Shown here: positions 1-64,000 of the stretch, in pieces
Layout: every line of letters begins with the position of its first letter
How positions within the stretch are numbered: position 1 is the stretch's first letter
Assembly: GCA_902826815.1 (NCBI GenBank)
Contig: CADEGF010000022.1
Span: forward strand, 6,614-70,613
DNA from: an uncultured Mycobacteriaceae bacterium
Lineage (GTDB): Bacteria > Actinomycetota > Actinomycetes > Mycobacteriales > Mycobacteriaceae
Length of the DNA: 64,000 nt
Direction: 5' to 3'
Program-made: the position numbers and the translations under genes
Notes under the pieces: model-generated
Seen by the model: only the letters and a program-made list of their open reading frames with translations
The model's database searches: none
Told to the model about the DNA's origin: nothing

Positions 1-618
1 GCTCGCGTTGCGACGCTCGGCCACCGCCTCGGGATCGTGCCGCTCGAAGAGGCGCACCATGGTGCTTCCCTCGACCATGTCGCCGGACACCACCACGAAA
101 GTGACTCCCGCCGCGTCGAATGCCGGTGACTCGGCGCGTAACGCCACCTCTCCCGCCTGCTTGCTGACGGCGATCGGCACATAGTCGTTCGGCACCGCTT
201 TGCGGCCGTAGAAATGCGCCAGGTGGCTGGTGACGAAGACGATTCGCCCTCCGGGGCGCATCAGCGGAAGCGCGAGCTGCGCCAGACGTACCTGCGCATC
301 GCGGTTGAGCCGCATCGCATAGTCGGGGGCGGCCCCGGGTTCCAGTCCACCGGATGCGTTGAGTACCAGCACATCCAGACCGCCCAGCCGCTCGCTGATG
401 TCGTCGACCATCGCCTTGGCTGCCCGCTCGTCGGTCATGTCCGCTCGCACAGCACTGCCGGTGCCGCCCGCCGCCCGAACCGCGTCGACGACGGTGTCCG
501 CGCGCTTGGACTTCTCGCGGTAATTCACCACGATGTGCCGCTGCGGATCTGCCAACTGAGTCGCGATCTCCGCTCCGACACCGCGTGACGCCCCGGTGAC
601 GAGGACGACTCTGGTCAC
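1..618 (-). CDS. SDR-family oxidoreductase, C-terminus cut off by window edge
   Basis: This is the first 206 codons of a short-chain dehydrogenase that runs off the left end. It starts at GTG 618, overlapping the stop of the KAS III gene upstream (GTGA). The N-terminus has the NAD(P) motif VTGASRGVG (residues 7-15), followed by LNASGG near residue 86 in place of the usual NNAG. Ser131 sits in FVTSH. The expected YxxxK is not canonical: Lys153 is preceded by Ile at the Tyr position (IAVSK), with Tyr146 seven residues before the Lys. Other actinobacterial SDRs share this YxPxxxSK pattern, as far as I recall. It closes the E1/lipoyl/ACP/KAS III cassette and may reduce a ketoacyl product of it; that role is inferred. 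Confidence 0.85.
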   Translation of the reverse strand, partial: MTRVVLVTGASRGVGAEIATQLADPQRHIVVNYREKSKRADTVVDAVRAAGGTGSAVRADMTDERAAKAMVDDISERLGGLDVLVLNASGGLEPGAAPDYAMRLNRDAQVRLAQLALPLMRPGGRIVFVTSHLAHFYGRKAVPNDYVPIAVSKQAGEVALRAESPAFDAAGVTFVVVSGDMVEGSTMVRLFERHDPEAVAERRNAS

Positions 619-1556
619 GAGAGGCTGCGGGCCATCGCGTCGGTGAGGTCGTAATCCACCGAAACGCCGCCCCATGCCTCGCCTGCCCCGTAGGCAACCA
701 GCGTCATCCGCCCGGTCGCGGGAATGGACCGGTCAGCGACGCACGTGCCAAGCGCCAGTGGGATCGAGGCCGCCGAGGTATTGCCGAACTCTTCGACGCT
801 GTCGACGAACACCGCGTCGCCCGCGTCGACCTGTTCGCTGACCTTCTGCAGAATGCGTGAGTTCGCCTGGTGCCCGACGATCACGTCCGGCTGAAAACCG
901 CCGTCGTGCAGACGGTTCAAGGTGTCTGTCATCATCTTCACCGCCCGGTCGTAGACCTGCATACCGTCGAGCTGGATGCCGCCGCCGATCTCTCCCCGCA
1001 TGAGGTCCACCCGATCGCCGTCACAGCCTGCGTGCCAGCGGTGGTCCCGAAACGTCTGGCGCGCCTCGATGAGCACAGCGCCGACGCCATCCCCGAAAAG
1101 CGGACCGGTGTTGCGATCCTTCTTGTCGATGAGGCGTGACATTGCCTCCACGGCGCAGACGATCACCGCACCTCCCTCTCGGCACAGCGACAGAGCCGAG
1201 ATCATTCCGTACACGAAGCCGCTGCAGGCCGCGTTCACGTCGAATGTCAGCACATCGGTCGGCAGGCCCGACTGTGTCGCGACCCGCTGGGCGATGCCGG
1301 GCACCGTCCCGCCGGTCGAGCAGCTGACGACGATCAGCGCTGCGATGTTCGTCCGGCCGAGATGGCGCTCGACGAGCGGGGCGCAGACCTGGGAAGCGAC
1401 ATCCTCGAGTGGCACGTCGGGATCCATCCACCAGCGCGCGCCGACGCCCGTCCGTCGCCGAATCCACTCGTCGGTCAGGCCGATCGAATCGAAATAGTCG
1501 TTGATGACGTGCAGTCCGGGGGTCGCCGTGACGATATCGACGATGCCCCCGGTCAT
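615..1556 (-). CDS. Beta-ketoacyl-ACP synthase III (FabH-like)
   Basis: A 313-residue KAS III of normal family length. The triad is visible: Cys111 in NAACSGF, His229 in GHQAN and Asn259 in FGNTSAAS. Enzymes of this type condense an acyl-CoA or acyl-ACP starter with malonyl-ACP, or transfer acyl groups. I chose ATG 1556, which overlaps the ACP stop codon (ATGA), over a longer upstream reading. The gene is coupled to ACP upstream and SDR downstream, so a dedicated starter-unit or acyl-transfer role is more likely than housekeeping FabH. The acyl group may come from the 2-oxoacid dehydrogenase encoded by the same cassette (inference). Confidence 0.88.
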   Translation of the reverse strand: MTGGIVDIVTATPGLHVINDYFDSIGLTDEWIRRRTGVGARWWMDPDVPLEDVASQVCAPLVERHLGRTNIAALIVVSCSTGGTVPGIAQRVATQSGLPTDVLTFDVNAACSGFVYGMISALSLCREGGAVIVCAVEAMSRLIDKKDRNTGPLFGDGVGAVLIEARQTFRDHRWHAGCDGDRVDLMRGEIGGGIQLDGMQVYDRAVKMMTDTLNRLHDGGFQPDVIVGHQANSRILQKVSEQVDAGDAVFVDSVEEFGNTSAASIPLALGTCVADRSIPATGRMTLVAYGAGEAWGGVSVDYDLTDAMARSLS

Positions 1557-1801
1557 GTCGTGCCGATCAGTTCTCGGAAGTAGGAACCGATTTCCGACGG
1601 CGTCAGGCAATCCGCCACACGTTCCAGATCGGCCTGCACGCCGAACTCCTTCTCGAGCGCTAGGCTGAGGTCGACGACATCGAGCGAGTCCATGTCGAGG
1701 TCGTAGATCTGCTTGTCGAAATCGGCGACGCCTGCGGAAGGAGTCCGGCGCCGGATGATCGACAGCATCACGGAGTTCATCCGTTCGTCAGTTGACGGCA
1801 T
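1553..1801 (-). CDS. Acyl carrier protein
   Basis: An 82-residue acidic protein with the phosphopantetheine site DSLD (Ser39) and the helical pattern of ACPs (DVVDLSLALEKEFG). It would carry an acyl chain as a thioester on the 4'-phosphopantetheine arm. The start is ATG 1801, thirteen bases after the lipoyl-domain stop. Its 3' end overlaps the KAS III start by four bases, so the two are probably made together. An ACP between a free lipoyl domain and a KAS III suggests acyl handover from the dehydrogenase to fatty-acid or polyketide-type chemistry (inference). Confidence 0.9.
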   Translation of the reverse strand: MPSTDERMNSVMLSIIRRRTPSAGVADFDKQIYDLDMDSLDVVDLSLALEKEFGVQADLERVADCLTPSEIGSYFRELIGTT

Positions 1802-1814
1802 TGTGTTTCGCCTT

Positions 1815-2069
1815 TCATCTTCTCTCGTCGAGCTTGTACAGGACAGCACCTGAGGTGGTGATCGACCGCGCGGCAACGACGATCTCGGCGATCGTGCCGG
1901 TCTTCTCGGCGACCAGGTCGACACTGCTCTTGTCGGTCTCCAGCACCGCGACCACGTCACCGCGTTCGACAGTGTCCCCGACTGACACAAGCCATTCCAC
2001 GACGAGTGCATCGGACAATCCGTGGCCGAACTCCGGTACCAGGATGTCAACGCAATCGCTCAACCGCAC
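1815..2069 (-). CDS. Free-standing lipoyl-domain protein
   Basis: An 84-residue protein consisting only of a biotinyl/lipoyl domain. The lipoylation site is ETDKSSVDL (Lys47), in the order expected for E2 or H-protein lipoyl domains. There is no peripheral-subunit-binding region and no acyltransferase domain, so it is not an E2. It starts at GTG 2069 inside the end of the E1 beta gene (10-base overlap); TTG 2063 is an alternative. In this setting it probably takes the acyl group produced by E1 alpha/beta on a swinging lipoyl arm. The acceptor after that is unknown; the adjacent ACP is a candidate. Confidence 0.85.
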   Translation of the reverse strand: MRLSDCVDILVPEFGHGLSDALVVEWLVSVGDTVERGDVVAVLETDKSSVDLVAEKTGTIAEIVVAARSITTSGAVLYKLDERR

Positions 2070-3040
2070 ATCTCCTTGATCGCGCCGATGACATCGGATA
2101 TGCCTACCAGGTAGTGCTTTTCGTGGTCCGCAGGTGGATACAGCCGGCGTGGTGCGGCTAACCGACGCATCGGCCCCCGCAAGTGCTCGCTACCGTGCTC
2201 TGCCACGGTCGCGACGAGTTCGGCTCCCACGCCCGCGAACCCGACCGCTTCGTGCACCACCAGAAGGCGGCCGGTCCTTGCCACCGACTGCAGCACGGTG
2301 TCGGTGTCCATCGGCGCGATCCACCGCAGGTCCACCACCTCGACATCGATTGTCGGAGCTACCTGCTCAGCCGCCTCGAGCACTTCCTCGAGCGCCGCAC
2401 CCCACCCCACGACGGTGATGTCCGACCCTCGCCGCACGATGCGCGCACTAAGGGGTGATTCCGGCGCAGCAGGATCACGGGGTTGTTGATTTCGCTTCCA
2501 GTACAGCCGTTTCGGTTCGTAGAAGATAACCGGCGAACCCAGTGAGCAGGAGTACTTCAACATCGCGGCGGCGTCCGTCGGGCATGACGGGAATGCGACG
2601 TGCAGACCCGGCGTATGCGCGAAGTACGCCTCGTTCGACTCGCTGTGGTGTTCGACCGCCCGGATGCCGCCGCCGACGGGCACCCTGATCACGAGGTTGA
2701 GCGCGATGTCGTCGTTCCACCGTGTTGTCATCCGCGCGGCCTGGGTGACGATCTGATTCATCCCGGGATAGATGAAGCCCTCGAACTGAATCTCGCAGAC
2801 CGGTTTCAAACCACTGAGCGCCATCCCGATCGCCTGTCCCACGATGGAGGACTCGGCGAGAACCGCGTCGCGGACCCGATCCGGTCCGAAGCGTTTCTGC
2901 AGGCCCTTCGTCACTCGGAACACCCCGCCGAGGCGGCCGATGTCCTGACCGACGAGCACGACCGAATCGTCGCTCTCCATCAGGTCACCCAAAGCGTCAT
3001 TGAGAGATTCGGCCAGGCAACTCGGTTTCGTGTCGATCAC
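2060..3040 (-). CDS. 2-oxoacid dehydrogenase E1 component, beta subunit
   Basis: A 326-residue protein matching the beta subunit of pyruvate/branched-chain 2-oxoacid dehydrogenase E1. Markers are VGQDIGRLGGVF and the later EIQFEGFIYPGMNQIV, plus RVPVGGGIR and a C-terminal transketolase-C domain (VVDLRWIAPMDTDT, VVHEAVGFAGVGAE). With the alpha subunit it decarboxylates a 2-oxoacid using thiamine diphosphate and transfers the acyl group to a lipoyl arm. GTG 3040 overlaps the alpha-subunit stop (GTGA). Longer readings add an Arg-rich tail that is clearly not part of the family, so I rejected them. Confidence 0.9.
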   Translation of the reverse strand: MIDTKPSCLAESLNDALGDLMESDDSVVLVGQDIGRLGGVFRVTKGLQKRFGPDRVRDAVLAESSIVGQAIGMALSGLKPVCEIQFEGFIYPGMNQIVTQAARMTTRWNDDIALNLVIRVPVGGGIRAVEHHSESNEAYFAHTPGLHVAFPSCPTDAAAMLKYSCSLGSPVIFYEPKRLYWKRNQQPRDPAAPESPLSARIVRRGSDITVVGWGAALEEVLEAAEQVAPTIDVEVVDLRWIAPMDTDTVLQSVARTGRLLVVHEAVGFAGVGAELVATVAEHGSEHLRGPMRRLAAPRRLYPPADHEKHYLVGISDVIGAIKEMCG

Positions 3041-3933
3041 GAGGCGTAGGCCTTCAGCAGACCCTGCCGCGCGACGGCGACGTCGCCGTCGACCGAGCTC
3101 AGCCATTGGTCGTCGACGACGCCGTCGGCGACCAACGCGTCGCGGTACTGCACGACGGGATCGTTCGCGACCGCCGCGGCGAGTTCGTCGGGTTGGCGAT
3201 AGCTGGTGTGCGGATCGGACGTGGTGTGCCCGCCGATACGGGTTGTCCTCAGCTCGATGAGCCCGGGTGACTGCGACGTTTCGACGTAGTGCCTGGCTTC
3301 GGCGCAACTGAGATAGGTGCGGTCAGGATCGTCGGCCGAGATGGACCACGACCGAATCCCAAATCCCTTGGCGCGGTCGGCGATCGAGGTCAGCATCTGT
3401 TCGTGACTCGGTTTGGAGATCGCCCATCCGTTGTTCTGGCAGACGAAAAGGACCTGCGCGGACTCCACCGCGGCGAGGTTCAATGCCTCCGACATATCGC
3501 CTTCACTGGTCGCACCGTCGCCGATGTAGACCACCACGGTTTCCGTCATGTTCTGCAACCGCCTGCCGATCGCGTATCCGACGCCGTGCAGTGCCTGGGC
3601 CGCCAACACCAGGGTGTAGGGAAAGAACCGGTGTTGGCGGGGATTCCACCCGCAGAAGGTGCGCCCGGCCCACTGCGCCACCAATGACACAGGGTCGATG
3701 CCGCGTACGACGGCGACCGCATGCTCCCGGTAACTGGGGAAGATCACCGCGTCGTCGCCGATCGCCATCGCCGAACCGACCTGGGCCGCCTCCTGGCCTC
3801 TGCACGACAGCCAGAGGTCGATGGCGCCTTGGCTGTCCAACAGCCCCGCCTCTTCGTCGACGCCCCTGGCCATCAACATGTGGCGCAGCATCGCGCGCCT
3901 GGCGTCCGCCTCGACGGACCCGGTGGTCTCCAC
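3037..3933 (-). CDS. 2-oxoacid dehydrogenase E1 component, alpha subunit
   Basis: A 298-residue E1 alpha subunit. The thiamine-diphosphate motif runs from GDG (138-140) to NN (167-168), with the family pattern GDGATSEGDMSEALN. SCRGQEAAQVG near residues 43-53 is the typical N-terminal E1 alpha segment. It forms the catalytic heterotetramer with the next gene. The start is GTG 3933. There is no good ribosome-binding site, but a TAGCTT box lies six bases upstream, so the mRNA may be leaderless. It is first gene of the cassette alpha-beta-lipoyl-ACP-KAS III-SDR. The 2-oxo substrate (pyruvate or branched-chain) cannot be told from sequence. Confidence 0.9.
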   Translation of the reverse strand: METTGSVEADARRAMLRHMLMARGVDEEAGLLDSQGAIDLWLSCRGQEAAQVGSAMAIGDDAVIFPSYREHAVAVVRGIDPVSLVAQWAGRTFCGWNPRQHRFFPYTLVLAAQALHGVGYAIGRRLQNMTETVVVYIGDGATSEGDMSEALNLAAVESAQVLFVCQNNGWAISKPSHEQMLTSIADRAKGFGIRSWSISADDPDRTYLSCAEARHYVETSQSPGLIELRTTRIGGHTTSDPHTSYRQPDELAAAVANDPVVQYRDALVADGVVDDQWLSSVDGDVAVARQGLLKAYAS

Positions 3934-3939
3934 ATAACC

Positions 3940-3945
3940 AAGCTA
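3940..3945 (-). promoter_or_regulatory. Possible -10 box of a leaderless promoter for E1 alpha
   Basis: On the minus strand TAGCTT (pattern TANNNT) ends six bases before GTG 3933. That spacing would place the transcription start on the start codon, as in mycobacterial leaderless genes. No ribosome-binding site is visible, which fits. No -35 element was identified. Confidence 0.4.
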
Positions 3946-3990
3946 ATGCCAATGGGGTATTTCTAGCGACATTGGTCCTGGTGAGGCGCG

Positions 3991-4860
3991 CTACCTGGCA
4001 ACCGACTCCTCGGGTCGATGCGTGGCCAGCACGCAGCCTGCGAGGATCAACACGAGTGCAGCGACGTTCCAGGCGGTGAGTGGTTCGTTCAGCACGATTA
4101 CCCCTGCTGCCAGCGCCACCGCGGGGTTCACGTAGGTGAAGACCAGGGCACGCGCCGCTCCGACCTCGCGGATCAGGGCGAAGTAGACGACGAAGGCCAG
4201 TGCCGTGCAGATGACGGCCAATCCGGCCAACGCCAACAACACTCGCGTCGACGGCATCTCGGTCGGCCAGGTCGCCGCGGCGGGAGCGGCATACACCAAG
4301 GCAGCGAATCCCAGGCACGCGGCCGTCATGGGCAGGGCGGGCACATCGGACAGATGGCGCGCTGCGATCAGCGGAGCGATCGCGTAGCACGCGGCCACCA
4401 TCAGGACCTCGATGACCGGCCAGGCGGTGCCGCCCGAGAGGTGCGGGCCCGCGAGCACCGCGACCCCCGCCAGCCCGACACCGAGCCCGAGCACCCGCCG
4501 GAAGCCGAGCTTCTGCTCACCCCCTGTGAAGCGGTCGAGGACCGCGGCGATGATCGGTGAGGCGGCGATCAGCAGACCGGTCAGCGAGCTCGTCAGATGG
4601 CGTTCGGCATCCGAGAGCAGATACCAGGCGGCGATGATCTCAAGGAACGAGAAGGCGAGCAGGGCCTTCCAGTGCGTCCGGACCATCGCTGGAATTCCGC
4701 TCGACAGCGCGAGCGGCAGCAGCACCGCCGCACCGACCGCCGTCCTCGCGAACACCAGCACGGGAACCGACACACCTTCGACGGCGACCTTGATCATCAG
4801 GTACGGGATGCCCCAGATGACGCTCATCGCGATGAACAGCAGCCATCCGCGCGAACTCAC
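3991..4860 (-). CDS. DMT-superfamily (EamA-type) membrane transporter
   Basis: A 289-residue hydrophobic protein with about ten transmembrane helices in two EamA-like halves (first helix WLLFIAMSVIWGIPYLMIK; second half with LAFVVYFALIREVGAARA and YVNPAVALAAGVIVLNEPL). Both halves carry the usual EamA sequence features. Family members export or import amino acids, metabolites or drugs; the substrate is unknown here. GTG 4860 overlaps the stop of the acyl-CoA dehydrogenase upstream (GTGA), so it is co-expressed with that pair. It ends 57 bases before the E1 alpha gene on the same strand. Confidence 0.88.
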   Translation of the reverse strand: MSSRGWLLFIAMSVIWGIPYLMIKVAVEGVSVPVLVFARTAVGAAVLLPLALSSGIPAMVRTHWKALLAFSFLEIIAAWYLLSDAERHLTSSLTGLLIAASPIIAAVLDRFTGGEQKLGFRRVLGLGVGLAGVAVLAGPHLSGGTAWPVIEVLMVAACYAIAPLIAARHLSDVPALPMTAACLGFAALVYAAPAAATWPTEMPSTRVLLALAGLAVICTALAFVVYFALIREVGAARALVFTYVNPAVALAAGVIVLNEPLTAWNVAALVLILAGCVLATHRPEESVAR

Positions 4861-5981
4861 CGTCGCGACAGTACGGCGTACCTCCCGATGTGGTGATCGG
4901 TGGTGCCGAACTCGTACTGCATTGCCGTCAGCCTCTTGAAGTAGTGGCCGATCGCGAGTTCCTCGGTCATGCCCATCCCGCCGTGCAGCTGGACGGCCTG
5001 CTGGCCGACGAAGCGGGCGGCTCGTCCGACGGTCGCCTTCGCGGCCGACACCGAACGCGCGCGCACATCGACTTCGTCCTCGAGGTGCAGAACGGCGAGC
5101 AACACGGCGGCAGCCGCCTGCTCCACCTCGATGTGCATATCGACCATCCGATGCTGCAGCACCTGGAAGCTACCGATCGGCACGCCGAACTGCTGGCGCT
5201 GCTTGGAGTATTCGACGGTGTCCGCCAACACCTTTCGCATGCACCCGACGGCCTCGGAACATACTGCGGTTGCACCCTCGTCGCGCGCCTGCTCCAGAGA
5301 CGGCCATGCCTGACCGTCGTCGCCCAGCAGTGTGTTCGCGGGCAGGCGTAGGCCGTCGAGGACGATGTCGGCGGCGCGTCGGTCATCGACCGTCCGGTAG
5401 CCGGTGAGCGAAATGCCTTCGGTCACCGCGTCGAGGTCGACGAGGAACAGCGAGAGTCCCTCCGCGGTCGCCGCGGTGACAAGTAGGTGCGTGGCCAACG
5501 GCGCGGTCATCGCCATTGTCTTGCGGCCGTTGAGGGTCCAGCCGTCGCCGTCGCGCTCGGCGGTGGTTGCGACGTCCTGCCAGCGATCGCCGGACTCGGG
5601 CTCGCAGGCCGCCAGCGCCACGATCGCGGTGCCTGCCACGATCTCGTCAAGCAACGTCGCGGCACTAGCTCCGCCTCCGCGTTGCAGGAGCCCGCCGCAG
5701 ACGACGACCGTGTCGACGTAGGGTTCGACCACAAGCGCATGGCCGAGCGCCTCGGTGATGACCATGAGTTCGACTGGGCCGCCACCGATTCCGCCCACAT
5801 CTTCAGGCAGGGTGGCGCCGAGTATTCCGAGTTCGTCGGCGAAGCTTCGCCAGATCTCGGGCTGCCAGCCTGCACCGGTCTTGGCCGCGGAGCGGCTCTT
5901 CTCGAGGTCGTAGCGGGTGGAAAGGAACTTCGTCAGCCCGCCGCGGAGCAGTTCCTGTTCCTTGCTCAGGTTGAAGTCCAT
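4857..5981 (-). CDS. Acyl-CoA dehydrogenase, pair member
   Basis: A 374-residue FAD-dependent acyl-CoA dehydrogenase. It has the N-terminal helical domain (MDFNLSKEQELLRGGL), a middle beta domain and the C-terminal segment AVQLHGGMGMTEELAIGHYFKRL. It follows a second dehydrogenase with no intervening bases, the layout of mycobacterial alpha2-beta2 FadE pairs such as those acting on steroid side chains. The usual YEG catalytic-Glu motif is absent near its end, as is common in one partner of such pairs. It would oxidise an acyl-CoA to the 2-enoyl-CoA. The substrate is unknown; the neighbour is an EamA-type transporter. Confidence 0.88.
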   Translation of the reverse strand: MDFNLSKEQELLRGGLTKFLSTRYDLEKSRSAAKTGAGWQPEIWRSFADELGILGATLPEDVGGIGGGPVELMVITEALGHALVVEPYVDTVVVCGGLLQRGGGASAATLLDEIVAGTAIVALAACEPESGDRWQDVATTAERDGDGWTLNGRKTMAMTAPLATHLLVTAATAEGLSLFLVDLDAVTEGISLTGYRTVDDRRAADIVLDGLRLPANTLLGDDGQAWPSLEQARDEGATAVCSEAVGCMRKVLADTVEYSKQRQQFGVPIGSFQVLQHRMVDMHIEVEQAAAAVLLAVLHLEDEVDVRARSVSAAKATVGRAARFVGQQAVQLHGGMGMTEELAIGHYFKRLTAMQYEFGTTDHHIGRYAVLSRR

Positions 5982-7214
5982 CTACAGCCCCAATTCCGCT
6001 TTGGCGAGGATGTTGCGCTGAATCTCGTTGCTGCCCGCGTAGATAGAGCCCGCGCGGTCGTTGAAGTAGCGCAGCGGCGCCACCGCCTGCCACGGCTCAC
6101 CGCTGACATAGCCGTCGGCTGGCGGCTCGTACTGGGTGACCGGCCCGCCAGGGCGGGTGGCGTGTGGCTGGTATGCGCGGCCGCGGGGTCCGGCTGCCTC
6201 CATGGCCATCTCGGTCAGGGTCTGGCTCAGCTCGGTGGCCACCACCTTGAGCATCGAGGATGCGGTGCCGGGGTTCTTACCTTCCGACACCGCCGCGAGC
6301 ACTCGATACTCGAGAATCTCGAGCACCTCGGTGCGGATCTGCGCGTCGGCGAGCTTGCGCGCGAACGCCGGATCGTCGATCAGGCGACCGCCGTCGGGAC
6401 CGGGCATCTCGGCGGCGACGGTCGAGATCTCCTCGGCCATCACCTGCAGTGCGGGCGAGGATGCCCCGCCCCCGCGCTCGAATTCCAGCAGGTACTTGGC
6501 GACGGTCCAGCCGTCGTCGATCTTGCCGAGCACATTGGCCTTCGGCACCCGAACCTCGTCGAAGAAGACCTGGTTCTGCACCTCCTCGCCCGACGTCATC
6601 ACCAGCGGACGGATCTGGATGCCCGGCGAGGCCATGTCGATGAGGACGAACGTGATGCCCTGCTGCTTCTTCTCGCTCCTCGACGTTCGCACCAGCGCGA
6701 ACATCCAGTTCGCCTCGCGCGCGTGCGTCGTCCAGATCTTGCTTCCTGTGCAGACCAGGTCGTCGCCGTCGTCGACCGCCGCCATCGACAGCGAGGCCAG
6801 GTCCGACCCGGACTCGGGTTCGGAGTACCCCTGGCAGAAGAACACCTCGCCGGTCAGGATGCGGGGCAGGAAGTAGTCCTTCTGAGCATCGGTGCCGAAC
6901 GCGATGATCGCGTGCGACACCATCCGGATCCCCATCGGGGACAGCGAAGGGGCACCGGCCAACGTCGATTCGCGGCTGAAGATGTAGTGCTGCGTCAGGC
7001 TCCAGTCGCAGCCGCCGTGTTCCACGGGCCACGCAGGGGCGGCCCAGCCGCGCTCGTGCAGGATCTGCTGCCACTCCATGCTCGCGTCGTGATCTGCGTA
7101 GACGCTCGTCATGAGCCGGCCCGCGGTGCGCTGGTCGGGTGTCAGCTTCTCGTCGAGGAAGCTGCGCACCTCGTCTCGAAAAGCGGCGTCAGCCTCCGAC
7201 CACTGCAGGTCCAT
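5982..7214 (-). CDS. Acyl-CoA dehydrogenase, larger pair member
   Basis: A 410-residue acyl-CoA dehydrogenase. It has CQGYSEPESGSDLASL for flavin binding and a C-terminal SIYAGSNEIQRNI. At the site where medium-chain enzymes have Glu (YEGTSEIQ) it has Ala (YAGSNEIQ), so the base must lie elsewhere or in the partner subunit. ATG 7214 has a good ribosome-binding site (AGAGGGGA) and is preferred to an upstream start. The stop TAG abuts the partner's ATG. The promoter lies in the 7215-7260 stretch, which contains a palindrome overlapping a -10 box. Confidence 0.88.
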   Translation of the reverse strand: MDLQWSEADAAFRDEVRSFLDEKLTPDQRTAGRLMTSVYADHDASMEWQQILHERGWAAPAWPVEHGGCDWSLTQHYIFSRESTLAGAPSLSPMGIRMVSHAIIAFGTDAQKDYFLPRILTGEVFFCQGYSEPESGSDLASLSMAAVDDGDDLVCTGSKIWTTHAREANWMFALVRTSRSEKKQQGITFVLIDMASPGIQIRPLVMTSGEEVQNQVFFDEVRVPKANVLGKIDDGWTVAKYLLEFERGGGASSPALQVMAEEISTVAAEMPGPDGGRLIDDPAFARKLADAQIRTEVLEILEYRVLAAVSEGKNPGTASSMLKVVATELSQTLTEMAMEAAGPRGRAYQPHATRPGGPVTQYEPPADGYVSGEPWQAVAPLRYFNDRAGSIYAGSNEIQRNILAKAELGL

Positions 7215-7241
7215 GGGTTCCCCTCTGCTCGGTGAGCACAT

Positions 7242-7257
7242 AGTAAACCTAGTTACT
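7242..7257. promoter_or_regulatory. Palindrome at the promoter of the acyl-CoA dehydrogenase pair
   Basis: AGTAAACCTAGTTACT has 5-base inverted arms (AGTAA/TTACT) around six bases. On the minus strand TACTAT (7240-7245) fits a -10 box about 25 bases before ATG 7214, so a protein bound here could block transcription. It is not the same as the 8-3-8 palindromes of the island. The rest of the 7215-7472 gap is AT-rich and has a perfect 10-base palindrome at 7350-7359 (AGCTATAGCT); I see no gene in it. Confidence 0.35.
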
Positions 7258-7472
7258 CAACTGGGGGTAATCGCCCTGCTGCCCGCCGATGAATGGCCCG
7301 ATCGGCCGTTGTCGCTTGCTGTCAGGTACTGCCAGTTTGTTGCCGGGGGAGCTATAGCTACTAGTTGTCTTTGCAATTACCTATTGCGAACACCAATTTT
7401 TCAATTTCATGTGTGTTTGGCAATTCGACATATAATTGCGCCAAATGAGCCGACGGGTCAGGCTCTTGGGTA

Positions 7473-9320
7473 TTATCGAACGGGCGTTGCGGAGAATTGC
7501 ACCGGAATCCGCCGTTGGGCGAGCAGCGCCTCCATCGCATCACCGGCCACTGGCCGCGACAGCAGGAAGCCCTGCGCCCGATGGCAGCCGTGCCGCAGCA
7601 GGGTCAGCGCGGCCTCCTCGGTCTCGACGCCCTCGGCGACCAGCTCGAGACCGAACGACTCGGCCAGCGCGATGACGGCACGGACGATGGCGAGATCGCC
7701 CGGGTTCGTGCCGAGCTCGCGCACGAAGCTCTTGTCGATCTTGAGCGTGTCCACCGGCAGCGACTTGAGGTGTGAAAGCACGCTGTAGCCGGTGCCGAAG
7801 TCGTCGATGGCGATCTGGACACCGACCTCCTTGAGCCCGGCCAGCGTGATCCGCGTCGTCTCGATGTCCTGCACGACCACGCTTTCGGTGATCTCGAGGC
7901 ATACCGAACCGCCGTCGAGGCCGAACTCGTCGATGATGCCTGCGACCGTTTCGACGAAACCCTCAGTGACCAGCTGCACCGGGGAGACGTTGAGGCGAAG
8001 CACCGCGTCCTCCCCGATGCCCTTCGACCGCCATTTGCGGAACTCCGAACACGCGGAACGCATCACCCAGCGGCCCAGCTCGCCCGCGAAGTTGATCGAC
8101 TCGGCGACGCCGATGAAGGCATTGGGGGAGAGCAGCCCTCGGGTCGGATGATGCCAGCGCACCAGCGCCTCGAAGGCGAGGATCTCCCCCGTGCGCATGT
8201 CGACCTCGGGTAGGTAATGCAGGATCAGGGCGCCGTTCTCGATCGCGCTCTGCAGGTGCAGCTCGATGTCGTTGCGGAACTCGCCCTTCAGCGACATGTC
8301 GTCGGAGAACACCGCGACCTTGTTTCCGCCGCCGCCCTTCGCGGCGAGCAGCGCCTGGTCGGCGCGGCGCAGCAGGTCCGAGGTGGTGTCGCGGCCCGGC
8401 ACGCCGATGGCGACACCGATGCTGACCGTGCGGGTGAGCATCTCGCCGTCGATGGACACCCGTTCGCGAAGCGTGGCCTGCAGGCGGTTGGCAAGGGTCT
8501 CGGCTTCTACCGCGGTCATCGGCCCGACCGGGACGACGACGAACTCGTCACCGCCGAGGCGGGCGATCAGGTTGGGGCCCTCGACACCGTCCTCGAGCCG
8601 TTTGGCGAAGACGCGGATGAACCAGTCGCCCGCGGTGTGGCCGAGGTAGTCGTTGATCGCCTTGAGGCGGTCCAGGTCGAGGAAAAGTGCGGAGACCGGG
8701 CCGGGTCGTCCCGACGCCAACCGCCGGTCGAGGTGGGCGATCAGGGCGCGGCGGTTGTTGAGGCCGGTCAGGTCGTCATGCTCGGCGAGAAAGCGGAGCT
8801 GGTCCTCGGCCGCGATTCGCGCCTGCAGCTGCGCGAACAGCGATGCGATCGCCTTGAGGGCGTTGAGCTCCGCCGGCGTCCATTCACGGTCACCGATCTT
8901 GACGAACCCAAGTACACCCGTGGTGACGTCGCCCGACAGCATCGGGACGCATGACATTGAGGTCGCGGGAATGTTCGTGGCTTCTTCAATGGTGCGTTGG
9001 TAGTCGTCTGTCGCGGGTTCAGGGCGGAAGACGATGGGCTCTTTTTGGTGCTCGCAACGCGCGAACACGGGGTCGGCATCGTCGAAGTAAACGATGCCAA
9101 GGGGATCCGGATCGGGGATTTCGGGCCGCGGCGGCCACTCCGCAACGAGGACGGTCGCGCGGATGTTGTGGTCATTGTGCCGCAGGAAGCTGAAGTCGAC
9201 GCCCAAGTGGCCGACGAGTTGACCCAGAACGCGCTGACTCACCGCGGCGGCGGTGGCCGCGTTCACCGCCATCAATTCGGTCGCGACGGCGGTCACGACT
9301 TCGTCCAGGCTACGAGCCAC
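7473..9320 (-). CDS. dcpA: Bifunctional c-di-GMP cyclase/phosphodiesterase (GAF-GGDEF-EAL)
   Basis: A 615-residue protein with an N-terminal GAF-type sensor region (about 1-170), a GGDEF domain with intact GGDEF at 256-260, and an EAL domain with EAL at 384-386 and DDFGTGYS from Asp506. The active-site motifs of both domains look intact, so it can probably make and degrade cyclic di-GMP. I see no RxxD inhibitory site before GGDEF. Architecture and the Rv1355c-like neighbour match M. tuberculosis Rv1354c and M. smegmatis DcpA. GTG 9320 follows an AGGAG site and overlaps the upstream gene by 11 bases. Confidence 0.92.
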   Translation of the reverse strand: MARSLDEVVTAVATELMAVNAATAAAVSQRVLGQLVGHLGVDFSFLRHNDHNIRATVLVAEWPPRPEIPDPDPLGIVYFDDADPVFARCEHQKEPIVFRPEPATDDYQRTIEEATNIPATSMSCVPMLSGDVTTGVLGFVKIGDREWTPAELNALKAIASLFAQLQARIAAEDQLRFLAEHDDLTGLNNRRALIAHLDRRLASGRPGPVSALFLDLDRLKAINDYLGHTAGDWFIRVFAKRLEDGVEGPNLIARLGGDEFVVVPVGPMTAVEAETLANRLQATLRERVSIDGEMLTRTVSIGVAIGVPGRDTTSDLLRRADQALLAAKGGGGNKVAVFSDDMSLKGEFRNDIELHLQSAIENGALILHYLPEVDMRTGEILAFEALVRWHHPTRGLLSPNAFIGVAESINFAGELGRWVMRSACSEFRKWRSKGIGEDAVLRLNVSPVQLVTEGFVETVAGIIDEFGLDGGSVCLEITESVVVQDIETTRITLAGLKEVGVQIAIDDFGTGYSVLSHLKSLPVDTLKIDKSFVRELGTNPGDLAIVRAVIALAESFGLELVAEGVETEEAALTLLRHGCHRAQGFLLSRPVAGDAMEALLAQRRIPVQFSATPVR

Positions 9321-11469
9321 GTTTGCTCCTGGGTCTGCTGTTATGCACGAGACTACTGGTATCGACGGCCCGACGCTTGCTCCTCACCGTCGTGGCGGGC
9401 GCATCGGAAAACCTGAGTACCAGCGCCACTGACTCGTCGGGGGCGATAGCTGAAAGCGCGCGGAAGTCGTCACTCAGCCGTCGAAGGGTTGACGCGTAGG
9501 TCCGCGAAAGCGTCTCCAGATCCGCATCGTCGTGGGCGTAGAGGAACACCGGCGATACGGGTTGCACCGCAAGGCCGATCGTCTGGGCGGTTACCCACAC
9601 CGCTTCGACGGCGGCGCCCGCACGCGCATAATCCGTCAGCGCGGTGCCGTCCATCGAGACCACCGCGAGACACGAACTGGCCAGGACGCGTTCGCGGGTA
9701 TCGGAGCCCAGCGCTGTGCCCAAACCCCACTCGTCGAGACGCGCCATCACCTCGGGGCGTTTCAGAACGTCGAGCTTGACCAGGTCGGCGGGCGCCAGTT
9801 CCAGGCTCGCAATGTCGATTCCGGAGTCCTGTTCCCGGTCGCCGGGAAAGCGCACCTCGGAGATCATCTCGGCGTGCAGCCGCGGAGTGAGGTACCGGAT
9901 GCGATCGGACTCGGCGAGGATGTCCGCGCCCTCGGCGACCTCGTCGGGTGCGGTCAGCAGGTGCAGCCGGGCGCCTTCGCGTTGCGCCGCGGCGTGAAGG
10001 CGTTCGCCGACGTCGTCGGGCAGCAAGACCTGCTTACCGGGGTGCCGGTTGGTCTCTCTGGCCAGCACGGCGTCGTACAGCGCGGCCAAATCGGGATCGG
10101 ACTCTTCGCCGAGACGCAGCACGGCCCGTAGCGGGGTTGAATCGTCGCCGGGTGCGAAGGCGACCGGCCCGAGGATGCCGTCGGCTGCCGCGGCCACCCT
10201 GGCGTTGAATGCCGCGGCGCCGACCGCGACGGCGCTCGCGCGGTATCCGACGTCCATCGTCGAGGTGTATTCGGGGGCGAGCGCGATCGTGATGGCTGCC
10301 GTGTCAGCCGAAATGCGCCAGGGCTGGGCGTTCCCACCCGACGGCGCGCGCACCGCGGCCGCGACCGCTCTGGCTACCGGGGCGGTCGGGGTGAGCTCGT
10401 CGTGCGGACTTGTCGCGACCTCGGCCTGACCCACCGGGATCGGCTCGTCGATCGTGTCCATGTGGCGGGCGATGTCGATACGCATCCGGCCAGAGGCCAG
10501 CTCCTCGCCGAGTCCGATGCGCCTGGCGGCCTCGGCTATCAGCGCGGCGCTGGCAGCGACCTCGGCGACCCGCTGAGGCCAGGTGGCCAGCGTGGTTCCG
10601 ACTTCGACGAGCGATGCGGCCATCCGCGGCGACAACTGCGCGCCGTCCATCATGCGCAGCGCGTAGGGCACCTTGTCCTCGCTGGGCAACCCGGCCAGAT
10701 CCGCCAACTCCAGGTCGCCGAGCAGCCCGTGCAAAATCGGGCGGTCCGGCTCGAGGTCGAACCGTTCGACGTCCAGCGTGCCGCGGTCGCCCGTGGCCAT
10801 CAGCACCGGGATGCCACGTGCGCGTGCTGCCTGGCGAATCAAGACCTTGGTGTCCAGCGAGTCACATTCCTCCACGACAACGTCGACTCCGTCCAGGAAC
10901 GCATCGACCGAATCCGTCGTGGTGCCCTGGTCGAACACGTCCACCGGCAGATACGGATCGAGTTCAGCGATCCGCCTTGCCGTCACCCTCGCCTTGTTCA
11001 AGCCCAGGTCGAACACGGTGCCGGGCACTCGATTGAGGTTGGACAACTCCAGTTCGTCGAAGTCGGCGAGGCGCAATCGGCCGCACAGCGCCTCTTGCGC
11101 AAGGAGGTGGGCGATGGCATGTCCGACGCTGAGCCCGACGACACCGACCGTGCGCTGACCGAGCCGCTCCTGTTCCTCGGCGGTGATCAGGTTTCGGTTT
11201 CGATTGAGCCGCACAGCGCGAAATCCCTGCGGGCCGAGAATGCTCGTGACGGTTCTCCGCCAGGGGTAATACGCCCAGCCCTTGGGCTCTGCGACCGTTT
11301 CAGGGGCCGGTGATGGACGCAGCCCGCGCAGTTCGACGCGCTGTTCGTCCCATCTGTCGATGAATTCGATGCCTGCGTCTGCCCTCAGCTCCGTCAGCAG
11401 TTGATGATCGTGCGGATCGGTCTCAACCAGAACCGTTGCGGTGAAGGATTCGCCGCCGGCTGAGGTCAC
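9310..11469 (-). CDS. Rv1355c-like fusion: ThiF/E1-like domain plus nitroreductase-like domain
   Basis: A 719-residue two-domain protein. Residues about 95-330 form a ThiF/MoeB/E1-like adenylating fold (GVVGLSVGHAIAHLLAQE, then DFDELELSNLNRV). Residues about 370-690 resemble a nitroreductase with the flavin-site pattern APSGGNAQPWRI. Rv1355c of M. tuberculosis has the same layout and is named MoeY-like, but no function is established. E1-like enzymes adenylate a C-terminal carboxylate; nitroreductase-like domains can dehydrogenate or modify heterocycles, so a peptide- or acyl-modifying role is possible (inference). GTG 11469 overlaps the stop of the upstream gene, and its 3' end overlaps dcpA. 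Confidence 0.85.
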   Translation of the reverse strand: MTSAGGESFTATVLVETDPHDHQLLTELRADAGIEFIDRWDEQRVELRGLRPSPAPETVAEPKGWAYYPWRRTVTSILGPQGFRAVRLNRNRNLITAEEQERLGQRTVGVVGLSVGHAIAHLLAQEALCGRLRLADFDELELSNLNRVPGTVFDLGLNKARVTARRIAELDPYLPVDVFDQGTTTDSVDAFLDGVDVVVEECDSLDTKVLIRQAARARGIPVLMATGDRGTLDVERFDLEPDRPILHGLLGDLELADLAGLPSEDKVPYALRMMDGAQLSPRMAASLVEVGTTLATWPQRVAEVAASAALIAEAARRIGLGEELASGRMRIDIARHMDTIDEPIPVGQAEVATSPHDELTPTAPVARAVAAAVRAPSGGNAQPWRISADTAAITIALAPEYTSTMDVGYRASAVAVGAAAFNARVAAAADGILGPVAFAPGDDSTPLRAVLRLGEESDPDLAALYDAVLARETNRHPGKQVLLPDDVGERLHAAAQREGARLHLLTAPDEVAEGADILAESDRIRYLTPRLHAEMISEVRFPGDREQDSGIDIASLELAPADLVKLDVLKRPEVMARLDEWGLGTALGSDTRERVLASSCLAVVSMDGTALTDYARAGAAVEAVWVTAQTIGLAVQPVSPVFLYAHDDADLETLSRTYASTLRRLSDDFRALSAIAPDESVALVLRFSDAPATTVRSKRRAVDTSSLVHNSRPRSKRGS

Positions 11470-12215
11470 AGGCCGCTTCCGAGCGCGCGAGCCCCGACAT
11501 GGTCGAGCTGACGCGCGAGGATGGCCATCTCGTTGAAGATCTTCGAAACCTGCTCAGGCTCGGCGTCGTTGGTGAAGGTGCTGCGATCCCACCACATCAT
11601 CTTCGTACGGTATCGGTCGTCGGGATATGGCGTCGCGGGAACCTTCGTCGCCACGACGCCGCCGGACGAACGCCAGCGATTGAGCACGTGTGAACCGGCG
11701 GTCGCCAAGACGAACTGCGCGTCGAGAAGTGCCAAGGTCGTGAACGGTGTGCGCGCCAGGGTGCTGGCGAGCGCCCGGCTGCGGCTCTGGTCGTCGGTCA
11801 TCCAGGCCGTCTTCATCTCCACCACGCCGAACGGCAGCCGGTCGGAGATCATCTTGTACACAGTGGGCAGGCCAGGCCGGTCCGCCCATTCGACGATGGC
11901 GTGCGACTCCTCGGGTGACTCCAGCGGACCCTTGGCGCGAATTCCGGCCATGACCTTGCCCGCGTCGTTCAACACCACATGGAACAGCTGAGTATTGGCA
12001 TCGTCGGCGAGCGAGTCCATATCGAGGGCGCGCTCGATTCCGTGCTTGTGGTAGCTGCGGGCCGCGCCGTCGACGAATTCGGCCCATAGCGCAGGGTCGG
12101 CGGCCGGCGTTGAAACCACCACTGTGCACTCGGTGTCAGAATCAATCCATCTGATTCCCTCATCGAGTGGAGTGTTAAATGCCGGACGGTTCATGCTCAG
12201 CAGAGGAACGGTCAT
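11466..12215 (-). CDS. Protein of unknown function, possibly GNAT/N-acyltransferase fold
   Basis: A 249-residue soluble protein that I do not recognise with certainty. The stretch FHVVLNDAGKVMAGIRAKG followed by a short helix and VVEMKTAW resembles the central strands of GNAT or acyl-homoserine-lactone/FeeM-like acyltransferases, but no acetyl-CoA loop can be proven. The N-terminus (MTVPLLSMNRPAFNTPLDEG) has no signal peptide. It heads a three-gene unit with the Rv1355c-like gene (GTGA overlap) and dcpA, which suggests joint function. Start ATG 12215. Confidence 0.75.
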   Translation of the reverse strand: MTVPLLSMNRPAFNTPLDEGIRWIDSDTECTVVVSTPAADPALWAEFVDGAARSYHKHGIERALDMDSLADDANTQLFHVVLNDAGKVMAGIRAKGPLESPEESHAIVEWADRPGLPTVYKMISDRLPFGVVEMKTAWMTDDQSRSRALASTLARTPFTTLALLDAQFVLATAGSHVLNRWRSSGGVVATKVPATPYPDDRYRTKMMWWDRSTFTNDAEPEQVSKIFNEMAILARQLDHVGARALGSGL

Positions 12216-12698
12216 TTCTGTCCCATCTTTCGGGCGGCGACGACCATAATCGTCGAGTAGTCGCAGTTGCCGAGGAGGTATTCACACGCGGTCTATATGA
12301 ATACCCAGGTATCGAGTATTGCTCTTTTTATTACCGTTATTCCAGCTAGCGAGCCGATCTTGTCTCGCAAAGATTTCCTCGGTCAGCTACATTGTTTGCA
12401 CGGTTAACGAACATAAATTGCTCGGCAACTTTCCACACCGTCAATAATCCCAGTTGAATCCATGTTTTTGACGGTTCAGGCGAATGTATCGACGGAACTC
12501 AGACAAGTGGTTGACGTTGCCGTAAATCAAGGTCAAGTTCGTAGCCAGTTGACCCGATAGCCAGGCAGCGAGTGCCGGTCATCGGAGCTGTCATCACCGG
12601 GCCAGGCTTTCGGCCGCAGTTGGCCGCCCGCGGATCGCCGGAATGAGAGGGTGAGGGCAGTCCGGATGTGATTGACCCGGCTAGGGAGGGTTGAGGGG
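12216..12698. other. 483-bp AT-rich divergent intergenic region
   Basis: This gap separates the 11466-12215 gene (minus) from purU (plus) and must hold both promoters. Bases 12280-12480 are clearly more AT-rich than the flanks. Two inverted repeats stand out: GGTATTC 12277-12283 with GAATACC 12299-12305, and ACCGTCAA 12437-12444 with TTGACGGT 12468-12475. TTGACG at 12511 could be a -35 for purU, but no convincing -10 follows. I find no gene, no c-di-GMP (GEMM) riboswitch and no glycine or THF riboswitch core. Confidence 0.6.
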
Positions 12699-13622
12699 AT
12701 GTCCACCCGAACGAATGGCGACGCCGAAGCCGACGAGTACCCACGACGCGGCGCCGGAGCCCTGCCGACCAAAGACGTCGGCCGTCTCCTTTTGCGGTGT
12801 GAGGACCGTCCAGGATTGGTTGCCGCGGTCAGTAGTTTTCTGGCCACTGCGGGCGCAAACATCGTTTCGCTGGATCAGCACGCAACGGAACAGTCCGGGG
12901 GCACCTTCATGCAGCGGACGATTTTCCACCTGCCCGGCCTGACGGCGGCACGCGACGGGTTGGAACGCGATTTCGCCGAGGAGGTCGCAAGCCGGTTCGA
13001 CATGGATTTCCGGCTCACCGAGGCAGCCAAGCCCAAACGCGTCGCGATCCTGGCGTCAAAGGAGGATCACTGCCTGCTCGATCTGCTCTGGCGCAATCGT
13101 CGCGGAGAACTGGACATGTCGGTGTCGATGGTGGTGTCGAACCATCCCGACCTCGCCGAGCAGGTCCGGCCGTTCGGCGTGCCATTCATCCACATCCCCG
13201 CGACGAAGGACAATCGGGCGGAAGCCGAACAGCGTCTCCTCGATCTGCTGCGCGGAAACGCCGATCTGGTCGTGTTGGCGCGCTACATGCAGATCCTCAC
13301 GCAGGATTTCCTCTCCGAGGTCGGCTGCCCGTTGATCAACATCCACCACTCGTTCCTGCCCGCGTTCATCGGCGCGGCGCCGTACCGGCGGGCGAAGGAG
13401 CGCGGCGTGAAGCTGGTCGGAGCGACGGCGCACTACGTCACCGAGGAACTCGACGACGGGCCGATCATCGAGCAGGACGTCGTCCGTGTCGACCACCGGC
13501 ATTCCGTCGAAGATCTGACGCTGCTCGGCGCGGACGTCGAGCGGGTGGTTCTGTCGCGGGCGGTGCTCTGGCACTGTCAGGACAGGATCATCCGGTACGG
13601 TAACCAGACCGTCGTGTTCTAA
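12699..13622 (+). CDS. purU: Formyltetrahydrofolate deformylase
   Basis: A 307-residue PurU, which hydrolyses 10-formyltetrahydrofolate to formate and tetrahydrofolate and so balances one-carbon pools for purine synthesis. It has an N-terminal ACT domain (RLLLRCEDRPGLVAAVSSFLA) and a C-terminal formyltransferase fold. Catalytic residues are Asn214 and His216 in INIHHSFLP and Asp252/253 in EELDDGPI. The start is ATG 12699 after a GAGGGG site; a longer reading begins at 12672 but adds nothing conserved. It converges on the SDR gene with a four-base overlap and is not obviously linked to the catabolic genes. Confidence 0.95.
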   Translation: MSTRTNGDAEADEYPRRGAGALPTKDVGRLLLRCEDRPGLVAAVSSFLATAGANIVSLDQHATEQSGGTFMQRTIFHLPGLTAARDGLERDFAEEVASRFDMDFRLTEAAKPKRVAILASKEDHCLLDLLWRNRRGELDMSVSMVVSNHPDLAEQVRPFGVPFIHIPATKDNRAEAEQRLLDLLRGNADLVVLARYMQILTQDFLSEVGCPLINIHHSFLPAFIGAAPYRRAKERGVKLVGATAHYVTEELDDGPIIEQDVVRVDHRHSVEDLTLLGADVERVVLSRAVLWHCQDRIIRYGNQTVVF

Positions 13623-14440
13623 TATCGCGTCGACCCCTGGTCTACCGATATCTCTTGCGCGGTAACCAATTTCGAGTCATCGCTGGCCAGCCAGCACACC
13701 GCGGCCGCGATGTCCTCGGGTTGTGCCACCCAGGTGGGCAGAAACGGTGTCAGCATGTTCATCAGGATGTGGTTGCCGTCGGCCTCGGCGGCCTTGGCCA
13801 CCGCAGCCACCATCTCCTCGGAGCCCATCGGGGTGACGACGGGGCCGGGATGCACGCTGTTGACCCGGACCGAATGCTTGCCCAGCTCCGCGGCGAACGC
13901 CCGCGCCATTCCGGTGACTGCGTGCTTGCTTGCGGTGTAGTGGATCATGAACGGCTGCAGTTTGATTCCCGCCGCCGAGCCGATCAGGATGATCGATCCG
14001 CCGCGGTCGCCGTCGATGATCGTCTGCGCACCGGCCATCACCGTGTTCCACGTGCCGGTCACGTTGATGTCCATCACGTCGCCGAACGCCTCCGGCGTGA
14101 TCTGGTTCCACGCTGCGGGGGCCGAGATCCCGGCATTGGCGACGATGACGTCGAGCCTGCCGAACTCGGCGACACCGGCGTCGACGGCCGTGCGGAGGCC
14201 GTCGAGATCCCGGGTGTCGACAGCGGAGGTCACGATGCGGCGCCCGGTTGCTTCGACGAGTGCGGCCGTCTCATCCAGGTCCTCCTGCGTCGCAGGGGGA
14301 TACGGGGCACAGTCGGGCAGCTTGTCCGCGAGGTCGATCGCGATGATGTCTGCGCCTTCTGATGCCAGGCGGACGGCGTGCGCGCGGCCCTGACCCCGTG
14401 CCGCTCCTGTGATGAACGCGACCTTGCCTTCGAGTTTCAC
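13619..14440 (-). CDS. Mycofactocin-coupled SDR oxidoreductase
   Basis: A 273-residue short-chain dehydrogenase with the mycofactocin-dependent subfamily signature TGAARGQGRAHAVRLASEGAD and the long insertion after the dinucleotide site (DLADKLPDCAPYPPATQEDL). The catalytic residues are Ser155, Tyr168 and Lys172. Members keep NAD tightly bound and pass electrons to the peptide-derived redox cofactor mycofactocin; carveol dehydrogenase is a known relative. GTG 14440 overlaps the stop of the acyl-CoA dehydrogenase upstream. Its substrate is probably a secondary alcohol in the same pathway (inference). Confidence 0.9.
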   Translation of the reverse strand: MKLEGKVAFITGAARGQGRAHAVRLASEGADIIAIDLADKLPDCAPYPPATQEDLDETAALVEATGRRIVTSAVDTRDLDGLRTAVDAGVAEFGRLDVIVANAGISAPAAWNQITPEAFGDVMDINVTGTWNTVMAGAQTIIDGDRGGSIILIGSAAGIKLQPFMIHYTASKHAVTGMARAFAAELGKHSVRVNSVHPGPVVTPMGSEEMVAAVAKAAEADGNHILMNMLTPFLPTWVAQPEDIAAAVCWLASDDSKLVTAQEISVDQGSTRY

Positions 14441-15600
14441 GCCTGTGCGCCTTTCACGAGGTTTCCTCCGATGATGAGCCGCTGGATTTCGCTGGTGCCT
14501 TCGTAGAGACGCAACAGCCTGACATCGCGATAGATCCGTTCCACCGGGACGTCCCGCATATAGCCGCTGCCGCCGTGCACCTGGACCGCGAGATCGGCGA
14601 CCTTGCCAGCCATTTCGGTGCAGAACAGTTTCGCCGCCGACGGCGCGACCCTTCGGTCTTCACCGCTGAGCCAGAGTCGCGCGGTGTCGCGGACGAGCGC
14701 GCGGCCTGCGAGCACGCCGGTCTGCTGGTCGGCGAGCATCGCCTGCACCAGCTGGAAGCTTCCGATCGGCTTACCGCCCTGGGTGGCGGTGGCGGCGTAG
14801 GTGACCGATTCGTCGAGAGCTCGCTGGGCGATGCCGACCGCCAGCGCGGCGATGTGTACGCGGCCGCGGGCAAGCGACGTCATCGCCGCCCGGTAGCCGA
14901 TGTCCTCGCTGCCGCCGATGAGAGCGGCGGCGGGAACACGGACCTCGGTGAAGCTGACGTCGGCTGTCCACGCGCCCTCCTGGCCCATCTTGGCGTCCTT
15001 GACCCCGACCAGGACACCGTCGGTATCCGCGGGCACAAGGAAGACCGCGATGCCGGGACCGTTGTCGTCAGCCGGCCTGCTTCGCGCAAAGACGACGAAC
15101 AGATCGGCGATGGGCGCGTTGGTGATGAAACGCTTGTCGCCGTTGATGATCCAGTTATCACCGTCTCGAACCGCCTTCGTGCGCAGACCCGATGGGTTCG
15201 ATCCGGCGCCAGGCTCCGTCAACGCGAATGACGCCACCTCGCCGTTGGCCAGCCGTTCGAGCCATTGCGCCTTCTGCTCGTCGGTGCCGAACCCCACGAG
15301 TACCTGACCGGCGATGCCGTTGTTGGTGCCGAACATCGATCGCAGTGCCAGCGATGTGTACCCAAGTTCCATGGCCATTTCGACGTCCTGGGCCAGGTTC
15401 AGGCCGAGGCCACCCCACTCCTGGGGGATCGCGTAGCCGAACAGTCCCATCGTCGCGGCCTGCTCACGGAGGTCGTCGGGAACGCGGTCGTCGGCGAGGA
15501 TTTCCTGCTCGCGCGGGACGACCGCGTTGCGGACGAACTGGCGGGTCTGGGCCAGGATCTCCTGAAAGTCCTCGTCGCTGACTTCAGCGGTGGTGGTCAT
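14437..15600 (-). CDS. Acyl-CoA dehydrogenase
   Basis: A 387-residue homotetramer-type acyl-CoA dehydrogenase. It has the flavin/substrate motif FALTEPGAGSNPSG and the catalytic base Glu367 in YEGTSEIQRLI. It would introduce a 2,3 double bond into an acyl-CoA and pass electrons to ETF. It starts at ATG 15600, eight bases after a TATGAT box (15609-15614, minus strand), so its transcript may be leaderless or nearly so. It is transcribed away from the FabG-type SDR across a 56-base gap containing a palindrome and is coupled to the mycofactocin SDR. Confidence 0.92.
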   Translation of the reverse strand: MTTTAEVSDEDFQEILAQTRQFVRNAVVPREQEILADDRVPDDLREQAATMGLFGYAIPQEWGGLGLNLAQDVEMAMELGYTSLALRSMFGTNNGIAGQVLVGFGTDEQKAQWLERLANGEVASFALTEPGAGSNPSGLRTKAVRDGDNWIINGDKRFITNAPIADLFVVFARSRPADDNGPGIAVFLVPADTDGVLVGVKDAKMGQEGAWTADVSFTEVRVPAAALIGGSEDIGYRAAMTSLARGRVHIAALAVGIAQRALDESVTYAATATQGGKPIGSFQLVQAMLADQQTGVLAGRALVRDTARLWLSGEDRRVAPSAAKLFCTEMAGKVADLAVQVHGGSGYMRDVPVERIYRDVRLLRLYEGTSEIQRLIIGGNLVKGAQA

Positions 15601-15608
15601 GAGCCGGA

Positions 15609-15627
15609 ATCATATATGAAATATGAT
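15609..15627. promoter_or_regulatory. Palindromic operator overlapping two divergent -10 boxes
   Basis: ATCATAT ATGAA ATATGAT has perfect 7-base arms with a 5-base centre in the 56-base gap between the genes starting at 15600 (minus) and 15657 (plus). TATGAT occurs at each end, one reading each way, and both fit -10 elements. A repressor here would shut both units. The GntR gene ending the plus-strand unit (18803-19471) is the obvious candidate. Confidence 0.6.
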
Positions 15628-15656
15628 GAGCGAAAACATTGAGGATAGGTGACCAG

Positions 15657-16394
15657 ATGTCATTGCTGACAGATCAGGTAGCGGTCGTCACCGGTGGTGC
15701 GCAGGGCTTGGGCTATGCCATCGCCGAGCGCTTCATCGCCGAGGGCGCCCGGGTGGTGCTCGGCGATCTCGACCTCGCCGCGACGGAGGCCGCCTCCGAA
15801 CGTCTCGGGTCCGACGCCACCCTTGCAGTGCGGTGCGATGTGACCAAGTCCGATGAGGTCGACGCACTGGTCGCCGCGGCGGTCGAACACTTCGGCGGTC
15901 TCGACATCATGGTGAACAACGCAGGTATCACCCGCGACGCGACGATCCGCAAGATGACCGAGCAGCAGTTCGACGAGGTCATCGCCGTCCACTTGAAGGG
16001 CACCTGGAACGGCACCAAGTCAGCAGCGGCGATCATGCGCGAGAACAAGCGCGGGGCGATCGTGAACATGTCGTCGATCTCGGGCAAGGTCGGCCTCGTC
16101 GGGCAGACGAACTATTCGGCGGCCAAGGCGGGCATCGTCGGCATGACGAAAGCCGCCGCCAAGGAACTGGCCCATCTCGGGGTTCGGGTGAACGCGATCC
16201 AACCGGGGTTGATCAGGTCGGCCATGACTGAAGCTATGCCCCAACACATTTGGGACCAGAAGTTGGCAGAGGTGCCGATGGGCAGGGCGGGCGAGCCTGC
16301 GGAAGTTGCGAAGGTGGCGCTATTTCTGGCAAGCGATCTGTCGTCGTACATGACCGGAACAGTGCTCGAGGTCACCGGCGGGAGGCACGTATGA
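15657..16394 (+). CDS. FabG-type SDR (3-hydroxyacyl-CoA/ACP dehydrogenase-like)
   Basis: A 245-residue short-chain dehydrogenase with VTGGAQGLG (11-19), NNAG (87-90) and the triad Ser140, Tyr153, Lys157. The closest type is FabG-like 3-oxoacyl reductase, which here would act as a 3-hydroxyacyl-CoA dehydrogenase next to thiolase and acyl-CoA dehydrogenase. ATG 15657 follows AGGATAGG. The stop overlaps the thiolase start (ATGA). It is first gene of a four-gene unit SDR-thiolase-dehydrogenase-GntR. Confidence 0.9.
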
Positions 16395-17611
16395 CGACAC
16401 GCGAGGCCGTGATCTGCGAGCCGGTCCGCACGCCGATCGGTCGCTACGGCGGCATGTTTGCGTCGCTGACCGCCGTCGATCTCGGGGTGACGGCGCTGAA
16501 GGGGCTGCTGGACCGGACGGGCGTCGCACCGGAAGCGGTTGAGGATGTGATCCTCGGTCACTGCTATCCGAACAGCGAGGCGCCTGCCATCGGCCGCGTC
16601 GTCGCACTGGATGCAGGGCTACCGGTCACCGTGCCGGGGATGCAGGTCGACCGCCGCTGCGGATCGGGCCTGCAGGCCGTCATTCAGGCGTGCCTGCAGG
16701 TGCGCAGCGGCGACAACGATCTCGTCGTCGCGGGCGGGGCGGAGAGCATGAGCAACGTCGCCTTCTATTCGACGGATATGCGCTGGGGCGGAGGCCGAAC
16801 CGGCGTCAAAGTGCACGATGGTCTGGCGCGTGGCCGCACGACCGCAGGCGGGCAGCACTACCCGGTGCCCGGCGGCATGCTCGAGACCGCCGAGAACCTG
16901 CGCCGCGAGTACGGTATCTCGCGGCAGGAACAGGACGAGCTCGCCGCGGCGTCACACCAGCGGGCGGTCGCCGCACAGAAGGACGGCATCCTCGCCGAGG
17001 AGATCACCGGTGTCACCGTGCGCACCCGGCAGGGCGAACAGGTCGTCGACACCGACGAGCATCCCCGCGCCGACACTTCCGTCGAATCGCTGGCGAAGCT
17101 CAAACCGGTGCTGGGCAAGGATGATCCGGATGCGACCGTTACCGCGGGTAATGCCAGCGGGCAGAACGATGCCGCGTCGATGTGCATCGTGACAACGCCG
17201 GGGAAGGCGGCCGAACTCGGGCTGGAGCCGCTTGTCCGGCTGGTGTCGTGGGGATCTGCGGGCGTGGCACCCAACATCATGGGGATCGGGCCGGTGCCCT
17301 CGACGGAAGTCGCGCTCGGCAAGGCCGGACTGCAGTTGAGCGATATCGACCTGATCGAGTTGAACGAGGCGTTCGCGGCGCAGGCGCTGGCCGTCATGCG
17401 GGAGTGGAAATTCACCGACACCGACCGCGAGCGGACGAACGTGCACGGATCAGGAATCTCACTCGGCCACCCGGTGGGCGCCACCGGCGGCCGGATGCTC
17501 GCGACCCTGGCGAGGGAACTGAACAGGCGCGGGGCCCGCTACGGACTGGAGACGATGTGTATCGGCGGCGGGCAGGGACTTGCCGCGGTGTTCGAAAGGG
17601 TTGAGTCATGA
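16391..17611 (+). CDS. Acetyl-CoA acetyltransferase (thiolase)
   Basis: A 406-residue thiolase. The nucleophile Cys90 lies in [11 protein letters not shown]. The C-terminal [19 protein letters not shown] and CIGGGQGLA motifs supply the remaining catalytic groups. Degradative thiolases split 3-ketoacyl-CoA with CoA to release acetyl-CoA, the last step of a beta-oxidation turn. ATG 16391 is coupled to the SDR stop and the gene overlaps the next start at 17608. A longer reading upstream lies inside the SDR gene and was rejected. Confidence 0.93.
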
Positions 17612-18801
17612 GCAGAATCGCGCAGACGTTGGGGCTGACCGAAATCCAGACCGAGATCGTCGCCAACGTGCGGCAGTTCGTCGACAAGGAGATCATTCCG
17701 CACGCACAAGAGCTCGAGCATGCCGACACCTACCCGCAGAACATCGTCGACCAGATGCGCGAAATGGGTCTGTTCGGCCTGATGATTCCCGAGGAGTACG
17801 GCGGGCTCGGCGAGTCGCTGCTGACCTACGCGCTGTGCGTCGAGGAGCTGGCCCGCGGCTGGATGAGCGTCTCCGGTGTGATCAACACGCACTTCATCGT
17901 CGCCTACATGCTGCGACAGCACGGAACGGACGAGCAGAAGAAGCGCTTCCTGCCGCGGATGGCGACCGGTGAGACGCGGGGTGCGTTCTCGATGTCCGAG
18001 CCGGAGCTCGGTTCCGACGTCGCCGCGATCCGAACGCGGGGCAGGCGCAACGACGACGGCACCTACACCATCGACGGCCAGAAGATGTGGCTCACCAACG
18101 GTGGCAGCTCCACGCTGGTGGCGGTATTGGTGCGCACCGACGAAGGCGCAGAAAAGCCACACCGCAACCTGACCGCGTTCCTCGTCGAAAAGCCGACCGG
18201 CTTCGGCGAAGTCGCGCCGGGTCTGGTGATACCGGGCAAGATCGACAAACTCGGATACAAGGGCATCGACACCACCGAGATGATCCTCGACGGCTACGTC
18301 GCCAAGGCCGACGACATCCTCGGCGAGACGCCCGGCCAGGGCTTCTTCCAGATGATGGACGGTATCGAGGTCGGCAGGGTGAACGTGTCGGCGCGGGCGT
18401 GCGGCGTCGGCATCCGGGCCTTCGAGCTCGCGATCCGGTACGCACAGCAGCGCCAGACGTTCGGCAAGCCGATCGCCGAGCATCAGGCGATCGCGTTCCA
18501 ATTGGCGGAGATGGCAACGAAAGTCGAGGCCGCGCACCTGATGATGGTCAACGCGGCCCGGCTCAAGGATTCCGGTGAGCGCAACGATGTCGCGGCGGGG
18601 ATGGCCAAATACCTGGCGAGCGAGTTCTGTTCGGAGGTCACCCAGCAGAGCTTCCGCATCCACGGCGGCTACGGATACTCCAAGGAATACGAGATCGAAC
18701 GGCTGATGCGCGACGCCCCGTTCCTGTTGATCGGCGAGGGCACCAGCGAGATCCAGAAGAACATCATCAGCAAGCGACTGCTCGCCGATTATCGGATCTG
18801 A
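17608..18801 (+). CDS. Acyl-CoA dehydrogenase
   Basis: A 397-residue acyl-CoA dehydrogenase with FSMSEPELGSDVAAI and a C-terminal GEGTSEIQKNII holding the probable catalytic Glu377. The arginine-rich substrate-cofactor segment YAQQRQTFGKPIAEHQ is intact. It performs the first step of beta-oxidation. It overlaps the thiolase stop (ATGA) and is followed after one base by the GntR regulator. Together with the divergent 14437-15600 enzyme it gives this unit two separate dehydrogenases, probably for successive intermediates. Confidence 0.92.
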   Translation: MSRIAQTLGLTEIQTEIVANVRQFVDKEIIPHAQELEHADTYPQNIVDQMREMGLFGLMIPEEYGGLGESLLTYALCVEELARGWMSVSGVINTHFIVAYMLRQHGTDEQKKRFLPRMATGETRGAFSMSEPELGSDVAAIRTRGRRNDDGTYTIDGQKMWLTNGGSSTLVAVLVRTDEGAEKPHRNLTAFLVEKPTGFGEVAPGLVIPGKIDKLGYKGIDTTEMILDGYVAKADDILGETPGQGFFQMMDGIEVGRVNVSARACGVGIRAFELAIRYAQQRQTFGKPIAEHQAIAFQLAEMATKVEAAHLMMVNAARLKDSGERNDVAAGMAKYLASEFCSEVTQQSFRIHGGYGYSKEYEIERLMRDAPFLLIGEGTSEIQKNIISKRLLADYRI

Positions 18802-18802
18802 C

Positions 18803-19471
18803 GTGGCCGCCGGAGAATTCGCCACCCGGCCACAGCTTTCCGAAGAGGTGGCACGGTTCGTCCGTAACCGGATCTTCGACGGCACCTATGCGGCGGGGAA
18901 GTACGTACGGCTCGACCAGTTGGCCGCCGAACTGGGGATCAGCGTCACGCCCGTTCGCGAAGCACTCCTGGCGCTGCGTGCCGAGGGGCTGCTCGACCAG
19001 AAGCTGCACCGCGGGTTCGTGGTGCTGCCGGTGACCCGCCGCGACATCACCGACGTCTCCGACGTGCAGGCGCACATCGGGGGAGAGCTCGCCGCGCGGG
19101 CGGCCGCCAACATCACCGACGACCAGGTGCGTGAGCTGGAACGGATCCAGGCGCAGCTCGAGGTCGCATACGCGCGCGACGATCACGAGTGGGCGGTGCG
19201 GCTCAACCACGACTTCCACCGCGCCATCAACGTCGCCGCCGATTCACCGAAGCTGGCGCAGCTGATGTCCCAGATCACCCGCTACGCACCGGAGTCGGTG
19301 TTCCCGGTCGTCGACGGCTGGCCGAAGCGGTCGATGCGCGACCACCGGCGGGTGGTCGCGGCGCTGGCCAAACGCGACGCCGAGCAGGCGCGCGCCGCGA
19401 TGTCGGAGCATCTTTCGGCCGGCGCCACACCGCTGATCAACCACCTCAAGCAACGAGGCGTGGTCAGCTAG
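18803..19471 (+). CDS. GntR-family (FadR/FCD type) transcriptional regulator
   Basis: A 222-residue regulator with an N-terminal winged helix (RLDQLAAELGISVTPVREALLALRAEGLL) and a helical C-terminal FCD ligand domain, in which DFHRAI and several His/Asp residues may bind a metal and an acid ligand. GTG 18803 begins one base after the dehydrogenase stop, so the regulator is co-transcribed with the unit it probably controls. The palindrome at 15609-15627 is its likely target (inference). A strong hairpin follows at 19478. Confidence 0.88.
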   Translation: MAAGEFATRPQLSEEVARFVRNRIFDGTYAAGKYVRLDQLAAELGISVTPVREALLALRAEGLLDQKLHRGFVVLPVTRRDITDVSDVQAHIGGELAARAAANITDDQVRELERIQAQLEVAYARDDHEWAVRLNHDFHRAINVAADSPKLAQLMSQITRYAPESVFPVVDGWPKRSMRDHRRVVAALAKRDAEQARAAMSEHLSAGATPLINHLKQRGVVS

Positions 19472-19477
19472 CCCCGC

Positions 19478-19533
19478 GAGCAGACGCGAAAACCCCCACT
19501 TTTGCCCATTTTTGGGGGTTTTCACGTCTGCTC
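19478..19533. terminator. Bidirectional terminator hairpin
   Basis: Arms 19478-19498 and 19513-19533 pair at 20 of 21 positions, with a 14-base loop; the left arm begins GAGCAGACG and the right arm ends CGTCTGCTC. It fills the 80-base gap between two convergent genes. There is no clear U-run, as is common in mycobacteria. Its A/T-flanked C/G block (AAAACCCCC/GGGGGTTTT) is near-symmetrical, so it can serve both strands. Confidence 0.7.
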
Positions 19534-19551
19534 GGCGGAAGAAGTGAGCCA

Positions 19552-20679
19552 TCAGCGGTCGGCGTCGGTGTAGCGGATGACGCCGCGGATGTTGCGGCCA
19601 TCGAGCATGTCGCGATACCCGTCGTTGATCTGTTCGAGGCTGTACTCGCGGGTCATCATGTCGTCGAGGTTCAACTTGCCCGCCTTGTACATCGACAGCA
19701 ACATCGGGATGTCGTACTGCGGGTTGCCGTGGCCGAAGATGCTGCCCTGCAGGTTCTTCTGCAGCAGGCTGAGCAGCGCCACGTTGAGCGTCACCTCGCT
19801 TTCCAATACGGCACCCATCGCGGTCAGCACGCACGTCCCACCCTTGGCGGTGACCGAAAGATAGCTCTCGATGTCCGAACCGTTGATCCTGCCGACGGTG
19901 ACGATGACTTTGTGGGCCATCCGACCGGCGGTGATGTCGGCGATCTCGGCGGTGGCGGACTCGATATCCGAATACGTGTGAGTGGCGCCGAATTTGATCG
20001 CCAGGTCGTGCTTCCACGCGGCAGGTTCGACGGCGAACACGTGCCGGGCGCCTGAGATGACAGCACCTTGCAGCGCCGCGGTACCGACACCGCCGAGGCC
20101 GATGATGACGACATCCTCGCCCGGTCGGACATCGGCGGCCCGCGTTGCCGAGCCCCAGCCCGTCGTCACTCCGCAGCTGACGAGGGCGGCGGCTTCGAAC
20201 GGTATGTCCTTGTCGATCTTGACCACTGAGGTCCGGTGCACGACCAGATACGGCGAGTACGTGCCGAGCAGCGAGTAGGGGTAGACGTTGCGCCCCCGCG
20301 CTTGAACCCGAAACGTCCCGTCCGACACCGCTGTCCCTGACATCAGCCCCATGCCGAGGTCGCACAGGTTGCGTTGACCGGACTGGCATGCCCTGCACAC
20401 CCCGCACGACGGGATGAACGATGCGGCGACGTGGTCGCCTGGCACTAGATCCTCGACACCCTCGCCGACCTCGACGACGACGCCTGCTCCCTCGTGACCG
20501 CCGAGCACCGGGAAGCCCAACACGGGGATATCACCCGTCACGATGTGGTGGTCGGAGTGACACATGCCCGCGGCTTCGAGGGCGACCTTGACCTCATCCC
20601 TGCGGGGCACGCCGATCTCGATTTCCTCGACCGACCACGGCTGGTGGAAATCCCATGCGAGTGCACCTTTGGTCTTCAC
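19552..20679 (-). CDS. NDMA-dependent (mycofactocin-associated) zinc alcohol dehydrogenase
   Basis: A 375-residue zinc alcohol dehydrogenase closely resembling AdhB (Rv0761c) of M. tuberculosis. Catalytic-zinc ligands include Cys40 and His62 with Glu63. The structural zinc is held by Cys92, Cys95, Cys98 and Cys106. The Rossmann motif is GLGGVG. Family members hold NAD tightly and need an external acceptor, thought to be mycofactocin. GTG 20679 overlaps the acyl-CoA ligase stop. It is the last gene of a seven-gene minus-strand operon that starts at 27524, and probably oxidises an alcohol to the aldehyde for later CoA activation. Confidence 0.9.
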   Translation of the reverse strand: MKTKGALAWDFHQPWSVEEIEIGVPRRDEVKVALEAAGMCHSDHHIVTGDIPVLGFPVLGGHEGAGVVVEVGEGVEDLVPGDHVAASFIPSCGVCRACQSGQRNLCDLGMGLMSGTAVSDGTFRVQARGRNVYPYSLLGTYSPYLVVHRTSVVKIDKDIPFEAAALVSCGVTTGWGSATRAADVRPGEDVVIIGLGGVGTAALQGAVISGARHVFAVEPAAWKHDLAIKFGATHTYSDIESATAEIADITAGRMAHKVIVTVGRINGSDIESYLSVTAKGGTCVLTAMGAVLESEVTLNVALLSLLQKNLQGSIFGHGNPQYDIPMLLSMYKAGKLNLDDMMTREYSLEQINDGYRDMLDGRNIRGVIRYTDADR

Positions 20680-22190
20680 TGTCGCGCCTCCGTTTGATTC
20701 ATGAGCATCTGTCTCAGTGCCGCGACGTCAACCTTGCCGGTGCCGCCGCGGGGGATGGCGTCTTCGGATTCGACGAGAAGCCAGACCGTCGGAACCTTGA
20801 ATGAGCTCAGCAGCTTTCGCGCCGCCGCCCGAAGATGGTCGACCGGCCGATCGGCGATCAGGGCGGCGCCGACCTGTCCGGCCACGTCGGTGACGAACGC
20901 GTTCTGGACACCGTCGATGCCGCGCAGCGCCTGCTCGACCTCGCTGGGGTAGACGGTGGCTCCGCTGACCTTGAACATGTCATCGGATCTGCCGTGGTAG
21001 AACATGTAGCCGTCGTCGTCGAGATGGCCGAGATCGCCTGTGGGGTAATAGCCGTCGACGGTGAACACCTCTTCGCGGCTGCGGCGGCAGATACCGCGCA
21101 ACGTGTTCGGACCGCGGATCTGGATCATGCCGATCGTTCCTGCGGGCACGGGTGAACCGGTCTCGGTGTCGACGATGCGGACCTCGGTGCCGTCGAACGG
21201 CTTGCCGCAGGAACCCCACGCCGATTTCGGCATATCGGTGTCGGCGGGGTAGCCGCAATAGGGTCCGAAAGCCTCCGTCATTCCGAACAGCTTGGCCCGC
21301 GCGCCCGGTGCCGCCCGCTGGCCTGCAGGGAGCAACGCATCCAGGCTGCCCGGTCGCAGCGCAGAGAGGTCGGCGCCGATCGACTCCGACTGGCGGGCAA
21401 GGGCTTCGGCCTGGTCGGGCCAGCCGCGGAACAGCGTCACCTTCTCGCGTTCGAGGAGGCGGAGGGTGGTTTCGGGTTTCGGTATCTCCTCGGTGACCAG
21501 TGTCGCGCCAGCCAGCAGTGCCGAAAGGATGCCGCTGCCGAATCCGCCTACCCAGAAGAACGGCATCGGCAGGTACAGGCGGGTGCCGGCGTCGATGCAG
21601 CGGGCCGCGAGGCCGGAGCGGACGGCCCCGAGCGCGTTGCCGTGAGAGTGGATGACGCCCTTGGGTGGACCACTGCTTCCCGATGTGAACATGATGACCA
21701 GCGTGTCGGCCGCGGTGACTGTACCGCTGACCGCGTCGACATCAACCGTTGCCTTGGTGACCGCGGGGAGCTGCTCGAGAGCCCACACGTCGCGCAGCGC
21801 AGGGAGATTCGTGCGTTGGTTGGCGATGTCGTCGTGATATCTACGACCGCGAAACTCGTCGACGGCGACCAGGTACTGCACGGATGCGACCCGCAGTTGT
21901 GCGACCAGTTCGCGCGCCGCAAGCAGGGTGCTCAGCGGGACGAGCACCGCGCCGATCCGGGTGAGCGCGAGTGCGACCTGCACCCAGCGCGGCCCGTTGG
22001 GCATGATCAACCCGACCCTGGTGCCCTTGGTGACGCCGGCCGCCAGAAAGGACGCCGCGATCGCGTGTGTCGACGCATCGAGTTCGGCGAAGGTTATTCG
22101 TTGCACCGGGTCGATCACCATCGGCTTGTCCGGATACCGCGCCGCGCGGTGCCGGATCAGTTCGTCGATGGTCGAAGGCGATTCAGTCAT
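20676..22190 (-). CDS. AMP-forming acyl-CoA synthetase
   Basis: A 504-residue member of the adenylate-forming ligase family. The P-loop-like motif is FTSGSSGPPKGVIHSHGN. The hinge region YYPTGDLGHLDDDGYM is followed by the C-terminal lysine motif GGTGKVD. It would convert a carboxylic acid to its CoA thioester at the cost of ATP. It overlaps ADH downstream and another ligase upstream (eight bases). It is one of three consecutive overlapping ligases, each distinct in sequence. Substrate unknown. Confidence 0.9.
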   Translation of the reverse strand: MTESPSTIDELIRHRAARYPDKPMVIDPVQRITFAELDASTHAIAASFLAAGVTKGTRVGLIMPNGPRWVQVALALTRIGAVLVPLSTLLAARELVAQLRVASVQYLVAVDEFRGRRYHDDIANQRTNLPALRDVWALEQLPAVTKATVDVDAVSGTVTAADTLVIMFTSGSSGPPKGVIHSHGNALGAVRSGLAARCIDAGTRLYLPMPFFWVGGFGSGILSALLAGATLVTEEIPKPETTLRLLEREKVTLFRGWPDQAEALARQSESIGADLSALRPGSLDALLPAGQRAAPGARAKLFGMTEAFGPYCGYPADTDMPKSAWGSCGKPFDGTEVRIVDTETGSPVPAGTIGMIQIRGPNTLRGICRRSREEVFTVDGYYPTGDLGHLDDDGYMFYHGRSDDMFKVSGATVYPSEVEQALRGIDGVQNAFVTDVAGQVGAALIADRPVDHLRAAARKLLSSFKVPTVWLLVESEDAIPRGGTGKVDVAALRQMLMNQTEARQ

Positions 22191-23664
22191 CGAACACCGC
22201 CGCGAGCCGCATCACGTCGACCTTGCCGCTGGACAGCACCGGCATCCGTGCCGGGGGAAGGGCGACGATTCGCTTCGGGATCTTGTAGGCGGAGAGCTCA
22301 CGCTTGAGCTCGTTTCGCAGCGACGACTCGTCGACGGCAGCATCGGTGGCGATCACGGCGACGACCGCCTGCCCACGGTCGGGATCGGGTATTCCGAACA
22401 CGTACGTCGTGGCGCCTCCGGTTAACCTGGCGAGTGCCTTCTCGACTTCGGCGGGTGCGACGTTGGTGCCCGCGTTCTTGATCATCGACCCGTGTCTGCC
22501 GATGAAGTAGTGGTACCCGTCGGCATCGGTGCGCACGAGATCGCCGGTGTGAAACCAGCCGTCGGCGTCGAAGCATTCCTCGCGGCTGCGCTTGTAGTAG
22601 CGCTGCATGACGTACGGCCCGCGGATGCGCAGCTCACCGTGCTCGTCGACCGTGGTCTCGAACCCCGGCGCGGGCTTGCCGAATGACCCTCGCCGCTGCT
22701 CCGGCTGATCGGATTCGTCACCGCTGAGCAGAACCACACTGCCTGCCTCGGTCAGCCCGAGCATGTTGTGCCGCAGTTCGGGGTCGCCCGGCCGCGCCTG
22801 TGGCGACATGATCGGGTACAGGTTGCCGCGCCGCATCGACGACAGGTCACGGCCGTCGAGGCTGGGATGTCGGGCCAGATGGGCAATGCCCGCGGTGAAA
22901 CCGTTTGTCATGGTCGGCTTTTCGGACTCGAGCAGATCGAGGGTCTTGGCTGCGTCGGTGGTGTTCGAGCACACCAGCGTCGAGCCGGCAACCAGCGTGG
23001 CCAGCAGACCGAAGGCGAATCCGCCGATCCAGAAGAAGGGCGAGTTGCAGAACAGTTTGTCCTCGGCGGTCAGTCCCCGGATCGCGTTGAGATTGCGCTG
23101 ATGTCCGAGTAGGGCGGCGTGAGTGTGCACAACGCCCTTTGGCGCACCTGTCGAACCCGAGGTGTAGACGATCGCCAACGTGTCCGATCCGTCGACGTCG
23201 GCTTCCAGCGCAGCGAGCGGTGCCGCGTCGGCTGTGGCTTCCGGATAGCTGTCGATCAGCACGTGACGCAGCAGCGGAGCCGAGCCCCGGATCTCGGCAA
23301 TGCGGACATCGAAGTCGTTGCCGCGATAGGACGATGCGGCCAGCAGAATCGCCACATCGCTGTGGGTCAGCTGGTGCAGAAGCTCCTGCGCCGTGGCGAA
23401 GGTGGTGAACGGGACGACAACCGCCCCGATCCTTGCGGCCGCCAACATACCGACCACGAAGTCGGACCCGTTCGGGTGCAGCAGGCCGACGTGCGCGCCT
23501 TTTCCGGCGCCGATGGCGACGAGGCCGCGGGCGAGTTCTGCCGAGCGGCGCTCGGCATCGGCGTAGGAGAGCCGGTCTGCGTCACAGACCAGCAGCGGGT
23601 GCGATCCCCGCGCCTCTGCTTGGCGTCGCAGCGTGTGTGCGACGGTGTCGGGTTCAGCTGCCAC
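22183..23664 (-). CDS. AMP-forming acyl-CoA synthetase
   Basis: A 493-residue adenylate-forming ligase with VYTSGSTGAPKGVVHTHAA, GWFHTGDLVRTDADGYHYF and the C-terminal catalytic lysine in SSGKVDV. It starts at GTG 23664, inside the end of the next ligase (11-base overlap). It is similar in layout to its 20676-22190 neighbour, so the two may have arisen by duplication, but the binding-pocket sequences differ. Expected reaction: acid + ATP + CoA to acyl-CoA + AMP + PPi. Confidence 0.9.
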   Translation of the reverse strand: MAAEPDTVAHTLRRQAEARGSHPLLVCDADRLSYADAERRSAELARGLVAIGAGKGAHVGLLHPNGSDFVVGMLAAARIGAVVVPFTTFATAQELLHQLTHSDVAILLAASSYRGNDFDVRIAEIRGSAPLLRHVLIDSYPEATADAAPLAALEADVDGSDTLAIVYTSGSTGAPKGVVHTHAALLGHQRNLNAIRGLTAEDKLFCNSPFFWIGGFAFGLLATLVAGSTLVCSNTTDAAKTLDLLESEKPTMTNGFTAGIAHLARHPSLDGRDLSSMRRGNLYPIMSPQARPGDPELRHNMLGLTEAGSVVLLSGDESDQPEQRRGSFGKPAPGFETTVDEHGELRIRGPYVMQRYYKRSREECFDADGWFHTGDLVRTDADGYHYFIGRHGSMIKNAGTNVAPAEVEKALARLTGGATTYVFGIPDPDRGQAVVAVIATDAAVDESSLRNELKRELSAYKIPKRIVALPPARMPVLSSGKVDVMRLAAVFDD

Positions 23665-25096
23665 GGATGGCGCTCAGATCGGGCTTGCCGGACGGGGTGC
23701 GGGGGATGGCGTCGACGATGGCGATCTCGGTGGGGATCTCATAGCGTGCCAGCCGTTTCTCCAAGAACTCCATCAGCTCCGCGGCATCGGTCGATGCGGC
23801 CTTTCGCAGCTCGACCACCGCGACGGGGGTTTCGCCGAGGCGTTCGTCGGGCCGCCCCACCACGGCGGCGCCCAGCACGGCGGGGTGGCTCTCCAGCGCG
23901 GCCCTGACATCGTCGGGCATCACCTTGAAGCCGCCTCGGATGATCGCCTGGTCGGCACGGCCGAGGATCCACAGGAAGCCGTCTTCGTCGATGCGGGCCA
24001 TATCGGTGGTCCGCATCCAGTCCGCCGACGGCCCGAGCTGCCCGGGCTTGACCTCGAGCAGGCCCGCCTGATCCGGCCCGAGCGGACTGCCGTCGTCGTC
24101 GACCACCCGCAGTTGCGCGCCGGGGTTGGCACGTCCGACACTGCCCCGCTTGGCCTGCCAGTGCTTCTGGTGATCGGCCAGCGACCAGCCGGCAACGCCG
24201 CCGCCGAACTCTGTTGCGGCATAGGACGTCAGCACTGGGATCCCGAACTTGTCTGCGAATGCGTCGGCGTCCTCGGCAGACAGCGGCGCGGTGCCGGACG
24301 TGACGACACGGATGCTGTCGAGATCTTCGCGGCGCACTGCGGAGTGCAGCACCATCCGCAGTGCGGCGGGCACAAGGGATACCGCGCGGGGTCGGTGCCT
24401 GCGCACAGCGTCGGCCCACTTGTCGAGGTCGAATCTTTCCAACAGCGCGAAAGGCCTTGCCTCGGCGAGGCATTGCAGCACCCGGAATACGCCGCCGATG
24501 TGCACAAGGGGCGCGTTGACGATCGCGACGCCGCCGCGAACCTCCGCCGGGGAGGGAGAGTTCTCCGGTTCCGGGCCCATCACGCTGTGCGCCAGCATGT
24601 CGTAGGTCAGGTCGATCCGCTTCGGCGGTCCGGTCGTGCCGCTTGTCAGCATTCGCACCGCGACCCCGGGTCGGGCGTCGTCGTGACCGTCGCCGGTCTC
24701 AAGGACTCGCGGCTCGGCGTCGAGCGTCGAGATCGAAACCAGCGTCGATCCGGATTCCTTGTCGACGAGCTTCGCCAGATCGTCTGTGTCGCCGATGATC
24801 ACCGGCAGCCCAAGTGCGGCGATATCGCCCTTGGTTCGGTCGTCGCCGCGCGACGGGTTGATGACGACGACCGACCCGCCGGCAAGCAGCACTCCGAGGA
24901 AAGCGGCGATGTGGGACGGCCGGTTGCGCAACAGCATGCCGACCTGGCCGCGGCCGTCGACCATCGCTTCGATTCGCCGGGCCAACGTGGCGAGACCGCC
25001 GTAGGTGAACCAGTCGCTGTCGTGTTCGATCGCGGACGCATCGGGTGCCAGGTCGAGCACGGTGGCAATCCGTTGGCGCAGAGGGTGTCCGGTCAT
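23654..25096 (-). CDS. AMP-forming acyl-CoA synthetase, divergent
   Basis: A 480-residue adenylate-forming ligase, the most divergent of the three. Its phosphate-binding segment is MLTSGTTGPPKRIDLTYDML; Arg replaces the usual Gly after PPK. The C-terminal lysine motif PSGKPD is intact. ATG 25096 shares its A with the upstream crotonase stop (TGATG). Readings further upstream add a proline/arginine-rich tail lying in another gene and were rejected. Substrate unknown. Confidence 0.88.
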   Translation of the reverse strand: MTGHPLRQRIATVLDLAPDASAIEHDSDWFTYGGLATLARRIEAMVDGRGQVGMLLRNRPSHIAAFLGVLLAGGSVVVINPSRGDDRTKGDIAALGLPVIIGDTDDLAKLVDKESGSTLVSISTLDAEPRVLETGDGHDDARPGVAVRMLTSGTTGPPKRIDLTYDMLAHSVMGPEPENSPSPAEVRGGVAIVNAPLVHIGGVFRVLQCLAEARPFALLERFDLDKWADAVRRHRPRAVSLVPAALRMVLHSAVRREDLDSIRVVTSGTAPLSAEDADAFADKFGIPVLTSYAATEFGGGVAGWSLADHQKHWQAKRGSVGRANPGAQLRVVDDDGSPLGPDQAGLLEVKPGQLGPSADWMRTTDMARIDEDGFLWILGRADQAIIRGGFKVMPDDVRAALESHPAVLGAAVVGRPDERLGETPVAVVELRKAASTDAAELMEFLEKRLARYEIPTEIAIVDAIPRTPSGKPDLSAIRGS

Positions 25097-25884
25097 CACC
25101 GGATCCGTGGCTCGGATTTCACCGGCCCACCCCGTTCCGCGAGCTCGGCGGTGCCGATCGGGTTTCCGAGCCGGGTGTAGATCAGGTTCTGCTCGAGCGC
25201 GGCCCGGTACGGCTTGTCGAGCGACTCCCAAATCGCCTTCACGGTGCCCTGGGTCGCCGACGGCGGCTTGGCGGCGATCGTCGCCGCGACAGTATGGGCG
25301 CGGTCGGCGAGCTGGTCGCGCGATACGACCTCGGTCACCAGCCCGATTCGCAACGCGGTGTCGGCGCCGACCCGTTCGTCGTTACCCATCAGGGCGATTC
25401 GCAGCGTCTCGGCAAGGCCGACGCGCCGCATCATGCCGATCGGCTCTAGCGCGCAGACCAGGCCTGCGGAGACGTGCGAGTCGAAGAACGTGGCATCGTC
25501 GCTGCAGATGACGACGTCGGACTCGTTGACGAAGTAGAACGCGCCCGCGGTGCAGATACCGTGCACGGCGCTCACCACCGGCTTCCACATCTTCTGCCAC
25601 TTGGGGCTTAACAGCTCTCCTGGGTCTTCGTGGTTCCAGACGTTGTCGGGTTGGCCGTAGGACGATTTGACGTCAAGGCCCGCGCTGAACGCGCGATCGC
25701 CTGCCGCGCGCAGCACCACCGCGTGCACCGAGTCGTCGAGCTTCACGATCCGCCAGGCCCGCGCCATCTCCTCGCACATCGTCCGGTTGAACGCGTTGAG
25801 CGCGTCGGGCCGGTTCAACGTGATGGTGGCGACATGATCGTCGGCATCGACGTCGAGCAGGATGGTCTCGAAGGTCTCGCTCAT
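25096..25884 (-). CDS. Crotonase-family protein with non-standard catalytic residues
   Basis: A 262-residue enoyl-CoA hydratase/isomerase-fold protein (AVVLRAAGDRAFSAGLDVKS; VHGICTAGAFYFV). At the two catalytic-Glu positions of rat hydratase it appears to have Tyr (GAFYF) and His (DSHVSAGL). A simple hydratase mechanism is therefore unlikely; isomerase, hydrolase or C-C cleavage chemistry is possible. ATG 25884 overlaps the upstream stop (ATGA); GTG 25890 is an alternative. It is in the middle of the seven-gene operon. Confidence 0.88.
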   Translation of the reverse strand: MSETFETILLDVDADDHVATITLNRPDALNAFNRTMCEEMARAWRIVKLDDSVHAVVLRAAGDRAFSAGLDVKSSYGQPDNVWNHEDPGELLSPKWQKMWKPVVSAVHGICTAGAFYFVNESDVVICSDDATFFDSHVSAGLVCALEPIGMMRRVGLAETLRIALMGNDERVGADTALRIGLVTEVVSRDQLADRAHTVAATIAAKPPSATQGTVKAIWESLDKPYRAALEQNLIYTRLGNPIGTAELAERGGPVKSEPRIR

Positions 25885-26693
25885 CTGCACTGCCAGTTCG
25901 GTGTGCGCTTATCGACGAAGGCCCTCGGCCCCTCGAGGGAGTCCTCGGTATGCAGGTTGCGCTCCCTGAACGCCTCCGCGAGGATCTCGCCCTCGTGCAG
26001 TGGCAGGTCAAGCGTCTTGTGGATCGCGAGCCGGGTGCCCCGAACAGCAAGCGGCGCATTGCTGTTCACCATGTCGGCGATCTCGTTCGCGCGCTCCAGC
26101 AGGCGTTCATCTTCGACGACTTCGCTGATCATGCCCAGCTCGTACGCGCGCTGCGCATCCATCCGCTCGTGCTTACCGGTCAATGCCATCCGCAGCGCGA
26201 CGTTTCGCGGCAGCACGCGTGCCAGTCGCACCATCTCGCGGCCGGCGACCAGTCCGATGCTGACGTGCGGGTCGAAGAAGGTGGCTTTGGCGGACGCGAT
26301 GACGATGTCGCCGGTGGTGACCCAGTCCAGTCCTGCGCCGCAGCAGATTCCGTTGATCGCGGCCAGTACCGGCTTGGCCATCCGGCGGAACGGCGGGGTG
26401 CCCTCCTGCGGCGCCTCCCACTGGTCGTAGGAGGACAGGTAGGCGTTGGCGTTGATGACCTTGCCGTCCTCGGGGATCTGCTTGGCGTCGGCACCCGTGC
26501 AGAACGCGCGCCCCGTTCCGGTGACGACGAGAATCCAGACGTTCTCGTCGTTCTCGGCATCGTCGTAGGCGGCCCGCAGCTCGGTGATCATGTGCGGGCT
26601 CAGCGCATTGAGGGCCTCGGGACGGTTAAGCGTGATGATTGCCTTGTGCCCGTCGACCTCGTAGTTGATGGTGTCGTACGACCTAGCTGCCAT
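25881..26693 (-). CDS. Crotonase-family protein with Asp/His at catalytic positions
   Basis: A 270-residue crotonase-fold protein (AIITLNRPEALNALSPHM; GTGRAFCTGADAKQ). In the oxyanion and active-site loop ICCGAGLDW, Asp aligns with the first catalytic Glu; in FFDPHVSIGL, His takes the second. It resembles the next gene at the second site, so they probably catalyse related steps of the same pathway. ATG 26693. It is 18 bases downstream of the third crotonase in the operon. Confidence 0.88.
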   Translation of the reverse strand: MAARSYDTINYEVDGHKAIITLNRPEALNALSPHMITELRAAYDDAENDENVWILVVTGTGRAFCTGADAKQIPEDGKVINANAYLSSYDQWEAPQEGTPPFRRMAKPVLAAINGICCGAGLDWVTTGDIVIASAKATFFDPHVSIGLVAGREMVRLARVLPRNVALRMALTGKHERMDAQRAYELGMISEVVEDERLLERANEIADMVNSNAPLAVRGTRLAIHKTLDLPLHEGEILAEAFRERNLHTEDSLEGPRAFVDKRTPNWQCR

Positions 26694-26711
26694 CGGTGTT
26701 CCCTTCGTCGG

Positions 26712-27524
26712 TCATCGGCCACCGAACTCCGGCGTGCGTCGCTCATGGAACGCGGACAGGCCCTCTTTGAAATCCGTTGTCCGGCAGGAGAGCTCCAGGT
26801 TGAACAGTTCCTGGTTCATCGTCTGCGACAGGGTCGCGTGCTGGCCGTAGTGAATCGCCTGCTTGGCAAGACCGACCGCGACCGTGGGTGCGCAGGCAAG
26901 CTGGGTGAGGAGCGCGTCGACAGCCTGATCCAGGCCGGACGGATCGACGGCCTCGTGGATGACGCCCCACTGCGCAGCGTCGGATCCGGTCACCTTCTCG
27001 CCGAGCAGCAGCATCCGCTTCGCTCTGGCCAGACCCACCAATCGGGGAAGCAGCCACGTCGAGCCGGAGTCCGGGCTGAAGCCACGGATCACGAACGGCT
27101 CCCAGAACACCGCGTCGTCGGCGGCAATCGTGAAGTCGGCGGCCAGCGCGAGGTTGGCGCCGAGGCCGACGGCCCAGCCACGCACGCTGCACACCACGGG
27201 CAACTGGATGCTGTGCACGAGTTCGATGAGCCGGTGTGAGGTGTGGGGGATGCGACGTACGAGGTCGCCGGTGCGTGGCCGCTGTCCGCCTGCATTCGAG
27301 GCCACCCAGTCGGCGCCCGCGCAGAAGTCGTCGCCCTCGCCGCGAACGTGGATGACCCGCAACGCATCATCAGTTGCGGCCTCGGTCAGTGCGCCGACGA
27401 GTGCGTCGACCATCGAGTGGCTCAGTGAGTTCCTTCTCGCGGGACGGTCGAGCGTGAGCCGCAGTACCTCCCCGTCCCGGTGCGCTATCACCGCACCGTC
27501 GGTGGAACCGACCTGTTGACTCAC
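26712..27524 (-). CDS. Crotonase-family protein, PaaG-like isomerase type
   Basis: A 270-residue crotonase. The first catalytic Glu is replaced by Asn (GANLALAAD). The loop GFSPDSGSTWLLPRLVG places Asp where PaaG and related ring 1,2-epoxyphenylacetyl-CoA or enoyl-CoA isomerases have their single catalytic acid. An isomerase role is therefore more likely than hydration (inference from this residue pattern). GTG 27524 starts the seven-gene minus-strand operon down to 19552. The palindrome at 27549-27567 lies 25 bases upstream. Confidence 0.88.
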   Translation of the reverse strand: MSQQVGSTDGAVIAHRDGEVLRLTLDRPARRNSLSHSMVDALVGALTEAATDDALRVIHVRGEGDDFCAGADWVASNAGGQRPRTGDLVRRIPHTSHRLIELVHSIQLPVVCSVRGWAVGLGANLALAADFTIAADDAVFWEPFVIRGFSPDSGSTWLLPRLVGLARAKRMLLLGEKVTGSDAAQWGVIHEAVDPSGLDQAVDALLTQLACAPTVAVGLAKQAIHYGQHATLSQTMNQELFNLELSCRTTDFKEGLSAFHERRTPEFGGR

Positions 27525-27548
27525 CGCCGGGTCCCTTCTCGAGCCGGA

Positions 27549-27567
27549 TACGGATACCCATACAGTA
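27549..27567. promoter_or_regulatory. Island operator site 1 (8-3-8 palindrome)
   Basis: TACGGATA CCC ATACAGTA matches 12 of 16 arm positions of TACTGTAA-N3-TTACAGTA. It lies between the divergent genes starting at 27524 and 27613. TACAGT in the right arm can act as a plus-strand -10. It is one of the weaker sites; the left arm is degenerate. Confidence 0.45.
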
Positions 27568-27612
27568 GGCTAAACCATTACTATCCTATACAAGATAGAA
27601 AGGAAAGCCCGG

Positions 27613-28263
27613 ATGGCGGACGGTGACACCCCCCGGTTCGGCGAGCAACCGCTGGCCCAGACCGTTGTCGCCGCGAGCGCGCTCCGGCATCTCGCGGGTC
27701 AGCTGTTGTCCCTGGAGCATCCGCACCCCGCCGTGGATGCCATGCTCGAGCAGCTCGGTGAATGGCAGAAGGAACTGGCAGGCGCCGTCGCGCCCGATGC
27801 CACCCCGCGGGTCGGCGCCGACGGCGCAGACACCCAGCGGGTGTACCTCTCCCACGCATTCGACATCGGCGCATTCAACCCGTGCTTTCCCACCTACGAG
27901 TTCGATCACATCGACGCGGATAGGGCGGAGGGCACGGTCACGTTCCCCGTCGTCTACGAAGGCCCGCCTGGACTTGTGCACGGCGGCTTCCTCGCCGTCT
28001 TCTTCGACTGCGTGATCCAGCATCAGAACTGCGCGACCGAGCTTTCGGGGAAGACGCGCTCGCTGAACGTGAAGTTCCGCAGGCCTACGCCCATCCTCAC
28101 CGAACTGCGCTTCGACATCGTGCGGGAACAAGCCGACCGCGGTGTCACGTCGACCGCGCGGCTGTCGCTGGACGACGAGGTGCTGTGCATCGGCGAGGCC
28201 ACCACGCTCGCCCTGTCTCCGGACAAGCTGACCGGCTTTAACTTCGGCAAGCGGCGGGCCTGA
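27613..28263 (+). CDS. Hotdog-fold (PaaI-like) acyl-CoA thioesterase
   Basis: A 216-residue protein with a C-terminal hotdog domain. HGGFLAVFFD is the active-site helix and LNVKFRRPTPI the following strand, both typical of PaaI-type thioesterases. The first 90 residues are a helical extension. It hydrolyses acyl-CoA to free acid and CoA and may rescue CoA from dead-end intermediates. ATG 27613 follows AAAGGAAAG. It is first gene of a plus-strand unit with the GntR regulator and a crotonase, and diverges from the operon starting at 27524. Confidence 0.85.
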   Translation: MADGDTPRFGEQPLAQTVVAASALRHLAGQLLSLEHPHPAVDAMLEQLGEWQKELAGAVAPDATPRVGADGADTQRVYLSHAFDIGAFNPCFPTYEFDHIDADRAEGTVTFPVVYEGPPGLVHGGFLAVFFDCVIQHQNCATELSGKTRSLNVKFRRPTPILTELRFDIVREQADRGVTSTARLSLDDEVLCIGEATTLALSPDKLTGFNFGKRRA

Positions 28264-28267
28264 GCTC

Positions 28268-29017
28268 ATGGAGTTGAACGGAATTCGCCAGCCGCGCGTG
28301 GCAGAGATCGTTGCGGCGCGACTGCGCGACGAGATCCTGTCCGGCCGGCTGAAGGAGCTTCCCTCGCAGGAGAGCCTGTTCCAGCAGTTCGCCGTGAGTC
28401 CGCCTGCGATGCGCGAGGCGATCCACATCCTGGAGACCGACGGTCTGATCTCGGTGCGGCGCGGCAACGTCGGGGGAGCGGTGGTTCACCTGCCGTCGGC
28501 GGCGCGCACCGCGCACATGATCAGCATGGTGCTGCAGACCCGCGACTCCACCCCGGCAGATGTCAGTGAGGCGCTGCTGCACCTCGAACCGATCTGCGCG
28601 GGGATGTGCGCATCGCGCGAAGACCGGATGACCGAGGTCGTTCCGTACCTGCAGGCCGAAATCGACCGTCAGACAGAACAGTTCGACGATGTGTCGGCAT
28701 ATGTGCCCAACGCGCGGCGCTTTCACGAAGCGCTGGTGTCCCGGTGCGGCAACGAACCGATGATCCTGTTGATCGGCTCGCTGGAGTTGATCTGGTCGGC
28801 GCATGAGTCGTCGGTGTGGAGCGACGACGATGTGAACCCCAAGACGATGCGCGCCGCGCTTCGTGACCACCAGAGGTTGTTGGACGCGATCGGCGACGGC
28901 AACGCGTCGCGCGCGGTGAAGTTGGCCCAGGACCATCTCGCCGCGGCGCGGCGCAACACGTTGGCGGCGGGTGCGGACAAAACCATTGAGGCGAAACTGA
29001 TTTCGAGGAGCCAGTGA
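28268..29017 (+). CDS. GntR-family (FadR-like) transcriptional regulator
   Basis: A 249-residue regulator with an N-terminal winged helix (SQESLFQQFAVSPPAMREAIHILETDGLISVRRG) and an FCD-type helical ligand domain (RRFHEALVSRCGNEPM; DHQRLLDAI). It begins four bases after the thioesterase stop and overlaps the crotonase start, so it is embedded in the operon. FadR-type proteins usually respond to acyl-CoA or carboxylic acids and repress catabolic genes. Its operator is not obvious; the 8-3-8 palindromes are a possible alternative target to the TetR protein. Confidence 0.87.
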   Translation: MELNGIRQPRVAEIVAARLRDEILSGRLKELPSQESLFQQFAVSPPAMREAIHILETDGLISVRRGNVGGAVVHLPSAARTAHMISMVLQTRDSTPADVSEALLHLEPICAGMCASREDRMTEVVPYLQAEIDRQTEQFDDVSAYVPNARRFHEALVSRCGNEPMILLIGSLELIWSAHESSVWSDDDVNPKTMRAALRDHQRLLDAIGDGNASRAVKLAQDHLAAARRNTLAAGADKTIEAKLISRSQ

Positions 29018-29892
29018 CGATGACTGCGTCAACCGACGACCGCGTGCTGTTCGAGGTCGACCCCGACAAGCGGATCGCGACGATCACCTTCAACAACCCC
29101 AGGCAGCGCAACTCCTACGACGCGGCCATGCGCGAGGCCGTCGCCAGGTGCCTGGATCACGTCGCAGAGAATGACGACATCACCGTGGTACTGCTACGCG
29201 GGGCGGACGGGGTATTCAGCACAGGCGCGGATATGAACAACGCATACGGCTGGTATGGGAAGGACGAGCCTGGCAAGAAGAGCAGGCCGAGCCAGCGGCG
29301 CCGATTGACGGTGGACCGCAAGTCATTCGGCTTCTACCACAATCTGATGGGGTTCCCGAAGGTCACCGTCGGCGAGATCAGTGGATACGCGCTCGGCGGC
29401 GGATTCGAGATGGCATTGATGACCGATATCTCCGTCATCGCCCGTGACACGAAGATCGGCATGCCTGCCACCCGTTTCCTCGGGCCCGCGCTTGGCAGCC
29501 TGCACATGTTCTTCCACCGCCTCGGCCCTGTGCTGTCCCGGCGGCTGCTGCTGACCGGCGACATCATCGAAGCCGGTGCGGTCGAACACCTCGGCGTCTT
29601 CACCGACACGTGCGACCCGGACAAGGTCGCCGCAAGGGCGAGGTACTGGGCGGAGAAGGCGGCGAAGATGCCTGCCGACGGCGTCGTCATCGCCAAGGAG
29701 GCGTTCCGTCTCGTCGAGCAGAGCCAGGCCTATCAGGGTGAGGAAGTGGCGAGCTATCTGTTCCACGCCTACGGGACGAACCTGCAGTTCGCCGAAGGTG
29801 AGTTCAACTTCGTCAAGACGCGGGCGGCGCACGGGGCCAAGGAGGCGTTCCGCCTGCGTGACGAGCATTTCCACGTGCCCGAGCCGCAGTGA
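29014..29892 (+). CDS. Enoyl-CoA hydratase/isomerase family protein
   Basis: A 292-residue crotonase. The first catalytic Glu is present (Glu132, GGGFEMALMTD) but the second is replaced by Ala (near 152, GMPATRFLGP). The insertion GWYGKDEPGKKSRPSQRRR near residues 79-97 is unusual. GTG 29014 overlaps the GntR stop (GTGA); ATG 29020 has better spacing to the GAGGAG site and may be the true start. A single catalytic Glu suggests isomerase or another reaction rather than hydration. It is followed by an operator and a thiolase. Confidence 0.88.
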   Translation: MTMTASTDDRVLFEVDPDKRIATITFNNPRQRNSYDAAMREAVARCLDHVAENDDITVVLLRGADGVFSTGADMNNAYGWYGKDEPGKKSRPSQRRRLTVDRKSFGFYHNLMGFPKVTVGEISGYALGGGFEMALMTDISVIARDTKIGMPATRFLGPALGSLHMFFHRLGPVLSRRLLLTGDIIEAGAVEHLGVFTDTCDPDKVAARARYWAEKAAKMPADGVVIAKEAFRLVEQSQAYQGEEVASYLFHAYGTNLQFAEGEFNFVKTRAAHGAKEAFRLRDEHFHVPEPQ

Positions 29893-29903
29893 GGCCGGTC
29901 ACA

Positions 29904-29922
29904 TACTGAACGCTATACATTA
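29904..29922. promoter_or_regulatory. Island operator site 2 (8-3-8 palindrome)
   Basis: TACTGAAC GCT ATACATTA matches 12 of 16 arm positions of the island consensus. It lies in the 80-base gap before the thiolase start at 29973. The gap between genes on the same strand implies a separate promoter here. Confidence 0.45.
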
Positions 29923-29972
29923 TCTGCTACTTTTGTAACGTCGCTAATACCAAAAGCTGAGGTCACGCAATC

Positions 29973-31148
29973 ATGGGCACACCTGTCATCGTCGGCGCCA
30001 CCAGGACGGCCATCGGCCGCTCCTTCAAGGGCACGCTGGTCAACACACCGCCGGAAACCTTGATCACCACGGTGCTTCCCGAGGTCGTCCGCCGGTCCGG
30101 TGTCGACCCGGCCGCGTTCGACGACATCATCATCGCCGAATCGCATTACGGCGGCGGCGACCTCGCCCGCTATGCCGCAACCGCAACCGGAATGGACGGC
30201 GTTCCCGGTCAGTCGGTGAACCGGCACTGCGCGGGCAGCCTGACCGCCATCGGCAATGCGGCCGCCCAGATCGGCTCAGGTATGGAGCGCGCGTTGGTCG
30301 CAGGCGGCGTGCAGTCGCTGTCGATGACCCCGCTGACGAACTGGCGCATCCCCGGTCCCGAGCTGAAGTTCGAGGAGCGGTGGATGCCGCCGACGCACGT
30401 CGAGACGCCGGATGCGCCGTGCAAGGACATGTCGATCACGGTCGGCTGGAACACTGCGCAGTCGGTCGGCATCACCCGCGAGGAGATGGATGCGTGGGCG
30501 GCGCGGTCGCATCAGCGCGCGATCGCCGCGATCGACGCAGGCAAGTTCGGAGACGAGATCATCCCGCTGAAGGTGCAGCAGTTCGACGGATCCGTCATCG
30601 ACTTCAGCGTCGACGAGTTCCCGCGTCGCGACACCACCGTCGAGAAGCTGGCCGGGCTGAAGGTTCTGCATCCCGAGATCGAGGGCTTCTCCATCACCGC
30701 GGGCAACAGCAGCGGCACCAACGACGCCGCGGCCGCGGTGGCACTGGTCGACAGTGACTACGCCGACGCCGAGAAGCTGACCAAGATGGCGACCGTGAAG
30801 GCTTGGGCCTCAGCCGGTGTCGCTCCGCGCGACTGCGGGCTCGGTGCTGTCAAGGTGATCGGCAAGGTGCTCGACCGCGCGGGCTTGAAGCCGTCGGACG
30901 TCGCGCTGTGGGAGATCAACGAAGCTTTCGCCTCGGTGCCGATTGCGGCGTGTCGCGAACACGGCATCGACGAGGAGCTTGTCAATTTCTCCGGAAGCGG
31001 TTGCAGCCTCGGCCATCCCATCGCCGCATCGGGTGCGCGCATGGTGACGACGCTGGTTTACGAGTTGCAGCGGCGCGGCGGCGGTATCGGGGTTGCCGCG
31101 ATGTGCGCAGGCGGCGGCCAGGGCGGCGCCGTCGTCATCGAGGTCTAG
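29973..31148 (+). CDS. Acetyl-CoA acetyltransferase (thiolase)
   Basis: A 391-residue thiolase with nucleophile Cys86 (NRHCAGSLTAI), NEAFASVPIAA, GHPIAASGARM and the C-terminal CAGGGQGGA. The NRHC context differs from the RRCGSG of the 16391 thiolase, so it is not a recent duplicate. It would cleave 3-ketoacyl-CoA in the island pathway. ATG 29973 has a weak GAGG site. It converges on the TetR gene with a three-base gap, leaving no room for a terminator. Confidence 0.93.
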   Translation: MGTPVIVGATRTAIGRSFKGTLVNTPPETLITTVLPEVVRRSGVDPAAFDDIIIAESHYGGGDLARYAATATGMDGVPGQSVNRHCAGSLTAIGNAAAQIGSGMERALVAGGVQSLSMTPLTNWRIPGPELKFEERWMPPTHVETPDAPCKDMSITVGWNTAQSVGITREEMDAWAARSHQRAIAAIDAGKFGDEIIPLKVQQFDGSVIDFSVDEFPRRDTTVEKLAGLKVLHPEIEGFSITAGNSSGTNDAAAAVALVDSDYADAEKLTKMATVKAWASAGVAPRDCGLGAVKVIGKVLDRAGLKPSDVALWEINEAFASVPIAACREHGIDEELVNFSGSGCSLGHPIAASGARMVTTLVYELQRRGGGIGVAAMCAGGGQGGAVVIEV

Positions 31149-31151
31149 CGA

Positions 31152-31871
31152 TTACTTCTTGCGCGCCGGCTTTTTCGTCGCGGCGATCAATCGCTCGGCG
31201 TGCTCGAGAATGCACTCGAGGCCGTAGTCGAAGTTGAAATCGTCTGCCGCGCCGATGCGGTGGCCCTTGGCGGTCGCCTGCGCGAGCAGCGGTGCGGTTG
31301 CCGCGTCGACGACCATCGTCTCCTCGAAGTCGCCCGCCCCGTCGCTCGCCCTGTTCTTGTCGTAGAGCCGTTGCAGCACAACGGATCCGCGCACATGAAC
31401 CGACACCGCAGAGTAGGTGTCGAACGCGTCCTCGGGTGAGAGCCCCGCCTCGGCAAGGCTCTCGATGGCCTTCTCGACTGCGGCCACCCCGAGCTTCGCG
31501 GCGCGTGGGCTCAAAGCCGACCGGATCAGGATCAGGTCGCACAGAATCGGGTTGGAGAGAAAGGTCTTTCGCATCGTGCGCGCGTGGTTGGCCAGCGTCT
31601 CGCGCCAGTCCTTGGCCTCCACGTACGGGGTGGCGAAGACGTACTGCTTGAGCGCGCGGTCGGTCATCGCGTTGAGCAGGTCGTCCTTCTTGCGGAAGTA
31701 CCAGTAGATGCTCGTCACGCCGACGCCGAGGTGCTTGCCAAGAAGCGGCATGCTGAGGTTGTCGATGCCGACGTCCTCGGCGAGCTCGAATGCGCCCTTG
31801 ATGATGTCGTCTGGATTGATGGACCCGCGTTCGCGCCGCGGACGCTTTTCCGCGGTTGCCTGCTTGGCCAC
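31152..31871 (-). CDS. TetR-family regulator, candidate controller of the island
   Basis: A 239-residue TetR protein. The helix-turn-helix is LSMPLLGKHLGVGVTSIYWYFRKKDDLL (about 39-66), followed by a helical ligand domain and a Lys/Arg-rich tail (ATKKPARKK). GTG 31871 has a GGAGG site eight bases upstream; a TTG further upstream was rejected. Its promoter carries a near-perfect copy of the palindrome found at six other island promoters, which suggests autoregulation and control of the regulon. The ligand is probably an acyl-CoA or substrate intermediate (inference). It is the only TetR gene inside the island. Confidence 0.9.
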   Translation of the reverse strand: MAKQATAEKRPRRERGSINPDDIIKGAFELAEDVGIDNLSMPLLGKHLGVGVTSIYWYFRKKDDLLNAMTDRALKQYVFATPYVEAKDWRETLANHARTMRKTFLSNPILCDLILIRSALSPRAAKLGVAAVEKAIESLAEAGLSPEDAFDTYSAVSVHVRGSVVLQRLYDKNRASDGAGDFEETMVVDAATAPLLAQATAKGHRIGAADDFNFDYGLECILEHAERLIAATKKPARKK

Positions 31872-31900
31872 GAGGGGCACCTCCAATTGTTTCGCTCGAC

Positions 31901-31919
31901 TACTGTAAGACCTATAGTA
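31901..31919. promoter_or_regulatory. Island operator site 3, at the TetR promoter
   Basis: TACTGTAA GAC CTATAGTA matches 14 of 16 arm positions. It lies between the TetR gene (minus, start 31871) and the crotonase gene (plus, start 31961). On the minus strand TACAGT and on the plus strand TATAGT fit -10 boxes, so binding would block both directions. Confidence 0.7.
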
Positions 31920-31960
31920 AGCTTTTCTAGCAGAATTGGTGTGCAGGCGAAGGGCTACGT

Positions 31961-32722
31961 GTGTCAGAAGAAGTTCTACGGGAGCGCCGCGGACGCGTAC
32001 TCGTCATCACCATCAATCGGCCGGACGCGCGTAACGCGGTCAACCTCGCGGTCAGCCAGGGTCTGGCCGATGCGGTCGATGAACTCGACGACAGCGCCGA
32101 TCTCTCGGTGGCGGTGATCACCGGCGCGGGCGGAAACTTCTGTTCGGGTATGGACCTCAAGGCGTTCGCCGCCGGTGAGGTCGTCGCTATTCCCGGCCGC
32201 GGTATCGGCTTCACCGAGCGGCCGCCGAGAAAGCCGGTCATCTCCGCCGTCGAGGGCTATGCGCTGGCCGGCGGCACCGAGGTGGTGCTGGCCACCGACC
32301 TGGTGGTGGCGTCGCGGACCGCGAAGTTCGGCATCCCGGAAGCCAAGCGCGGTCTGGTCGCCGCCGGCGGCGGGCTACTGCGGCTGCCGCGGCGGATCCC
32401 GTACCAGAAGGCGCTCGAATTGGCTTTGACCGGAGAGAGTTTCACCGCCGAGCAGGGTGAGCAGTGGGGTTTCGTCAACACGGTCACCGAACCCGGCGAG
32501 GCGCTGGCGGGCGCGATCGAGCTCGCCGAGCGCATCACCGCCAACGGGCCGCTGGCCGTCGCGACCACCAAGGAGATCATCACGAAGTCCGCGGATTGGT
32601 CGGAAGACGAGATGTGGCGCAAGCAGCTCGAATACATCTTGCCGATCTTCACCTCCAACGACGCAAAGGAAGGCGCGATCGCTTTCGCCGAGAAGCGCGC
32701 GCCGAACTGGACCGGCACCTGA
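31961..32722 (+). CDS. Enoyl-CoA hydratase
   Basis: A 253-residue crotonase with both catalytic glutamates in place: Glu107 (AGGTEVVLATD) and Glu127 (GIPEAKRG). It is the only island crotonase with the complete hydratase pair, so it most likely adds water to a 2-enoyl-CoA. It resembles mycobacterial EchA19-type enzymes. GTG 31961 follows AAGGG. It opens a 13-gene plus-strand run to 45561 whose genes mostly overlap or are separated by a few bases. Confidence 0.92.
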   Translation: MSEEVLRERRGRVLVITINRPDARNAVNLAVSQGLADAVDELDDSADLSVAVITGAGGNFCSGMDLKAFAAGEVVAIPGRGIGFTERPPRKPVISAVEGYALAGGTEVVLATDLVVASRTAKFGIPEAKRGLVAAGGGLLRLPRRIPYQKALELALTGESFTAEQGEQWGFVNTVTEPGEALAGAIELAERITANGPLAVATTKEIITKSADWSEDEMWRKQLEYILPIFTSNDAKEGAIAFAEKRAPNWTGT

Positions 32723-32732
32723 GGACGGCGCC

Positions 32733-33530
32733 GTGGACCTCGGCCTGGAGAATGCCACCGCGGTAGTCGTCGGCGGCGGTCGCGGCATGGGACTGGCCGC
32801 CGCACGCTGCCTCGCCGACGACGGTGCGCGCATCGCGATCGTCGGGAGGACCCGGTCGGTTCTCGACGAGGCCGCCGATGAACTGTCGAGCCGTGGCAGC
32901 CCCGATGCGGTGGGTCTGGTGGCCGACGTCACCGATACCGAAGCGGCTCAACAGGTTTTCGACGATGTGAGCGGTCGGTGGGGCGGCGAACTCAACATCC
33001 TCGTCAACGTCGCAGGGCCGAGCGCGGTTGGGACCTTCACCGACCTCACCGACGAGCAGTGGCGCCAAGCGGTCGACGAAGGCGTGATGGGCATGGTGCA
33101 CTGCGTCCGGTCTGCACTGCCCATGCTGCGCAAGGCGGAATGGGCGCGGATCGTGAACTTCTCCGCGCACTCGACGCAACGGCAGAGCGTCATCCTGCCG
33201 GCCTATACGGCGGCCAAGGCGATGGTCACCAGCATCTCCAAGAACCTGTCGCTGTCCCTGGCGCCGGACGAGATCATGGTGAACGTCGTGTCGCCGGGCA
33301 GCATTCTGTCCGAATCACTGGCCGGCTGGGCTGATTCCGTCGGTATCGACGGAAGCGATCCGTATGCAGTGATGGCCGGAATCGACAAGCACTTCGGGCA
33401 CCCGGCGCATCTGCCGCGCGCAGGCACACCCGACGAGATCGGTCCCGTCGTCGCCTTCCTCGTCTCGCGCGCCAACTCCTATATGACCGGCGCCAACATC
33501 AATGTCGACGGCGGCAGCGACTTCACCTGA
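32733..33530 (+). CDS. SDR-family oxidoreductase
   Basis: A 265-residue short-chain dehydrogenase with the NAD(P) motif GGGRGMG (14-20), NVAG in place of NNAG, and the triad Ser144, Tyr158, Lys162. It probably oxidises a 3-hydroxyacyl-CoA or a ring alcohol. GTG 32733 follows GAGGA with seven bases spacing. Longer readings overlap the crotonase and were rejected. It lies between hydratase and aldolase genes, which fits a hydration-oxidation-cleavage sequence (inference). Confidence 0.9.
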   Translation: MDLGLENATAVVVGGGRGMGLAAARCLADDGARIAIVGRTRSVLDEAADELSSRGSPDAVGLVADVTDTEAAQQVFDDVSGRWGGELNILVNVAGPSAVGTFTDLTDEQWRQAVDEGVMGMVHCVRSALPMLRKAEWARIVNFSAHSTQRQSVILPAYTAAKAMVTSISKNLSLSLAPDEIMVNVVSPGSILSESLAGWADSVGIDGSDPYAVMAGIDKHFGHPAHLPRAGTPDEIGPVVAFLVSRANSYMTGANINVDGGSDFT

Positions 33531-33542
33531 TACGGAGGCGAC

Positions 33543-34550
33543 ATGGCAACGGCCCGCGAAGCCAGGGACTGGGCGCGCACGACATTGCGTGGAATCGGCA
33601 ACAGCCTCTACACGCCGTTCAGTGGTACCGACGGCGACGACATCGACTGGGACGCCTACCGGGCCCTGGTTCGCTACTGCGTAGGGGAGCTCAACCACCC
33701 CATGCTCTGGTGCACCAGCGGCATCGCGGAATTCTGGTCGCTGACGATCGCCGAACGAAAGCAGTTGCTGGAGGTCGCAATCGAAGAAGGCCGGCGGGCC
33801 AATCCCGATGTCCTCGTCCAGGCATGTACGGCGGCCACGGCCGCGAAGGACTGCCTCGAGCTGACCCGGCACGCGCAAGAGGCGGGCGCCGACATCGTCT
33901 ACATCCAGACGCCGATGATGGAGGCTCACGGTGGGGAAGGGGTGCTGAACTTCTTCCGCTACATCGCCGACCGCACCGATATCGCGCTCGGCATGTTCAA
34001 CTCGCCGTCGTCGGGCTATGTGCTGACGCCTGCGGAGGGTGCCCGCATCTACTCGGAGATCCCGGCCGTCTGCGCGACGAAGGAGGGCGCCTTCCGGCCC
34101 GCGAGCAGTCGGATTCTGCACGAGCTTGCGCCCGATCTGACGATCTGGGAGTGCGACCTGACGGTGTACCGCGCGGGCTGGTTGCGGGCGGGGATCGTCG
34201 GTCCGGCGCAACTCGGGACGGCGGGCTACCTGTACGAGACGCCGCAGCAGCCGGTCATCTCCGAGTACTGGGAGCTTGTCTGGGGCGACAAGCTGGTCGA
34301 GGCGATGGACCACGCCGAGAAGTCCGGGCTCGATCAGTTCGGTATCGACATGGCGTCGTGGTTCACCTGCTACCCCGGTCGGCCGGACTACTTCACGCAC
34401 TGGGGTGGGGCGTTCAAATACGCGGCGTCGGTGCTCGGTCTGCCGATCGGCGACTACCCGCACTCTCGGCCGCCGCAGGCGGTGTTCCCCGCCGAGGGCA
34501 AGTCGCAGATCGATGCAGCGTATCGACGGTACGGACTGGTCTTGAGCTGA
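33543..34550 (+). CDS. DapA/NAL-superfamily aldolase or hydratase-aldolase
   Basis: A 335-residue class I (Schiff-base) aldolase of the dihydrodipicolinate synthase/N-acetylneuraminate lyase superfamily. Lys180 in CATKEGAF is the expected Schiff-base residue. The family's YNxP Tyr is Phe152 here (MFNSPSSG). Relatives include hydratase-aldolases that cleave pyruvate-bearing ring-fission products. True DapA is unlikely in this setting. ATG 33543 has a GGAGG site. A 50-base gap with operator site 4 follows. Confidence 0.85.
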   Translation: MATAREARDWARTTLRGIGNSLYTPFSGTDGDDIDWDAYRALVRYCVGELNHPMLWCTSGIAEFWSLTIAERKQLLEVAIEEGRRANPDVLVQACTAATAAKDCLELTRHAQEAGADIVYIQTPMMEAHGGEGVLNFFRYIADRTDIALGMFNSPSSGYVLTPAEGARIYSEIPAVCATKEGAFRPASSRILHELAPDLTIWECDLTVYRAGWLRAGIVGPAQLGTAGYLYETPQQPVISEYWELVWGDKLVEAMDHAEKSGLDQFGIDMASWFTCYPGRPDYFTHWGGAFKYAASVLGLPIGDYPHSRPPQAVFPAEGKSQIDAAYRRYGLVLS

Positions 34551-34575
34551 GGTATGCGGCAGGTGCGGAAGACGC

Positions 34576-34594
34576 TACCGAAAGGTGTACAGTA
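34576..34594. promoter_or_regulatory. Island operator site 4, internal promoter
   Basis: TACCGAAA GGT GTACAGTA matches 13 of 16 arm positions. TACAGT (34588-34593) ends seven bases before the GTG start at 34601, the spacing of a leaderless promoter. It would give an internal promoter inside the 13-gene run. Confidence 0.55.
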
Positions 34595-34600
34595 AGTGCC

Positions 34601-35416
34601 GTGAGTGCTGACGACCCGGTCCTCTACGAGCTACGCGACACCGGTGTCGCAGTGCTGACCCTCAACCGGCCAGAGCGGATGAACGGGTGGGGCGGCGGGC
34701 TTGCGGCCAGGTTCTACTCGCTGCTCGACGAGGCCGATGCCGACCCGGACGTGCGCGCGATCGTCGTCACCGGCGCGGGCCGGGCGTTCTGCGCGGGCGC
34801 CGATATGGGCGACCTGTCGTCGATCGAGAAGGCCAACACCGACGGCGACGCCGATATATCCAAGTTGGTCGGCGAACGGTATCCGCATTTCGTTGCGACG
34901 CTGCGCAAGCCGGTCATCGCCGCGATCAACGGCGCGTGCGCAGGCATCGGGCTGACCCAGGCGCTGATGTGCGACATCCGGTTCGCTGCAGCGGGGGCGA
35001 AGTTCACCACATCCTTCGCGCGCCGCGGCCTCATCGCGGAATACGGCATCAGCTGGATCCTCCCGCGCGTCGTCGGCTTGGGCGTGGCGATGGACCTGTT
35101 GTTGTCGGGCCGCGTCTTTCTCGCCGAAGAGGCGAAGGCACTCGGACTCGTCAACGACGTCGTCGCACCGGACGAGCTGTTACCCCGTGCGATCGGCTAC
35201 GCCGAGGACATCGCCGCCAACTGCGCGCCGAGTTCTCTGGCGGTGATCAAACAACAGGTGTACGCAGACACCATGCGCGACGTGCTCGAGGCCAGCGACC
35301 ATGCCGAGAAGCTGATGGGTGAATCCATGCAACGCCCCGACTTCATCGAGGGCATCACCGCATTCTTCGAGAAGCGCACACCGAACTTCCCGCCGCTCAA
35401 GGAGGTATCGCTATGA
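34601..35416 (+). CDS. Crotonase-family protein, likely isomerase
   Basis: A 271-residue crotonase (VAVLTLNRPERMNGWGG; GAGRAFCAGADMGD). The first catalytic Glu position appears to be Thr (GLTQALMCD), while RRGLIAEYGISW provides a Glu at the site used by enoyl-CoA isomerases. Double-bond shift is therefore the better guess. GTG 34601 has a -10-like box seven bases upstream and may be leaderless. It overlaps the amidohydrolase start by four bases. Confidence 0.88.
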   Translation: MSADDPVLYELRDTGVAVLTLNRPERMNGWGGGLAARFYSLLDEADADPDVRAIVVTGAGRAFCAGADMGDLSSIEKANTDGDADISKLVGERYPHFVATLRKPVIAAINGACAGIGLTQALMCDIRFAAAGAKFTTSFARRGLIAEYGISWILPRVVGLGVAMDLLLSGRVFLAEEAKALGLVNDVVAPDELLPRAIGYAEDIAANCAPSSLAVIKQQVYADTMRDVLEASDHAEKLMGESMQRPDFIEGITAFFEKRTPNFPPLKEVSL

Positions 35417-36621
35417 CTCCCAAACTGGACTACATGGCCATCGACGTCGACAACCACTACTACGAGACGATCGATTCGTGCACCCGGCATCTGCCCAAGG
35501 AGTTCAGGCGCCGCGGCGTGCAGATGCTCACCGAGGGCAAACGCACGTTCGCGATCATGGGCGGCGTCGTCAACCAGTTCATCCCGAACCCGACGTTCGA
35601 CCCGATCATCGAGCCGGGCTGCCTCGACCTGTTGTTCCGCGGCGAGATCCCCGAGGGCGTCGACCCCGCGTCGCTGATGAAGGTCGACCGGCTCGCCGAC
35701 CATCCCGAGTACCAGAACCGCGATGCCCGCGTGAAGATCCTCGACAAGCAGAACCTCGAAACCGTGTTCATGCTGCCGACATTCGCGTGCGGGGTCGAGG
35801 AGGCCCTCAAGCACGACGTCGAGGCGACCATGGCCACGGTCCACGCGTTCAACCTGTGGCTCGACGAGGACTGGGGCTTCGACCGTCCCGACCACCGGTT
35901 CCTCTCGGCGCCGATCATCTCGCTCGCCGACCCCGAAAAGGCCGTCGAGGAAGTCGATTTCGTGCTGAGCCGCGGCGCCAAGATCGTCTGCGTGCGCCCC
36001 GCTCCCGTCCCGGGCGTGGTCAAGCCGCGCTCACTGGGCGATCCCGTGCACGATCCGGTATGGGCGCGCCTCGCAGAAGCCGGCGTTCCGGTGGTCTTCC
36101 ACCTCTCCGACAGCGGCTATCTCGCGATCGCCGCGCTGTGGGGCGGGCAGGCGACGTTCGAGGGGTTCGGCAAGAAGGATCCTCTCGACCAGGTACTGCT
36201 CGACGACCGCGCCATTCACGACGCGATGGCGTCGATGATCGTCCACCAAGTTTTCACCCGGCATCCGAAGCTGAAGGTGGCCAGCATCGAGAACGGCTCC
36301 TACTTCGTGTACCGCTTGATCAAGCGGCTGAAGAAGTCCGCGAACACCGCGCCGTATCACTACAAGGAGGATCCGGTCGAGCAGCTGCGCAACAACGTCT
36401 GGATCGCGCCGTACTACGAGGACGACGTGAAGGTGCTCGCAGAGACCATCGGCGTCGACAAGATCCTGTTCGGCTCGGACTGGCCACACGGTGAGGGCCT
36501 GGCGGACCCGATGGCGTTCACGGCTGACATCCCGCAATTCCCCGAGTTCAGCGCGGAGGACACCAGAAAGGTCATGCGGGACAACGCGCTCGAGCTGCTC
36601 GGCGTGCACGTTTCCGCCTAG
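35413..36621 (+). CDS. Amidohydrolase (Amidohydro_2 family)
   Basis: A 402-residue metal-dependent hydrolase or decarboxylase of the ACMSD-like amidohydrolase-2 family. It has an N-terminal DVDNHYY in place of the usual DxHxH. Later features are VVFHLSDSGY and the C-terminal FGSDWPHGEG, whose Asp is the conserved metal ligand. Such proteins often act in aromatic or steroid breakdown as hydrolases, hydratases or decarboxylases. ATG 35413 overlaps the crotonase stop (ATGA). A second, smaller amidohydrolase follows two genes on. Confidence 0.88.
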   Translation: MTPKLDYMAIDVDNHYYETIDSCTRHLPKEFRRRGVQMLTEGKRTFAIMGGVVNQFIPNPTFDPIIEPGCLDLLFRGEIPEGVDPASLMKVDRLADHPEYQNRDARVKILDKQNLETVFMLPTFACGVEEALKHDVEATMATVHAFNLWLDEDWGFDRPDHRFLSAPIISLADPEKAVEEVDFVLSRGAKIVCVRPAPVPGVVKPRSLGDPVHDPVWARLAEAGVPVVFHLSDSGYLAIAALWGGQATFEGFGKKDPLDQVLLDDRAIHDAMASMIVHQVFTRHPKLKVASIENGSYFVYRLIKRLKKSANTAPYHYKEDPVEQLRNNVWIAPYYEDDVKVLAETIGVDKILFGSDWPHGEGLADPMAFTADIPQFPEFSAEDTRKVMRDNALELLGVHVSA

Positions 36622-36649
36622 TCATGTCGCGGACGCGAGGAGCATAAGG

Positions 36650-38269
36650 GTGTCCGAGTGGACCATCGGCGATGTCGTCGACGCCATCGCTGACGTCATA
36701 CCGGATCGCACCATGACGGTCTGTGGTGACCGCGTCACGACCTACGGCGAGATGGCCTCGCGCACACGCCGACTGGCCAACTTCCTCGCGGACAAGGGGT
36801 TCGGCGCGCACCGCGACCGCGACGGGCTGGACAACTGGGAGTGCGGCCAGGACCGCGTCGCGTTGATCATGTTCAACGACCGCTATCCCGAGATGGTGAT
36901 CGGCTGCCTGAAGGCTCGCACGGTCCCGGTCAACGTCAACCACCACTACACCCCGCGCGAGGTCGCCGACCTCCTCGAGTATGTGAAGCCGCGCGCGGTC
37001 ATCTACCACCGCGCGCACGGCGCGAAGTTCGCCGACGTGCTCTCCTCGCTCGGTGCCGACCTGCTCATCGCCGTTGACGACGGCAGCGACGTCCCCGACA
37101 TTGCGGGCGCCGTAGGTCTGGACGATGCTGTGGCACAGGGCGATCCGGATTGTCGGATTGTCGGGTCGCCGGACGACGTCATCATGTACTGCACAGGGGG
37201 CACGACCGGAAGGCCCAAAGGTGTGCTGTGGCGCCAAAGCGACACCTACGTGTCGTCGATGGTCGGCGCCGACCATGAATCGCCTGCCGAGATCCACGAC
37301 AAGGTGAAGCGGAACGTCGGCCCGCCGTGGTTCGCGGTGTCGCCGCTTATGCACGCGGCCGGTCTGTGGACGGTGTTCTCTGGCACGCTGGCCGGACTGC
37401 CCGTTGTGCTGTATGACGACCGAAACAAGTTCGACCCGGCGTTGGTGCTGCGCACCGCCGAGCGGGAGAAGGCGGGCATGATGACGATGGTGGGAGATGC
37501 CTATGCCGCCCCGCTCGTCGAGGAACTCAACCGGGCTGACTATGACTTGTCGTCGCTGTACGCGATCGGAACGGGCGGCGCCGCAACCAATCCCAAGCAC
37601 GTGAGTGCCCTGCTGGAGAAGCTGCCTGCGCTGACGATCATCAACGGCTACGGATCGTCGGAGACCGGAAACATGGGATTCGGACACAACCAGGTCGACT
37701 CCCATCGGGAGACCTTCGATTTGCGCGAAGGTGGAACCGTAGTGTCCGATGACCTGACCAGGTTCGTCGCGGCGGGCGACCCCGACGTCGGCTGGGTGGT
37801 ACGCACCGGCCGGATACCGCTTGGCTACTTCGACGATGCCGACGCGACCCGACGGACCTTCCCCGTGGTGGAGGGACAGCGCGTCGTGGTGTCTGGCGAC
37901 CGCGCATCACTTGAGGCCGACGGCACGCTGCGCCTGTACGGCCGCGACTCCCTGGTCGTCAACACCGGCGGAGAGAAGGTCTTCGTGGAGGAGGTCGAGG
38001 CGGTGCTGCGGGCATGCCATGGCGTGGCGGATGCGCTGGTGGTCGGGCGCGACAGCGAACGGTGGGGTCAGGAGATCGTCGCCCTCGTGCAGACCCAGCC
38101 GGACGACAAGGTCGACAGCGAGTCGCTCTACGACTCATGTGTCGAGAACCTGGCCCGCTTCAAGGCGCCGAAGGAGTTCATCTTCGTCGACAAGGTCCGC
38201 AGGCTCGGCAACGGCAAGGCCGACTACCGGTGGGCGAAAAGCCAAGCAACGCAACGGGCGCTGACATGA
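36650..38269 (+). CDS. AMP-forming acyl-CoA synthetase (FadD17/FadD19-like)
   Basis: A 539-residue fatty-acyl-CoA ligase. MYCTGGTTGRPKGVLWRQ is the form typical of mycobacterial ligases acting on steroid side chains, and the catalytic lysine lies in GNGKADYRW. The N-terminal region has a charged insertion (FGAHRDRDGLDNWECG). It is related to the 51545-53200 ligase. GTG 36650 follows GAGGAG. It ends in overlap with the second amidohydrolase (ATGA). Confidence 0.9.
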   Translation: MSEWTIGDVVDAIADVIPDRTMTVCGDRVTTYGEMASRTRRLANFLADKGFGAHRDRDGLDNWECGQDRVALIMFNDRYPEMVIGCLKARTVPVNVNHHYTPREVADLLEYVKPRAVIYHRAHGAKFADVLSSLGADLLIAVDDGSDVPDIAGAVGLDDAVAQGDPDCRIVGSPDDVIMYCTGGTTGRPKGVLWRQSDTYVSSMVGADHESPAEIHDKVKRNVGPPWFAVSPLMHAAGLWTVFSGTLAGLPVVLYDDRNKFDPALVLRTAEREKAGMMTMVGDAYAAPLVEELNRADYDLSSLYAIGTGGAATNPKHVSALLEKLPALTIINGYGSSETGNMGFGHNQVDSHRETFDLREGGTVVSDDLTRFVAAGDPDVGWVVRTGRIPLGYFDDADATRRTFPVVEGQRVVVSGDRASLEADGTLRLYGRDSLVVNTGGEKVFVEEVEAVLRACHGVADALVVGRDSERWGQEIVALVQTQPDDKVDSESLYDSCVENLARFKAPKEFIFVDKVRRLGNGKADYRWAKSQATQRALT

Positions 38270-39096
38270 CACACACGGCCATTGACTGCCTCCTCAACGT
38301 GCACTTCGGCGAGACCGAACAGCAGCCGAACTGGATGCTCAAGGTGCGCGACGACTACTTCAAGGGACCCGAGTCGATGTTCGCCCCGGTCGACCTGGCC
38401 GAGCTGCTCGACGAGATGGACGAGCAGGGGGTGGCCAAGGCCATCCTGATGGACAACCTCGCCAAACCGTCGGTCACGGCGCGCAAGTTCGTCGAGTCGA
38501 GGCCCGATCGGTTCACGTTGGCGATGGGCGGCGTCAACCTACTCAAGCCGGTGCCGTCACTGCGCGAGCTCTGCGCGGTCGTCAACGATCTGCCCGTGGC
38601 GTATACCGTTGTTGGGCCCAGCTTCTGGGGTGACGGGCAGTATCCGCCGAGCGATGCGGTCTACTACCCGCTGTACACGAAGTGCGCGGAGATGGAACTG
38701 CCGCTGTGCATCAACACCGGGCTACCAGGGCCGCCGATTCCCGGTGAAGCCCAGAACCCGATCCACCTCGACCGCGTGTGCGTGCGCTTCCCCGAACTGA
38801 AGCTGTGCATGATCCACGGCGCCGACCCGTGGTGGGACGTCGCGATCCGGCTGATGATCAAGTACCAGAACCTGCGGCTGATGACGTCGGCGTGGTCGCC
38901 GAAGCGGCTGCCGGAAAGCCTGCTGCACTTCATGCGCACCCGCGGCAAGAACAAGATCATCTATGCCTCCGACTGGCCGGTGCTGCGGATGCGCCGAGTG
39001 GTGCCGGAAGCGCTCGCGCTCGACCTGCCCGCAGATGTGCTCGACAACTACCTGTACAACAACGCCGCTGAATTCTTTTTCGGAGAACAGGACTGA
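38266..39096 (+). CDS. Amidohydrolase (Amidohydro_2 family), small
   Basis: A 276-residue amidohydrolase-2 protein with PLCINTGLPG, CMIHGADPWW and YASDWPVLRM, the strands that normally carry metal ligands. The N-terminal HxH is weak (AIDCLLNVHFG). It is shorter than the 35413 protein and only distantly similar, so the two probably act on different intermediates or form a complex. ATG 38266 is coupled to the ligase stop, and the first acyl-CoA dehydrogenase of the pair starts three bases after its end. Confidence 0.85.
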   Translation: MTHTAIDCLLNVHFGETEQQPNWMLKVRDDYFKGPESMFAPVDLAELLDEMDEQGVAKAILMDNLAKPSVTARKFVESRPDRFTLAMGGVNLLKPVPSLRELCAVVNDLPVAYTVVGPSFWGDGQYPPSDAVYYPLYTKCAEMELPLCINTGLPGPPIPGEAQNPIHLDRVCVRFPELKLCMIHGADPWWDVAIRLMIKYQNLRLMTSAWSPKRLPESLLHFMRTRGKNKIIYASDWPVLRMRRVVPEALALDLPADVLDNYLYNNAAEFFFGEQD

Positions 39097-39098
39097 CC

Positions 39099-40145
39099 AT
39101 GGACCGATACGAACTGCGGAGGCTGGACTACAGCCTTTCGGAGGATCACCAGGCGATCCAGGAGGCGTACAAGCAGTTCTTCAAGACGCACTGTCCCATC
39201 GAAACCGTTCGCGCCGCAGAAGAATCCGGATTCGACAAGAGCCTGTGGGAGCGGCTGTGCGCGATGGGCGCGACCACGATGGCGCTGCCGGAGTCGGCGG
39301 GCGGCGACGGCGCCACGCTGGTCGACCTGACGCTGGTGGCCGAAGAGATCGGCCGGTCGCTGGCGCCGGTGCCGTGGATCGACCATGTCGTCGCAACACG
39401 CCTGCTCGCCCGTCTCGGGGCGCTGGATTCCGAACTCGTCACCGGTAAACAGTTGGCAGCCCTTGACCCGCGGCACGACCCCGTGACGGGGGTGCGATTG
39501 ATCCCCACCGGCTCGATCGCCGACCGGATCCTGGTGCGGGACGGTCACGATGTCGTCGCGCTGACATTCGGGACACGCCCCGTCAAGGTCGACAACATCG
39601 GCAAGCTGCCGATGGCCTGGGTCGATCCGGCCGCGGCCGACGGCAGGACGGTCGTCGCGAGCGGCGCCGACGCGCTTTCGGAATACCAACGTGCGCTTGA
39701 TGAGTGGCGGGTGCTGACCGGTGCCGCGCTCGTCGGCCTCGTGGAGGAGACGATGACGATCGCGGCGGAGTTCGCGAAGAACCGCTACACACTCGGAGTG
39801 CCGATCTCCACCCTGCAGGGTATTTCGCATCCGCTCGCCAACATCGCCATCACGGTTGCGGGTGGCCGCAACCTCGCGCGGCGTGCGGCCTGGTTCCTCG
39901 ACAACGAACCCGACGAGCGGCGCGAGCTGGCACCGTCGGCGTTCGTGTTCATGGCCGAGGAGGCGTCGAAAGCCGCGACCATGGCCGTCCAGGTGCAGGG
40001 CGGCCTCGGTGTCAGCGCTGAGGCCGCGGCCACCGCGTACCTGGTCCGAGCCCGCGGATGGGCGTTGGCAGGCGGGGATCCCGGCGCCAGTGCGAAGTAC
40101 ATCGCCGAGATCGTCGCGGCGCGCGAGAGCGAGGGAGCGAAGTAA
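39099..40145 (+). CDS. Acyl-CoA dehydrogenase, small pair member
   Basis: A 348-residue acyl-CoA dehydrogenase with a shortened middle domain (LTFGTRPVKVDNIGKL) and a C-terminal VQVQGGLGVSAEAAATAYL. It lacks the YEG catalytic motif. Its stop shares a base with the next dehydrogenase start (TAATG), so the pair is made in equal amounts and probably forms an alpha2-beta2 heterotetramer like FadE pairs of cholesterol breakdown. ATG 39099. Confidence 0.88.
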   Translation: MDRYELRRLDYSLSEDHQAIQEAYKQFFKTHCPIETVRAAEESGFDKSLWERLCAMGATTMALPESAGGDGATLVDLTLVAEEIGRSLAPVPWIDHVVATRLLARLGALDSELVTGKQLAALDPRHDPVTGVRLIPTGSIADRILVRDGHDVVALTFGTRPVKVDNIGKLPMAWVDPAAADGRTVVASGADALSEYQRALDEWRVLTGAALVGLVEETMTIAAEFAKNRYTLGVPISTLQGISHPLANIAITVAGGRNLARRAAWFLDNEPDERRELAPSAFVFMAEEASKAATMAVQVQGGLGVSAEAAATAYLVRARGWALAGGDPGASAKYIAEIVAARESEGAK

Positions 40146-41341
40146 TGGATTTCTCCCGGGTCGAGCTGTCCGACGAGGACGAGGCGTTCCTGCACGAGTC
40201 CCGCGAATATCTGCGCGAGCTGGTCACCGATGACGTTCTTCGGCGTGACCGCGAGACCGGCGACAACTTCAACGAGGACGTGCATCTGGCACTCGGCGAA
40301 GCCGGATACCTGACGCGCGAATGGAAGCCGCAGTCCGAGGGCGGATTCAACCGGGTTCGGAACCGCATCTGGCAGCTGGAGAAGCGAAGGGCGCATGTGC
40401 CGTGGGTGACGTTCGGCACCACCGCGATGATCGCTCGTTCGGTCGAGAAGTTCGGCTCGCCGGAACTCAAGACCGAGGTGATGCCGAGGGTGTTCAACGG
40501 CCAGGTCCGGCTGTGCCTCGGCTACACCGAGCCCGACGGCGGTTCCGATGTTGCCACGTGCAAGACCCGCGCGGTTCGCGACGGCGACTCCTGGGTCATC
40601 AACGGCTCCAAGATGTTCACCACCGGCGCGCACAACTGCCAGTACGTCTTCCTCATCACCAACACCGATCCGGATGCGCCGAAACACAAGAGCCTCACCA
40701 TGTTCCTGGTTCCGCTCGCCTCGCCGGGCATCGAGATCCAGGGCATTCGCACCGTCGACGGTGACCGGACCAACATCGTCTACTACAGCGACGTCCGCGT
40801 CGACGACAAGTACCGCCTCGGCGAGGTGAACGACGGCTGGACGGTGGTCCGGGAACCGCTAAACGTCGAGCACGGCGCCGTGGAGGCCGCCCCCGACGGT
40901 CTGGCGGATGTGTCGATCATGATGCATCAGGCGGGCTTCATGGCCACCGCCGCCGACAAGGCGGCCGCAAAGGTCGCCGAGGAAAGCCCCGACGGCCGCA
41001 GGCTCATCGACGACGGCTCGGTGGCATGGCGCCTCGGCCGCAGCATCGCCAAGATGGAGGCATCGCTCTCGGCGACAAGCATCTTCGGGCGGGTAGCGCT
41101 CGCGCAGACCATGCGCGACATCTCGCCGGACCTGATGGACATCCTCGGTACGGCCGCCGCGTTGCCGATCGGGGCCGACGGTGCCGCCGACGACGGTGCC
41201 GCCGAATACGTCTACCGCTTCGCGCCGCTCGTCGGTATCTACGGCGGGACGCTCGAGGTGTTCCGCAACATGATCGCCCAGTACGTACTGGGGCTCGGCA
41301 AGCCCAACTACTCACCCCCGGTACAGAAGAAGGCTTCGTGA
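40145..41341 (+). CDS. Acyl-CoA dehydrogenase, large pair member
   Basis: A 398-residue acyl-CoA dehydrogenase with CLGYTEPDGGSDVATCKTRA (flavin contact) and IYGGTLEVFRNMIAQ at the C-terminus, where Gly replaces the catalytic Glu of YEGTSEIQ. The catalytic acid probably lies elsewhere in the heterotetramer. It is partner of 39099-40145. ATG 40145 is preferred to earlier starts because of the TAATG coupling. The end overlaps the epimerase-like gene (GTGA). Confidence 0.88.
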   Translation: MDFSRVELSDEDEAFLHESREYLRELVTDDVLRRDRETGDNFNEDVHLALGEAGYLTREWKPQSEGGFNRVRNRIWQLEKRRAHVPWVTFGTTAMIARSVEKFGSPELKTEVMPRVFNGQVRLCLGYTEPDGGSDVATCKTRAVRDGDSWVINGSKMFTTGAHNCQYVFLITNTDPDAPKHKSLTMFLVPLASPGIEIQGIRTVDGDRTNIVYYSDVRVDDKYRLGEVNDGWTVVREPLNVEHGAVEAAPDGLADVSIMMHQAGFMATAADKAAAKVAEESPDGRRLIDDGSVAWRLGRSIAKMEASLSATSIFGRVALAQTMRDISPDLMDILGTAAALPIGADGAADDGAAEYVYRFAPLVGIYGGTLEVFRNMIAQYVLGLGKPNYSPPVQKKAS

Positions 41342-42342
41342 CACCTGAACCGGCGCAGCGCCGCAAGGTCCTCGTGATGGGCGCAAGCGGTTTCGTCGGT
41401 TCACACGTCACCCGCAAGCTCGTCGAGCGGGGTGACGATGTCCGGGTGTATCTGCGAAAGTCCAGCAATACGGTCGCGATCGACGACCTCGACGTCGAAC
41501 GCAGCTACGGCGATCTGCGCGATGTGGAAGCGATGCGCGCGGCAATGTCCGATCGCGACCTGGTGTTCTACTGCGTGGTGGATACCCGTTTCTACCTTCG
41601 TGATCCGTCGCCGCTGTTCGAGACAAACGTCGAGAGCCTGCGCCGTGCGTTGGACGTAGCGCTTGAGGCCGATTTGTTCCGGTTCGTGTTCTGCAGCACG
41701 ATCGGCACCATCGCGATCGCCGACCGAGGCGAATCCGCAACGGAGGACATGCCGTTCAACTGGGACGGTGTCGGCGGGCCATACATCGAGTCGCGCCGCC
41801 AGGCCGAGGACTTGGTGCTGGACTATGCGCGCAGCCGCGGCCTGCCTGCCGTGGCAATGTGCGTGTCCAATCCGTACGGTCCCCGCGATTGGCAGCCCAG
41901 CCAGGGGCAGATGATCAAGGCGGCCGCGCTTGGCAAAATACCGATGTACGTCAAGGGTGTCTGCACCGAGGTCGTCGGCATCGAAGACGTGGCCGACGCG
42001 TTCCTGCTCGCAGGTGAACGCGGACGCATCGGCGAGCGCTACATCATCTCCGAAACCTTCATGCCAATGCGCCAGATGCTCGAGACGGCGGCGACGGCGG
42101 TGGATGCGAAGCCGCCGCGCTTCGGTGTGCCGCTGGCGATGCTCTACGCCGTCGGATGGGCCATGGGAGCGGCGAGCCGGGTGCTTCGGCGCGACATTTC
42201 GATGAACGTCACCGGGGTCCGGCTCCTGCACATGATGTCTGCCGCCGACCACAGCAAGGCGACACGAGAGCTCGGATGGCAGCCCCGCCCGACCGCCGAG
42301 TCGATTCAGCGGGCGGCGCGCTTCTACGTCGAGCACGGGTGA
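41338..42342 (+). CDS. NAD-dependent epimerase/3-beta-HSD-like (extended SDR)
   Basis: A 334-residue extended short-chain dehydrogenase with GASGFVG near residue 15 and the VFCSTIGTIA segment. The active-site motif reads Y149-x3-R153 (YIESR), with Arg in place of the catalytic Lys. Related enzymes oxidise 3-beta-hydroxysteroids or epimerise sugars. Near residue 180 it has NPYGPRD, as in other family members. GTG 41338 overlaps the dehydrogenase stop. Confidence 0.87.
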   Translation: MTPEPAQRRKVLVMGASGFVGSHVTRKLVERGDDVRVYLRKSSNTVAIDDLDVERSYGDLRDVEAMRAAMSDRDLVFYCVVDTRFYLRDPSPLFETNVESLRRALDVALEADLFRFVFCSTIGTIAIADRGESATEDMPFNWDGVGGPYIESRRQAEDLVLDYARSRGLPAVAMCVSNPYGPRDWQPSQGQMIKAAALGKIPMYVKGVCTEVVGIEDVADAFLLAGERGRIGERYIISETFMPMRQMLETAATAVDAKPPRFGVPLAMLYAVGWAMGAASRVLRRDISMNVTGVRLLHMMSAADHSKATRELGWQPRPTAESIQRAARFYVEHG

Positions 42343-42350
42343 CCTGAAAC

Positions 42351-43397
42351 ATGAGTGCCACGACGGTTATCCAATGGGCGACTGGAACCACTGGAAGCCT
42401 GGCACTGCGCGCGGTGATCGCCGCGCCGGACCTCGACCTGGTGGGTGTACGCGTGTACGAGCCCGCGAAAGTCGGCAGGGACGCCGGTGAACTGGCAGGC
42501 GGCGCCCCGATCGGCGTTGCGGCAACGGATGACAGGGATGCGCTCCTTGCGCTGCGCGCCGACGTGGCGCTCTACATGGGCAGCGTGGAGAAACACCCGG
42601 ACGAGTGTCTCGCCGACGTCGTCGCTCTGCTGACGTCCGGCACCGACGTCATCACCACCGGCAGTTCGTTCATCGACACCTACGCCGTCGACCTGCAGTG
42701 GGGGCACGCCATCGAATCGGCATGCCGACAGGGCGCGAGTTCATTTCTCGGTGTTGGCCTGTTTCCCGGGTTCTGGGGCGAGGCCGTCGCGCCCGTACTG
42801 TCTCGGCTCTCCTTCGAGTGCCGCGAAATCGTCGTCCGCGAATCGCTTTCGTATGCAGGCTATCCCAGCCGGGAGATGATGGTCGACGTGATGGGCTACG
42901 GTCAGCCGCCCGATTCCGACGCCGCGTTGCTCAGCGACCCCGCAAGGGCCGGTGTCGCGTTCGTCGGCACGGCCAGCGTCATCGCCAAGGCGCTCGGCGC
43001 GCAGATCCTGTCTACCCAGCCGTTCCGGGAAACCGCCGTCACCGCTGCCGACCTCCACGTCGCATCCGGCGTCATCCCGGCAGGCACGGTCGGCGCGATG
43101 AAGCTGGGAGTGCGGGCCGACTGCGGCGCGTTCGCGATCGTCGTCGAACACGTCACCTGGATGGGTCCCGACGTCGCGCCGGGTTGGTCGAGGGCCGAAG
43201 GCTACGAGATCGAATTCGACGGCGCACCGAGCCTGAGGTGCAGCCTCGTGCTCGGCACCCACGGCGAAGACCACACCGAAATGGGCTGCCTGGCAACGGC
43301 GATGCACGCCGTGCACGCCATCCCCGCCGTCCGGAGGGCGCCGCCCGGCGTGCTTGACCTCTCCGATGTGCCGGGCCTCGTTGGGAGCTTTGGATGA
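42351..43397 (+). CDS. DapB-like NAD(P)H-dependent amine dehydrogenase family protein
   Basis: A 348-residue Rossmann-fold protein of the dihydrodipicolinate-reductase-like family (IQWATGTTGSLALRAVIAAPDLDLVGVRVY). Mycobacteria hold many such paralogues, usually annotated as amine dehydrogenases without proof. It is not DapB: it is longer and lies in a catabolic operon. It begins eight bases after the epimerase-like gene and overlaps the PBP-like gene. A related protein lies immediately after the PBP-like gene. Confidence 0.82.
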   Translation: MSATTVIQWATGTTGSLALRAVIAAPDLDLVGVRVYEPAKVGRDAGELAGGAPIGVAATDDRDALLALRADVALYMGSVEKHPDECLADVVALLTSGTDVITTGSSFIDTYAVDLQWGHAIESACRQGASSFLGVGLFPGFWGEAVAPVLSRLSFECREIVVRESLSYAGYPSREMMVDVMGYGQPPDSDAALLSDPARAGVAFVGTASVIAKALGAQILSTQPFRETAVTAADLHVASGVIPAGTVGAMKLGVRADCGAFAIVVEHVTWMGPDVAPGWSRAEGYEIEFDGAPSLRCSLVLGTHGEDHTEMGCLATAMHAVHAIPAVRRAPPGVLDLSDVPGLVGSFG

Positions 43398-44509
43398 GTG
43401 ATGTGACACCGGCCCGGATCGGATTGCTCATCGACTACATCGACGACGACGGCGGCTTCGACGCGAACATTCTGCCGTCACTGCAGCTGGTCGCCGACGA
43501 GTACGTCGAGCAGGGGATTCTCGAGCGCCCGGTGGAGTTCGTCGTGCGTGCGGTGCAGGGGCTGCCCAACGGCTCCTTCCGCGCGGTCAGGGACGCGTTC
43601 TTCGAACTGGTCGAACAGGATTCGCTCGTCATCTTCGGCCCGTGGGTCTCCGAGAACGGTGCCGCGCTTCGCAGGCACGTCGAGGACCTCGCGGAGGTCG
43701 CGTGCATCACCATGGGCGCGACCGAAACCATGCTCGGCGAATGGGTTTTCGGGCTGCCCGCCGGGTCGATGGAAGAAGAGCCGATCATCATGGCCACCGT
43801 GGCCGCGCTGGACGGCTGCCGCACCGTCGGGATCGCGTTCGAGGACTCGCTCATCGGCACCCAATACCTGCGCACCACCAGGGTGGCCTGTGACGACGCG
43901 GGCCTGCGCATCGTCGCCGAGGTGCCGATCCCGCAGGTGCAGTCCGAGAAGCAGACCGCGATGGCCACGCTGGCCGCGGACAAACCGGACGCCATCATGC
44001 ACGTCGGGTTCGGCCTCGGCATTCCCGGTATGAACGACGCGCTGCGCGAGATCGGTTGGATGCCGCCGCGGTACACCACGACGGCGTTCGAGTTCGCGTC
44101 CACCAGCCCGTGGTGGCGCGAACAGCTCGCCGGCTGGATCGGGCTGGACCAATACGACGAGCGGAACCTGACCGGGCAGCGGTTCCTTGACCGGTTCGAA
44201 GCCCGGCACGGCAGGCGGCCGGAGTACTTCTTCCCGGTGTACTGCTATGACGTCGGCCGCCTGATGATGACCGCATTGGCCAATGCCCGCCCGTTGACGG
44301 GCGTCGGGGTCAAGGAGGCGCTGGAGAAGATCAAGATGCTGCCCGCCGCGACGGGCGCACCGGGGACGCGCCTTCGGTTCGGCAAGTTCATCCGTCACGG
44401 CTGGATGGGCAGCGAGTTCCTGGTGGCCCGCCGCGTGCTGCCCGACGCCAGCGGCATCGTCCTGCACGGCACCATCGAAGGCCTGCTCGAACCGCCTGCG
44501 CTGTCATGA
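43394..44509 (+). CDS. Periplasmic-binding-protein-fold (LivJ-like) protein without signal peptide
   Basis: A 371-residue protein resembling branched-chain amino-acid/amide receptors (Peripla_BP_6): two lobes, DYIDDDGGFDANILPSLQLVADEY near the start, and VGIAFEDSLIGTQYLR and YFFPVYCYDVGRLMMTAL further on. There is no signal peptide, no lipobox and no adjacent ABC permease, so it is probably cytoplasmic. It may act as a ligand sensor or as a subunit of its DapB-like neighbours, with which it is translationally coupled on both sides (ATGA overlaps). Function unproven. Confidence 0.82.
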   Translation: MSDVTPARIGLLIDYIDDDGGFDANILPSLQLVADEYVEQGILERPVEFVVRAVQGLPNGSFRAVRDAFFELVEQDSLVIFGPWVSENGAALRRHVEDLAEVACITMGATETMLGEWVFGLPAGSMEEEPIIMATVAALDGCRTVGIAFEDSLIGTQYLRTTRVACDDAGLRIVAEVPIPQVQSEKQTAMATLAADKPDAIMHVGFGLGIPGMNDALREIGWMPPRYTTTAFEFASTSPWWREQLAGWIGLDQYDERNLTGQRFLDRFEARHGRRPEYFFPVYCYDVGRLMMTALANARPLTGVGVKEALEKIKMLPAATGAPGTRLRFGKFIRHGWMGSEFLVARRVLPDASGIVLHGTIEGLLEPPALS

Positions 44510-45561
44510 CGACTCGCGTCGTTCAGTGGGTCACCGGCGCGGTGGGAACGGCGCAACTGCGGGAAGTCATCGACAACCCGGATCTCGAACTCGTCGGCCT
44601 CTACGTGTACAGCCCGGGCAAGGCCGGCGTCGACGCGGGCGCCCTCGTCGGCCGCGGGCCGACCGGGGTGCTCGCCACCAACGATGCATCGGCGATCCTC
44701 GGTCTGGACGCCGACGTGGTTCTGCATGCCGCCAGTAAAGCGTTCGGAGACAACACGAATACCGAGGACATCGTCGCACTCCTCGAATCCGGCAAGAGTG
44801 TGATCACGACGACGTCGTACACCCACCTGCCGACCTACGGCGCCGATGTCGACGAGCGGATCAATCTCGCGTGTGCGCAGGGCGGAACGCGGTTTCACGC
44901 AGCGGGGGAGCATCCCGGCTTCATGTTCGAGCGGCTCGCGACGTCGGTCACCGCACTGTCGCAACGTGTCGACAAGATCACCGTTGCCGAGTACGTGGAT
45001 TGTCGAGCGGTGACGGCTCGCGAGATGCTCGTCGACCTGATGGGGATGGGTAAACGCCCCGACGAGATCACCGTCGACTCAGCGATGTTCCGGGCGATCT
45101 CATCACAGTACGAGCAGTCGCTGGCGGCCACCGCGGATGTCCTCGGGCTGCGCATCGACGACATACGGCGTGAGATCCGGACGGCGACGGTTCCTCACGA
45201 CGTCGAGGTGTCCTGCGGCACCTTGCCCGCGGGCTCGGTTGTCGGACAGATCCTTTCGTGGACGGCCTACCGGGCTGATCAGCCGGTTCTGGTGGCGGAG
45301 GAGTACTGGACGGCCACCCCGGACATTCCGGAGTGGGACATGGCGCTCGACGGCGAGTTCCTCGTCAGGGTTGTCGTCGACGGCGTTCCGCCGCTGCGAG
45401 TGGAGCTCACCATCGGCAACGACCCCGTCGATCTTCCCGGCGTCGCGGGCGGTCAGGTCGCGGTCGCGATGACGGCCGTGCGCGCCATCCCGTATGTGCT
45501 CGCGGCACCGCCCGGCGTCGTCATCCCACCGGTGTTCGGTGCTTATCGATGGCCGGTCTAG
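44506..45561 (+). CDS. DapB-like NAD(P)H-dependent amine dehydrogenase family protein, second copy
   Basis: A 351-residue paralogue of 42351-43397 with the same N-terminal Rossmann pattern (VVQWVTGAVGTAQLREVIDNPDLELVGLYVY) and a similar C-terminal end (VRAIPYVLAAPPGV). The two copies differ through the middle, so duplication is old. It is last gene of the 13-gene plus-strand run. It converges on the SCP2-type thiolase with only four bases between stops. Confidence 0.83.
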   Translation: MTTRVVQWVTGAVGTAQLREVIDNPDLELVGLYVYSPGKAGVDAGALVGRGPTGVLATNDASAILGLDADVVLHAASKAFGDNTNTEDIVALLESGKSVITTTSYTHLPTYGADVDERINLACAQGGTRFHAAGEHPGFMFERLATSVTALSQRVDKITVAEYVDCRAVTAREMLVDLMGMGKRPDEITVDSAMFRAISSQYEQSLAATADVLGLRIDDIRREIRTATVPHDVEVSCGTLPAGSVVGQILSWTAYRADQPVLVAEEYWTATPDIPEWDMALDGEFLVRVVVDGVPPLRVELTIGNDPVDLPGVAGGQVAVAMTAVRAIPYVLAAPPGVVIPPVFGAYRWPV

Positions 45562-45565
45562 CGCA

Positions 45566-46711
45566 CTACAGCGTCACAATCGTCGCGGCAGCGGTGCCTG
45601 GCGCACCGTAGAGCTGGGCGAACCCGACGCGCGGCTCGCCTGCCACCTGCCGATCGGCCGCCTCACCGCGCAATTGCCGCACAAGCTCGTGGATCTGGCG
45701 CAGTCCCGATGCGCCGATGGGCTCGCCGTTGGCGATCAATCCGCCATCGGTGTTGACCGGCATCGGGCCGCCGATCTCGGTGGCGCCGTCGGCCAGCAGC
45801 TTCTCCTGGTCGCCGTGCGCGCAGAAGCCGCACTCGGCCATGTGGATGACCTCGGCGCCCGCGTCGGTGTCCTGCAGCTGGATCACGTCGACGTCATCCG
45901 GTGCCACACCGGCCTTTTCGAAGGCGGCCTTGGCGGCATAGACCGTCGGCGCGACGTCTTCGTCGACGGGCGCGAACGTCGTGTTCACCTCATAGGCACC
46001 GTATTTGCGGGTGCGCACCTCGACCGCGCGCAGATAGACCGGTTTCGACGTGTAGCGGTGTGCGATGTCGGCGCGGCACATCACCACCGCGGCGGCGCCC
46101 TCGTCGGGCGCGCAGAACATGTACTGGGTGAGTGGGTAGTTGAGCATCGCCGAGTTGAGGATGTCCTCCTCGGCGATCGGCTTGCGGCGGAACGCATTCG
46201 GGTTCAGCGCGCCGTTGCGGAAGTTCTTGGCGGCCACCTTGGCCAGCGTCGCCTGGGAGATGCCGTGGTCGTGCAGGTAGCGGTTTGCCTTCATGCCGAA
46301 GAACTGGGTGGTGAGGTACTGACCGTTTTCGGCATACCAGCTGGGCATGCCGACGAGCGCCGGGTCCTCGGTGAACGCGCCGCGCGGATGTTTGTCCAGC
46401 CCGACCGCGATGCCGATGTCGTAGTCGCCGAGCCGGATGCCGTCCGCGCACGCCTTCGCCGCGCTCGCAGCGGTGGCGCAGGCGTTGAACACATTGGTGA
46501 ACGGGATGCCCGAGAGCCCGACCATGCCGACGATGGCGTCAGGGTTGGCCACGGTCCAGCTTCCGCCGGTGGCGAACTGCACGTCGCGCCATTCCACGCC
46601 CGCGTCGGCGACCGCGGCGAAGATGGCGTCGACGCCCATCTCCATCGCGGATTTGCCTTCGAACCGGCCGAACGGATGCAGCCCCACGCCGATGATGGCG
46701 ACGTCATTCAT
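45566..46711 (-). CDS. SCP2/Ltp-type thiolase-like protein
   Basis: A 381-residue thiolase-fold protein of the lipid-transfer/SCP-x class (MNDVAIIGVGLHPFGRF; FNACATAASA with Cys78; GGPMPVNTDGGLIANGEPIGASG). Such proteins in steroid degradation (Ltp2-Ltp4) act as retro-aldolases or thiolases, often with a DUF35/ChsH-type partner. No DUF35 gene is seen in this window. ATG 46711 is chosen; a start at 46729 would enter the operator. It diverges from the molybdopterin oxidoreductase. Confidence 0.88.
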   Translation of the reverse strand: MNDVAIIGVGLHPFGRFEGKSAMEMGVDAIFAAVADAGVEWRDVQFATGGSWTVANPDAIVGMVGLSGIPFTNVFNACATAASAAKACADGIRLGDYDIGIAVGLDKHPRGAFTEDPALVGMPSWYAENGQYLTTQFFGMKANRYLHDHGISQATLAKVAAKNFRNGALNPNAFRRKPIAEEDILNSAMLNYPLTQYMFCAPDEGAAAVVMCRADIAHRYTSKPVYLRAVEVRTRKYGAYEVNTTFAPVDEDVAPTVYAAKAAFEKAGVAPDDVDVIQLQDTDAGAEVIHMAECGFCAHGDQEKLLADGATEIGGPMPVNTDGGLIANGEPIGASGLRQIHELVRQLRGEAADRQVAGEPRVGFAQLYGAPGTAAATIVTL

Positions 46712-46727
46712 GGGCCGAGTGTATCGC

Positions 46728-46746
46728 AACTGTAACTCTTACAGTA
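46728..46746. promoter_or_regulatory. Island operator site 5 (8-3-8 palindrome)
   Basis: AACTGTAA CTC TTACAGTA matches 15 of 16 arm positions. It fills the 46-base gap between the thiolase-like gene (start 46711, minus) and the molybdopterin oxidoreductase (start 46758, plus). TATCGT at 46745-46750 ends seven bases before GTG 46758, suggesting a leaderless transcript under the operator. Confidence 0.75.
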
Positions 46747-46757
46747 TCGTAGTCCAG

Positions 46758-48917
46758 GTGGCGTCGGTGACCGAGCACACGACGTTCTGCCGGATCTGCG
46801 AGCCGTTGTGCGGCATGATCGCGACCGTCGAGGACGGCACGCTGACATCGCTGCGCCCGGATAAGGACCACCCGCTGTCGTCGGGTTTCGCGTGTCAGAA
46901 GGGCATCGCGTTCACCGAGGTCGTCAATGATCCCGACCGCGTCACCACGCCGCTGCGCCGCGGACCGGATGGCTTCACCGAAGTCAGCTGGGACGAGGCG
47001 CTGACCGATATCGCCGAGCGGCTCAAGGGCATCCTGCGCCGCGGCGGCTCAGGCGCGGTCGGCTGGTACATGGGCAATCCCGGCGCGTTCAGCTACGCGC
47101 ATACGTTCGCGGCGTTGATGTTCATCAAGGGGCTCGGGCGCCGCAGCCACTACTTCACCGCGTCGTCGCAGGACACCAACAGCAGGCTGATCGCCAGCCA
47201 GCTGCTCTATGGAGTGCCGACGTCGGTTCCGATACCGGATATGACGCGCACCGACCTCCTGGTGATGATGGGCGCCAACCCCGTTGTCTCGCACGGGAGT
47301 TTCCTCACGGTGCCGAGGATCAAGGACCACATGCATGACATCGTCAAGCGTGGTGGGCGCGTGGTGGTGGTCGATCCGCGCCGAACCGAGACGGCCGCCG
47401 CATTCGAATGGCTCGGTATCGTCCCCGACACCGACGCGCTCTTCCTGCTGTCGCTGCTGCAGGTGATGTTCGACGACGACCTCGTCGACGCCGCCCGGAT
47501 CGGCGAGCAGGCCGACGGGATCGATTGGCTGCGGAACCTGTGCCTGCCGTTCACCCCCGAGGCGACTTCCGAGCAGACCGGCATCGAGCCCGACAGTGTC
47601 CGCTCGCTCGCGCGCGCCCTCGTCGGCACGCAACGGGCCGCCGTCTACGGCAGGCTGGGCACCTGCGTCGGCCGGTACGGCACCCTGACCGCGTACCTGA
47701 TCGACGCGGTGAACCTCGTTGCGGGGAATCTCGATGCGCCAGGCGGCTCGGTGTTCGGCCTGTTGCACACGGTGGGCCAGCGATGGCAGAACACCGCGAT
47801 GGGGGTTGCGCTGAGGCGTATGTACCGGCGCAGGACGCGCGTCGGTGGAATCCCGAACGCCATCGGTTCCGAGCCTGCCGCTCTGATGGCCAAGGAAATC
47901 ACCACGCCAGGCGATCGCCAGATCAAGGCCATGTTCGTCTCGGCGGGCAACCCGGTCCTCTCGGTGCCCAACGGCAACGAGCTGGAGGTGGCGTTCGAGA
48001 CGTTGGACCTGTCGGTGGCGCTCGATCTCTATGTCACCGAGACGACGTCCCGGTGCGACTACATCCTGCCCGTCACCACGATGTACGAGCGCGACGACTT
48101 CCCGTATACGTTCCAGGCGTTTCAGGCCACGCCGTTTCGGCAGGCGACCGAGGCCGTCGTCGCACCGATCGGTGAGTCACGGACCGAGTGGGACATCATC
48201 GATGATCTATCGGGCCGGCTGGGCGGAGTGCAGGGTGCGGCACGAGAGGCCTTGGGTGTCTTCGGGTTGACGCTCAAGCCGCAGTTCATCGTCGACGGGC
48301 TGATCCGGATGTCGCAGGGCGGCGACCGATTCGGCCTTCGCCGTGGCGGGTTGTCGCTTCGCAGGCTCGTCGAGCAGCACCCGCACGGCGTTGTCGTCGC
48401 ACCACACATTCGCACCGGCGTATTGCCAGATGCGGTGGCGTACGTGTCGCGCCGCATGAAGTTGGTACACGCCGACATTGCCTGCGAGGTCGACAAGCTC
48501 ACCCGCGGCGGGCATCCCGACGGCTACCCGCTGCGCATGATCGGTATGCGGGAACCGCGCTCGGAGAACTCGTGGATGCACAACTCGCCGCTGCTGATGC
48601 GCGGTGAGCGAACCCAGCGCGCGCTGATCCATGTCGACGATGCGGCCGACCTTCACATCTCCGACGGCGACATGGTGCGGGTGTCGTCGCCGTACGGGGA
48701 GATCACCGTCGGTGTCACGGCAACGAAGGACCTGATGGCAGGGGTGATCGCGGTGCCGCACGGCTGGGGTCACAAAGGCACGGGCACCTGGCGGGTGGCG
48801 AACAAGGCGGGCGGCGCCAACGTCAACCAATTGACGTCGAGCGACCCTGCCGACGTCGAATCCCTGTCCGGGATGGCGTGGCTGACGGGCGTCCCGGTCC
48901 GCGTCGAACGCGTCTAG
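46758..48917 (+). CDS. Molybdopterin (bis-MGD) oxidoreductase with 4Fe-4S site
   Basis: A 719-residue DMSO-reductase-family catalytic subunit. The N-terminal cluster is Cys11, Cys14, Cys18 and Cys46 (CRICEPLC...ACQKG). MGANPVVSH and the C-terminal MIGMREPRSENSWMHNSPLL/PHGWGHKGTG regions bind the cofactor. The molybdenum ligand cannot be assigned with confidence; SSQDTNSR holds candidates. No Tat signal and no small subunits adjoin it, so it is probably a soluble cytoplasmic single-subunit enzyme. GTG 46758 may be leaderless; GTG 46767 is an alternative. The reaction in the pathway could be a hydroxylation or a reduction. Confidence 0.9.
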   Translation: MASVTEHTTFCRICEPLCGMIATVEDGTLTSLRPDKDHPLSSGFACQKGIAFTEVVNDPDRVTTPLRRGPDGFTEVSWDEALTDIAERLKGILRRGGSGAVGWYMGNPGAFSYAHTFAALMFIKGLGRRSHYFTASSQDTNSRLIASQLLYGVPTSVPIPDMTRTDLLVMMGANPVVSHGSFLTVPRIKDHMHDIVKRGGRVVVVDPRRTETAAAFEWLGIVPDTDALFLLSLLQVMFDDDLVDAARIGEQADGIDWLRNLCLPFTPEATSEQTGIEPDSVRSLARALVGTQRAAVYGRLGTCVGRYGTLTAYLIDAVNLVAGNLDAPGGSVFGLLHTVGQRWQNTAMGVALRRMYRRRTRVGGIPNAIGSEPAALMAKEITTPGDRQIKAMFVSAGNPVLSVPNGNELEVAFETLDLSVALDLYVTETTSRCDYILPVTTMYERDDFPYTFQAFQATPFRQATEAVVAPIGESRTEWDIIDDLSGRLGGVQGAAREALGVFGLTLKPQFIVDGLIRMSQGGDRFGLRRGGLSLRRLVEQHPHGVVVAPHIRTGVLPDAVAYVSRRMKLVHADIACEVDKLTRGGHPDGYPLRMIGMREPRSENSWMHNSPLLMRGERTQRALIHVDDAADLHISDGDMVRVSSPYGEITVGVTATKDLMAGVIAVPHGWGHKGTGTWRVANKAGGANVNQLTSSDPADVESLSGMAWLTGVPVRVERV

Positions 48918-48919
48918 TT

Positions 48920-48982
48920 CCGCGAAACGACATTCCAGCACCCATGCACTCGGACTTTCGGTGCTGGAATATCGTTTCGCGG
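48920..48982. terminator. Bidirectional terminator hairpin
   Basis: Arms 48920-48942 and 48960-48982 pair at 22 of 23 positions around a 17-base loop; the left arm begins CCGCGAAACGA and the right arm ends TCGTTTCGCGG. It fills the 90-base gap between the convergent oxidoreductase and CoA-transferase genes. No U-run follows. Confidence 0.7.
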
Positions 48983-49007
48983 GGATGTGAGGGTGCGGGA
49001 AAAGGAG

Positions 49008-50234
49008 TTACGCGATGGCGCCGGAGTCCTTGAGTTCCTCGATGCGATCCCATTCCATTCCGAGTTCCATCAGCACGATCTCGGTGTGCTCGGACGCCTG
49101 CGGCGCGCGCGTCGTTTCCAACGGCTCGTGGTTGAACTGAACCGGGCCGCGGACCACCTTGAACGGTTCGCCGCCGTCGGCCGCGTCCACCTCGACGATC
49201 ATGTCGTTGGCGATGGCCTGCTGGTCGGTGGCGAGGTCGAGGAAGCTCTGGAACGGCGCCCACTGGCCCTTCATCGTCTTGAGGTGCTCGCGCCAGTAGT
49301 CGAAGGGCAAGCTGGCGATCGACTCGGCGATGAGTTCGGCTGCCGCGGCGGCATTCTCGATGAGCGGCATCACGTCGGAGAACCGCGGATCGTCGGCGAG
49401 CTCGGGCAGACCGAGGTGGGTGAACGCATCGCGGATGTAGCCGGTGGGGCTGACGATGCACAGGTTGATCGTGCCGCCGTCGGACGTCAGATAATTGCCG
49501 AGGAACGGATTCACCGTCGGGCCAACGGAATCCGGCATCAGTGAGCGCATCGTCTCACCGACCTCCATGCCCTGGGTCATGCTGGCTCCGGCAGACCACC
49601 ACGCCGTGCTGAGCAGGGATACATCGAGCTCGACGGCCTCGCCGGTACGTTCGCGGTGAAACAATGCCGCCGATATTCCACCGGCGATGTTCATCCCGCC
49701 GATGGAGTCGCCAAACGCCGGAATGCCCTGCGACAGGGCACCGTTGATCTCCTCCGGCGTCAACGCATGGCCGACGCCGCTGCGGGTCCAGAACGCGGTG
49801 CCGTCGAACCCGCCGATGTCACGCTCGGGCCCCTTGTCCCCGTATGCGCTGCCACGGGCATAGATGATGTTCGGGTTGGCCGCGCGGATGTGCTCGACGT
49901 CGAACTTGTTCTTCTGGCGCTGCGCGGGCATGTAATTGGTGAGAAAGACGTCGGCGGTCTTGGCGATCTCGTAGAGGACTTCCTGCCCGCCGGGTGTCGA
50001 CACGTCGATGCCGACGCTGCGCTTGCCGCGGTTGGGATGCTCCATCAGCGGGTGGCGGTCGGCCTGCAGTTGGATACCACCCATGTAGAGGAAGCCGCGC
50101 TGAGTGTCACCGCGGACCGGGTGCTCCACCTTGATGACGTCGGCGCCCCAGTCGGCGAGGATCGCTCCGGCCGCGGGGACGAACGTGAACTGCGCGACCT
50201 CGAGGACGCGGACGCCCTCCATCACCTTGATCAT
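49008..50234 (-). CDS. Family III CoA-transferase (CaiB/BaiF)
   Basis: A 408-residue CaiB/BaiF-type CoA-transferase (GVRVLEVAQFTFVPAAGAILADWGADVIKVEHP). The catalytic Asp is Asp176 in FGDSIGG. It exchanges CoA between an acyl-CoA and a free acid without ATP, or acts as a racemase in some members. ATG 50234 overlaps the P450 stop (ATGA), so the two form an operon under the operator at 51476. A second, different CaiB-type gene is at 61001-62209. Confidence 0.9.
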   Translation of the reverse strand: MIKVMEGVRVLEVAQFTFVPAAGAILADWGADVIKVEHPVRGDTQRGFLYMGGIQLQADRHPLMEHPNRGKRSVGIDVSTPGGQEVLYEIAKTADVFLTNYMPAQRQKNKFDVEHIRAANPNIIYARGSAYGDKGPERDIGGFDGTAFWTRSGVGHALTPEEINGALSQGIPAFGDSIGGMNIAGGISAALFHRERTGEAVELDVSLLSTAWWSAGASMTQGMEVGETMRSLMPDSVGPTVNPFLGNYLTSDGGTINLCIVSPTGYIRDAFTHLGLPELADDPRFSDVMPLIENAAAAAELIAESIASLPFDYWREHLKTMKGQWAPFQSFLDLATDQQAIANDMIVEVDAADGGEPFKVVRGPVQFNHEPLETTRAPQASEHTEIVLMELGMEWDRIEELKDSGAIA

Positions 50235-51454
50235 GGGTTAAACGTAACCGGAAGCGCCGTCGGCGATCGGAAGGGCTGCCCGTAGATGTAGGTGTCTTCC
50301 TCGGTGACCATCTTGATGTCGGTCAATCGGTCGAGCAGGCATTCCAGCGCGACGCGCGTCTCCATCCTGGCCAGGTGCAATCCGAGGCAGGTGTGTTCGC
50401 CCGCGGCAAAAGAGATGTGCGGCACGCGTTTCCGGCGGATGTCGAACTCCTCCGAGCGCTCCCACCGGTTTTCGTCCCGGTTCGCCGAGCCGATGCAGAC
50501 GTCGATCACCGCCCCCTGGGGCAGCGTCACCCCTTCGAGTTCGGTCTCCTCGGCGGCGTAGCGCTGCACCGTCGTCAGCGGCGTCTCGAAGCGCAGCCCT
50601 TCCTCGATCGCCGGGCCGATCAGCTCGCGGTCGGCCTGGACCGCACGGAACTGGTCGGGGTGGGTGAGCAACAGGAACAGCAGATTGCCCGACGACCGGT
50701 ACGTGGTCTCGAGCCCCGCGGGCAGCAGCAGCCGCAGGAAGGAGTAGATCGCCTCGTCGTCGAGTTTGTCGCCGTCGATCTCCGCGGACACCAGATCGCC
50801 GATGATGTCCTCGGTCGGCTTCGACCTGCGCTTCTCGATCTGCTCGCTGAAGTAGTCCTTCAGTGCGGCCGACGCCTCGAAAGCCCGCTTGTACCTGACG
50901 TGATAGCTGATCAGGTCGACCGCGTGCCTGCGAAAGAACGGCAGGTCTTCCTCGGGCAGTCCGAGCAGCTTGGAGATCACCCTGGTGGGGAACTCCAGGG
51001 TGAAGTCCTTGACCAGATCGGCGTTGCCCGCTTCGACGAACTCATCGATAAGCGCATTGACCACCGGCCTGACGATCTCGGGCTCCCACCGCTGCAGCGA
51101 CCGCGTCTTGAACGCCGCGGACACGAGATTGCGGTGCTCCCAATGCTTCTTACCCTCCATCGCCAGGATGGTCGGTCCCATGAACAGGCCGACGGTGGAG
51201 TCGTAGATGTGCGAGTTGAACGCCTTGCTGTCACGGAACACCCGGTTCACCGCGTCGAAGGACACCGCGGCATAGAGGTTCTCGGGTCGAAAGTCTTCGG
51301 AAGCCTTCGTCCAGTCCATGACGCTGCCGAGGAAGACGCCGCTTGTCTCGTGTCGCCGTCGCTCGAAGATGGGGTAGGGGTTGCGAAGGAGGTCGGCCGC
51401 TTCGTCGGCCGTGACGTCGAGCACCGGCGTATCCACGTGAGGAATCTCCACCAT
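50231..51454 (-). CDS. Cytochrome P450 monooxygenase
   Basis: A 407-residue soluble bacterial P450. It has the I-helix AGLETT (246-251), ExxR at 285-288 and the heme loop FAAGEHTCLG with the ligand Cys356. It would hydroxylate a hydrophobic substrate using ferredoxin-borne electrons; no ferredoxin gene is adjacent. ATG 51454 follows GGAAG, and the strongest island operator lies 21 bases upstream. With the Rieske and Baeyer-Villiger-type genes nearby, it makes an oxygenase set typical of steroid or terpenoid breakdown (inference). Confidence 0.93.
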   Translation of the reverse strand: MVEIPHVDTPVLDVTADEAADLLRNPYPIFERRRHETSGVFLGSVMDWTKASEDFRPENLYAAVSFDAVNRVFRDSKAFNSHIYDSTVGLFMGPTILAMEGKKHWEHRNLVSAAFKTRSLQRWEPEIVRPVVNALIDEFVEAGNADLVKDFTLEFPTRVISKLLGLPEEDLPFFRRHAVDLISYHVRYKRAFEASAALKDYFSEQIEKRRSKPTEDIIGDLVSAEIDGDKLDDEAIYSFLRLLLPAGLETTYRSSGNLLFLLLTHPDQFRAVQADRELIGPAIEEGLRFETPLTTVQRYAAEETELEGVTLPQGAVIDVCIGSANRDENRWERSEEFDIRRKRVPHISFAAGEHTCLGLHLARMETRVALECLLDRLTDIKMVTEEDTYIYGQPFRSPTALPVTFNP

Positions 51455-51475
51455 CTTCCGACGGACTGCGATAGG

Positions 51476-51494
51476 TACTGTAAAGATTACAGTA
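51476..51494. promoter_or_regulatory. Island operator site 6, perfect palindrome
   Basis: TACTGTAA AGA TTACAGTA is a perfect 8-3-8 palindrome, matching all 16 arm positions of the island consensus. It lies 21 bases upstream of the P450 start. On the minus strand the TACAGT of the palindrome fits a -10 box. Confidence 0.8.
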
Positions 51495-51544
51495 TCGGCG
51501 TACCGAAGGATACGGCGGAGCGGTTTCGCGCCCGTCAGATCAGG

Positions 51545-53200
51545 TCAGGCGCCCTCACTGAGCGCCTGCTCGCGGGCCCACCGGTAGTCGGCCTTACCCG
51601 CCGGGCTGCGTTCGATGACGGGCCGGAACACCACCGCTTTCGGCAGCTTGTAGCGCGCGATGACGCCAGCCGCGTGCTCGATGAGTTCCTGCGCGTCGGC
51701 CGTCGCGCCGTCGACGAGGGAGACGACCGCGACGACCTCCTGACCCCACCGCTCGCTGGGTCGACCGGACACCACCACGTCGCGAACCGCGGGGTGCGAC
51801 AGCACCGCGCTCTCGACTTCCTCGGCGAAGATCTTCTCGCCGCCGGAGTTGATGGTCACCGAGTCGCGGCCGAGCAGTTCGATGCCGCCCTCGGCCAGGT
51901 GCCGCGCGCGGTCACCAGGGATCGAGTACCGCACGCCGTCGATGACGGGGAAGGTTTTGGCGGTCTTGGCCGCATCGCCCTTGTAGCCGAGCGGCACGTA
52001 GCCACGCTGCGCGAGCCAGCCCATCCCGTCGTGGCCGGGCTCGAGGATCGAGTCAAGGTGCTCGCCCGCGACGCTGGTGTCGGGCCCGGCGTTGAACTTT
52101 CCGGTCGACACCGCACCCGGCGTCGACATGTGACTCATCTGGATGCCGGTCTCCGACGATCCGATACCGTCCATGACGATCAGGCCAGGCTTGATGTCGA
52201 TGAGGCGCTGCTTGGCGGTCGGCGTCAAAAGGGCGCCGCCGTTGGCGACGACCGCGAGCGACGACACGTCTGCGGTACCCCGTTCGATGGCATCGGCGAT
52301 GGGCCTGGCCATCGCGTCGCCGACGACCTGAACGGTGAGAATTTTCTCCCGCTCGACCGTCGCCACCACCTCGTCGGCGTCGAATTTGCCATGTGTATCA
52401 GGGAATACCACCGTCTGGCCGGTCGTGAGTGCGGTCATGACGGCCCACTGCGCCGCACCGTGCATGAGCGGCGGAAGCGTGAAGATCTTGGTGCCGGGAT
52501 TCTCCGCGACGCGCTTCGCGATCTCGTCATACGAGCCTGCGGTCTCGCCGGTGTACATGTTCCTGCCGCCGAACGACGTCATGAAGATGTCGTGCTGACG
52601 CCACAGCACGCCCTTCGGCATCCCGGTCGTTCCCCCTGTGTAGAGCACGTACAGGTCGTCGGGCGACGGTTGAACCGGTGGCGGCTCCGACGCGCCAGAG
52701 GACACGATCGACTCGTAGTCGACGGCGCCGTGCACCAGGTCGTTGCCGGAATCGTCGGCGATCTGGATCAGCACCCGCAGGTGCGGCAGGTGGGGGAGCA
52801 CTTCGCCGACGCGGGGAGCGAAGCTGGCGTGATAGAGCAGCGCGGTCGCACCGGAGTCCGCGAGCAGGTACTCCAGCTCGTTCTTCACATACCGGTAGTT
52901 GACATTGAACGGAGCGACCCGCGCCCGCCACGCGCCGAGCATCCCCTCGACGTACTCAGGCCCGTTGTAGGCGTAGAGGCCGAGCAGGTCCTGGCCCACC
53001 TCGTGACCGGCCAGCTCCGAGCGTTCGGTGTGGCAGCCCAGCCCTCGTGCGTGTAGGTAGGCCGCGAGCCGGTTCGAGCGCTCGACGACCTGCGCGTAGG
53101 TGTAGCGGCGGTCGCCCTGGATGATGAACTCGCGGTCGCCGATGGAGGAGGCGACGGCCTCGGCGGTGGCGGGGACGGTGAATTGCGTTGTGGCGCTCAT
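51545..53200 (-). CDS. AMP-forming acyl-CoA synthetase (FadD17/FadD19-like)
   Basis: A 551-residue acyl-CoA ligase with LYTGGTTGMPKGVLWRQ and the C-terminal lysine in PAGKADYRW. Its nearest relative here is the ligase at 36650. FadD19-type enzymes activate steroid C-24-type side-chain acids. ATG 53200 was chosen (GAGAG upstream); an in-frame TTG lies at 53212. It is last gene of the minus-strand operon Rieske-isochorismatase-thioesterase-FadD. Confidence 0.9.
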   Translation of the reverse strand: MSATTQFTVPATAEAVASSIGDREFIIQGDRRYTYAQVVERSNRLAAYLHARGLGCHTERSELAGHEVGQDLLGLYAYNGPEYVEGMLGAWRARVAPFNVNYRYVKNELEYLLADSGATALLYHASFAPRVGEVLPHLPHLRVLIQIADDSGNDLVHGAVDYESIVSSGASEPPPVQPSPDDLYVLYTGGTTGMPKGVLWRQHDIFMTSFGGRNMYTGETAGSYDEIAKRVAENPGTKIFTLPPLMHGAAQWAVMTALTTGQTVVFPDTHGKFDADEVVATVEREKILTVQVVGDAMARPIADAIERGTADVSSLAVVANGGALLTPTAKQRLIDIKPGLIVMDGIGSSETGIQMSHMSTPGAVSTGKFNAGPDTSVAGEHLDSILEPGHDGMGWLAQRGYVPLGYKGDAAKTAKTFPVIDGVRYSIPGDRARHLAEGGIELLGRDSVTINSGGEKIFAEEVESAVLSHPAVRDVVVSGRPSERWGQEVVAVVSLVDGATADAQELIEHAAGVIARYKLPKAVVFRPVIERSPAGKADYRWAREQALSEGA

Positions 53201-53219
53201 CGAATCTCTCAAGAGCCTT

Positions 53220-53834
53220 TCAGGGCTGGTGCGGCAGCAGCTTGATCATCAGGCCGGTTGCTTCGGATAGTACGGTGCCGTCGGCATCGGTCATCGTCGC
53301 GGTGATGAACGCCTTGCGCCCCTCGAGCCGGTCGATCCGACCGCGCGCGACCAGGGGTTCGTCGATCGGGGTGACCTTCTTGTAGTCGACATGAAGGTAC
53401 GCCGTGCGGCTGATCGGCCGGTCCGCTGCGGACACGATCATCCCAAAGTGCCAGTCAAAGAACAGCGGTATCACCCCGCCGTGCACGGCGTTGTTGCCTC
53501 CGACGTGGAAGCGGCTGAAGTGGCCTTCCATCGTGACGCCGTCGGGTCCGTACTCGGCGAGGGTCCACGGCGGAACCAGCGGATGGCCGAGGCCGGGCAG
53601 ATGCGGGGCGCGGCCCGCGGGTGCGACGCCCTGCGGCGCCCTGTGCACCTCGAGCTGTTCGCAGAGCTCCTCGATGCGCCGGGCGCCGTCGGTCCACAGT
53701 TCGCCGTCGGGTGCGGTGGACACCACGATGTCCTGCAGCCTGCGCATCGCCGACATGAATCGGCCCATCTCCGGCGGTGCGTCGATGGGTTCGATCGGCG
53801 GAAAGCCGCGGGTCTCGTGGCTGGTTTCGGTCAC
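53220..53834 (-). CDS. Hotdog-fold (PaaI-like) thioesterase
   Basis: A 204-residue protein with a C-terminal hotdog domain: VHGGVIPLFFDWHFG is the active-site helix, followed by YLHVDYKKVTPI. It resembles the 27613 thioesterase in layout, with an N-terminal extension. It probably hydrolyses a pathway acyl-CoA. GTG 53834 overlaps the stop of the isochorismatase-like gene (GTGA); a much longer reading upstream lies in another gene and was rejected. Confidence 0.87.
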   Translation of the reverse strand: MTETSHETRGFPPIEPIDAPPEMGRFMSAMRRLQDIVVSTAPDGELWTDGARRIEELCEQLEVHRAPQGVAPAGRAPHLPGLGHPLVPPWTLAEYGPDGVTMEGHFSRFHVGGNNAVHGGVIPLFFDWHFGMIVSAADRPISRTAYLHVDYKKVTPIDEPLVARGRIDRLEGRKAFITATMTDADGTVLSEATGLMIKLLPHQP

Positions 53835-54445
53835 GTCCACGCCGCAATCAGATCCGACGTGGTAGTCACCGTCGCCAGCAGCGAGATGGTGTGGTCGATG
53901 ATCGCGTCGGCGTAGTCGGCGGGGATACCGGCGACGGCATCGCGCGGGACGACGACGCGGTAGCCCTTGTTCACCGCGTCCATCACGAGGTTGGTGATCG
54001 CGATGTTCACCGATACGCCGACGGCGACGATCGTCGTCACTCCCAGGTTTCGAAGAACGGAGTCGAGGTCGGTGCCGCCCATCGGCCCCACGCCGTGCCA
54101 TCGGTGCAGCTCGACATCGTCTGGCGCAGGGCCGAATTCGGGCATCAGCGTGGCCCCTTCGCTGCCGGGACTGATGTCGACCTGTTTGGTTCCCATCGCG
54201 AAGATCGGCGCGTTGTGGTTGGCGCCGAGACCGTCGGGCCTTCGCTGCACGAGGCAGTGCACGATCTGCACGCCGGCTTCCCGGGCAACGGGGAGCAGTC
54301 GTCCGATGTTGGGCAGCGCCTCGCGTTGCGCCGCCTTGGCGAGAGCGCCGAGGCCGGCGTTGGGGCCGACGACGGCGCCCTGGAGTTCTTGCGTGACGAG
54401 AGCGGTGTGCGCAGGCGCCGCGATGTCGGCGAGGTCGATGGTCAT
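53831..54445 (-). CDS. Isochorismatase-fold hydrolase lacking the catalytic cysteine
   Basis: A 204-residue isochorismatase-like fold (ALVTQELQGAVVG; GVTTIVAVGVSVNIAITNLVMDA). In cysteine hydrolases of this fold the nucleophile Cys occurs in the last motif; here it is Ala149. The first-motif Asp appears as Glu20. Either it is a true isochorismatase-like lyase/hydrolase that needs no Cys, or it has another role. ATG 54445 overlaps the Rieske stop (ATGA). Confidence 0.83.
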   Translation of the reverse strand: MTIDLADIAAPAHTALVTQELQGAVVGPNAGLGALAKAAQREALPNIGRLLPVAREAGVQIVHCLVQRRPDGLGANHNAPIFAMGTKQVDISPGSEGATLMPEFGPAPDDVELHRWHGVGPMGGTDLDSVLRNLGVTTIVAVGVSVNIAITNLVMDAVNKGYRVVVPRDAVAGIPADYADAIIDHTISLLATVTTTSDLIAAWT

Positions 54446-55464
54446 ACCGATGCGGGCACCTCGCCGGGTGGGGTGGCGGGAACTTCATAGAACTGCGTGG
54501 CCCATTTACGCATGGCCATATAGGGTTTCGCGTCCACCTTCGACAGCGCGGGGTTTTCGACGTACTCCTGGTAGCGCCAGATGTTGAGATCGTCCCAGAC
54601 GGTTCCCATGAATTGGCGCTCGACCTTCTCGCGCACCGCGTCGGGCGGTACGTCGGAGGTGTCGCCGGGCAACCGCGGCCACCAGATCGAATAGAACATG
54701 TCGGAGTACCCCTCCTCGACGGGGGTGCAGGCGAAGATCAGCCGGTGGTTCGACGAACCCTCGAACGCGCTGATCGCAAAGCCAAGCCCGGAGAAGTGGC
54801 TGTGGATGTAGAGCGCCATCTTGTCCGGGTCGTCGCCGCGGGCGTCGGGCCACCCGGTGAGGAAACGCCACTCTTCGTCCACGGCCTCCCAATTGAGGCA
54901 CACGGGAGTGACGGTCGCGCCGTGCACGTAGTGGAAGTGCGCGCTGTCTGGGCCGTTCTCCGCGACGATCTGCGGATGTACGGGCTCACGCTCGGCGCGG
55001 CTCGAAAACTCCGGATACGGACGGTAATACGCGTCAGGGTCGGTCGGGAACTGCGGGAACTTGTGAAAGAGGTCCGGCATCTCCCACTGCGGATCCTCGC
55101 CGTCGGGTTGATGCCAGACGAACACGCAGCCGTACTGTTCGCGCACCGGGTAGACCCGCAGTCGCAGCGCTTTGTTGGGGCGGTCGGGCTGGTAGGGGAT
55201 GTAGCGGTTGGTGCCGTCGGGTCCCCAGCGCCAGCCGTGGAACGGGCATTCGACGCAGTCGCCGACCACCTTGCCGCCGTGGCCGATGTGCGCACCGAGG
55301 TGGCGGCAGTGTCCCGACATCACGTGAAGTTCGCCTGCCTCGTCGCGATAGGCGACCAGGTCCTCACCGAAGTACCGCAGCGGCTTCACCTCACCCGTGG
55401 CGATCTCGGCCGACCAGCCGACCATGAACCAGCCGGTGACCTTCCAGGTGAAGGGGACTTTCAC
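54442..55464 (-). CDS. Rieske non-heme iron oxygenase, KshA-like
   Basis: A 340-residue oxygenase alpha subunit. The Rieske cluster is Cys53, His55, Cys73 and His76 (CRH...CPFH). The mononuclear iron site follows Asn170-x2-Asp173-x2-His176-x4-His181, with an Asp late in the chain (WDDLNIW) as possible third ligand. It is most like 3-ketosteroid 9-alpha-hydroxylase KshA and related single-component-type hydroxylases. A reductase is not encoded nearby. It starts at ATG 55464, 29 bases before operator site 7, as first gene of a four-gene operon. Confidence 0.9.
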   Translation of the reverse strand: MKVPFTWKVTGWFMVGWSAEIATGEVKPLRYFGEDLVAYRDEAGELHVMSGHCRHLGAHIGHGGKVVGDCVECPFHGWRWGPDGTNRYIPYQPDRPNKALRLRVYPVREQYGCVFVWHQPDGEDPQWEMPDLFHKFPQFPTDPDAYYRPYPEFSSRAEREPVHPQIVAENGPDSAHFHYVHGATVTPVCLNWEAVDEEWRFLTGWPDARGDDPDKMALYIHSHFSGLGFAISAFEGSSNHRLIFACTPVEEGYSDMFYSIWWPRLPGDTSDVPPDAVREKVERQFMGTVWDDLNIWRYQEYVENPALSKVDAKPYMAMRKWATQFYEVPATPPGEVPASV

Positions 55465-55493
55465 GCGGGCCTCCTTCGGCGCCGAAGCTATCC

Positions 55494-55512
55494 AACGGAA
55501 GATATTACAGTA
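55494..55512. promoter_or_regulatory. Island operator site 7 (8-3-8 palindrome, one good arm)
   Basis: AACGGAAG ATA TTACAGTA matches 12 of 16 arm positions; the right arm is perfect, the left degenerate. It lies between the divergent Rieske (55464, minus) and monooxygenase (55560, plus) genes. TACAGT and TATAGT (55511-55516) fit plus-strand -10 boxes. Confidence 0.5.
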
Positions 55513-55559
55513 TAGTTTTCGGCAGTTTGGACCCAGCGACAGCGCAAGGAGGCGTGGCG

Positions 55560-57176
55560 ATGTCAGGTGGTCGCTTCGACGCGATCGTCATCGGTGCCGG
55601 GTTCTCCGGTCTCTACGCGCTGCACCGGCTTCGAAGTCTCGGGCTGCGGGCCATCGTCGTCGAGCGGGCCGACAAGGTCGGCGGCACATGGCTGTTCAAC
55701 CGCTACCCGGGTGCGCGCTGCGATATCGAGAGCATCGAGTACTCCTACAGCTTCTCCGACGAGATCCAGCAGGAGTGGGTGTGGACCGAGACGATGCCAG
55801 CCCAGCCCGAGATCGAGAGGTACCTCAACTTCGTCGCCGACCGGTTGGACCTGCGCCGCGACATCGTCTTCGACACAGGCGTGGTCGCGATGACATTCGA
55901 CGAACCGACCGCGACGTGGACGGTGGAAACCGAAGGGGGAGAGGCGTTCACCGCTAAGTTCGTGGTAGCCGCGGCGGGGATACTCTCCGCGCCGCTCGAG
56001 CCCGACATCGCGGGGATGGACACGTTCGCGGGCACCTCGTTGTTCACCAGCCGCTGGCCACGGGACGACGTCGATCTCAGCGGTAAGCGAGTCGGCGTGA
56101 TCGGCACCGGCTCGACGGGTGTGCAGCTGATCCCGGTCGTCGCCAGGCAGGCGGAGAAACTCACAGTGTTCCAGCGCTCGCCTGCCTACACGCTGCCGTG
56201 GAATATCCGCGCCTTCGAGCCCGGTGAGCTGGACCAGATGAAGGCCCGCTACAACGAGATCCGCGCCGCGCAGCGTGCGCACATGATCGGGGCGGCGCGC
56301 CTGTCGGCGTTCTCGGTGATGTTCGAGATGATGGCCAACCCGCCGCTGAAGACCGCGTCACGGGAGGACCAACTGCGCGCGATCGAGGACAACGGTGTGA
56401 TGGGCGCGCTCAGTTGGGGCGACGTGTTCTTCGATATCGAGTCCAGTCAGATGGCCGCCAAGCTCTATGGCGAGGCGGTCGCACGTATCGTTGCCGACCC
56501 CGACACCGCGGCATCGCTGACACCGACCCATCCGTTCGGCTGCAAGCGCCCGATCATCGATCAGGGCTACTACCAGACATTCAACCGCGACAACGTCTCT
56601 CTTGTCGATCTGCGCAAGGCGCCGATCCGCGCGGTCACGCCGACGGGTATCGCCACCGAACAGGGTCCTCACGAGCTCGACGTGATCATCTACGCGACCG
56701 GCTTCGACGCGATGACCGGCGCGCTCAGCCGCATCGACATCCGCGGACGCGACGGGGTGTCGGTGAAGGACTTCTGGGCCGGTGAGGGTCCGCTCAGTTA
56801 TCTGGGACTCGCTGTCGCGGGATTTCCGAATCTCTTCATCGTGCAGGGTCCCGGGAGTCCCGCGCCTGCAAGTAATTTCGTCGCAGCGCTGGAACAGCAC
56901 ATCGAGTGGATCGGCGACTGCATCACCTACCTGCACGCTAACGAGTACCGCACGATAGAGGCGCAGCCCGAAGCACAACAGGACTGGATCGAGCACATCA
57001 CATCGCTGGTCGCGCCGACGGTGCTCGTCCACTCCAGCTGCAACTCCTGGTACAACGGCGGCAACGTCCCTGGAAAGAAGCAGATGTACATGGGCTACAC
57101 CGGCGGGATACCCGAGTACCGGAGGCGGTGCGACGAGGTCGCCGCGGCCGGCTACAGCGGATTCAAGCTTGCATAG
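55560..57176 (+). CDS. Flavin monooxygenase, Baeyer-Villiger type with altered fingerprint
   Basis: A 538-residue class B flavin monooxygenase with two Rossmann motifs, GAGFSG (12-17) for FAD and GTGSTG (182-187) for NADPH. The Baeyer-Villiger fingerprint FxGxxxHxxxWP reads F156-A-G-T-S-L-F162-T-S-R-W166-P, with Phe in place of His. Such enzymes turn ketones into esters or lactones. The lost His may alter cofactor handling. ATG 55560 follows AGGAGG. It pairs with the hydrolase that follows, a usual arrangement for ester cleavage. Confidence 0.9.
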   Translation: MSGGRFDAIVIGAGFSGLYALHRLRSLGLRAIVVERADKVGGTWLFNRYPGARCDIESIEYSYSFSDEIQQEWVWTETMPAQPEIERYLNFVADRLDLRRDIVFDTGVVAMTFDEPTATWTVETEGGEAFTAKFVVAAAGILSAPLEPDIAGMDTFAGTSLFTSRWPRDDVDLSGKRVGVIGTGSTGVQLIPVVARQAEKLTVFQRSPAYTLPWNIRAFEPGELDQMKARYNEIRAAQRAHMIGAARLSAFSVMFEMMANPPLKTASREDQLRAIEDNGVMGALSWGDVFFDIESSQMAAKLYGEAVARIVADPDTAASLTPTHPFGCKRPIIDQGYYQTFNRDNVSLVDLRKAPIRAVTPTGIATEQGPHELDVIIYATGFDAMTGALSRIDIRGRDGVSVKDFWAGEGPLSYLGLAVAGFPNLFIVQGPGSPAPASNFVAALEQHIEWIGDCITYLHANEYRTIEAQPEAQQDWIEHITSLVAPTVLVHSSCNSWYNGGNVPGKKQMYMGYTGGIPEYRRRCDEVAAAGYSGFKLA

Positions 57177-57179
57177 CCG

Positions 57180-58307
57180 ATGAAGACCTCGCAGCGGGCC
57201 TATCGGATGGGTCGGGATTTCGCGGGTGTGCTGCCGCGCGCACATGCTGCGCTGAGAACCTCCGGTGACTGGAAACCGTTGTCGCCGACGGGTGCACGCC
57301 AGCTCGGCGAGGTGGTGCTCGACGAACTCGCGCTGTCGGGGATGACACTGACGGCGCCGCCGCCGAAACTGGAACGCACCTTGGCCTCGTGCGAGGCCGC
57401 GGCTGAAGAGCTGTCCGCACTGGGCGTCGAGGGGGCACACGCCAGCCCGGAACCCCTGGCGGTGCAAGCGCTTCGCCGCCGTCGCCTCGGCAGGCTGACC
57501 TACGAGAAGCTGAAGTTCACTCACGATCCGACGCTGCCGAATTCGTTGACGGCAGTCGGTTTCGGCGGGCCCGCGACCGCGGTGGCACACCTGTGCAGAA
57601 CCATTGACGAGGCGCGGCCGTGGCTGGTGTGGGTGCACGGCGCAGGCCAGGGCCAACCGATCGACCTTCTGTTTTCGCGGGCCAGGCGCATCAGGGATGA
57701 GCTCGGCTTCAATATCGCGCTACCGATCCAGCCGGGCCACGGTTCGCGGCGCAATGCGTGGCCGCCGTATCCGAACATGGATCCCCTGAGCAATGTGGCG
57801 GGAATGATGCGCGTCGTCTCGGAGGTCCGCGCCCTCGTGCGGTGGCTGAGGCCGCAGTCGACCGTGATGGCGGTGTCCGGGGTTTCCATGGGAAGTCCGG
57901 TGGCAGCGCTGGTTTCGCATTTCGAGCAGGTCGACGGTGTGGCCGTGTACACGCCGATCCTCGGGTTGAACGCAATGATCTCCCAGCATCTCGGCCGTTG
58001 GGGCCCATCGGTCGACGACACGATCGCGCTCCTCGGGTCGGACACTGTGGCCGCGGTGGCATCCGCGGTCGATCACACGGCAGTCGAGCCGACGGCGCCG
58101 CCGCGTGGACGCCTCGTCGTGGGCGCCTGGCACGACCGGATGGCCATGCGTGAGCCCGCCATTGCGCTGCACGACCGTTGGGGCGGTGAGTTGTTCTGGC
58201 ACAGGGGAAGCCACGTAGGACATCTCTTCGCGGGCGGTGTGCATGGTGCCTCAGAGAAGTTCCTGCGCACACTCAGTGCGGGAGACGGCCGCCGATCGTC
58301 CGGGTGA
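57180..58307 (+). CDS. Alpha/beta-hydrolase
   Basis: A 375-residue alpha/beta hydrolase with nucleophile Ser236 (GVSMGS), an oxyanion motif HGAGQGQ near 153, Asp319 (AWHDRM) and a C-terminal His (345 or 348, GSHVGHLF). An N-terminal helical extension of about 110 residues precedes the catalytic domain. It begins three bases after the monooxygenase and probably hydrolyses the ester or lactone made by it (inference). Its last 35 bases overlap the convergent IclR gene. Confidence 0.88.
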   Translation: MKTSQRAYRMGRDFAGVLPRAHAALRTSGDWKPLSPTGARQLGEVVLDELALSGMTLTAPPPKLERTLASCEAAAEELSALGVEGAHASPEPLAVQALRRRRLGRLTYEKLKFTHDPTLPNSLTAVGFGGPATAVAHLCRTIDEARPWLVWVHGAGQGQPIDLLFSRARRIRDELGFNIALPIQPGHGSRRNAWPPYPNMDPLSNVAGMMRVVSEVRALVRWLRPQSTVMAVSGVSMGSPVAALVSHFEQVDGVAVYTPILGLNAMISQHLGRWGPSVDDTIALLGSDTVAAVASAVDHTAVEPTAPPRGRLVVGAWHDRMAMREPAIALHDRWGGELFWHRGSHVGHLFAGGVHGASEKFLRTLSAGDGRRSSG

Positions 58308-59061
58308 CCTGTTCGGCATAGCCGACCGCCAGGTCGACCCACGCCTCGCATTGCGCATGGGGCATGCGGATCGTCGGTCCGCTGATCGTGATCGCGCCAA
58401 GGATGTCGCCCGCCGCGTCGAACACCGGCGCCGACAATCCCGACGCCGAGTCCTCGCGTTCGCCCGCGGTGATCGCGTAGCCGTCGGCCTTCGCTTGCGT
58501 GATGAGCCCGCGCAGATCCTCTGGGCTGGTGACCGTGAAGTCTGTCATCGGCTGCAGGGGCGCGGACAGGACCTGTTCGGCGAGATCGGGGCTCCACGCC
58601 AGCAGCACCCGTGAGGCGGAGCCGACGTGCAGCGGGATGACCTTGCCCACGTACATGTCTCGGCGCAGCGCATGGTGAGTTTCGGCAACCGCGACGCAGA
58701 CCCGGTAGTTCTGCTCGACCTTGAAGAAGCACGCCGTCTCGCCGGTCTTGTCGCGGATCTCCTTGAGTACCGAATTCACGACCGCAAGCACGTCGAGATC
58801 CTTCAGCGCTGTCGCCGCCCAGTACGACATCCGGACACCGACGCGGATCCGATCTTCTTTTCGATCGAGCAGGCCCTGAGCGACCATGTTGCTCACCAGT
58901 CGCTGGACGGTTGATGTGGGCAGGCCGGTCGCCTGCTGGATCTCACCGAGGGTCATATCGGGGCGGGTCAGCGAGAACGCATCGAGGATTTCGGTGATCT
59001 TGCCGAGCACAAGCAGCGGCTGCTGTTTCGACGACGCCGCGGGCTCCTCAGCCTCGGTCAT
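58273..59061 (-). CDS. IclR-family transcriptional regulator
   Basis: A 262-residue IclR regulator with an N-terminal winged helix (MTLGEIQQATGLPTSTVQRLVSNMVAQGLL) and a C-terminal effector domain (GSASRVLLAWSP; CFFKVEQNYRVCVAV). It is last gene of the GntP-CoA-transferase-lyase-dehydrogenase operon (14-base overlap), so it probably regulates that operon in response to a small acid. The palindrome at 63697-63709 is the likely target. It overlaps the island's last gene tail to tail. Confidence 0.9.
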   Translation of the reverse strand: MTEAEEPAASSKQQPLLVLGKITEILDAFSLTRPDMTLGEIQQATGLPTSTVQRLVSNMVAQGLLDRKEDRIRVGVRMSYWAATALKDLDVLAVVNSVLKEIRDKTGETACFFKVEQNYRVCVAVAETHHALRRDMYVGKVIPLHVGSASRVLLAWSPDLAEQVLSAPLQPMTDFTVTSPEDLRGLITQAKADGYAITAGEREDSASGLSAPVFDAAGDILGAITISGPTIRMPHAQCEAWVDLAVGYAEQVTRTIGGRLPH

Positions 59062-60055
59062 CTCTCACCGCCTCCGGGTTCACACAGTGCGGAGGGACCT
59101 GCCCATGCGCGATGGCAACGGCGTTGCCTGCGCACAGTTCTGCCATCCGGGCCCGCACCTTCGTGGTCGCGCTTCCGAGGTGCGGCAGCAGCACGACGTT
59201 GGGCAGATCGGCGAGGCCGGGGGCGAGGAGTGGCTCTTGTTCGTACACGTCGAGTCCTGCGCCTGCGAGGTGGCCGCTGCGCAGCGTGGCGACGAGGGCG
59301 TTCTCGTCGACGATCGGACCGCGTGCGGTATTGACGAGAATCGCGGTCGGCTTCATCGCCGCAAGGGCGCTGGCGTCGATCAGATGCCTGGTGGACGGGG
59401 CGAGCGGAACGTGGACCGACAGGAAGTCGCTGCGTTCGACGAGTTCCTGCCAGCCGACCTGGCGGACCGGGTAGGGCAGGTCGGCCAGTTCGGCATCGGC
59501 GACGGTCCGCCCCGCGGGCGGATGCGAGCAGAACGTCACCTCCATGCCGAACGCGGCAGCGCGCGCCGCGGTGGCACGCGCTATCCGCCCGAACCCGGCG
59601 AGGCCGAGCGTTGCCCCGGAAACATCGTGGCCGAGAAGCAGTTCGGGCTTCCACCCGGTGAACTGTCCCGACCGGGTGAAATGGTCGGCTTCGATCGCAC
59701 GCCGCGCGGTGGCGAGGATCAGCAGCATCGCCAGATCGGCGGTCGCATCGGTGAGCACACCCGGAGTGTTGCCGACCAGGACGCCGTTGCCGGTCGCGGC
59801 GGGCACGTCGATGTTGTCGTAGCCGACCGCGTAGTTCGAGATTCCGGCCAGCTTCGCCACGCCGAGCAGGTCGGCGTCGAACCGGTCGGACAGTTGGGCG
59901 ACCACGACATCGAAGTCGCCGGACGCGCAGGCGTTGCGCAGTTCCTCGGCGGATGGCGGTTGCGCGGGGAGGTGCACCCGGCCCGAATCGCGCAGCAATC
60001 CCATCCCCGGTTCGGGGATGGGATAGGTGACGAAGAAGTTGGGGCTATCCGTCAC
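59048..60055 (-). CDS. D-2-hydroxyacid dehydrogenase (glyoxylate/hydroxypyruvate reductase-like)
   Basis: A 335-residue NAD(P)-dependent D-2-hydroxyacid dehydrogenase. The catalytic residues are Arg245 (NTARGPIV), Glu274 (DVYEQEP) and His292 (PHLGSAT). The Rossmann loop is GFGRIA, with Ala for the last Gly. It reduces a 2-ketoacid or oxidises the D-hydroxyacid. GTG 60055 lies inside the end of the lyase gene (11-base overlap); a much longer reading upstream is out of family and was rejected. Confidence 0.9.
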   Translation of the reverse strand: MTDSPNFFVTYPIPEPGMGLLRDSGRVHLPAQPPSAEELRNACASGDFDVVVAQLSDRFDADLLGVAKLAGISNYAVGYDNIDVPAATGNGVLVGNTPGVLTDATADLAMLLILATARRAIEADHFTRSGQFTGWKPELLLGHDVSGATLGLAGFGRIARATAARAAAFGMEVTFCSHPPAGRTVADAELADLPYPVRQVGWQELVERSDFLSVHVPLAPSTRHLIDASALAAMKPTAILVNTARGPIVDENALVATLRSGHLAGAGLDVYEQEPLLAPGLADLPNVVLLPHLGSATTKVRARMAELCAGNAVAIAHGQVPPHCVNPEAVRDDRG

Positions 60056-61004
60056 CGCATGCCTGCTCACCGCCGCCGATGACCCACTCGAAGGCCGACG
60101 ATTTTGACCGCGCGCCCTGTGCGGCCCGGGAGCGGTTCGGCTCACCCAGTTCCGCGAGCAGCTTGTCGGTGATCTCGACCATCGACGCCAGCGTAGACGG
60201 CGTGAACCAGTTCGGTCGGGTGGCGAACAACAGATCCTCGGTCGACGTGTTGCCGCTGGCGCCCGGGGCGAAGGGGCAGCCGCCGAGGCCGCCGAGTGAC
60301 CCGTCGACCATCCTTGCGCCCGCCTCGATCGCGGCAAGAGTGTTCGCCACCCCGAGTCCCCAGGTGTCGTGACCGTGGAAGACTATGCGGCGCTGTGGTG
60401 TCCGTTCGCGGATGCCGTGGATCAGGTCGGTGACCTGGGTCGGAATCGCCTGCCCGATGGTGTCGCAGACGACGATGTCGGCGGCTCCGTCGGTGCGCGG
60501 GTCGGCGGCAATGGCGATGACGCGCTCCGGATCGGTCACTCCCTCGAAGGGGCAGGTGAAGGCGGTCGCGATGCACAGCTGGATCGCGCCGCCGACTTCC
60601 TCGCTGATCCGGACGGCATCGGGCATCGCCGCGACGCTGTCCTCGGTGGTTCTACCGATGTTGGCCTTGTTGTGGGAGTCCGACGCGGAGAAGCAGTATT
60701 GGAAGTTGCGTGCGCCCGCGGCCGCCGCCTTTTCGATGTGCCTCGGGGTGGCCACCCAGATCCAGCACCGGGCCAGTTCGTCGGGTTCCAGCGCGGCGAC
60801 GACGTCGAGTGTGTCGGCCAGCGGGGGTACGAGATCCGGCCGCGCCATCGAACCGATCTCCAGCGCGGGCACGCCGAGCGCCAGCAGCTCGCGGACGATC
60901 TGCACCTTGCGGTCGGTGGGCAGGCTCTTCGACGTGAGTTGCAGCCCGTCGCGCAGCGTCACATCGCGCAGTTCTGCTCGCGGGGTGAATGGCCGAGAGG
61001 TCAT
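60045..61004 (-). CDS. HMG-CoA-lyase-family enzyme
   Basis: A 319-residue pyruvate-carboxyltransferase-superfamily lyase close to hydroxymethylglutaryl-CoA lyase. It shows ELRDVTLRDGLQ (Asp14, metal), HGHDTWG (His210, His212), and GLGGCPFAPGASGN with catalytic Cys243 and Asn252. It cleaves a 3-hydroxy-3-methylacyl-CoA (or a citramalyl-CoA-like ester) to acetyl-CoA and an oxoacid or ketone. ATG 61004 overlaps the CoA-transferase stop (ATGA), so the transferase very probably supplies its substrate. Confidence 0.9.
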   Translation of the reverse strand: MTSRPFTPRAELRDVTLRDGLQLTSKSLPTDRKVQIVRELLALGVPALEIGSMARPDLVPPLADTLDVVAALEPDELARCWIWVATPRHIEKAAAAGARNFQYCFSASDSHNKANIGRTTEDSVAAMPDAVRISEEVGGAIQLCIATAFTCPFEGVTDPERVIAIAADPRTDGAADIVVCDTIGQAIPTQVTDLIHGIRERTPQRRIVFHGHDTWGLGVANTLAAIEAGARMVDGSLGGLGGCPFAPGASGNTSTEDLLFATRPNWFTPSTLASMVEITDKLLAELGEPNRSRAAQGARSKSSAFEWVIGGGEQACGDG

Positions 61005-62209
61005 GTCAGCGCTCCTATCTCGTCGTCGCGCAGGCCCAGAAGCGAGGACAGAACCTCGCGAGTGTGCTCGCCGAGATCGGGTCCCACGCTGCGAATGGGT
61101 ACCGACGCCGCTCCGATGACCGGGACGATGCCGGGGAATCCGACCGTGCGCTTTTCGGTTTCGCCGGTGTCGACCTCGAAGTCCTGGATCATGTTGCGCG
61201 CCTCATACTGCTCGTCGGCGCAGATGTCGGCAGCGCTGTAGATGGGCCCGGACGGGACGCCTGCCTCGTCGAGCAGCTTCAACGCGTCGTCGCGGCTGTG
61301 TCGGGTGGTCCACTGGCCGATCGCTGCGTCGAGTTCCTCACGCCGCGCCCATCGGCCCGCATTGGTCGAAAGACCGGGATCCGAAGCGAGATCAGGTCTG
61401 CCGATCAACTGCATGTAGCGCTGGAAGATCGCGTCCCCGTTGCCTGCGATGATGATGCTCGGGCCGTCGGCGCACGGATAGGCGTTGCTCGGCGCGATGC
61501 CCTCCATGCGGCCGCCGACGCGTTCGCGGGTGACGCCGTAGGCCAGGTAATCCGGCACCAGTGACTCCATCACCGACAGCACTGACTCGTTGAGGGCGAC
61601 GTCGATGACGCGCTGCGGCAGCGGCACTTTCACGTGTTCGCGCTGGAACAGCGCCATCACGGTGCCGAACGCCGCGTAGATTCCCGCGATCGAGTCGCCG
61701 ATCGACACGCCGGTGCGCACCGGCGGCCGATCGGGGTCACCGACAAGCTCACGCAATCCGCCGAACGCCTCTGCGACGGCCGCGAAGCCGGGTCGTGCGG
61801 CCATCGGGCCCGTCTGCCCGAATGCGGAGATCCGGGTGATGACGAGGTCGGGGTTCACCTTGTCGAGGTCCTCTGGCCCGAGTCCCCACTTCTCCAGGGT
61901 GCCGGGCCGGAAGTTCTCCAGCAGCACATCGCAGTGGCCGACGAGATCGAGGATGATCTCCCTGCCTCGTTCCGTTTTCAGGTCGACCACGATCGACTTC
62001 TTGTTGCGGTTGATCGTCCGGTACAGCATCGACGTGTCCCCGGAGTACAGCCGCCAGTTGCGCAGCTCGTCCCCGGTGACCGGGCGCTCGACCTTGATGA
62101 CCTCGGCGCCGAAGTCGGCAAGCATGCGGCCCGCCGTCGGCGCGGCGATGTAGTTGCCGAGTTCCAGGACGCGTACCCCGTCGAGTGGGCGAATGTCGTT
62201 GGTGGTCAC
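61001..62209 (-). CDS. Family III CoA-transferase (CaiB/BaiF)
   Basis: A 402-residue CaiB/BaiF CoA-transferase (GVRVLELGNYIAAPTAGRMLADFGAEVIKVERP; catalytic Asp172 in IGDSIAG). It probably moves CoA from a donor such as succinyl-CoA to an imported dicarboxylic or hydroxy acid, which the HMG-CoA-lyase-like enzyme then cleaves (inference from order). GTG 62209 follows AAGGA. The GntP permease gene is 25 bases upstream. It is clearly distinct from the 49008 CoA-transferase. Confidence 0.9.
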   Translation of the reverse strand: MTTNDIRPLDGVRVLELGNYIAAPTAGRMLADFGAEVIKVERPVTGDELRNWRLYSGDTSMLYRTINRNKKSIVVDLKTERGREIILDLVGHCDVLLENFRPGTLEKWGLGPEDLDKVNPDLVITRISAFGQTGPMAARPGFAAVAEAFGGLRELVGDPDRPPVRTGVSIGDSIAGIYAAFGTVMALFQREHVKVPLPQRVIDVALNESVLSVMESLVPDYLAYGVTRERVGGRMEGIAPSNAYPCADGPSIIIAGNGDAIFQRYMQLIGRPDLASDPGLSTNAGRWARREELDAAIGQWTTRHSRDDALKLLDEAGVPSGPIYSAADICADEQYEARNMIQDFEVDTGETEKRTVGFPGIVPVIGAASVPIRSVGPDLGEHTREVLSSLLGLRDDEIGALT

Positions 62210-62234
62210 TGTCGTTCCTTAATCATGAAGTCGG

Positions 62235-63659
62235 TCAGAACAAGAGGCTCATCGGCAGGATGAGGAGGATGGCGACCACCGATGCGACAGATACGCCGAC
62301 GGTGACGGTCTTGAGCGTCCCTCGTGTCGACTGGCCGAGAAGCGACTGCAGCAGCCAGAAGGTGTTGCTCGTGACGTGCACCGCGAACAGCGAGCCTGCG
62401 CCTGCGGCCAACGCGATCAGTACCGGGTCGAGACCGATGATCGGGGCGACCGGTGCGAGGATGCCCGCCGACGTGATCGCCGAGATGGTCACCGAGCCGA
62501 CGGCGACGTGCAGCGCGGCTGCGATCACCCAGACGACGAGCAACGGGGCTGCGGTGCTCGCGGTGAAGTACTCACCGAGGATGTCGCCGAGGCCGGCCGC
62601 CTTGATGGTGGCGGCGAGTGAGCCGCCGACCCCGGTCAGGATGAGGATCTGTCCGCTTTCCTTGAAGCCGGTGGCGATCGCCTTCTCGATCTGCTCGGCG
62701 CCCAGCGTGTAGCGGCCGACGAAGCTGGTCCCGATGAGCCCTATCAGCAGGGCGATGACGGGGGAGGAGACGAACTTCACGATCGGGTTGTGGATATCGG
62801 CGGCGTCGAGAATCGCACCGGTGGCGATCAGGACGAGCGACAGCAGCATCGGCGCGAACAGCACGATCAGTGGTGTCTGCGCCTTGGTCGCCATCGCCGT
62901 CTTGGTGGCGACACCGCCGCCATCCACATCGTCTTCGGAAGGCTCGGAAGACGCAGTGGGACCGGTGATCTCGCGGTCCTCGTCGTCAAGCGGGTCGGGG
63001 TCGGCGCCGAGGAATTCCTGCTCGTCGCGCTCCGGGTTCCACCAGCCGTGGTTGAACAGGAACGACATGATCGCGACGGAGATCGCCACGGTTGGGATCA
63101 CCAGCATCACGCCGAACAGCAGCATCTTGCCGAGGGGGACGCCGAGCAGGCCGGCAAGCGCCAGCGCGCCGACACCGGGAACGGTGAGCACGATCCCGCA
63201 TTCGAGACCGATCGCCATGGCGGCCGCCATCCGCGCGGTGCCGTTGCGGCCGATCTTCTTGGCGAGGTTGCGCGCCAGAGGCGCCGAGATGACGAGCAGG
63301 ACGTCGAGGAAGATCGACTGGAGTGCGGTGGCGATCGTCAAAGACATCGCATAGGGCATTCGCTTGGCGCCGAACACCTTCAGCAGCGTCTGCACCAAAC
63401 GCTGGATTGCGCCGGTCTGTTGCAGGATGGCGCCCATCAGCACGCCGAAGGCGATCAGCAGGCCGACCTCGGCCATGATGTCGCCGAAGCCTGTCATGAT
63501 CGCGTCGATGGTCTCCTGGACGCCGAGCCCGACCGCGAGGCCGAGGTAGGCGGATCCCACCACCAGCGATACGACCGGGTTGAACTTGAACCGCACGATC
63601 ATCACGACCACCCCGATGATCGCGACCGCCGTGTTGATGACGATTGCGGTATGTGACAT
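62235..63659 (-). CDS. GntP-family permease
   Basis: A 474-residue membrane protein with roughly 12 helices, of the gluconate/H+ symporter (GntP) family (FNPVVSLVVGSAYLGLAVG; GVLMGAILQQTGAIQRL; VTSNTFWLLQ). A charged, acidic cytoplasmic loop (PDPLDDEDREITG) splits the two halves near residues 225-260. GntP proteins import sugar acids or hydroxy acids. ATG 63659 follows AGAGGGG at eight bases. It is first gene of the operon that ends with IclR. Confidence 0.9.
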   Translation of the reverse strand: MSHTAIVINTAVAIIGVVVMIVRFKFNPVVSLVVGSAYLGLAVGLGVQETIDAIMTGFGDIMAEVGLLIAFGVLMGAILQQTGAIQRLVQTLLKVFGAKRMPYAMSLTIATALQSIFLDVLLVISAPLARNLAKKIGRNGTARMAAAMAIGLECGIVLTVPGVGALALAGLLGVPLGKMLLFGVMLVIPTVAISVAIMSFLFNHGWWNPERDEQEFLGADPDPLDDEDREITGPTASSEPSEDDVDGGGVATKTAMATKAQTPLIVLFAPMLLSLVLIATGAILDAADIHNPIVKFVSSPVIALLIGLIGTSFVGRYTLGAEQIEKAIATGFKESGQILILTGVGGSLAATIKAAGLGDILGEYFTASTAAPLLVVWVIAAALHVAVGSVTISAITSAGILAPVAPIIGLDPVLIALAAGAGSLFAVHVTSNTFWLLQSLLGQSTRGTLKTVTVGVSVASVVAILLILPMSLLF

Positions 63660-63696
63660 GGGCAAAACCCCTCTATGAGATGTGACGTGCGCCGCA

Positions 63697-63709
63697 TTCA
63701 TATTATGAA
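63697..63709. promoter_or_regulatory. Palindromic operator of the GntP operon
   Basis: TTCATATTATGAA is a perfect 6-1-6 palindrome about 38 bases upstream of the GntP start. It overlaps an AT-rich -10-like region on the minus strand. IclR regulators often bind short palindromes at their operon promoters, so the IclR protein of 58273-59061 is the candidate ligand. Confidence 0.5.
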
Positions 63710-63796
63710 CATAAACTCACGATACAAGCAAGAAGATGGACACGAGCCGGGCTGAACTGGGGGTTTGCTTCGAATCTGAAGGGCCAGACGGATTGG

Positions 63797-64000
63797 TCAG
63801 CACGCCGACACGGCGCCGTAGTCCGTAATGAGCCGGGCCCGGACGTAGGCGATCTCGGTGGCCATGTCGATCGGATAGGCCGCCATGATCCAAAGGTATG
63901 CGGTGCCGAGCACGGTCGCGCCGAAGTCGTTGATCGCACGGTCGACGTCGATGTCGCGGCGGACGGACCCGTCGGCGATCCCGTTGCGCAGCCCCGCGCC
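63797..64000 (-). CDS. TetR-type regulator, C-terminal fragment cut by window edge
   Basis: The last 67 codons plus stop (TGA at 63797-63799) of a gene that enters from the right. The sequence GIADGSVRRDIDVDRAINDFGATVLG followed by MAAYPIDMATEIAYVRARL resembles the C-terminal helices of TetR-family ligand domains. No helix-turn-helix is visible because the N-terminus is outside. The 87 bases between it and the operator carry no gene. Confidence 0.7.
   Translation of the reverse strand, partial: GAGLRNGIADGSVRRDIDVDRAINDFGATVLGTAYLWIMAAYPIDMATEIAYVRARLITDYGAVSAC

Follow-up and report, generated by a model that had tools for sequence, protein, structure and literature searches.

The closest described systems are TetR-type repressors of mycobacterial catabolism. 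KstR, a TetR repressor over a large lipid-catabolic regulon like the one proposed below, is described with a 14-bp palindromic motif and 83 controlled genes in M. smegmatis, and KstR2 of mycobacteria and Rhodococcus has a small, local regulon in which three copies of the 14-bp palindromic operator AnCAAGnnCTTGnT lie in divergent gaps of a catabolic cluster of the cholesterol type, among them that of its own promoter (excerpted account in PMC3068626). KstR3 of Mycolicibacterium neoaurum, a further TetR of mycobacteria, is associated with the breakdown of isoprenoids (sterols), and its four-gene operon atf1-chsH4-chsE6-kstR3 includes an aldolase gene (excerpt of PMC10398937). In addition, a motif set for 30 mycobacterial TetRs, likewise predicted from intergenic palindromes, is given by M. 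tuberculosis gene numbers (excerpt of PMC4482099) and may include the TetR analysed here. Local TetR regulons such as that of KstR2 are already known, and the one analysed here is apparently undescribed: among the matches listed in a search of titles and abstract openings of the open-licence PMC literature we found no description of its operator.

The window, i.e., the whole analysed stretch of 64 kb from an uncultured Mycobacteriaceae bacterium, contains a catabolic island whose promoters carry a repeated 19-base palindrome with 8-3-8 arms of the type TACTGTAA-N3-TTACAGTA (Table 1). We consider it highly probable from the sequence (roughly 0.88) that these palindromes serve as operators for the TetR-family protein of gene 31152-31871. 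Compared to the three 14-bp sites of KstR2, the island has eight sites of 19 bp and another gene set, and its sites fit neither AnCAAGnnCTTGnT nor the 14-bp palindrome of KstR as given in the excerpted account (PMC3068626), in line with an earlier note on this DNA that had set the motif apart from both. Judged by description, the gene arrangement differs from that of KstR3 as well, since here tetR and an enoyl-CoA hydratase gene are transcribed divergently (excerpt of PMC10398937).

The TetR protein combines an N-terminal helix-turn-helix domain (PF00440, 2.9e-13) with a C-terminal ligand/dimer domain (PF02909 TetR_C_1, 6.1e-12). Its nearest solved structures are tetracycline repressors, and the name KstR is absent among 40 solved-structure matches (E <= 1e-4; compared by name only). 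The tetO operator shares the 8-3-8 geometry of the island palindrome. Unlike the tetracycline repressor, the island protein has catabolic enzymes and no efflux pump among its scanned neighbours, and it scores 87.9 bits against the tetracycline resistance repressor family NF010319, far below the curated cut-off of 265.

A repeated palindrome in the gaps of a catabolic island

Our rescan recovered all seven palindromes of the earlier note at 12 to 16 matching arm positions of 16, and beyond them no place in the whole 64 kb exceeds 11. No match of at least 12/16 occurs in 20 Markov-shuffled windows, and a scan allowing up to 3 mismatches finds 4 sites in the window vs none in 100 shuffles. The sites were said to lie in intergenic gaps, and indeed 7/7 fall into the 742 bp of non-genic DNA (1.9%) of 19552-58307, a figure that takes gene bounds as drawn, with three starts afterwards shifted by 1-6 bp. 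The proposed site at the tetR promoter is likewise in place, as judged by position. By contrast, the reported overlap with a -10-like TANNNT element carries no weight of its own: the half-site TACAGT/TACTGT is already a TANNNT sequence.

Table 1. Predicted operators and genes of the island (window positions)
Feature	Position	Strand	Arm matches	Placement or content	Operator
Predicted operator	27549..27567		12/16	between divergent ECH27 (-) and HOT27 (+)	
Predicted operator	29904..29922		12/16	5' of thiolase 29973-31148	
Predicted operator	31901..31919		14/16	between tetR (start 31871) and ECH32 (start 31961)	
Predicted operator	34576..34594		13/16	6 nt 5' of the GTG of ECH35 (34601-35416)	
Predicted operator	46728..46746		15/16	between divergent SCP2-type thiolase (start 46711, -) and molybdopterin oxidoreductase (start 46767, +)	
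Predicted operator	51476..51494		16/16 (perfect)	21 nt 5' of P450 50231-51454 (-)	
Predicted operator	55494..55512		12/16	between divergent KshA-like Rieske oxygenase (-) and Baeyer-Villiger monooxygenase (+)	
Inferred unit	19552..27524	-		three enoyl-CoA hydratases, three CoA ligases, alcohol dehydrogenase; genes overlap or nearly touch	27549
Inferred unit	27613..29892	+		HOT27 (without Pfam match; hot-dog-like by eye only), GntR/FCD regulator 28268-29017, enoyl-CoA hydratase	27549
Thiolase	29973..31148	+			29904
TetR-family regulator	31152..31871	-		TetR_N + TetR_C_1; proposed owner of the operators	31901
Inferred unit	31961..34550	+		enoyl-CoA hydratase, SDR, DHDPS-like protein	31901
Inferred ten-gene unit	34601..45561	+		ECH35 (first), two amidohydrolases, CoA ligase, two ACADs, HpnA/SdmB-like SDR, two DAP_DH_C proteins, Peripla_BP_6	34576
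SCP2-type (lipid-transfer-like) thiolase	45566..46711	-			46728
Molybdopterin oxidoreductase (formate-dehydrogenase-alpha-like)	46767..48917	+			46728
Inferred unit	49008..51454	-		P450, type III CoA-transferase	51476
Inferred unit	51545..55464	-		KshA-like Rieske oxygenase, 4HBT-domain protein, CoA ligase	55494
Inferred unit	55560..58307	+		Baeyer-Villiger monooxygenase (phenylacetone/steroid-monooxygenase-like; start read by eye), protein without Pfam match	55494

A scan of the whole genome with up to 3 mismatches finds 5 palindromic places, all on the contig that carries the window (C22) and 4 of them inside it. When the pattern is made degenerate and one mismatch is allowed, there are 12, namely eight island sites plus one each on contigs C1, C23, C26, and C72. 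The eighth island site (C22:75201) corresponds to window position 68588, 4.6 kb beyond the window end. However, the reversed-letter control matches the genome more often than the motif in both the first scan (7 + 7 vs 5 + 5 per strand) and the second (37 + 28 vs 6 + 10), so that it is clustering and placement rather than the number of matches that stand out.

These control counts, together with the AT-rich composition of the sites in a window of 66% GC, are what would be expected of chance matches in AT-rich promoter DNA. Yet a matrix built from the eight sites of this genome has 7 matches in the window vs a mean of 0.12 (max 1) for permuted matrices of equal composition, and over 80 orthologue loci it has 222 matches outside genes and none inside 1.2 Mb of mapped genes, compared to means of 0.97 (max 9) and 0.78 (max 11), respectively, for 60 column-permuted matrices. 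We regard chance as refuted by these controls and as the least probable explanation of all. RNA hairpins or attenuators in place of protein sites are hardly more credible: the inverted repeats do lie near start codons, and of 80 distinct sites 72-78 can pair at arm positions 1-3, but positions 4-8 pair in only 37, 52, 46, 43, and 9 of them, and four of the seven palindromes in the window separate a divergent gene pair, both members of which they would serve. A third half-site at an offset of 12 bp was considered among 65 non-redundant sites, each read in both directions; its mean match of 2.02/6, vs mostly 1.2-1.6 at offsets clear of the site, is weak, only 2/130 readings reach 5 of 6, and we do not claim it.

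Sites and TetR orthologues in relatives

What the computation shows is where the sites are and how they are placed, that they are conserved, and that they co-occur with this TetR clade. Comparison with palindromes upstream of orthologues, another proposal of the earlier note, finds a matrix site within 350 bp 5' of the tetR orthologue in 77/80 loci, though these loci are not independent, the orthologues being related and the matrix coming from this genome's own sites. The three exceptions have a site at 365 bp, a weak site only, and none. Among 118 genomes of the same genus, a strict form of the motif is found in 78 of 91 with the TetR and in 0 of 27 without it, where the reversed-letter control has 26 matches; three of the 13 TetR-positive genomes lacking a strict match have only a 48-49% homologue. 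TetR-negative genomes may lack the whole island, and this co-occurrence therefore does not separate the TetR from the island; over whole genomes, the control with reversed letters frequently has at least as many matches as the motif. A site is also retained by close island homologues that share a contig with tetR but lie far from it (69% and 4.1 Mb away in L097; 78-90% and 86 kb away in L098).

Outside the genus, two of five genomes with a homologue have good sites nearby; these belong to two other genera and are G137 (TetRs of 69% and 62%) and G194 (44%; site about 120 bp upstream). A genome with a 40% homologue has only a weak site downstream of tetR, and two with 38-39% homologues have no nearby site, yet their recognition helix is identical.

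Conservation differs among the individual sites. The 34576 place has a site in 67/67 orthologous gaps, and equivalents of 46728 (in L091, L097, L099, and L143) and 51476 (in L088, L090, L092, L136, and L143) are found in several loci. The earlier note had held the three 12/16 sites to be weaker evidence. Of these, 29904 is the least conserved (score of at least 15 in only 6/60 orthologous gaps), 27549 reaches this score in 50/63, and for 55494 there are counterparts next to the gene of the KshA-like protein in L088, L090, L098, and L143.

Another candidate owner of the operators, left out of account in the earlier note, is the GntR/FCD regulator encoded inside the island, next to site 27549. 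The GntR/FCD family controls catabolic genes, and its operators have a GT-N3-AC core. This core is missing from the palindrome, however, and close orthologues (at least 76% identical) are found in only 36/118 genomes and absent from 42 of the 78 motif-positive ones, some assemblies being fragmented. Furthermore, in 17/80 loci its flanking genes are present and the GntR gene was not found, and 16 of these 17 keep the site 5' of tetR (judged by eye). The lack of a close orthologue in many motif-bearing genomes disfavours this regulator as the general binder, and we consider its ownership of the operators improbable.

The 31152-31871 protein as owner is compatible with a further possibility, namely that two paralogous TetRs in relatives read the same operators and the motif is not specific to its orthologues. 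A second TetR (50-58% identical), its recognition-helix stretch identical to that of the first, lies within 25 kb on the same contig in 14 of the 91 TetR-positive genomes, beside a P450 in the three islands that were read (G095, G020, and G281). The genome of the window has no second close TetR, as three further matches at E <= 1e-8 are only 27-29% identical, and its P450 gene shares positions 50231-50234 with the CoA-transferase gene. We mention a shared operator as a tentative extension.

A predicted regulon and its control

Thirteen transcription units, of which 11 are in the window and 2 beyond it, have such a site at a distance of 6-55 nt from their predicted start codon. By analogy to the TetR family, a dimer of the 31152-31871 protein would bind the TACTGTAA-N3-TTACAGTA-type sites and occlude the promoters of these units along with its own, resulting in repression and autoregulation. 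A ligand derived from the substrate might then free the TetR from its operators and switch on the whole island; our guess is an acyl-CoA or acid intermediate, perhaps of a cyclic isoprenoid as substrate of the island.

The earlier note had this TetR repress a regulon of 19.5-58.3 kb. The link to this regulator gained support from the orthologue loci, the co-occurrence in the genus, and the two other genera, binding and repression remain inferred, and the reach seems larger, to about 68.6 kb. The predicted regulon comprises 34 genes at 19.5-58.3 kb and about three past the window, which encode a carboxyltransferase, a luciferase-like oxidoreductase, and a P450terp-like P450. It is possible, if rather doubtful, that this is a third large mycobacterial isoprenoid-catabolism regulon beside those of KstR and KstR2, with its own operator and a cyclic terpenoid or sterol-like substrate, and that some species have a pair of TetR paralogues, with one and the same recognition helix and common operators, through which one island answers two ligands.

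The operator marks the genes of one regulon in a widespread mycobacterial island without knowledge of its substrate, and points to additional regulon members elsewhere in relatives. Through the link between tetR and operator, the unassigned oxygenases, P450s, and CoA ligases can be tested together as a single pathway, and the ligand of the TetR would hint at the substrate, providing a handle on what the island breaks down.

Sites at predicted promoters of the island

The earlier note had placed seven 8-3-8 palindromes at promoters of the catabolic island. A scan of the window confirmed all of them, with 12 to 16 of 16 arm positions matching, and no other place exceeded 11 of 16. All seven also lie, as claimed, in the few intergenic gaps, which together make up 742 of the island's 38,756 bp (by gene ends as drawn; three starts were later shifted by 1 to 6 bp). 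From sequence reading, 13 candidate start codons (predicted, not mapped) stand 6 to 55 nt from the operator edges. The overlap with a -10-like TANNNT is present but inherent in the motif, because its half-site TACAGT is itself a TANNNT.

Putative operators and flanking genes, with the distance from operator edge to candidate start (nt) in brackets; ECH27, CYP51 and similar are position-based labels, not gene names
Operator (window position)	Gene	Gene
27549	ECH27 (24)	HOT27 (45)
29904	THI30 (50)	
31901	TetR (29)	ECH32 (41)
34576	ECH35 (6)	
46728	LTP46 (16)	MOP48 (20)
51476	CYP51 (21)	
55494	KshA (29)	BVMO (47)
Eighth, 68588, outside the window (C22:75201; locus L086:4588-4606)	carboxyltransferase, - (55)	luciferase-like oxidoreductase, + (12)

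Some operators seem to carry a weaker, third half-site 12 bp further along, so that palindromes overlap (27549-27579, 55494-55524 and, in a relative, L023:9878-9908). Window 34601-35416 is the likely enoyl-CoA hydratase gene, the open frame 34687-35322 being the wrong frame; its GTG start 6 nt past the operator is possibly leaderless. After the luciferase-like gene at the eighth site comes a P450 that is nearest, among solved structures, to P450terp (family CYP108). Between the seventh and eighth operators, block 58273-63701 (IclR regulator, 2-hydroxyacid dehydrogenase, HMGL-like protein, CoA-transferase and GntP permease) has no good operator of its own.

A genome-wide scan, which the earlier note had proposed, supported it in position but not in number. 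The window spans C22:6614-70613 of the 6.87-Mb host genome, in which good matches cluster in C22:34162-75219, comprising the seven sites and the eighth, with four isolated one-mismatch matches on other contigs. Reversed-letter controls outnumbered the motif on the two strands in one scan (7 and 7 vs 5 and 5) and in a second (37 and 28 vs 6 and 10), so the evidence is the clustering and not the number of matches.

Conservation among relatives

The best orthologues of the TetR protein among named genomes belong to Mycolicibacterium and Mycobacterium, led by M. stellerae (94%), in a ranking that may leave out records of the host genome itself. We scored the best 80 of 289 confirmed stretches encoding tetR relatives with a matrix built from the eight host sites (site, score of at least 15). 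The expected palindromes upstream of orthologues were indeed there: 77 of 80 loci have a site in the 350 bp upstream of the tetR match, and the others have one at 365 bp (L014), a weak one only (L053, 11.0) or none (L021). Every locus has at least one match, with 222 outside mapped genes vs 0 inside (1,215,837 bp, ends trimmed by 30 bp); 60 permuted matrices gave means of 0.97 outside genes (at most 9) and 0.78 within them (at most 11) over these loci, and of 0.12 (at most 1) over the window.

Sites recur upstream of ECH35 (67/67 gaps) and in the TetR/ECH32 or TetR/SDR33 gap (76/78), and are absent from seven control gap kinds, one convergent and six within units (0/57, 0/43, 0/4, 0/67, 0/62, 0/70 and 0/62). 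The 12/16 sites had been rated as weaker evidence, which fits 29904, whose gap before the thiolase keeps a site in only 6/60 cases, but not 27549 (ECH27/HOT27 or ECH27/GntR28 gap, 50/63). The tetR site is kept in all seven loci with gene content around tetR unlike that of the window (L011, L017, L027, L038, L058, L060 and L077), six of which still have ECH32 next to tetR.

Within the genus, TetR is found at E <= 1e-40 in 91 of 118 genomes and the strict pattern in 78, all among those 91. The 27 TetR-negative genomes hold no strict-pattern match vs 26 for the reversed-letter control (Fisher p = 4e-17 for the association, relatedness ignored). The island may be wholly absent from these 27, so the association ties the motif to the island and not to TetR by itself.

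Among the matches listed, which amount to at least 109 strict-pattern places in 35 genomes, 92 lie at most 60 kb from tetR, 5 share its contig at a greater distance and 12 sit on other contigs. Eleven of these 17 outliers and one site 55 kb from tetR were examined, and all 12 adjoin a homologue of an island protein, though nine neighbours are weak evidence, being alike at family level only (28-38%; P450s, hydratases, a DAP_DH-like protein). The close ones are a molybdopterin oxidoreductase (69%, 4.1 Mb from tetR) and a KshA/BVMO group (78-90%, 86 kb), both on tetR's contig, and an SCP2 thiolase (91%), which sits on a separate contig in a fragmented assembly and may just be the remainder of the island. 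Three genomes share a near-identical site away from tetR (L094:5841, L102:5526, L103:5438), upstream of an enoyl-CoA-hydratase-like gene (29%) that is a possible extra regulon member.

Outside the genus, five genomes have a TetR match (249 genomes of the order searched). G137 has two (69 and 62%) and sites at several promoters; G194 (44%) has a site ~120 bp upstream and, in the 14 kb read, no other island homologue; for G280 (40%), the 3.7 kb read showed a weak site only, lying between tetR and a thiolase gene; in G339 and G343 (38-39%) no site lies nearby. Whole-genome motif matches fell below the reversed-letter control in all six genomes compared (G281, 11 vs 24).

Candidate regulators

Pfam, run on 40 chosen reading frames (18.8-63.7 kb), bore out that 31152-31871 is the island's sole TetR gene; the other regulators are GntR/FCD proteins at 28268-29017 (GntR28) and 18803-19471 and an IclR protein at 58273-59061. 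That GntR28 binds the operators instead is very improbable: close orthologues (76% or more; next matches 48% or less) occur in 36 of 118 genomes and are absent from 42 of the 78 motif-positive ones, and 17 of 80 loci keep its neighbours with GntR28 itself not found, 16 of which retain the tetR site.

We favour the palindromes as probable operators of the 31152-31871 TetR (about 0.88); the figure was lowered in view of the reversed-letter controls and because, of the three close outliers, just two truly lie apart from tetR. The recognition-helix stretch VGVTSIYWYFR does not discriminate, since it is the same in all 14 aligned TetRs, including two 38% ones without the motif.

The host genome has three other TetR matches at E <= 1e-8 (27-29% identity). 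In relatives, a second TetR paralogue (50-59%) adjoins a P450 (L088:15754-16410, L090:16027-16653, L143:6840-7478), in L143 between P450 and CoA-transferase; the window has no paralogue there, and those two genes overlap at 50231-50234. G281 carries its TetR orthologue in two overlapping pieces, as if frameshifted (L142:6538-7226), alongside operators and a second TetR.

Proposed regulon

Following TetR family behaviour, a TetR dimer on the operators would block the island promoters and that of its own gene, and a pathway intermediate would release it; KstR2 is a tested parallel (PMC3068626). The inferred regulon comprises 11 units with 34 genes inside the window, and two more units with about three genes past its end. 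Since the GntR28 gene is part of one such unit, there may be a second layer of regulation.

The island encodes a KshA-like Rieske oxygenase, a Baeyer-Villiger monooxygenase nearest phenylacetone and steroid monooxygenases, P450s, a dehydrogenase resembling HpnA and SdmB (below both cut-offs), an SCP2-type thiolase, CoA ligases and beta-oxidation enzymes. This set matched no known pathway and suggests a cyclic isoprenoid as substrate. A description of the operator was not found among the literature matches listed, and the operator may overlap with a motif of a published set that covers 30 mycobacterial TetRs (PMC4482099). The operator system is a new example within the known type of TetR regulon.
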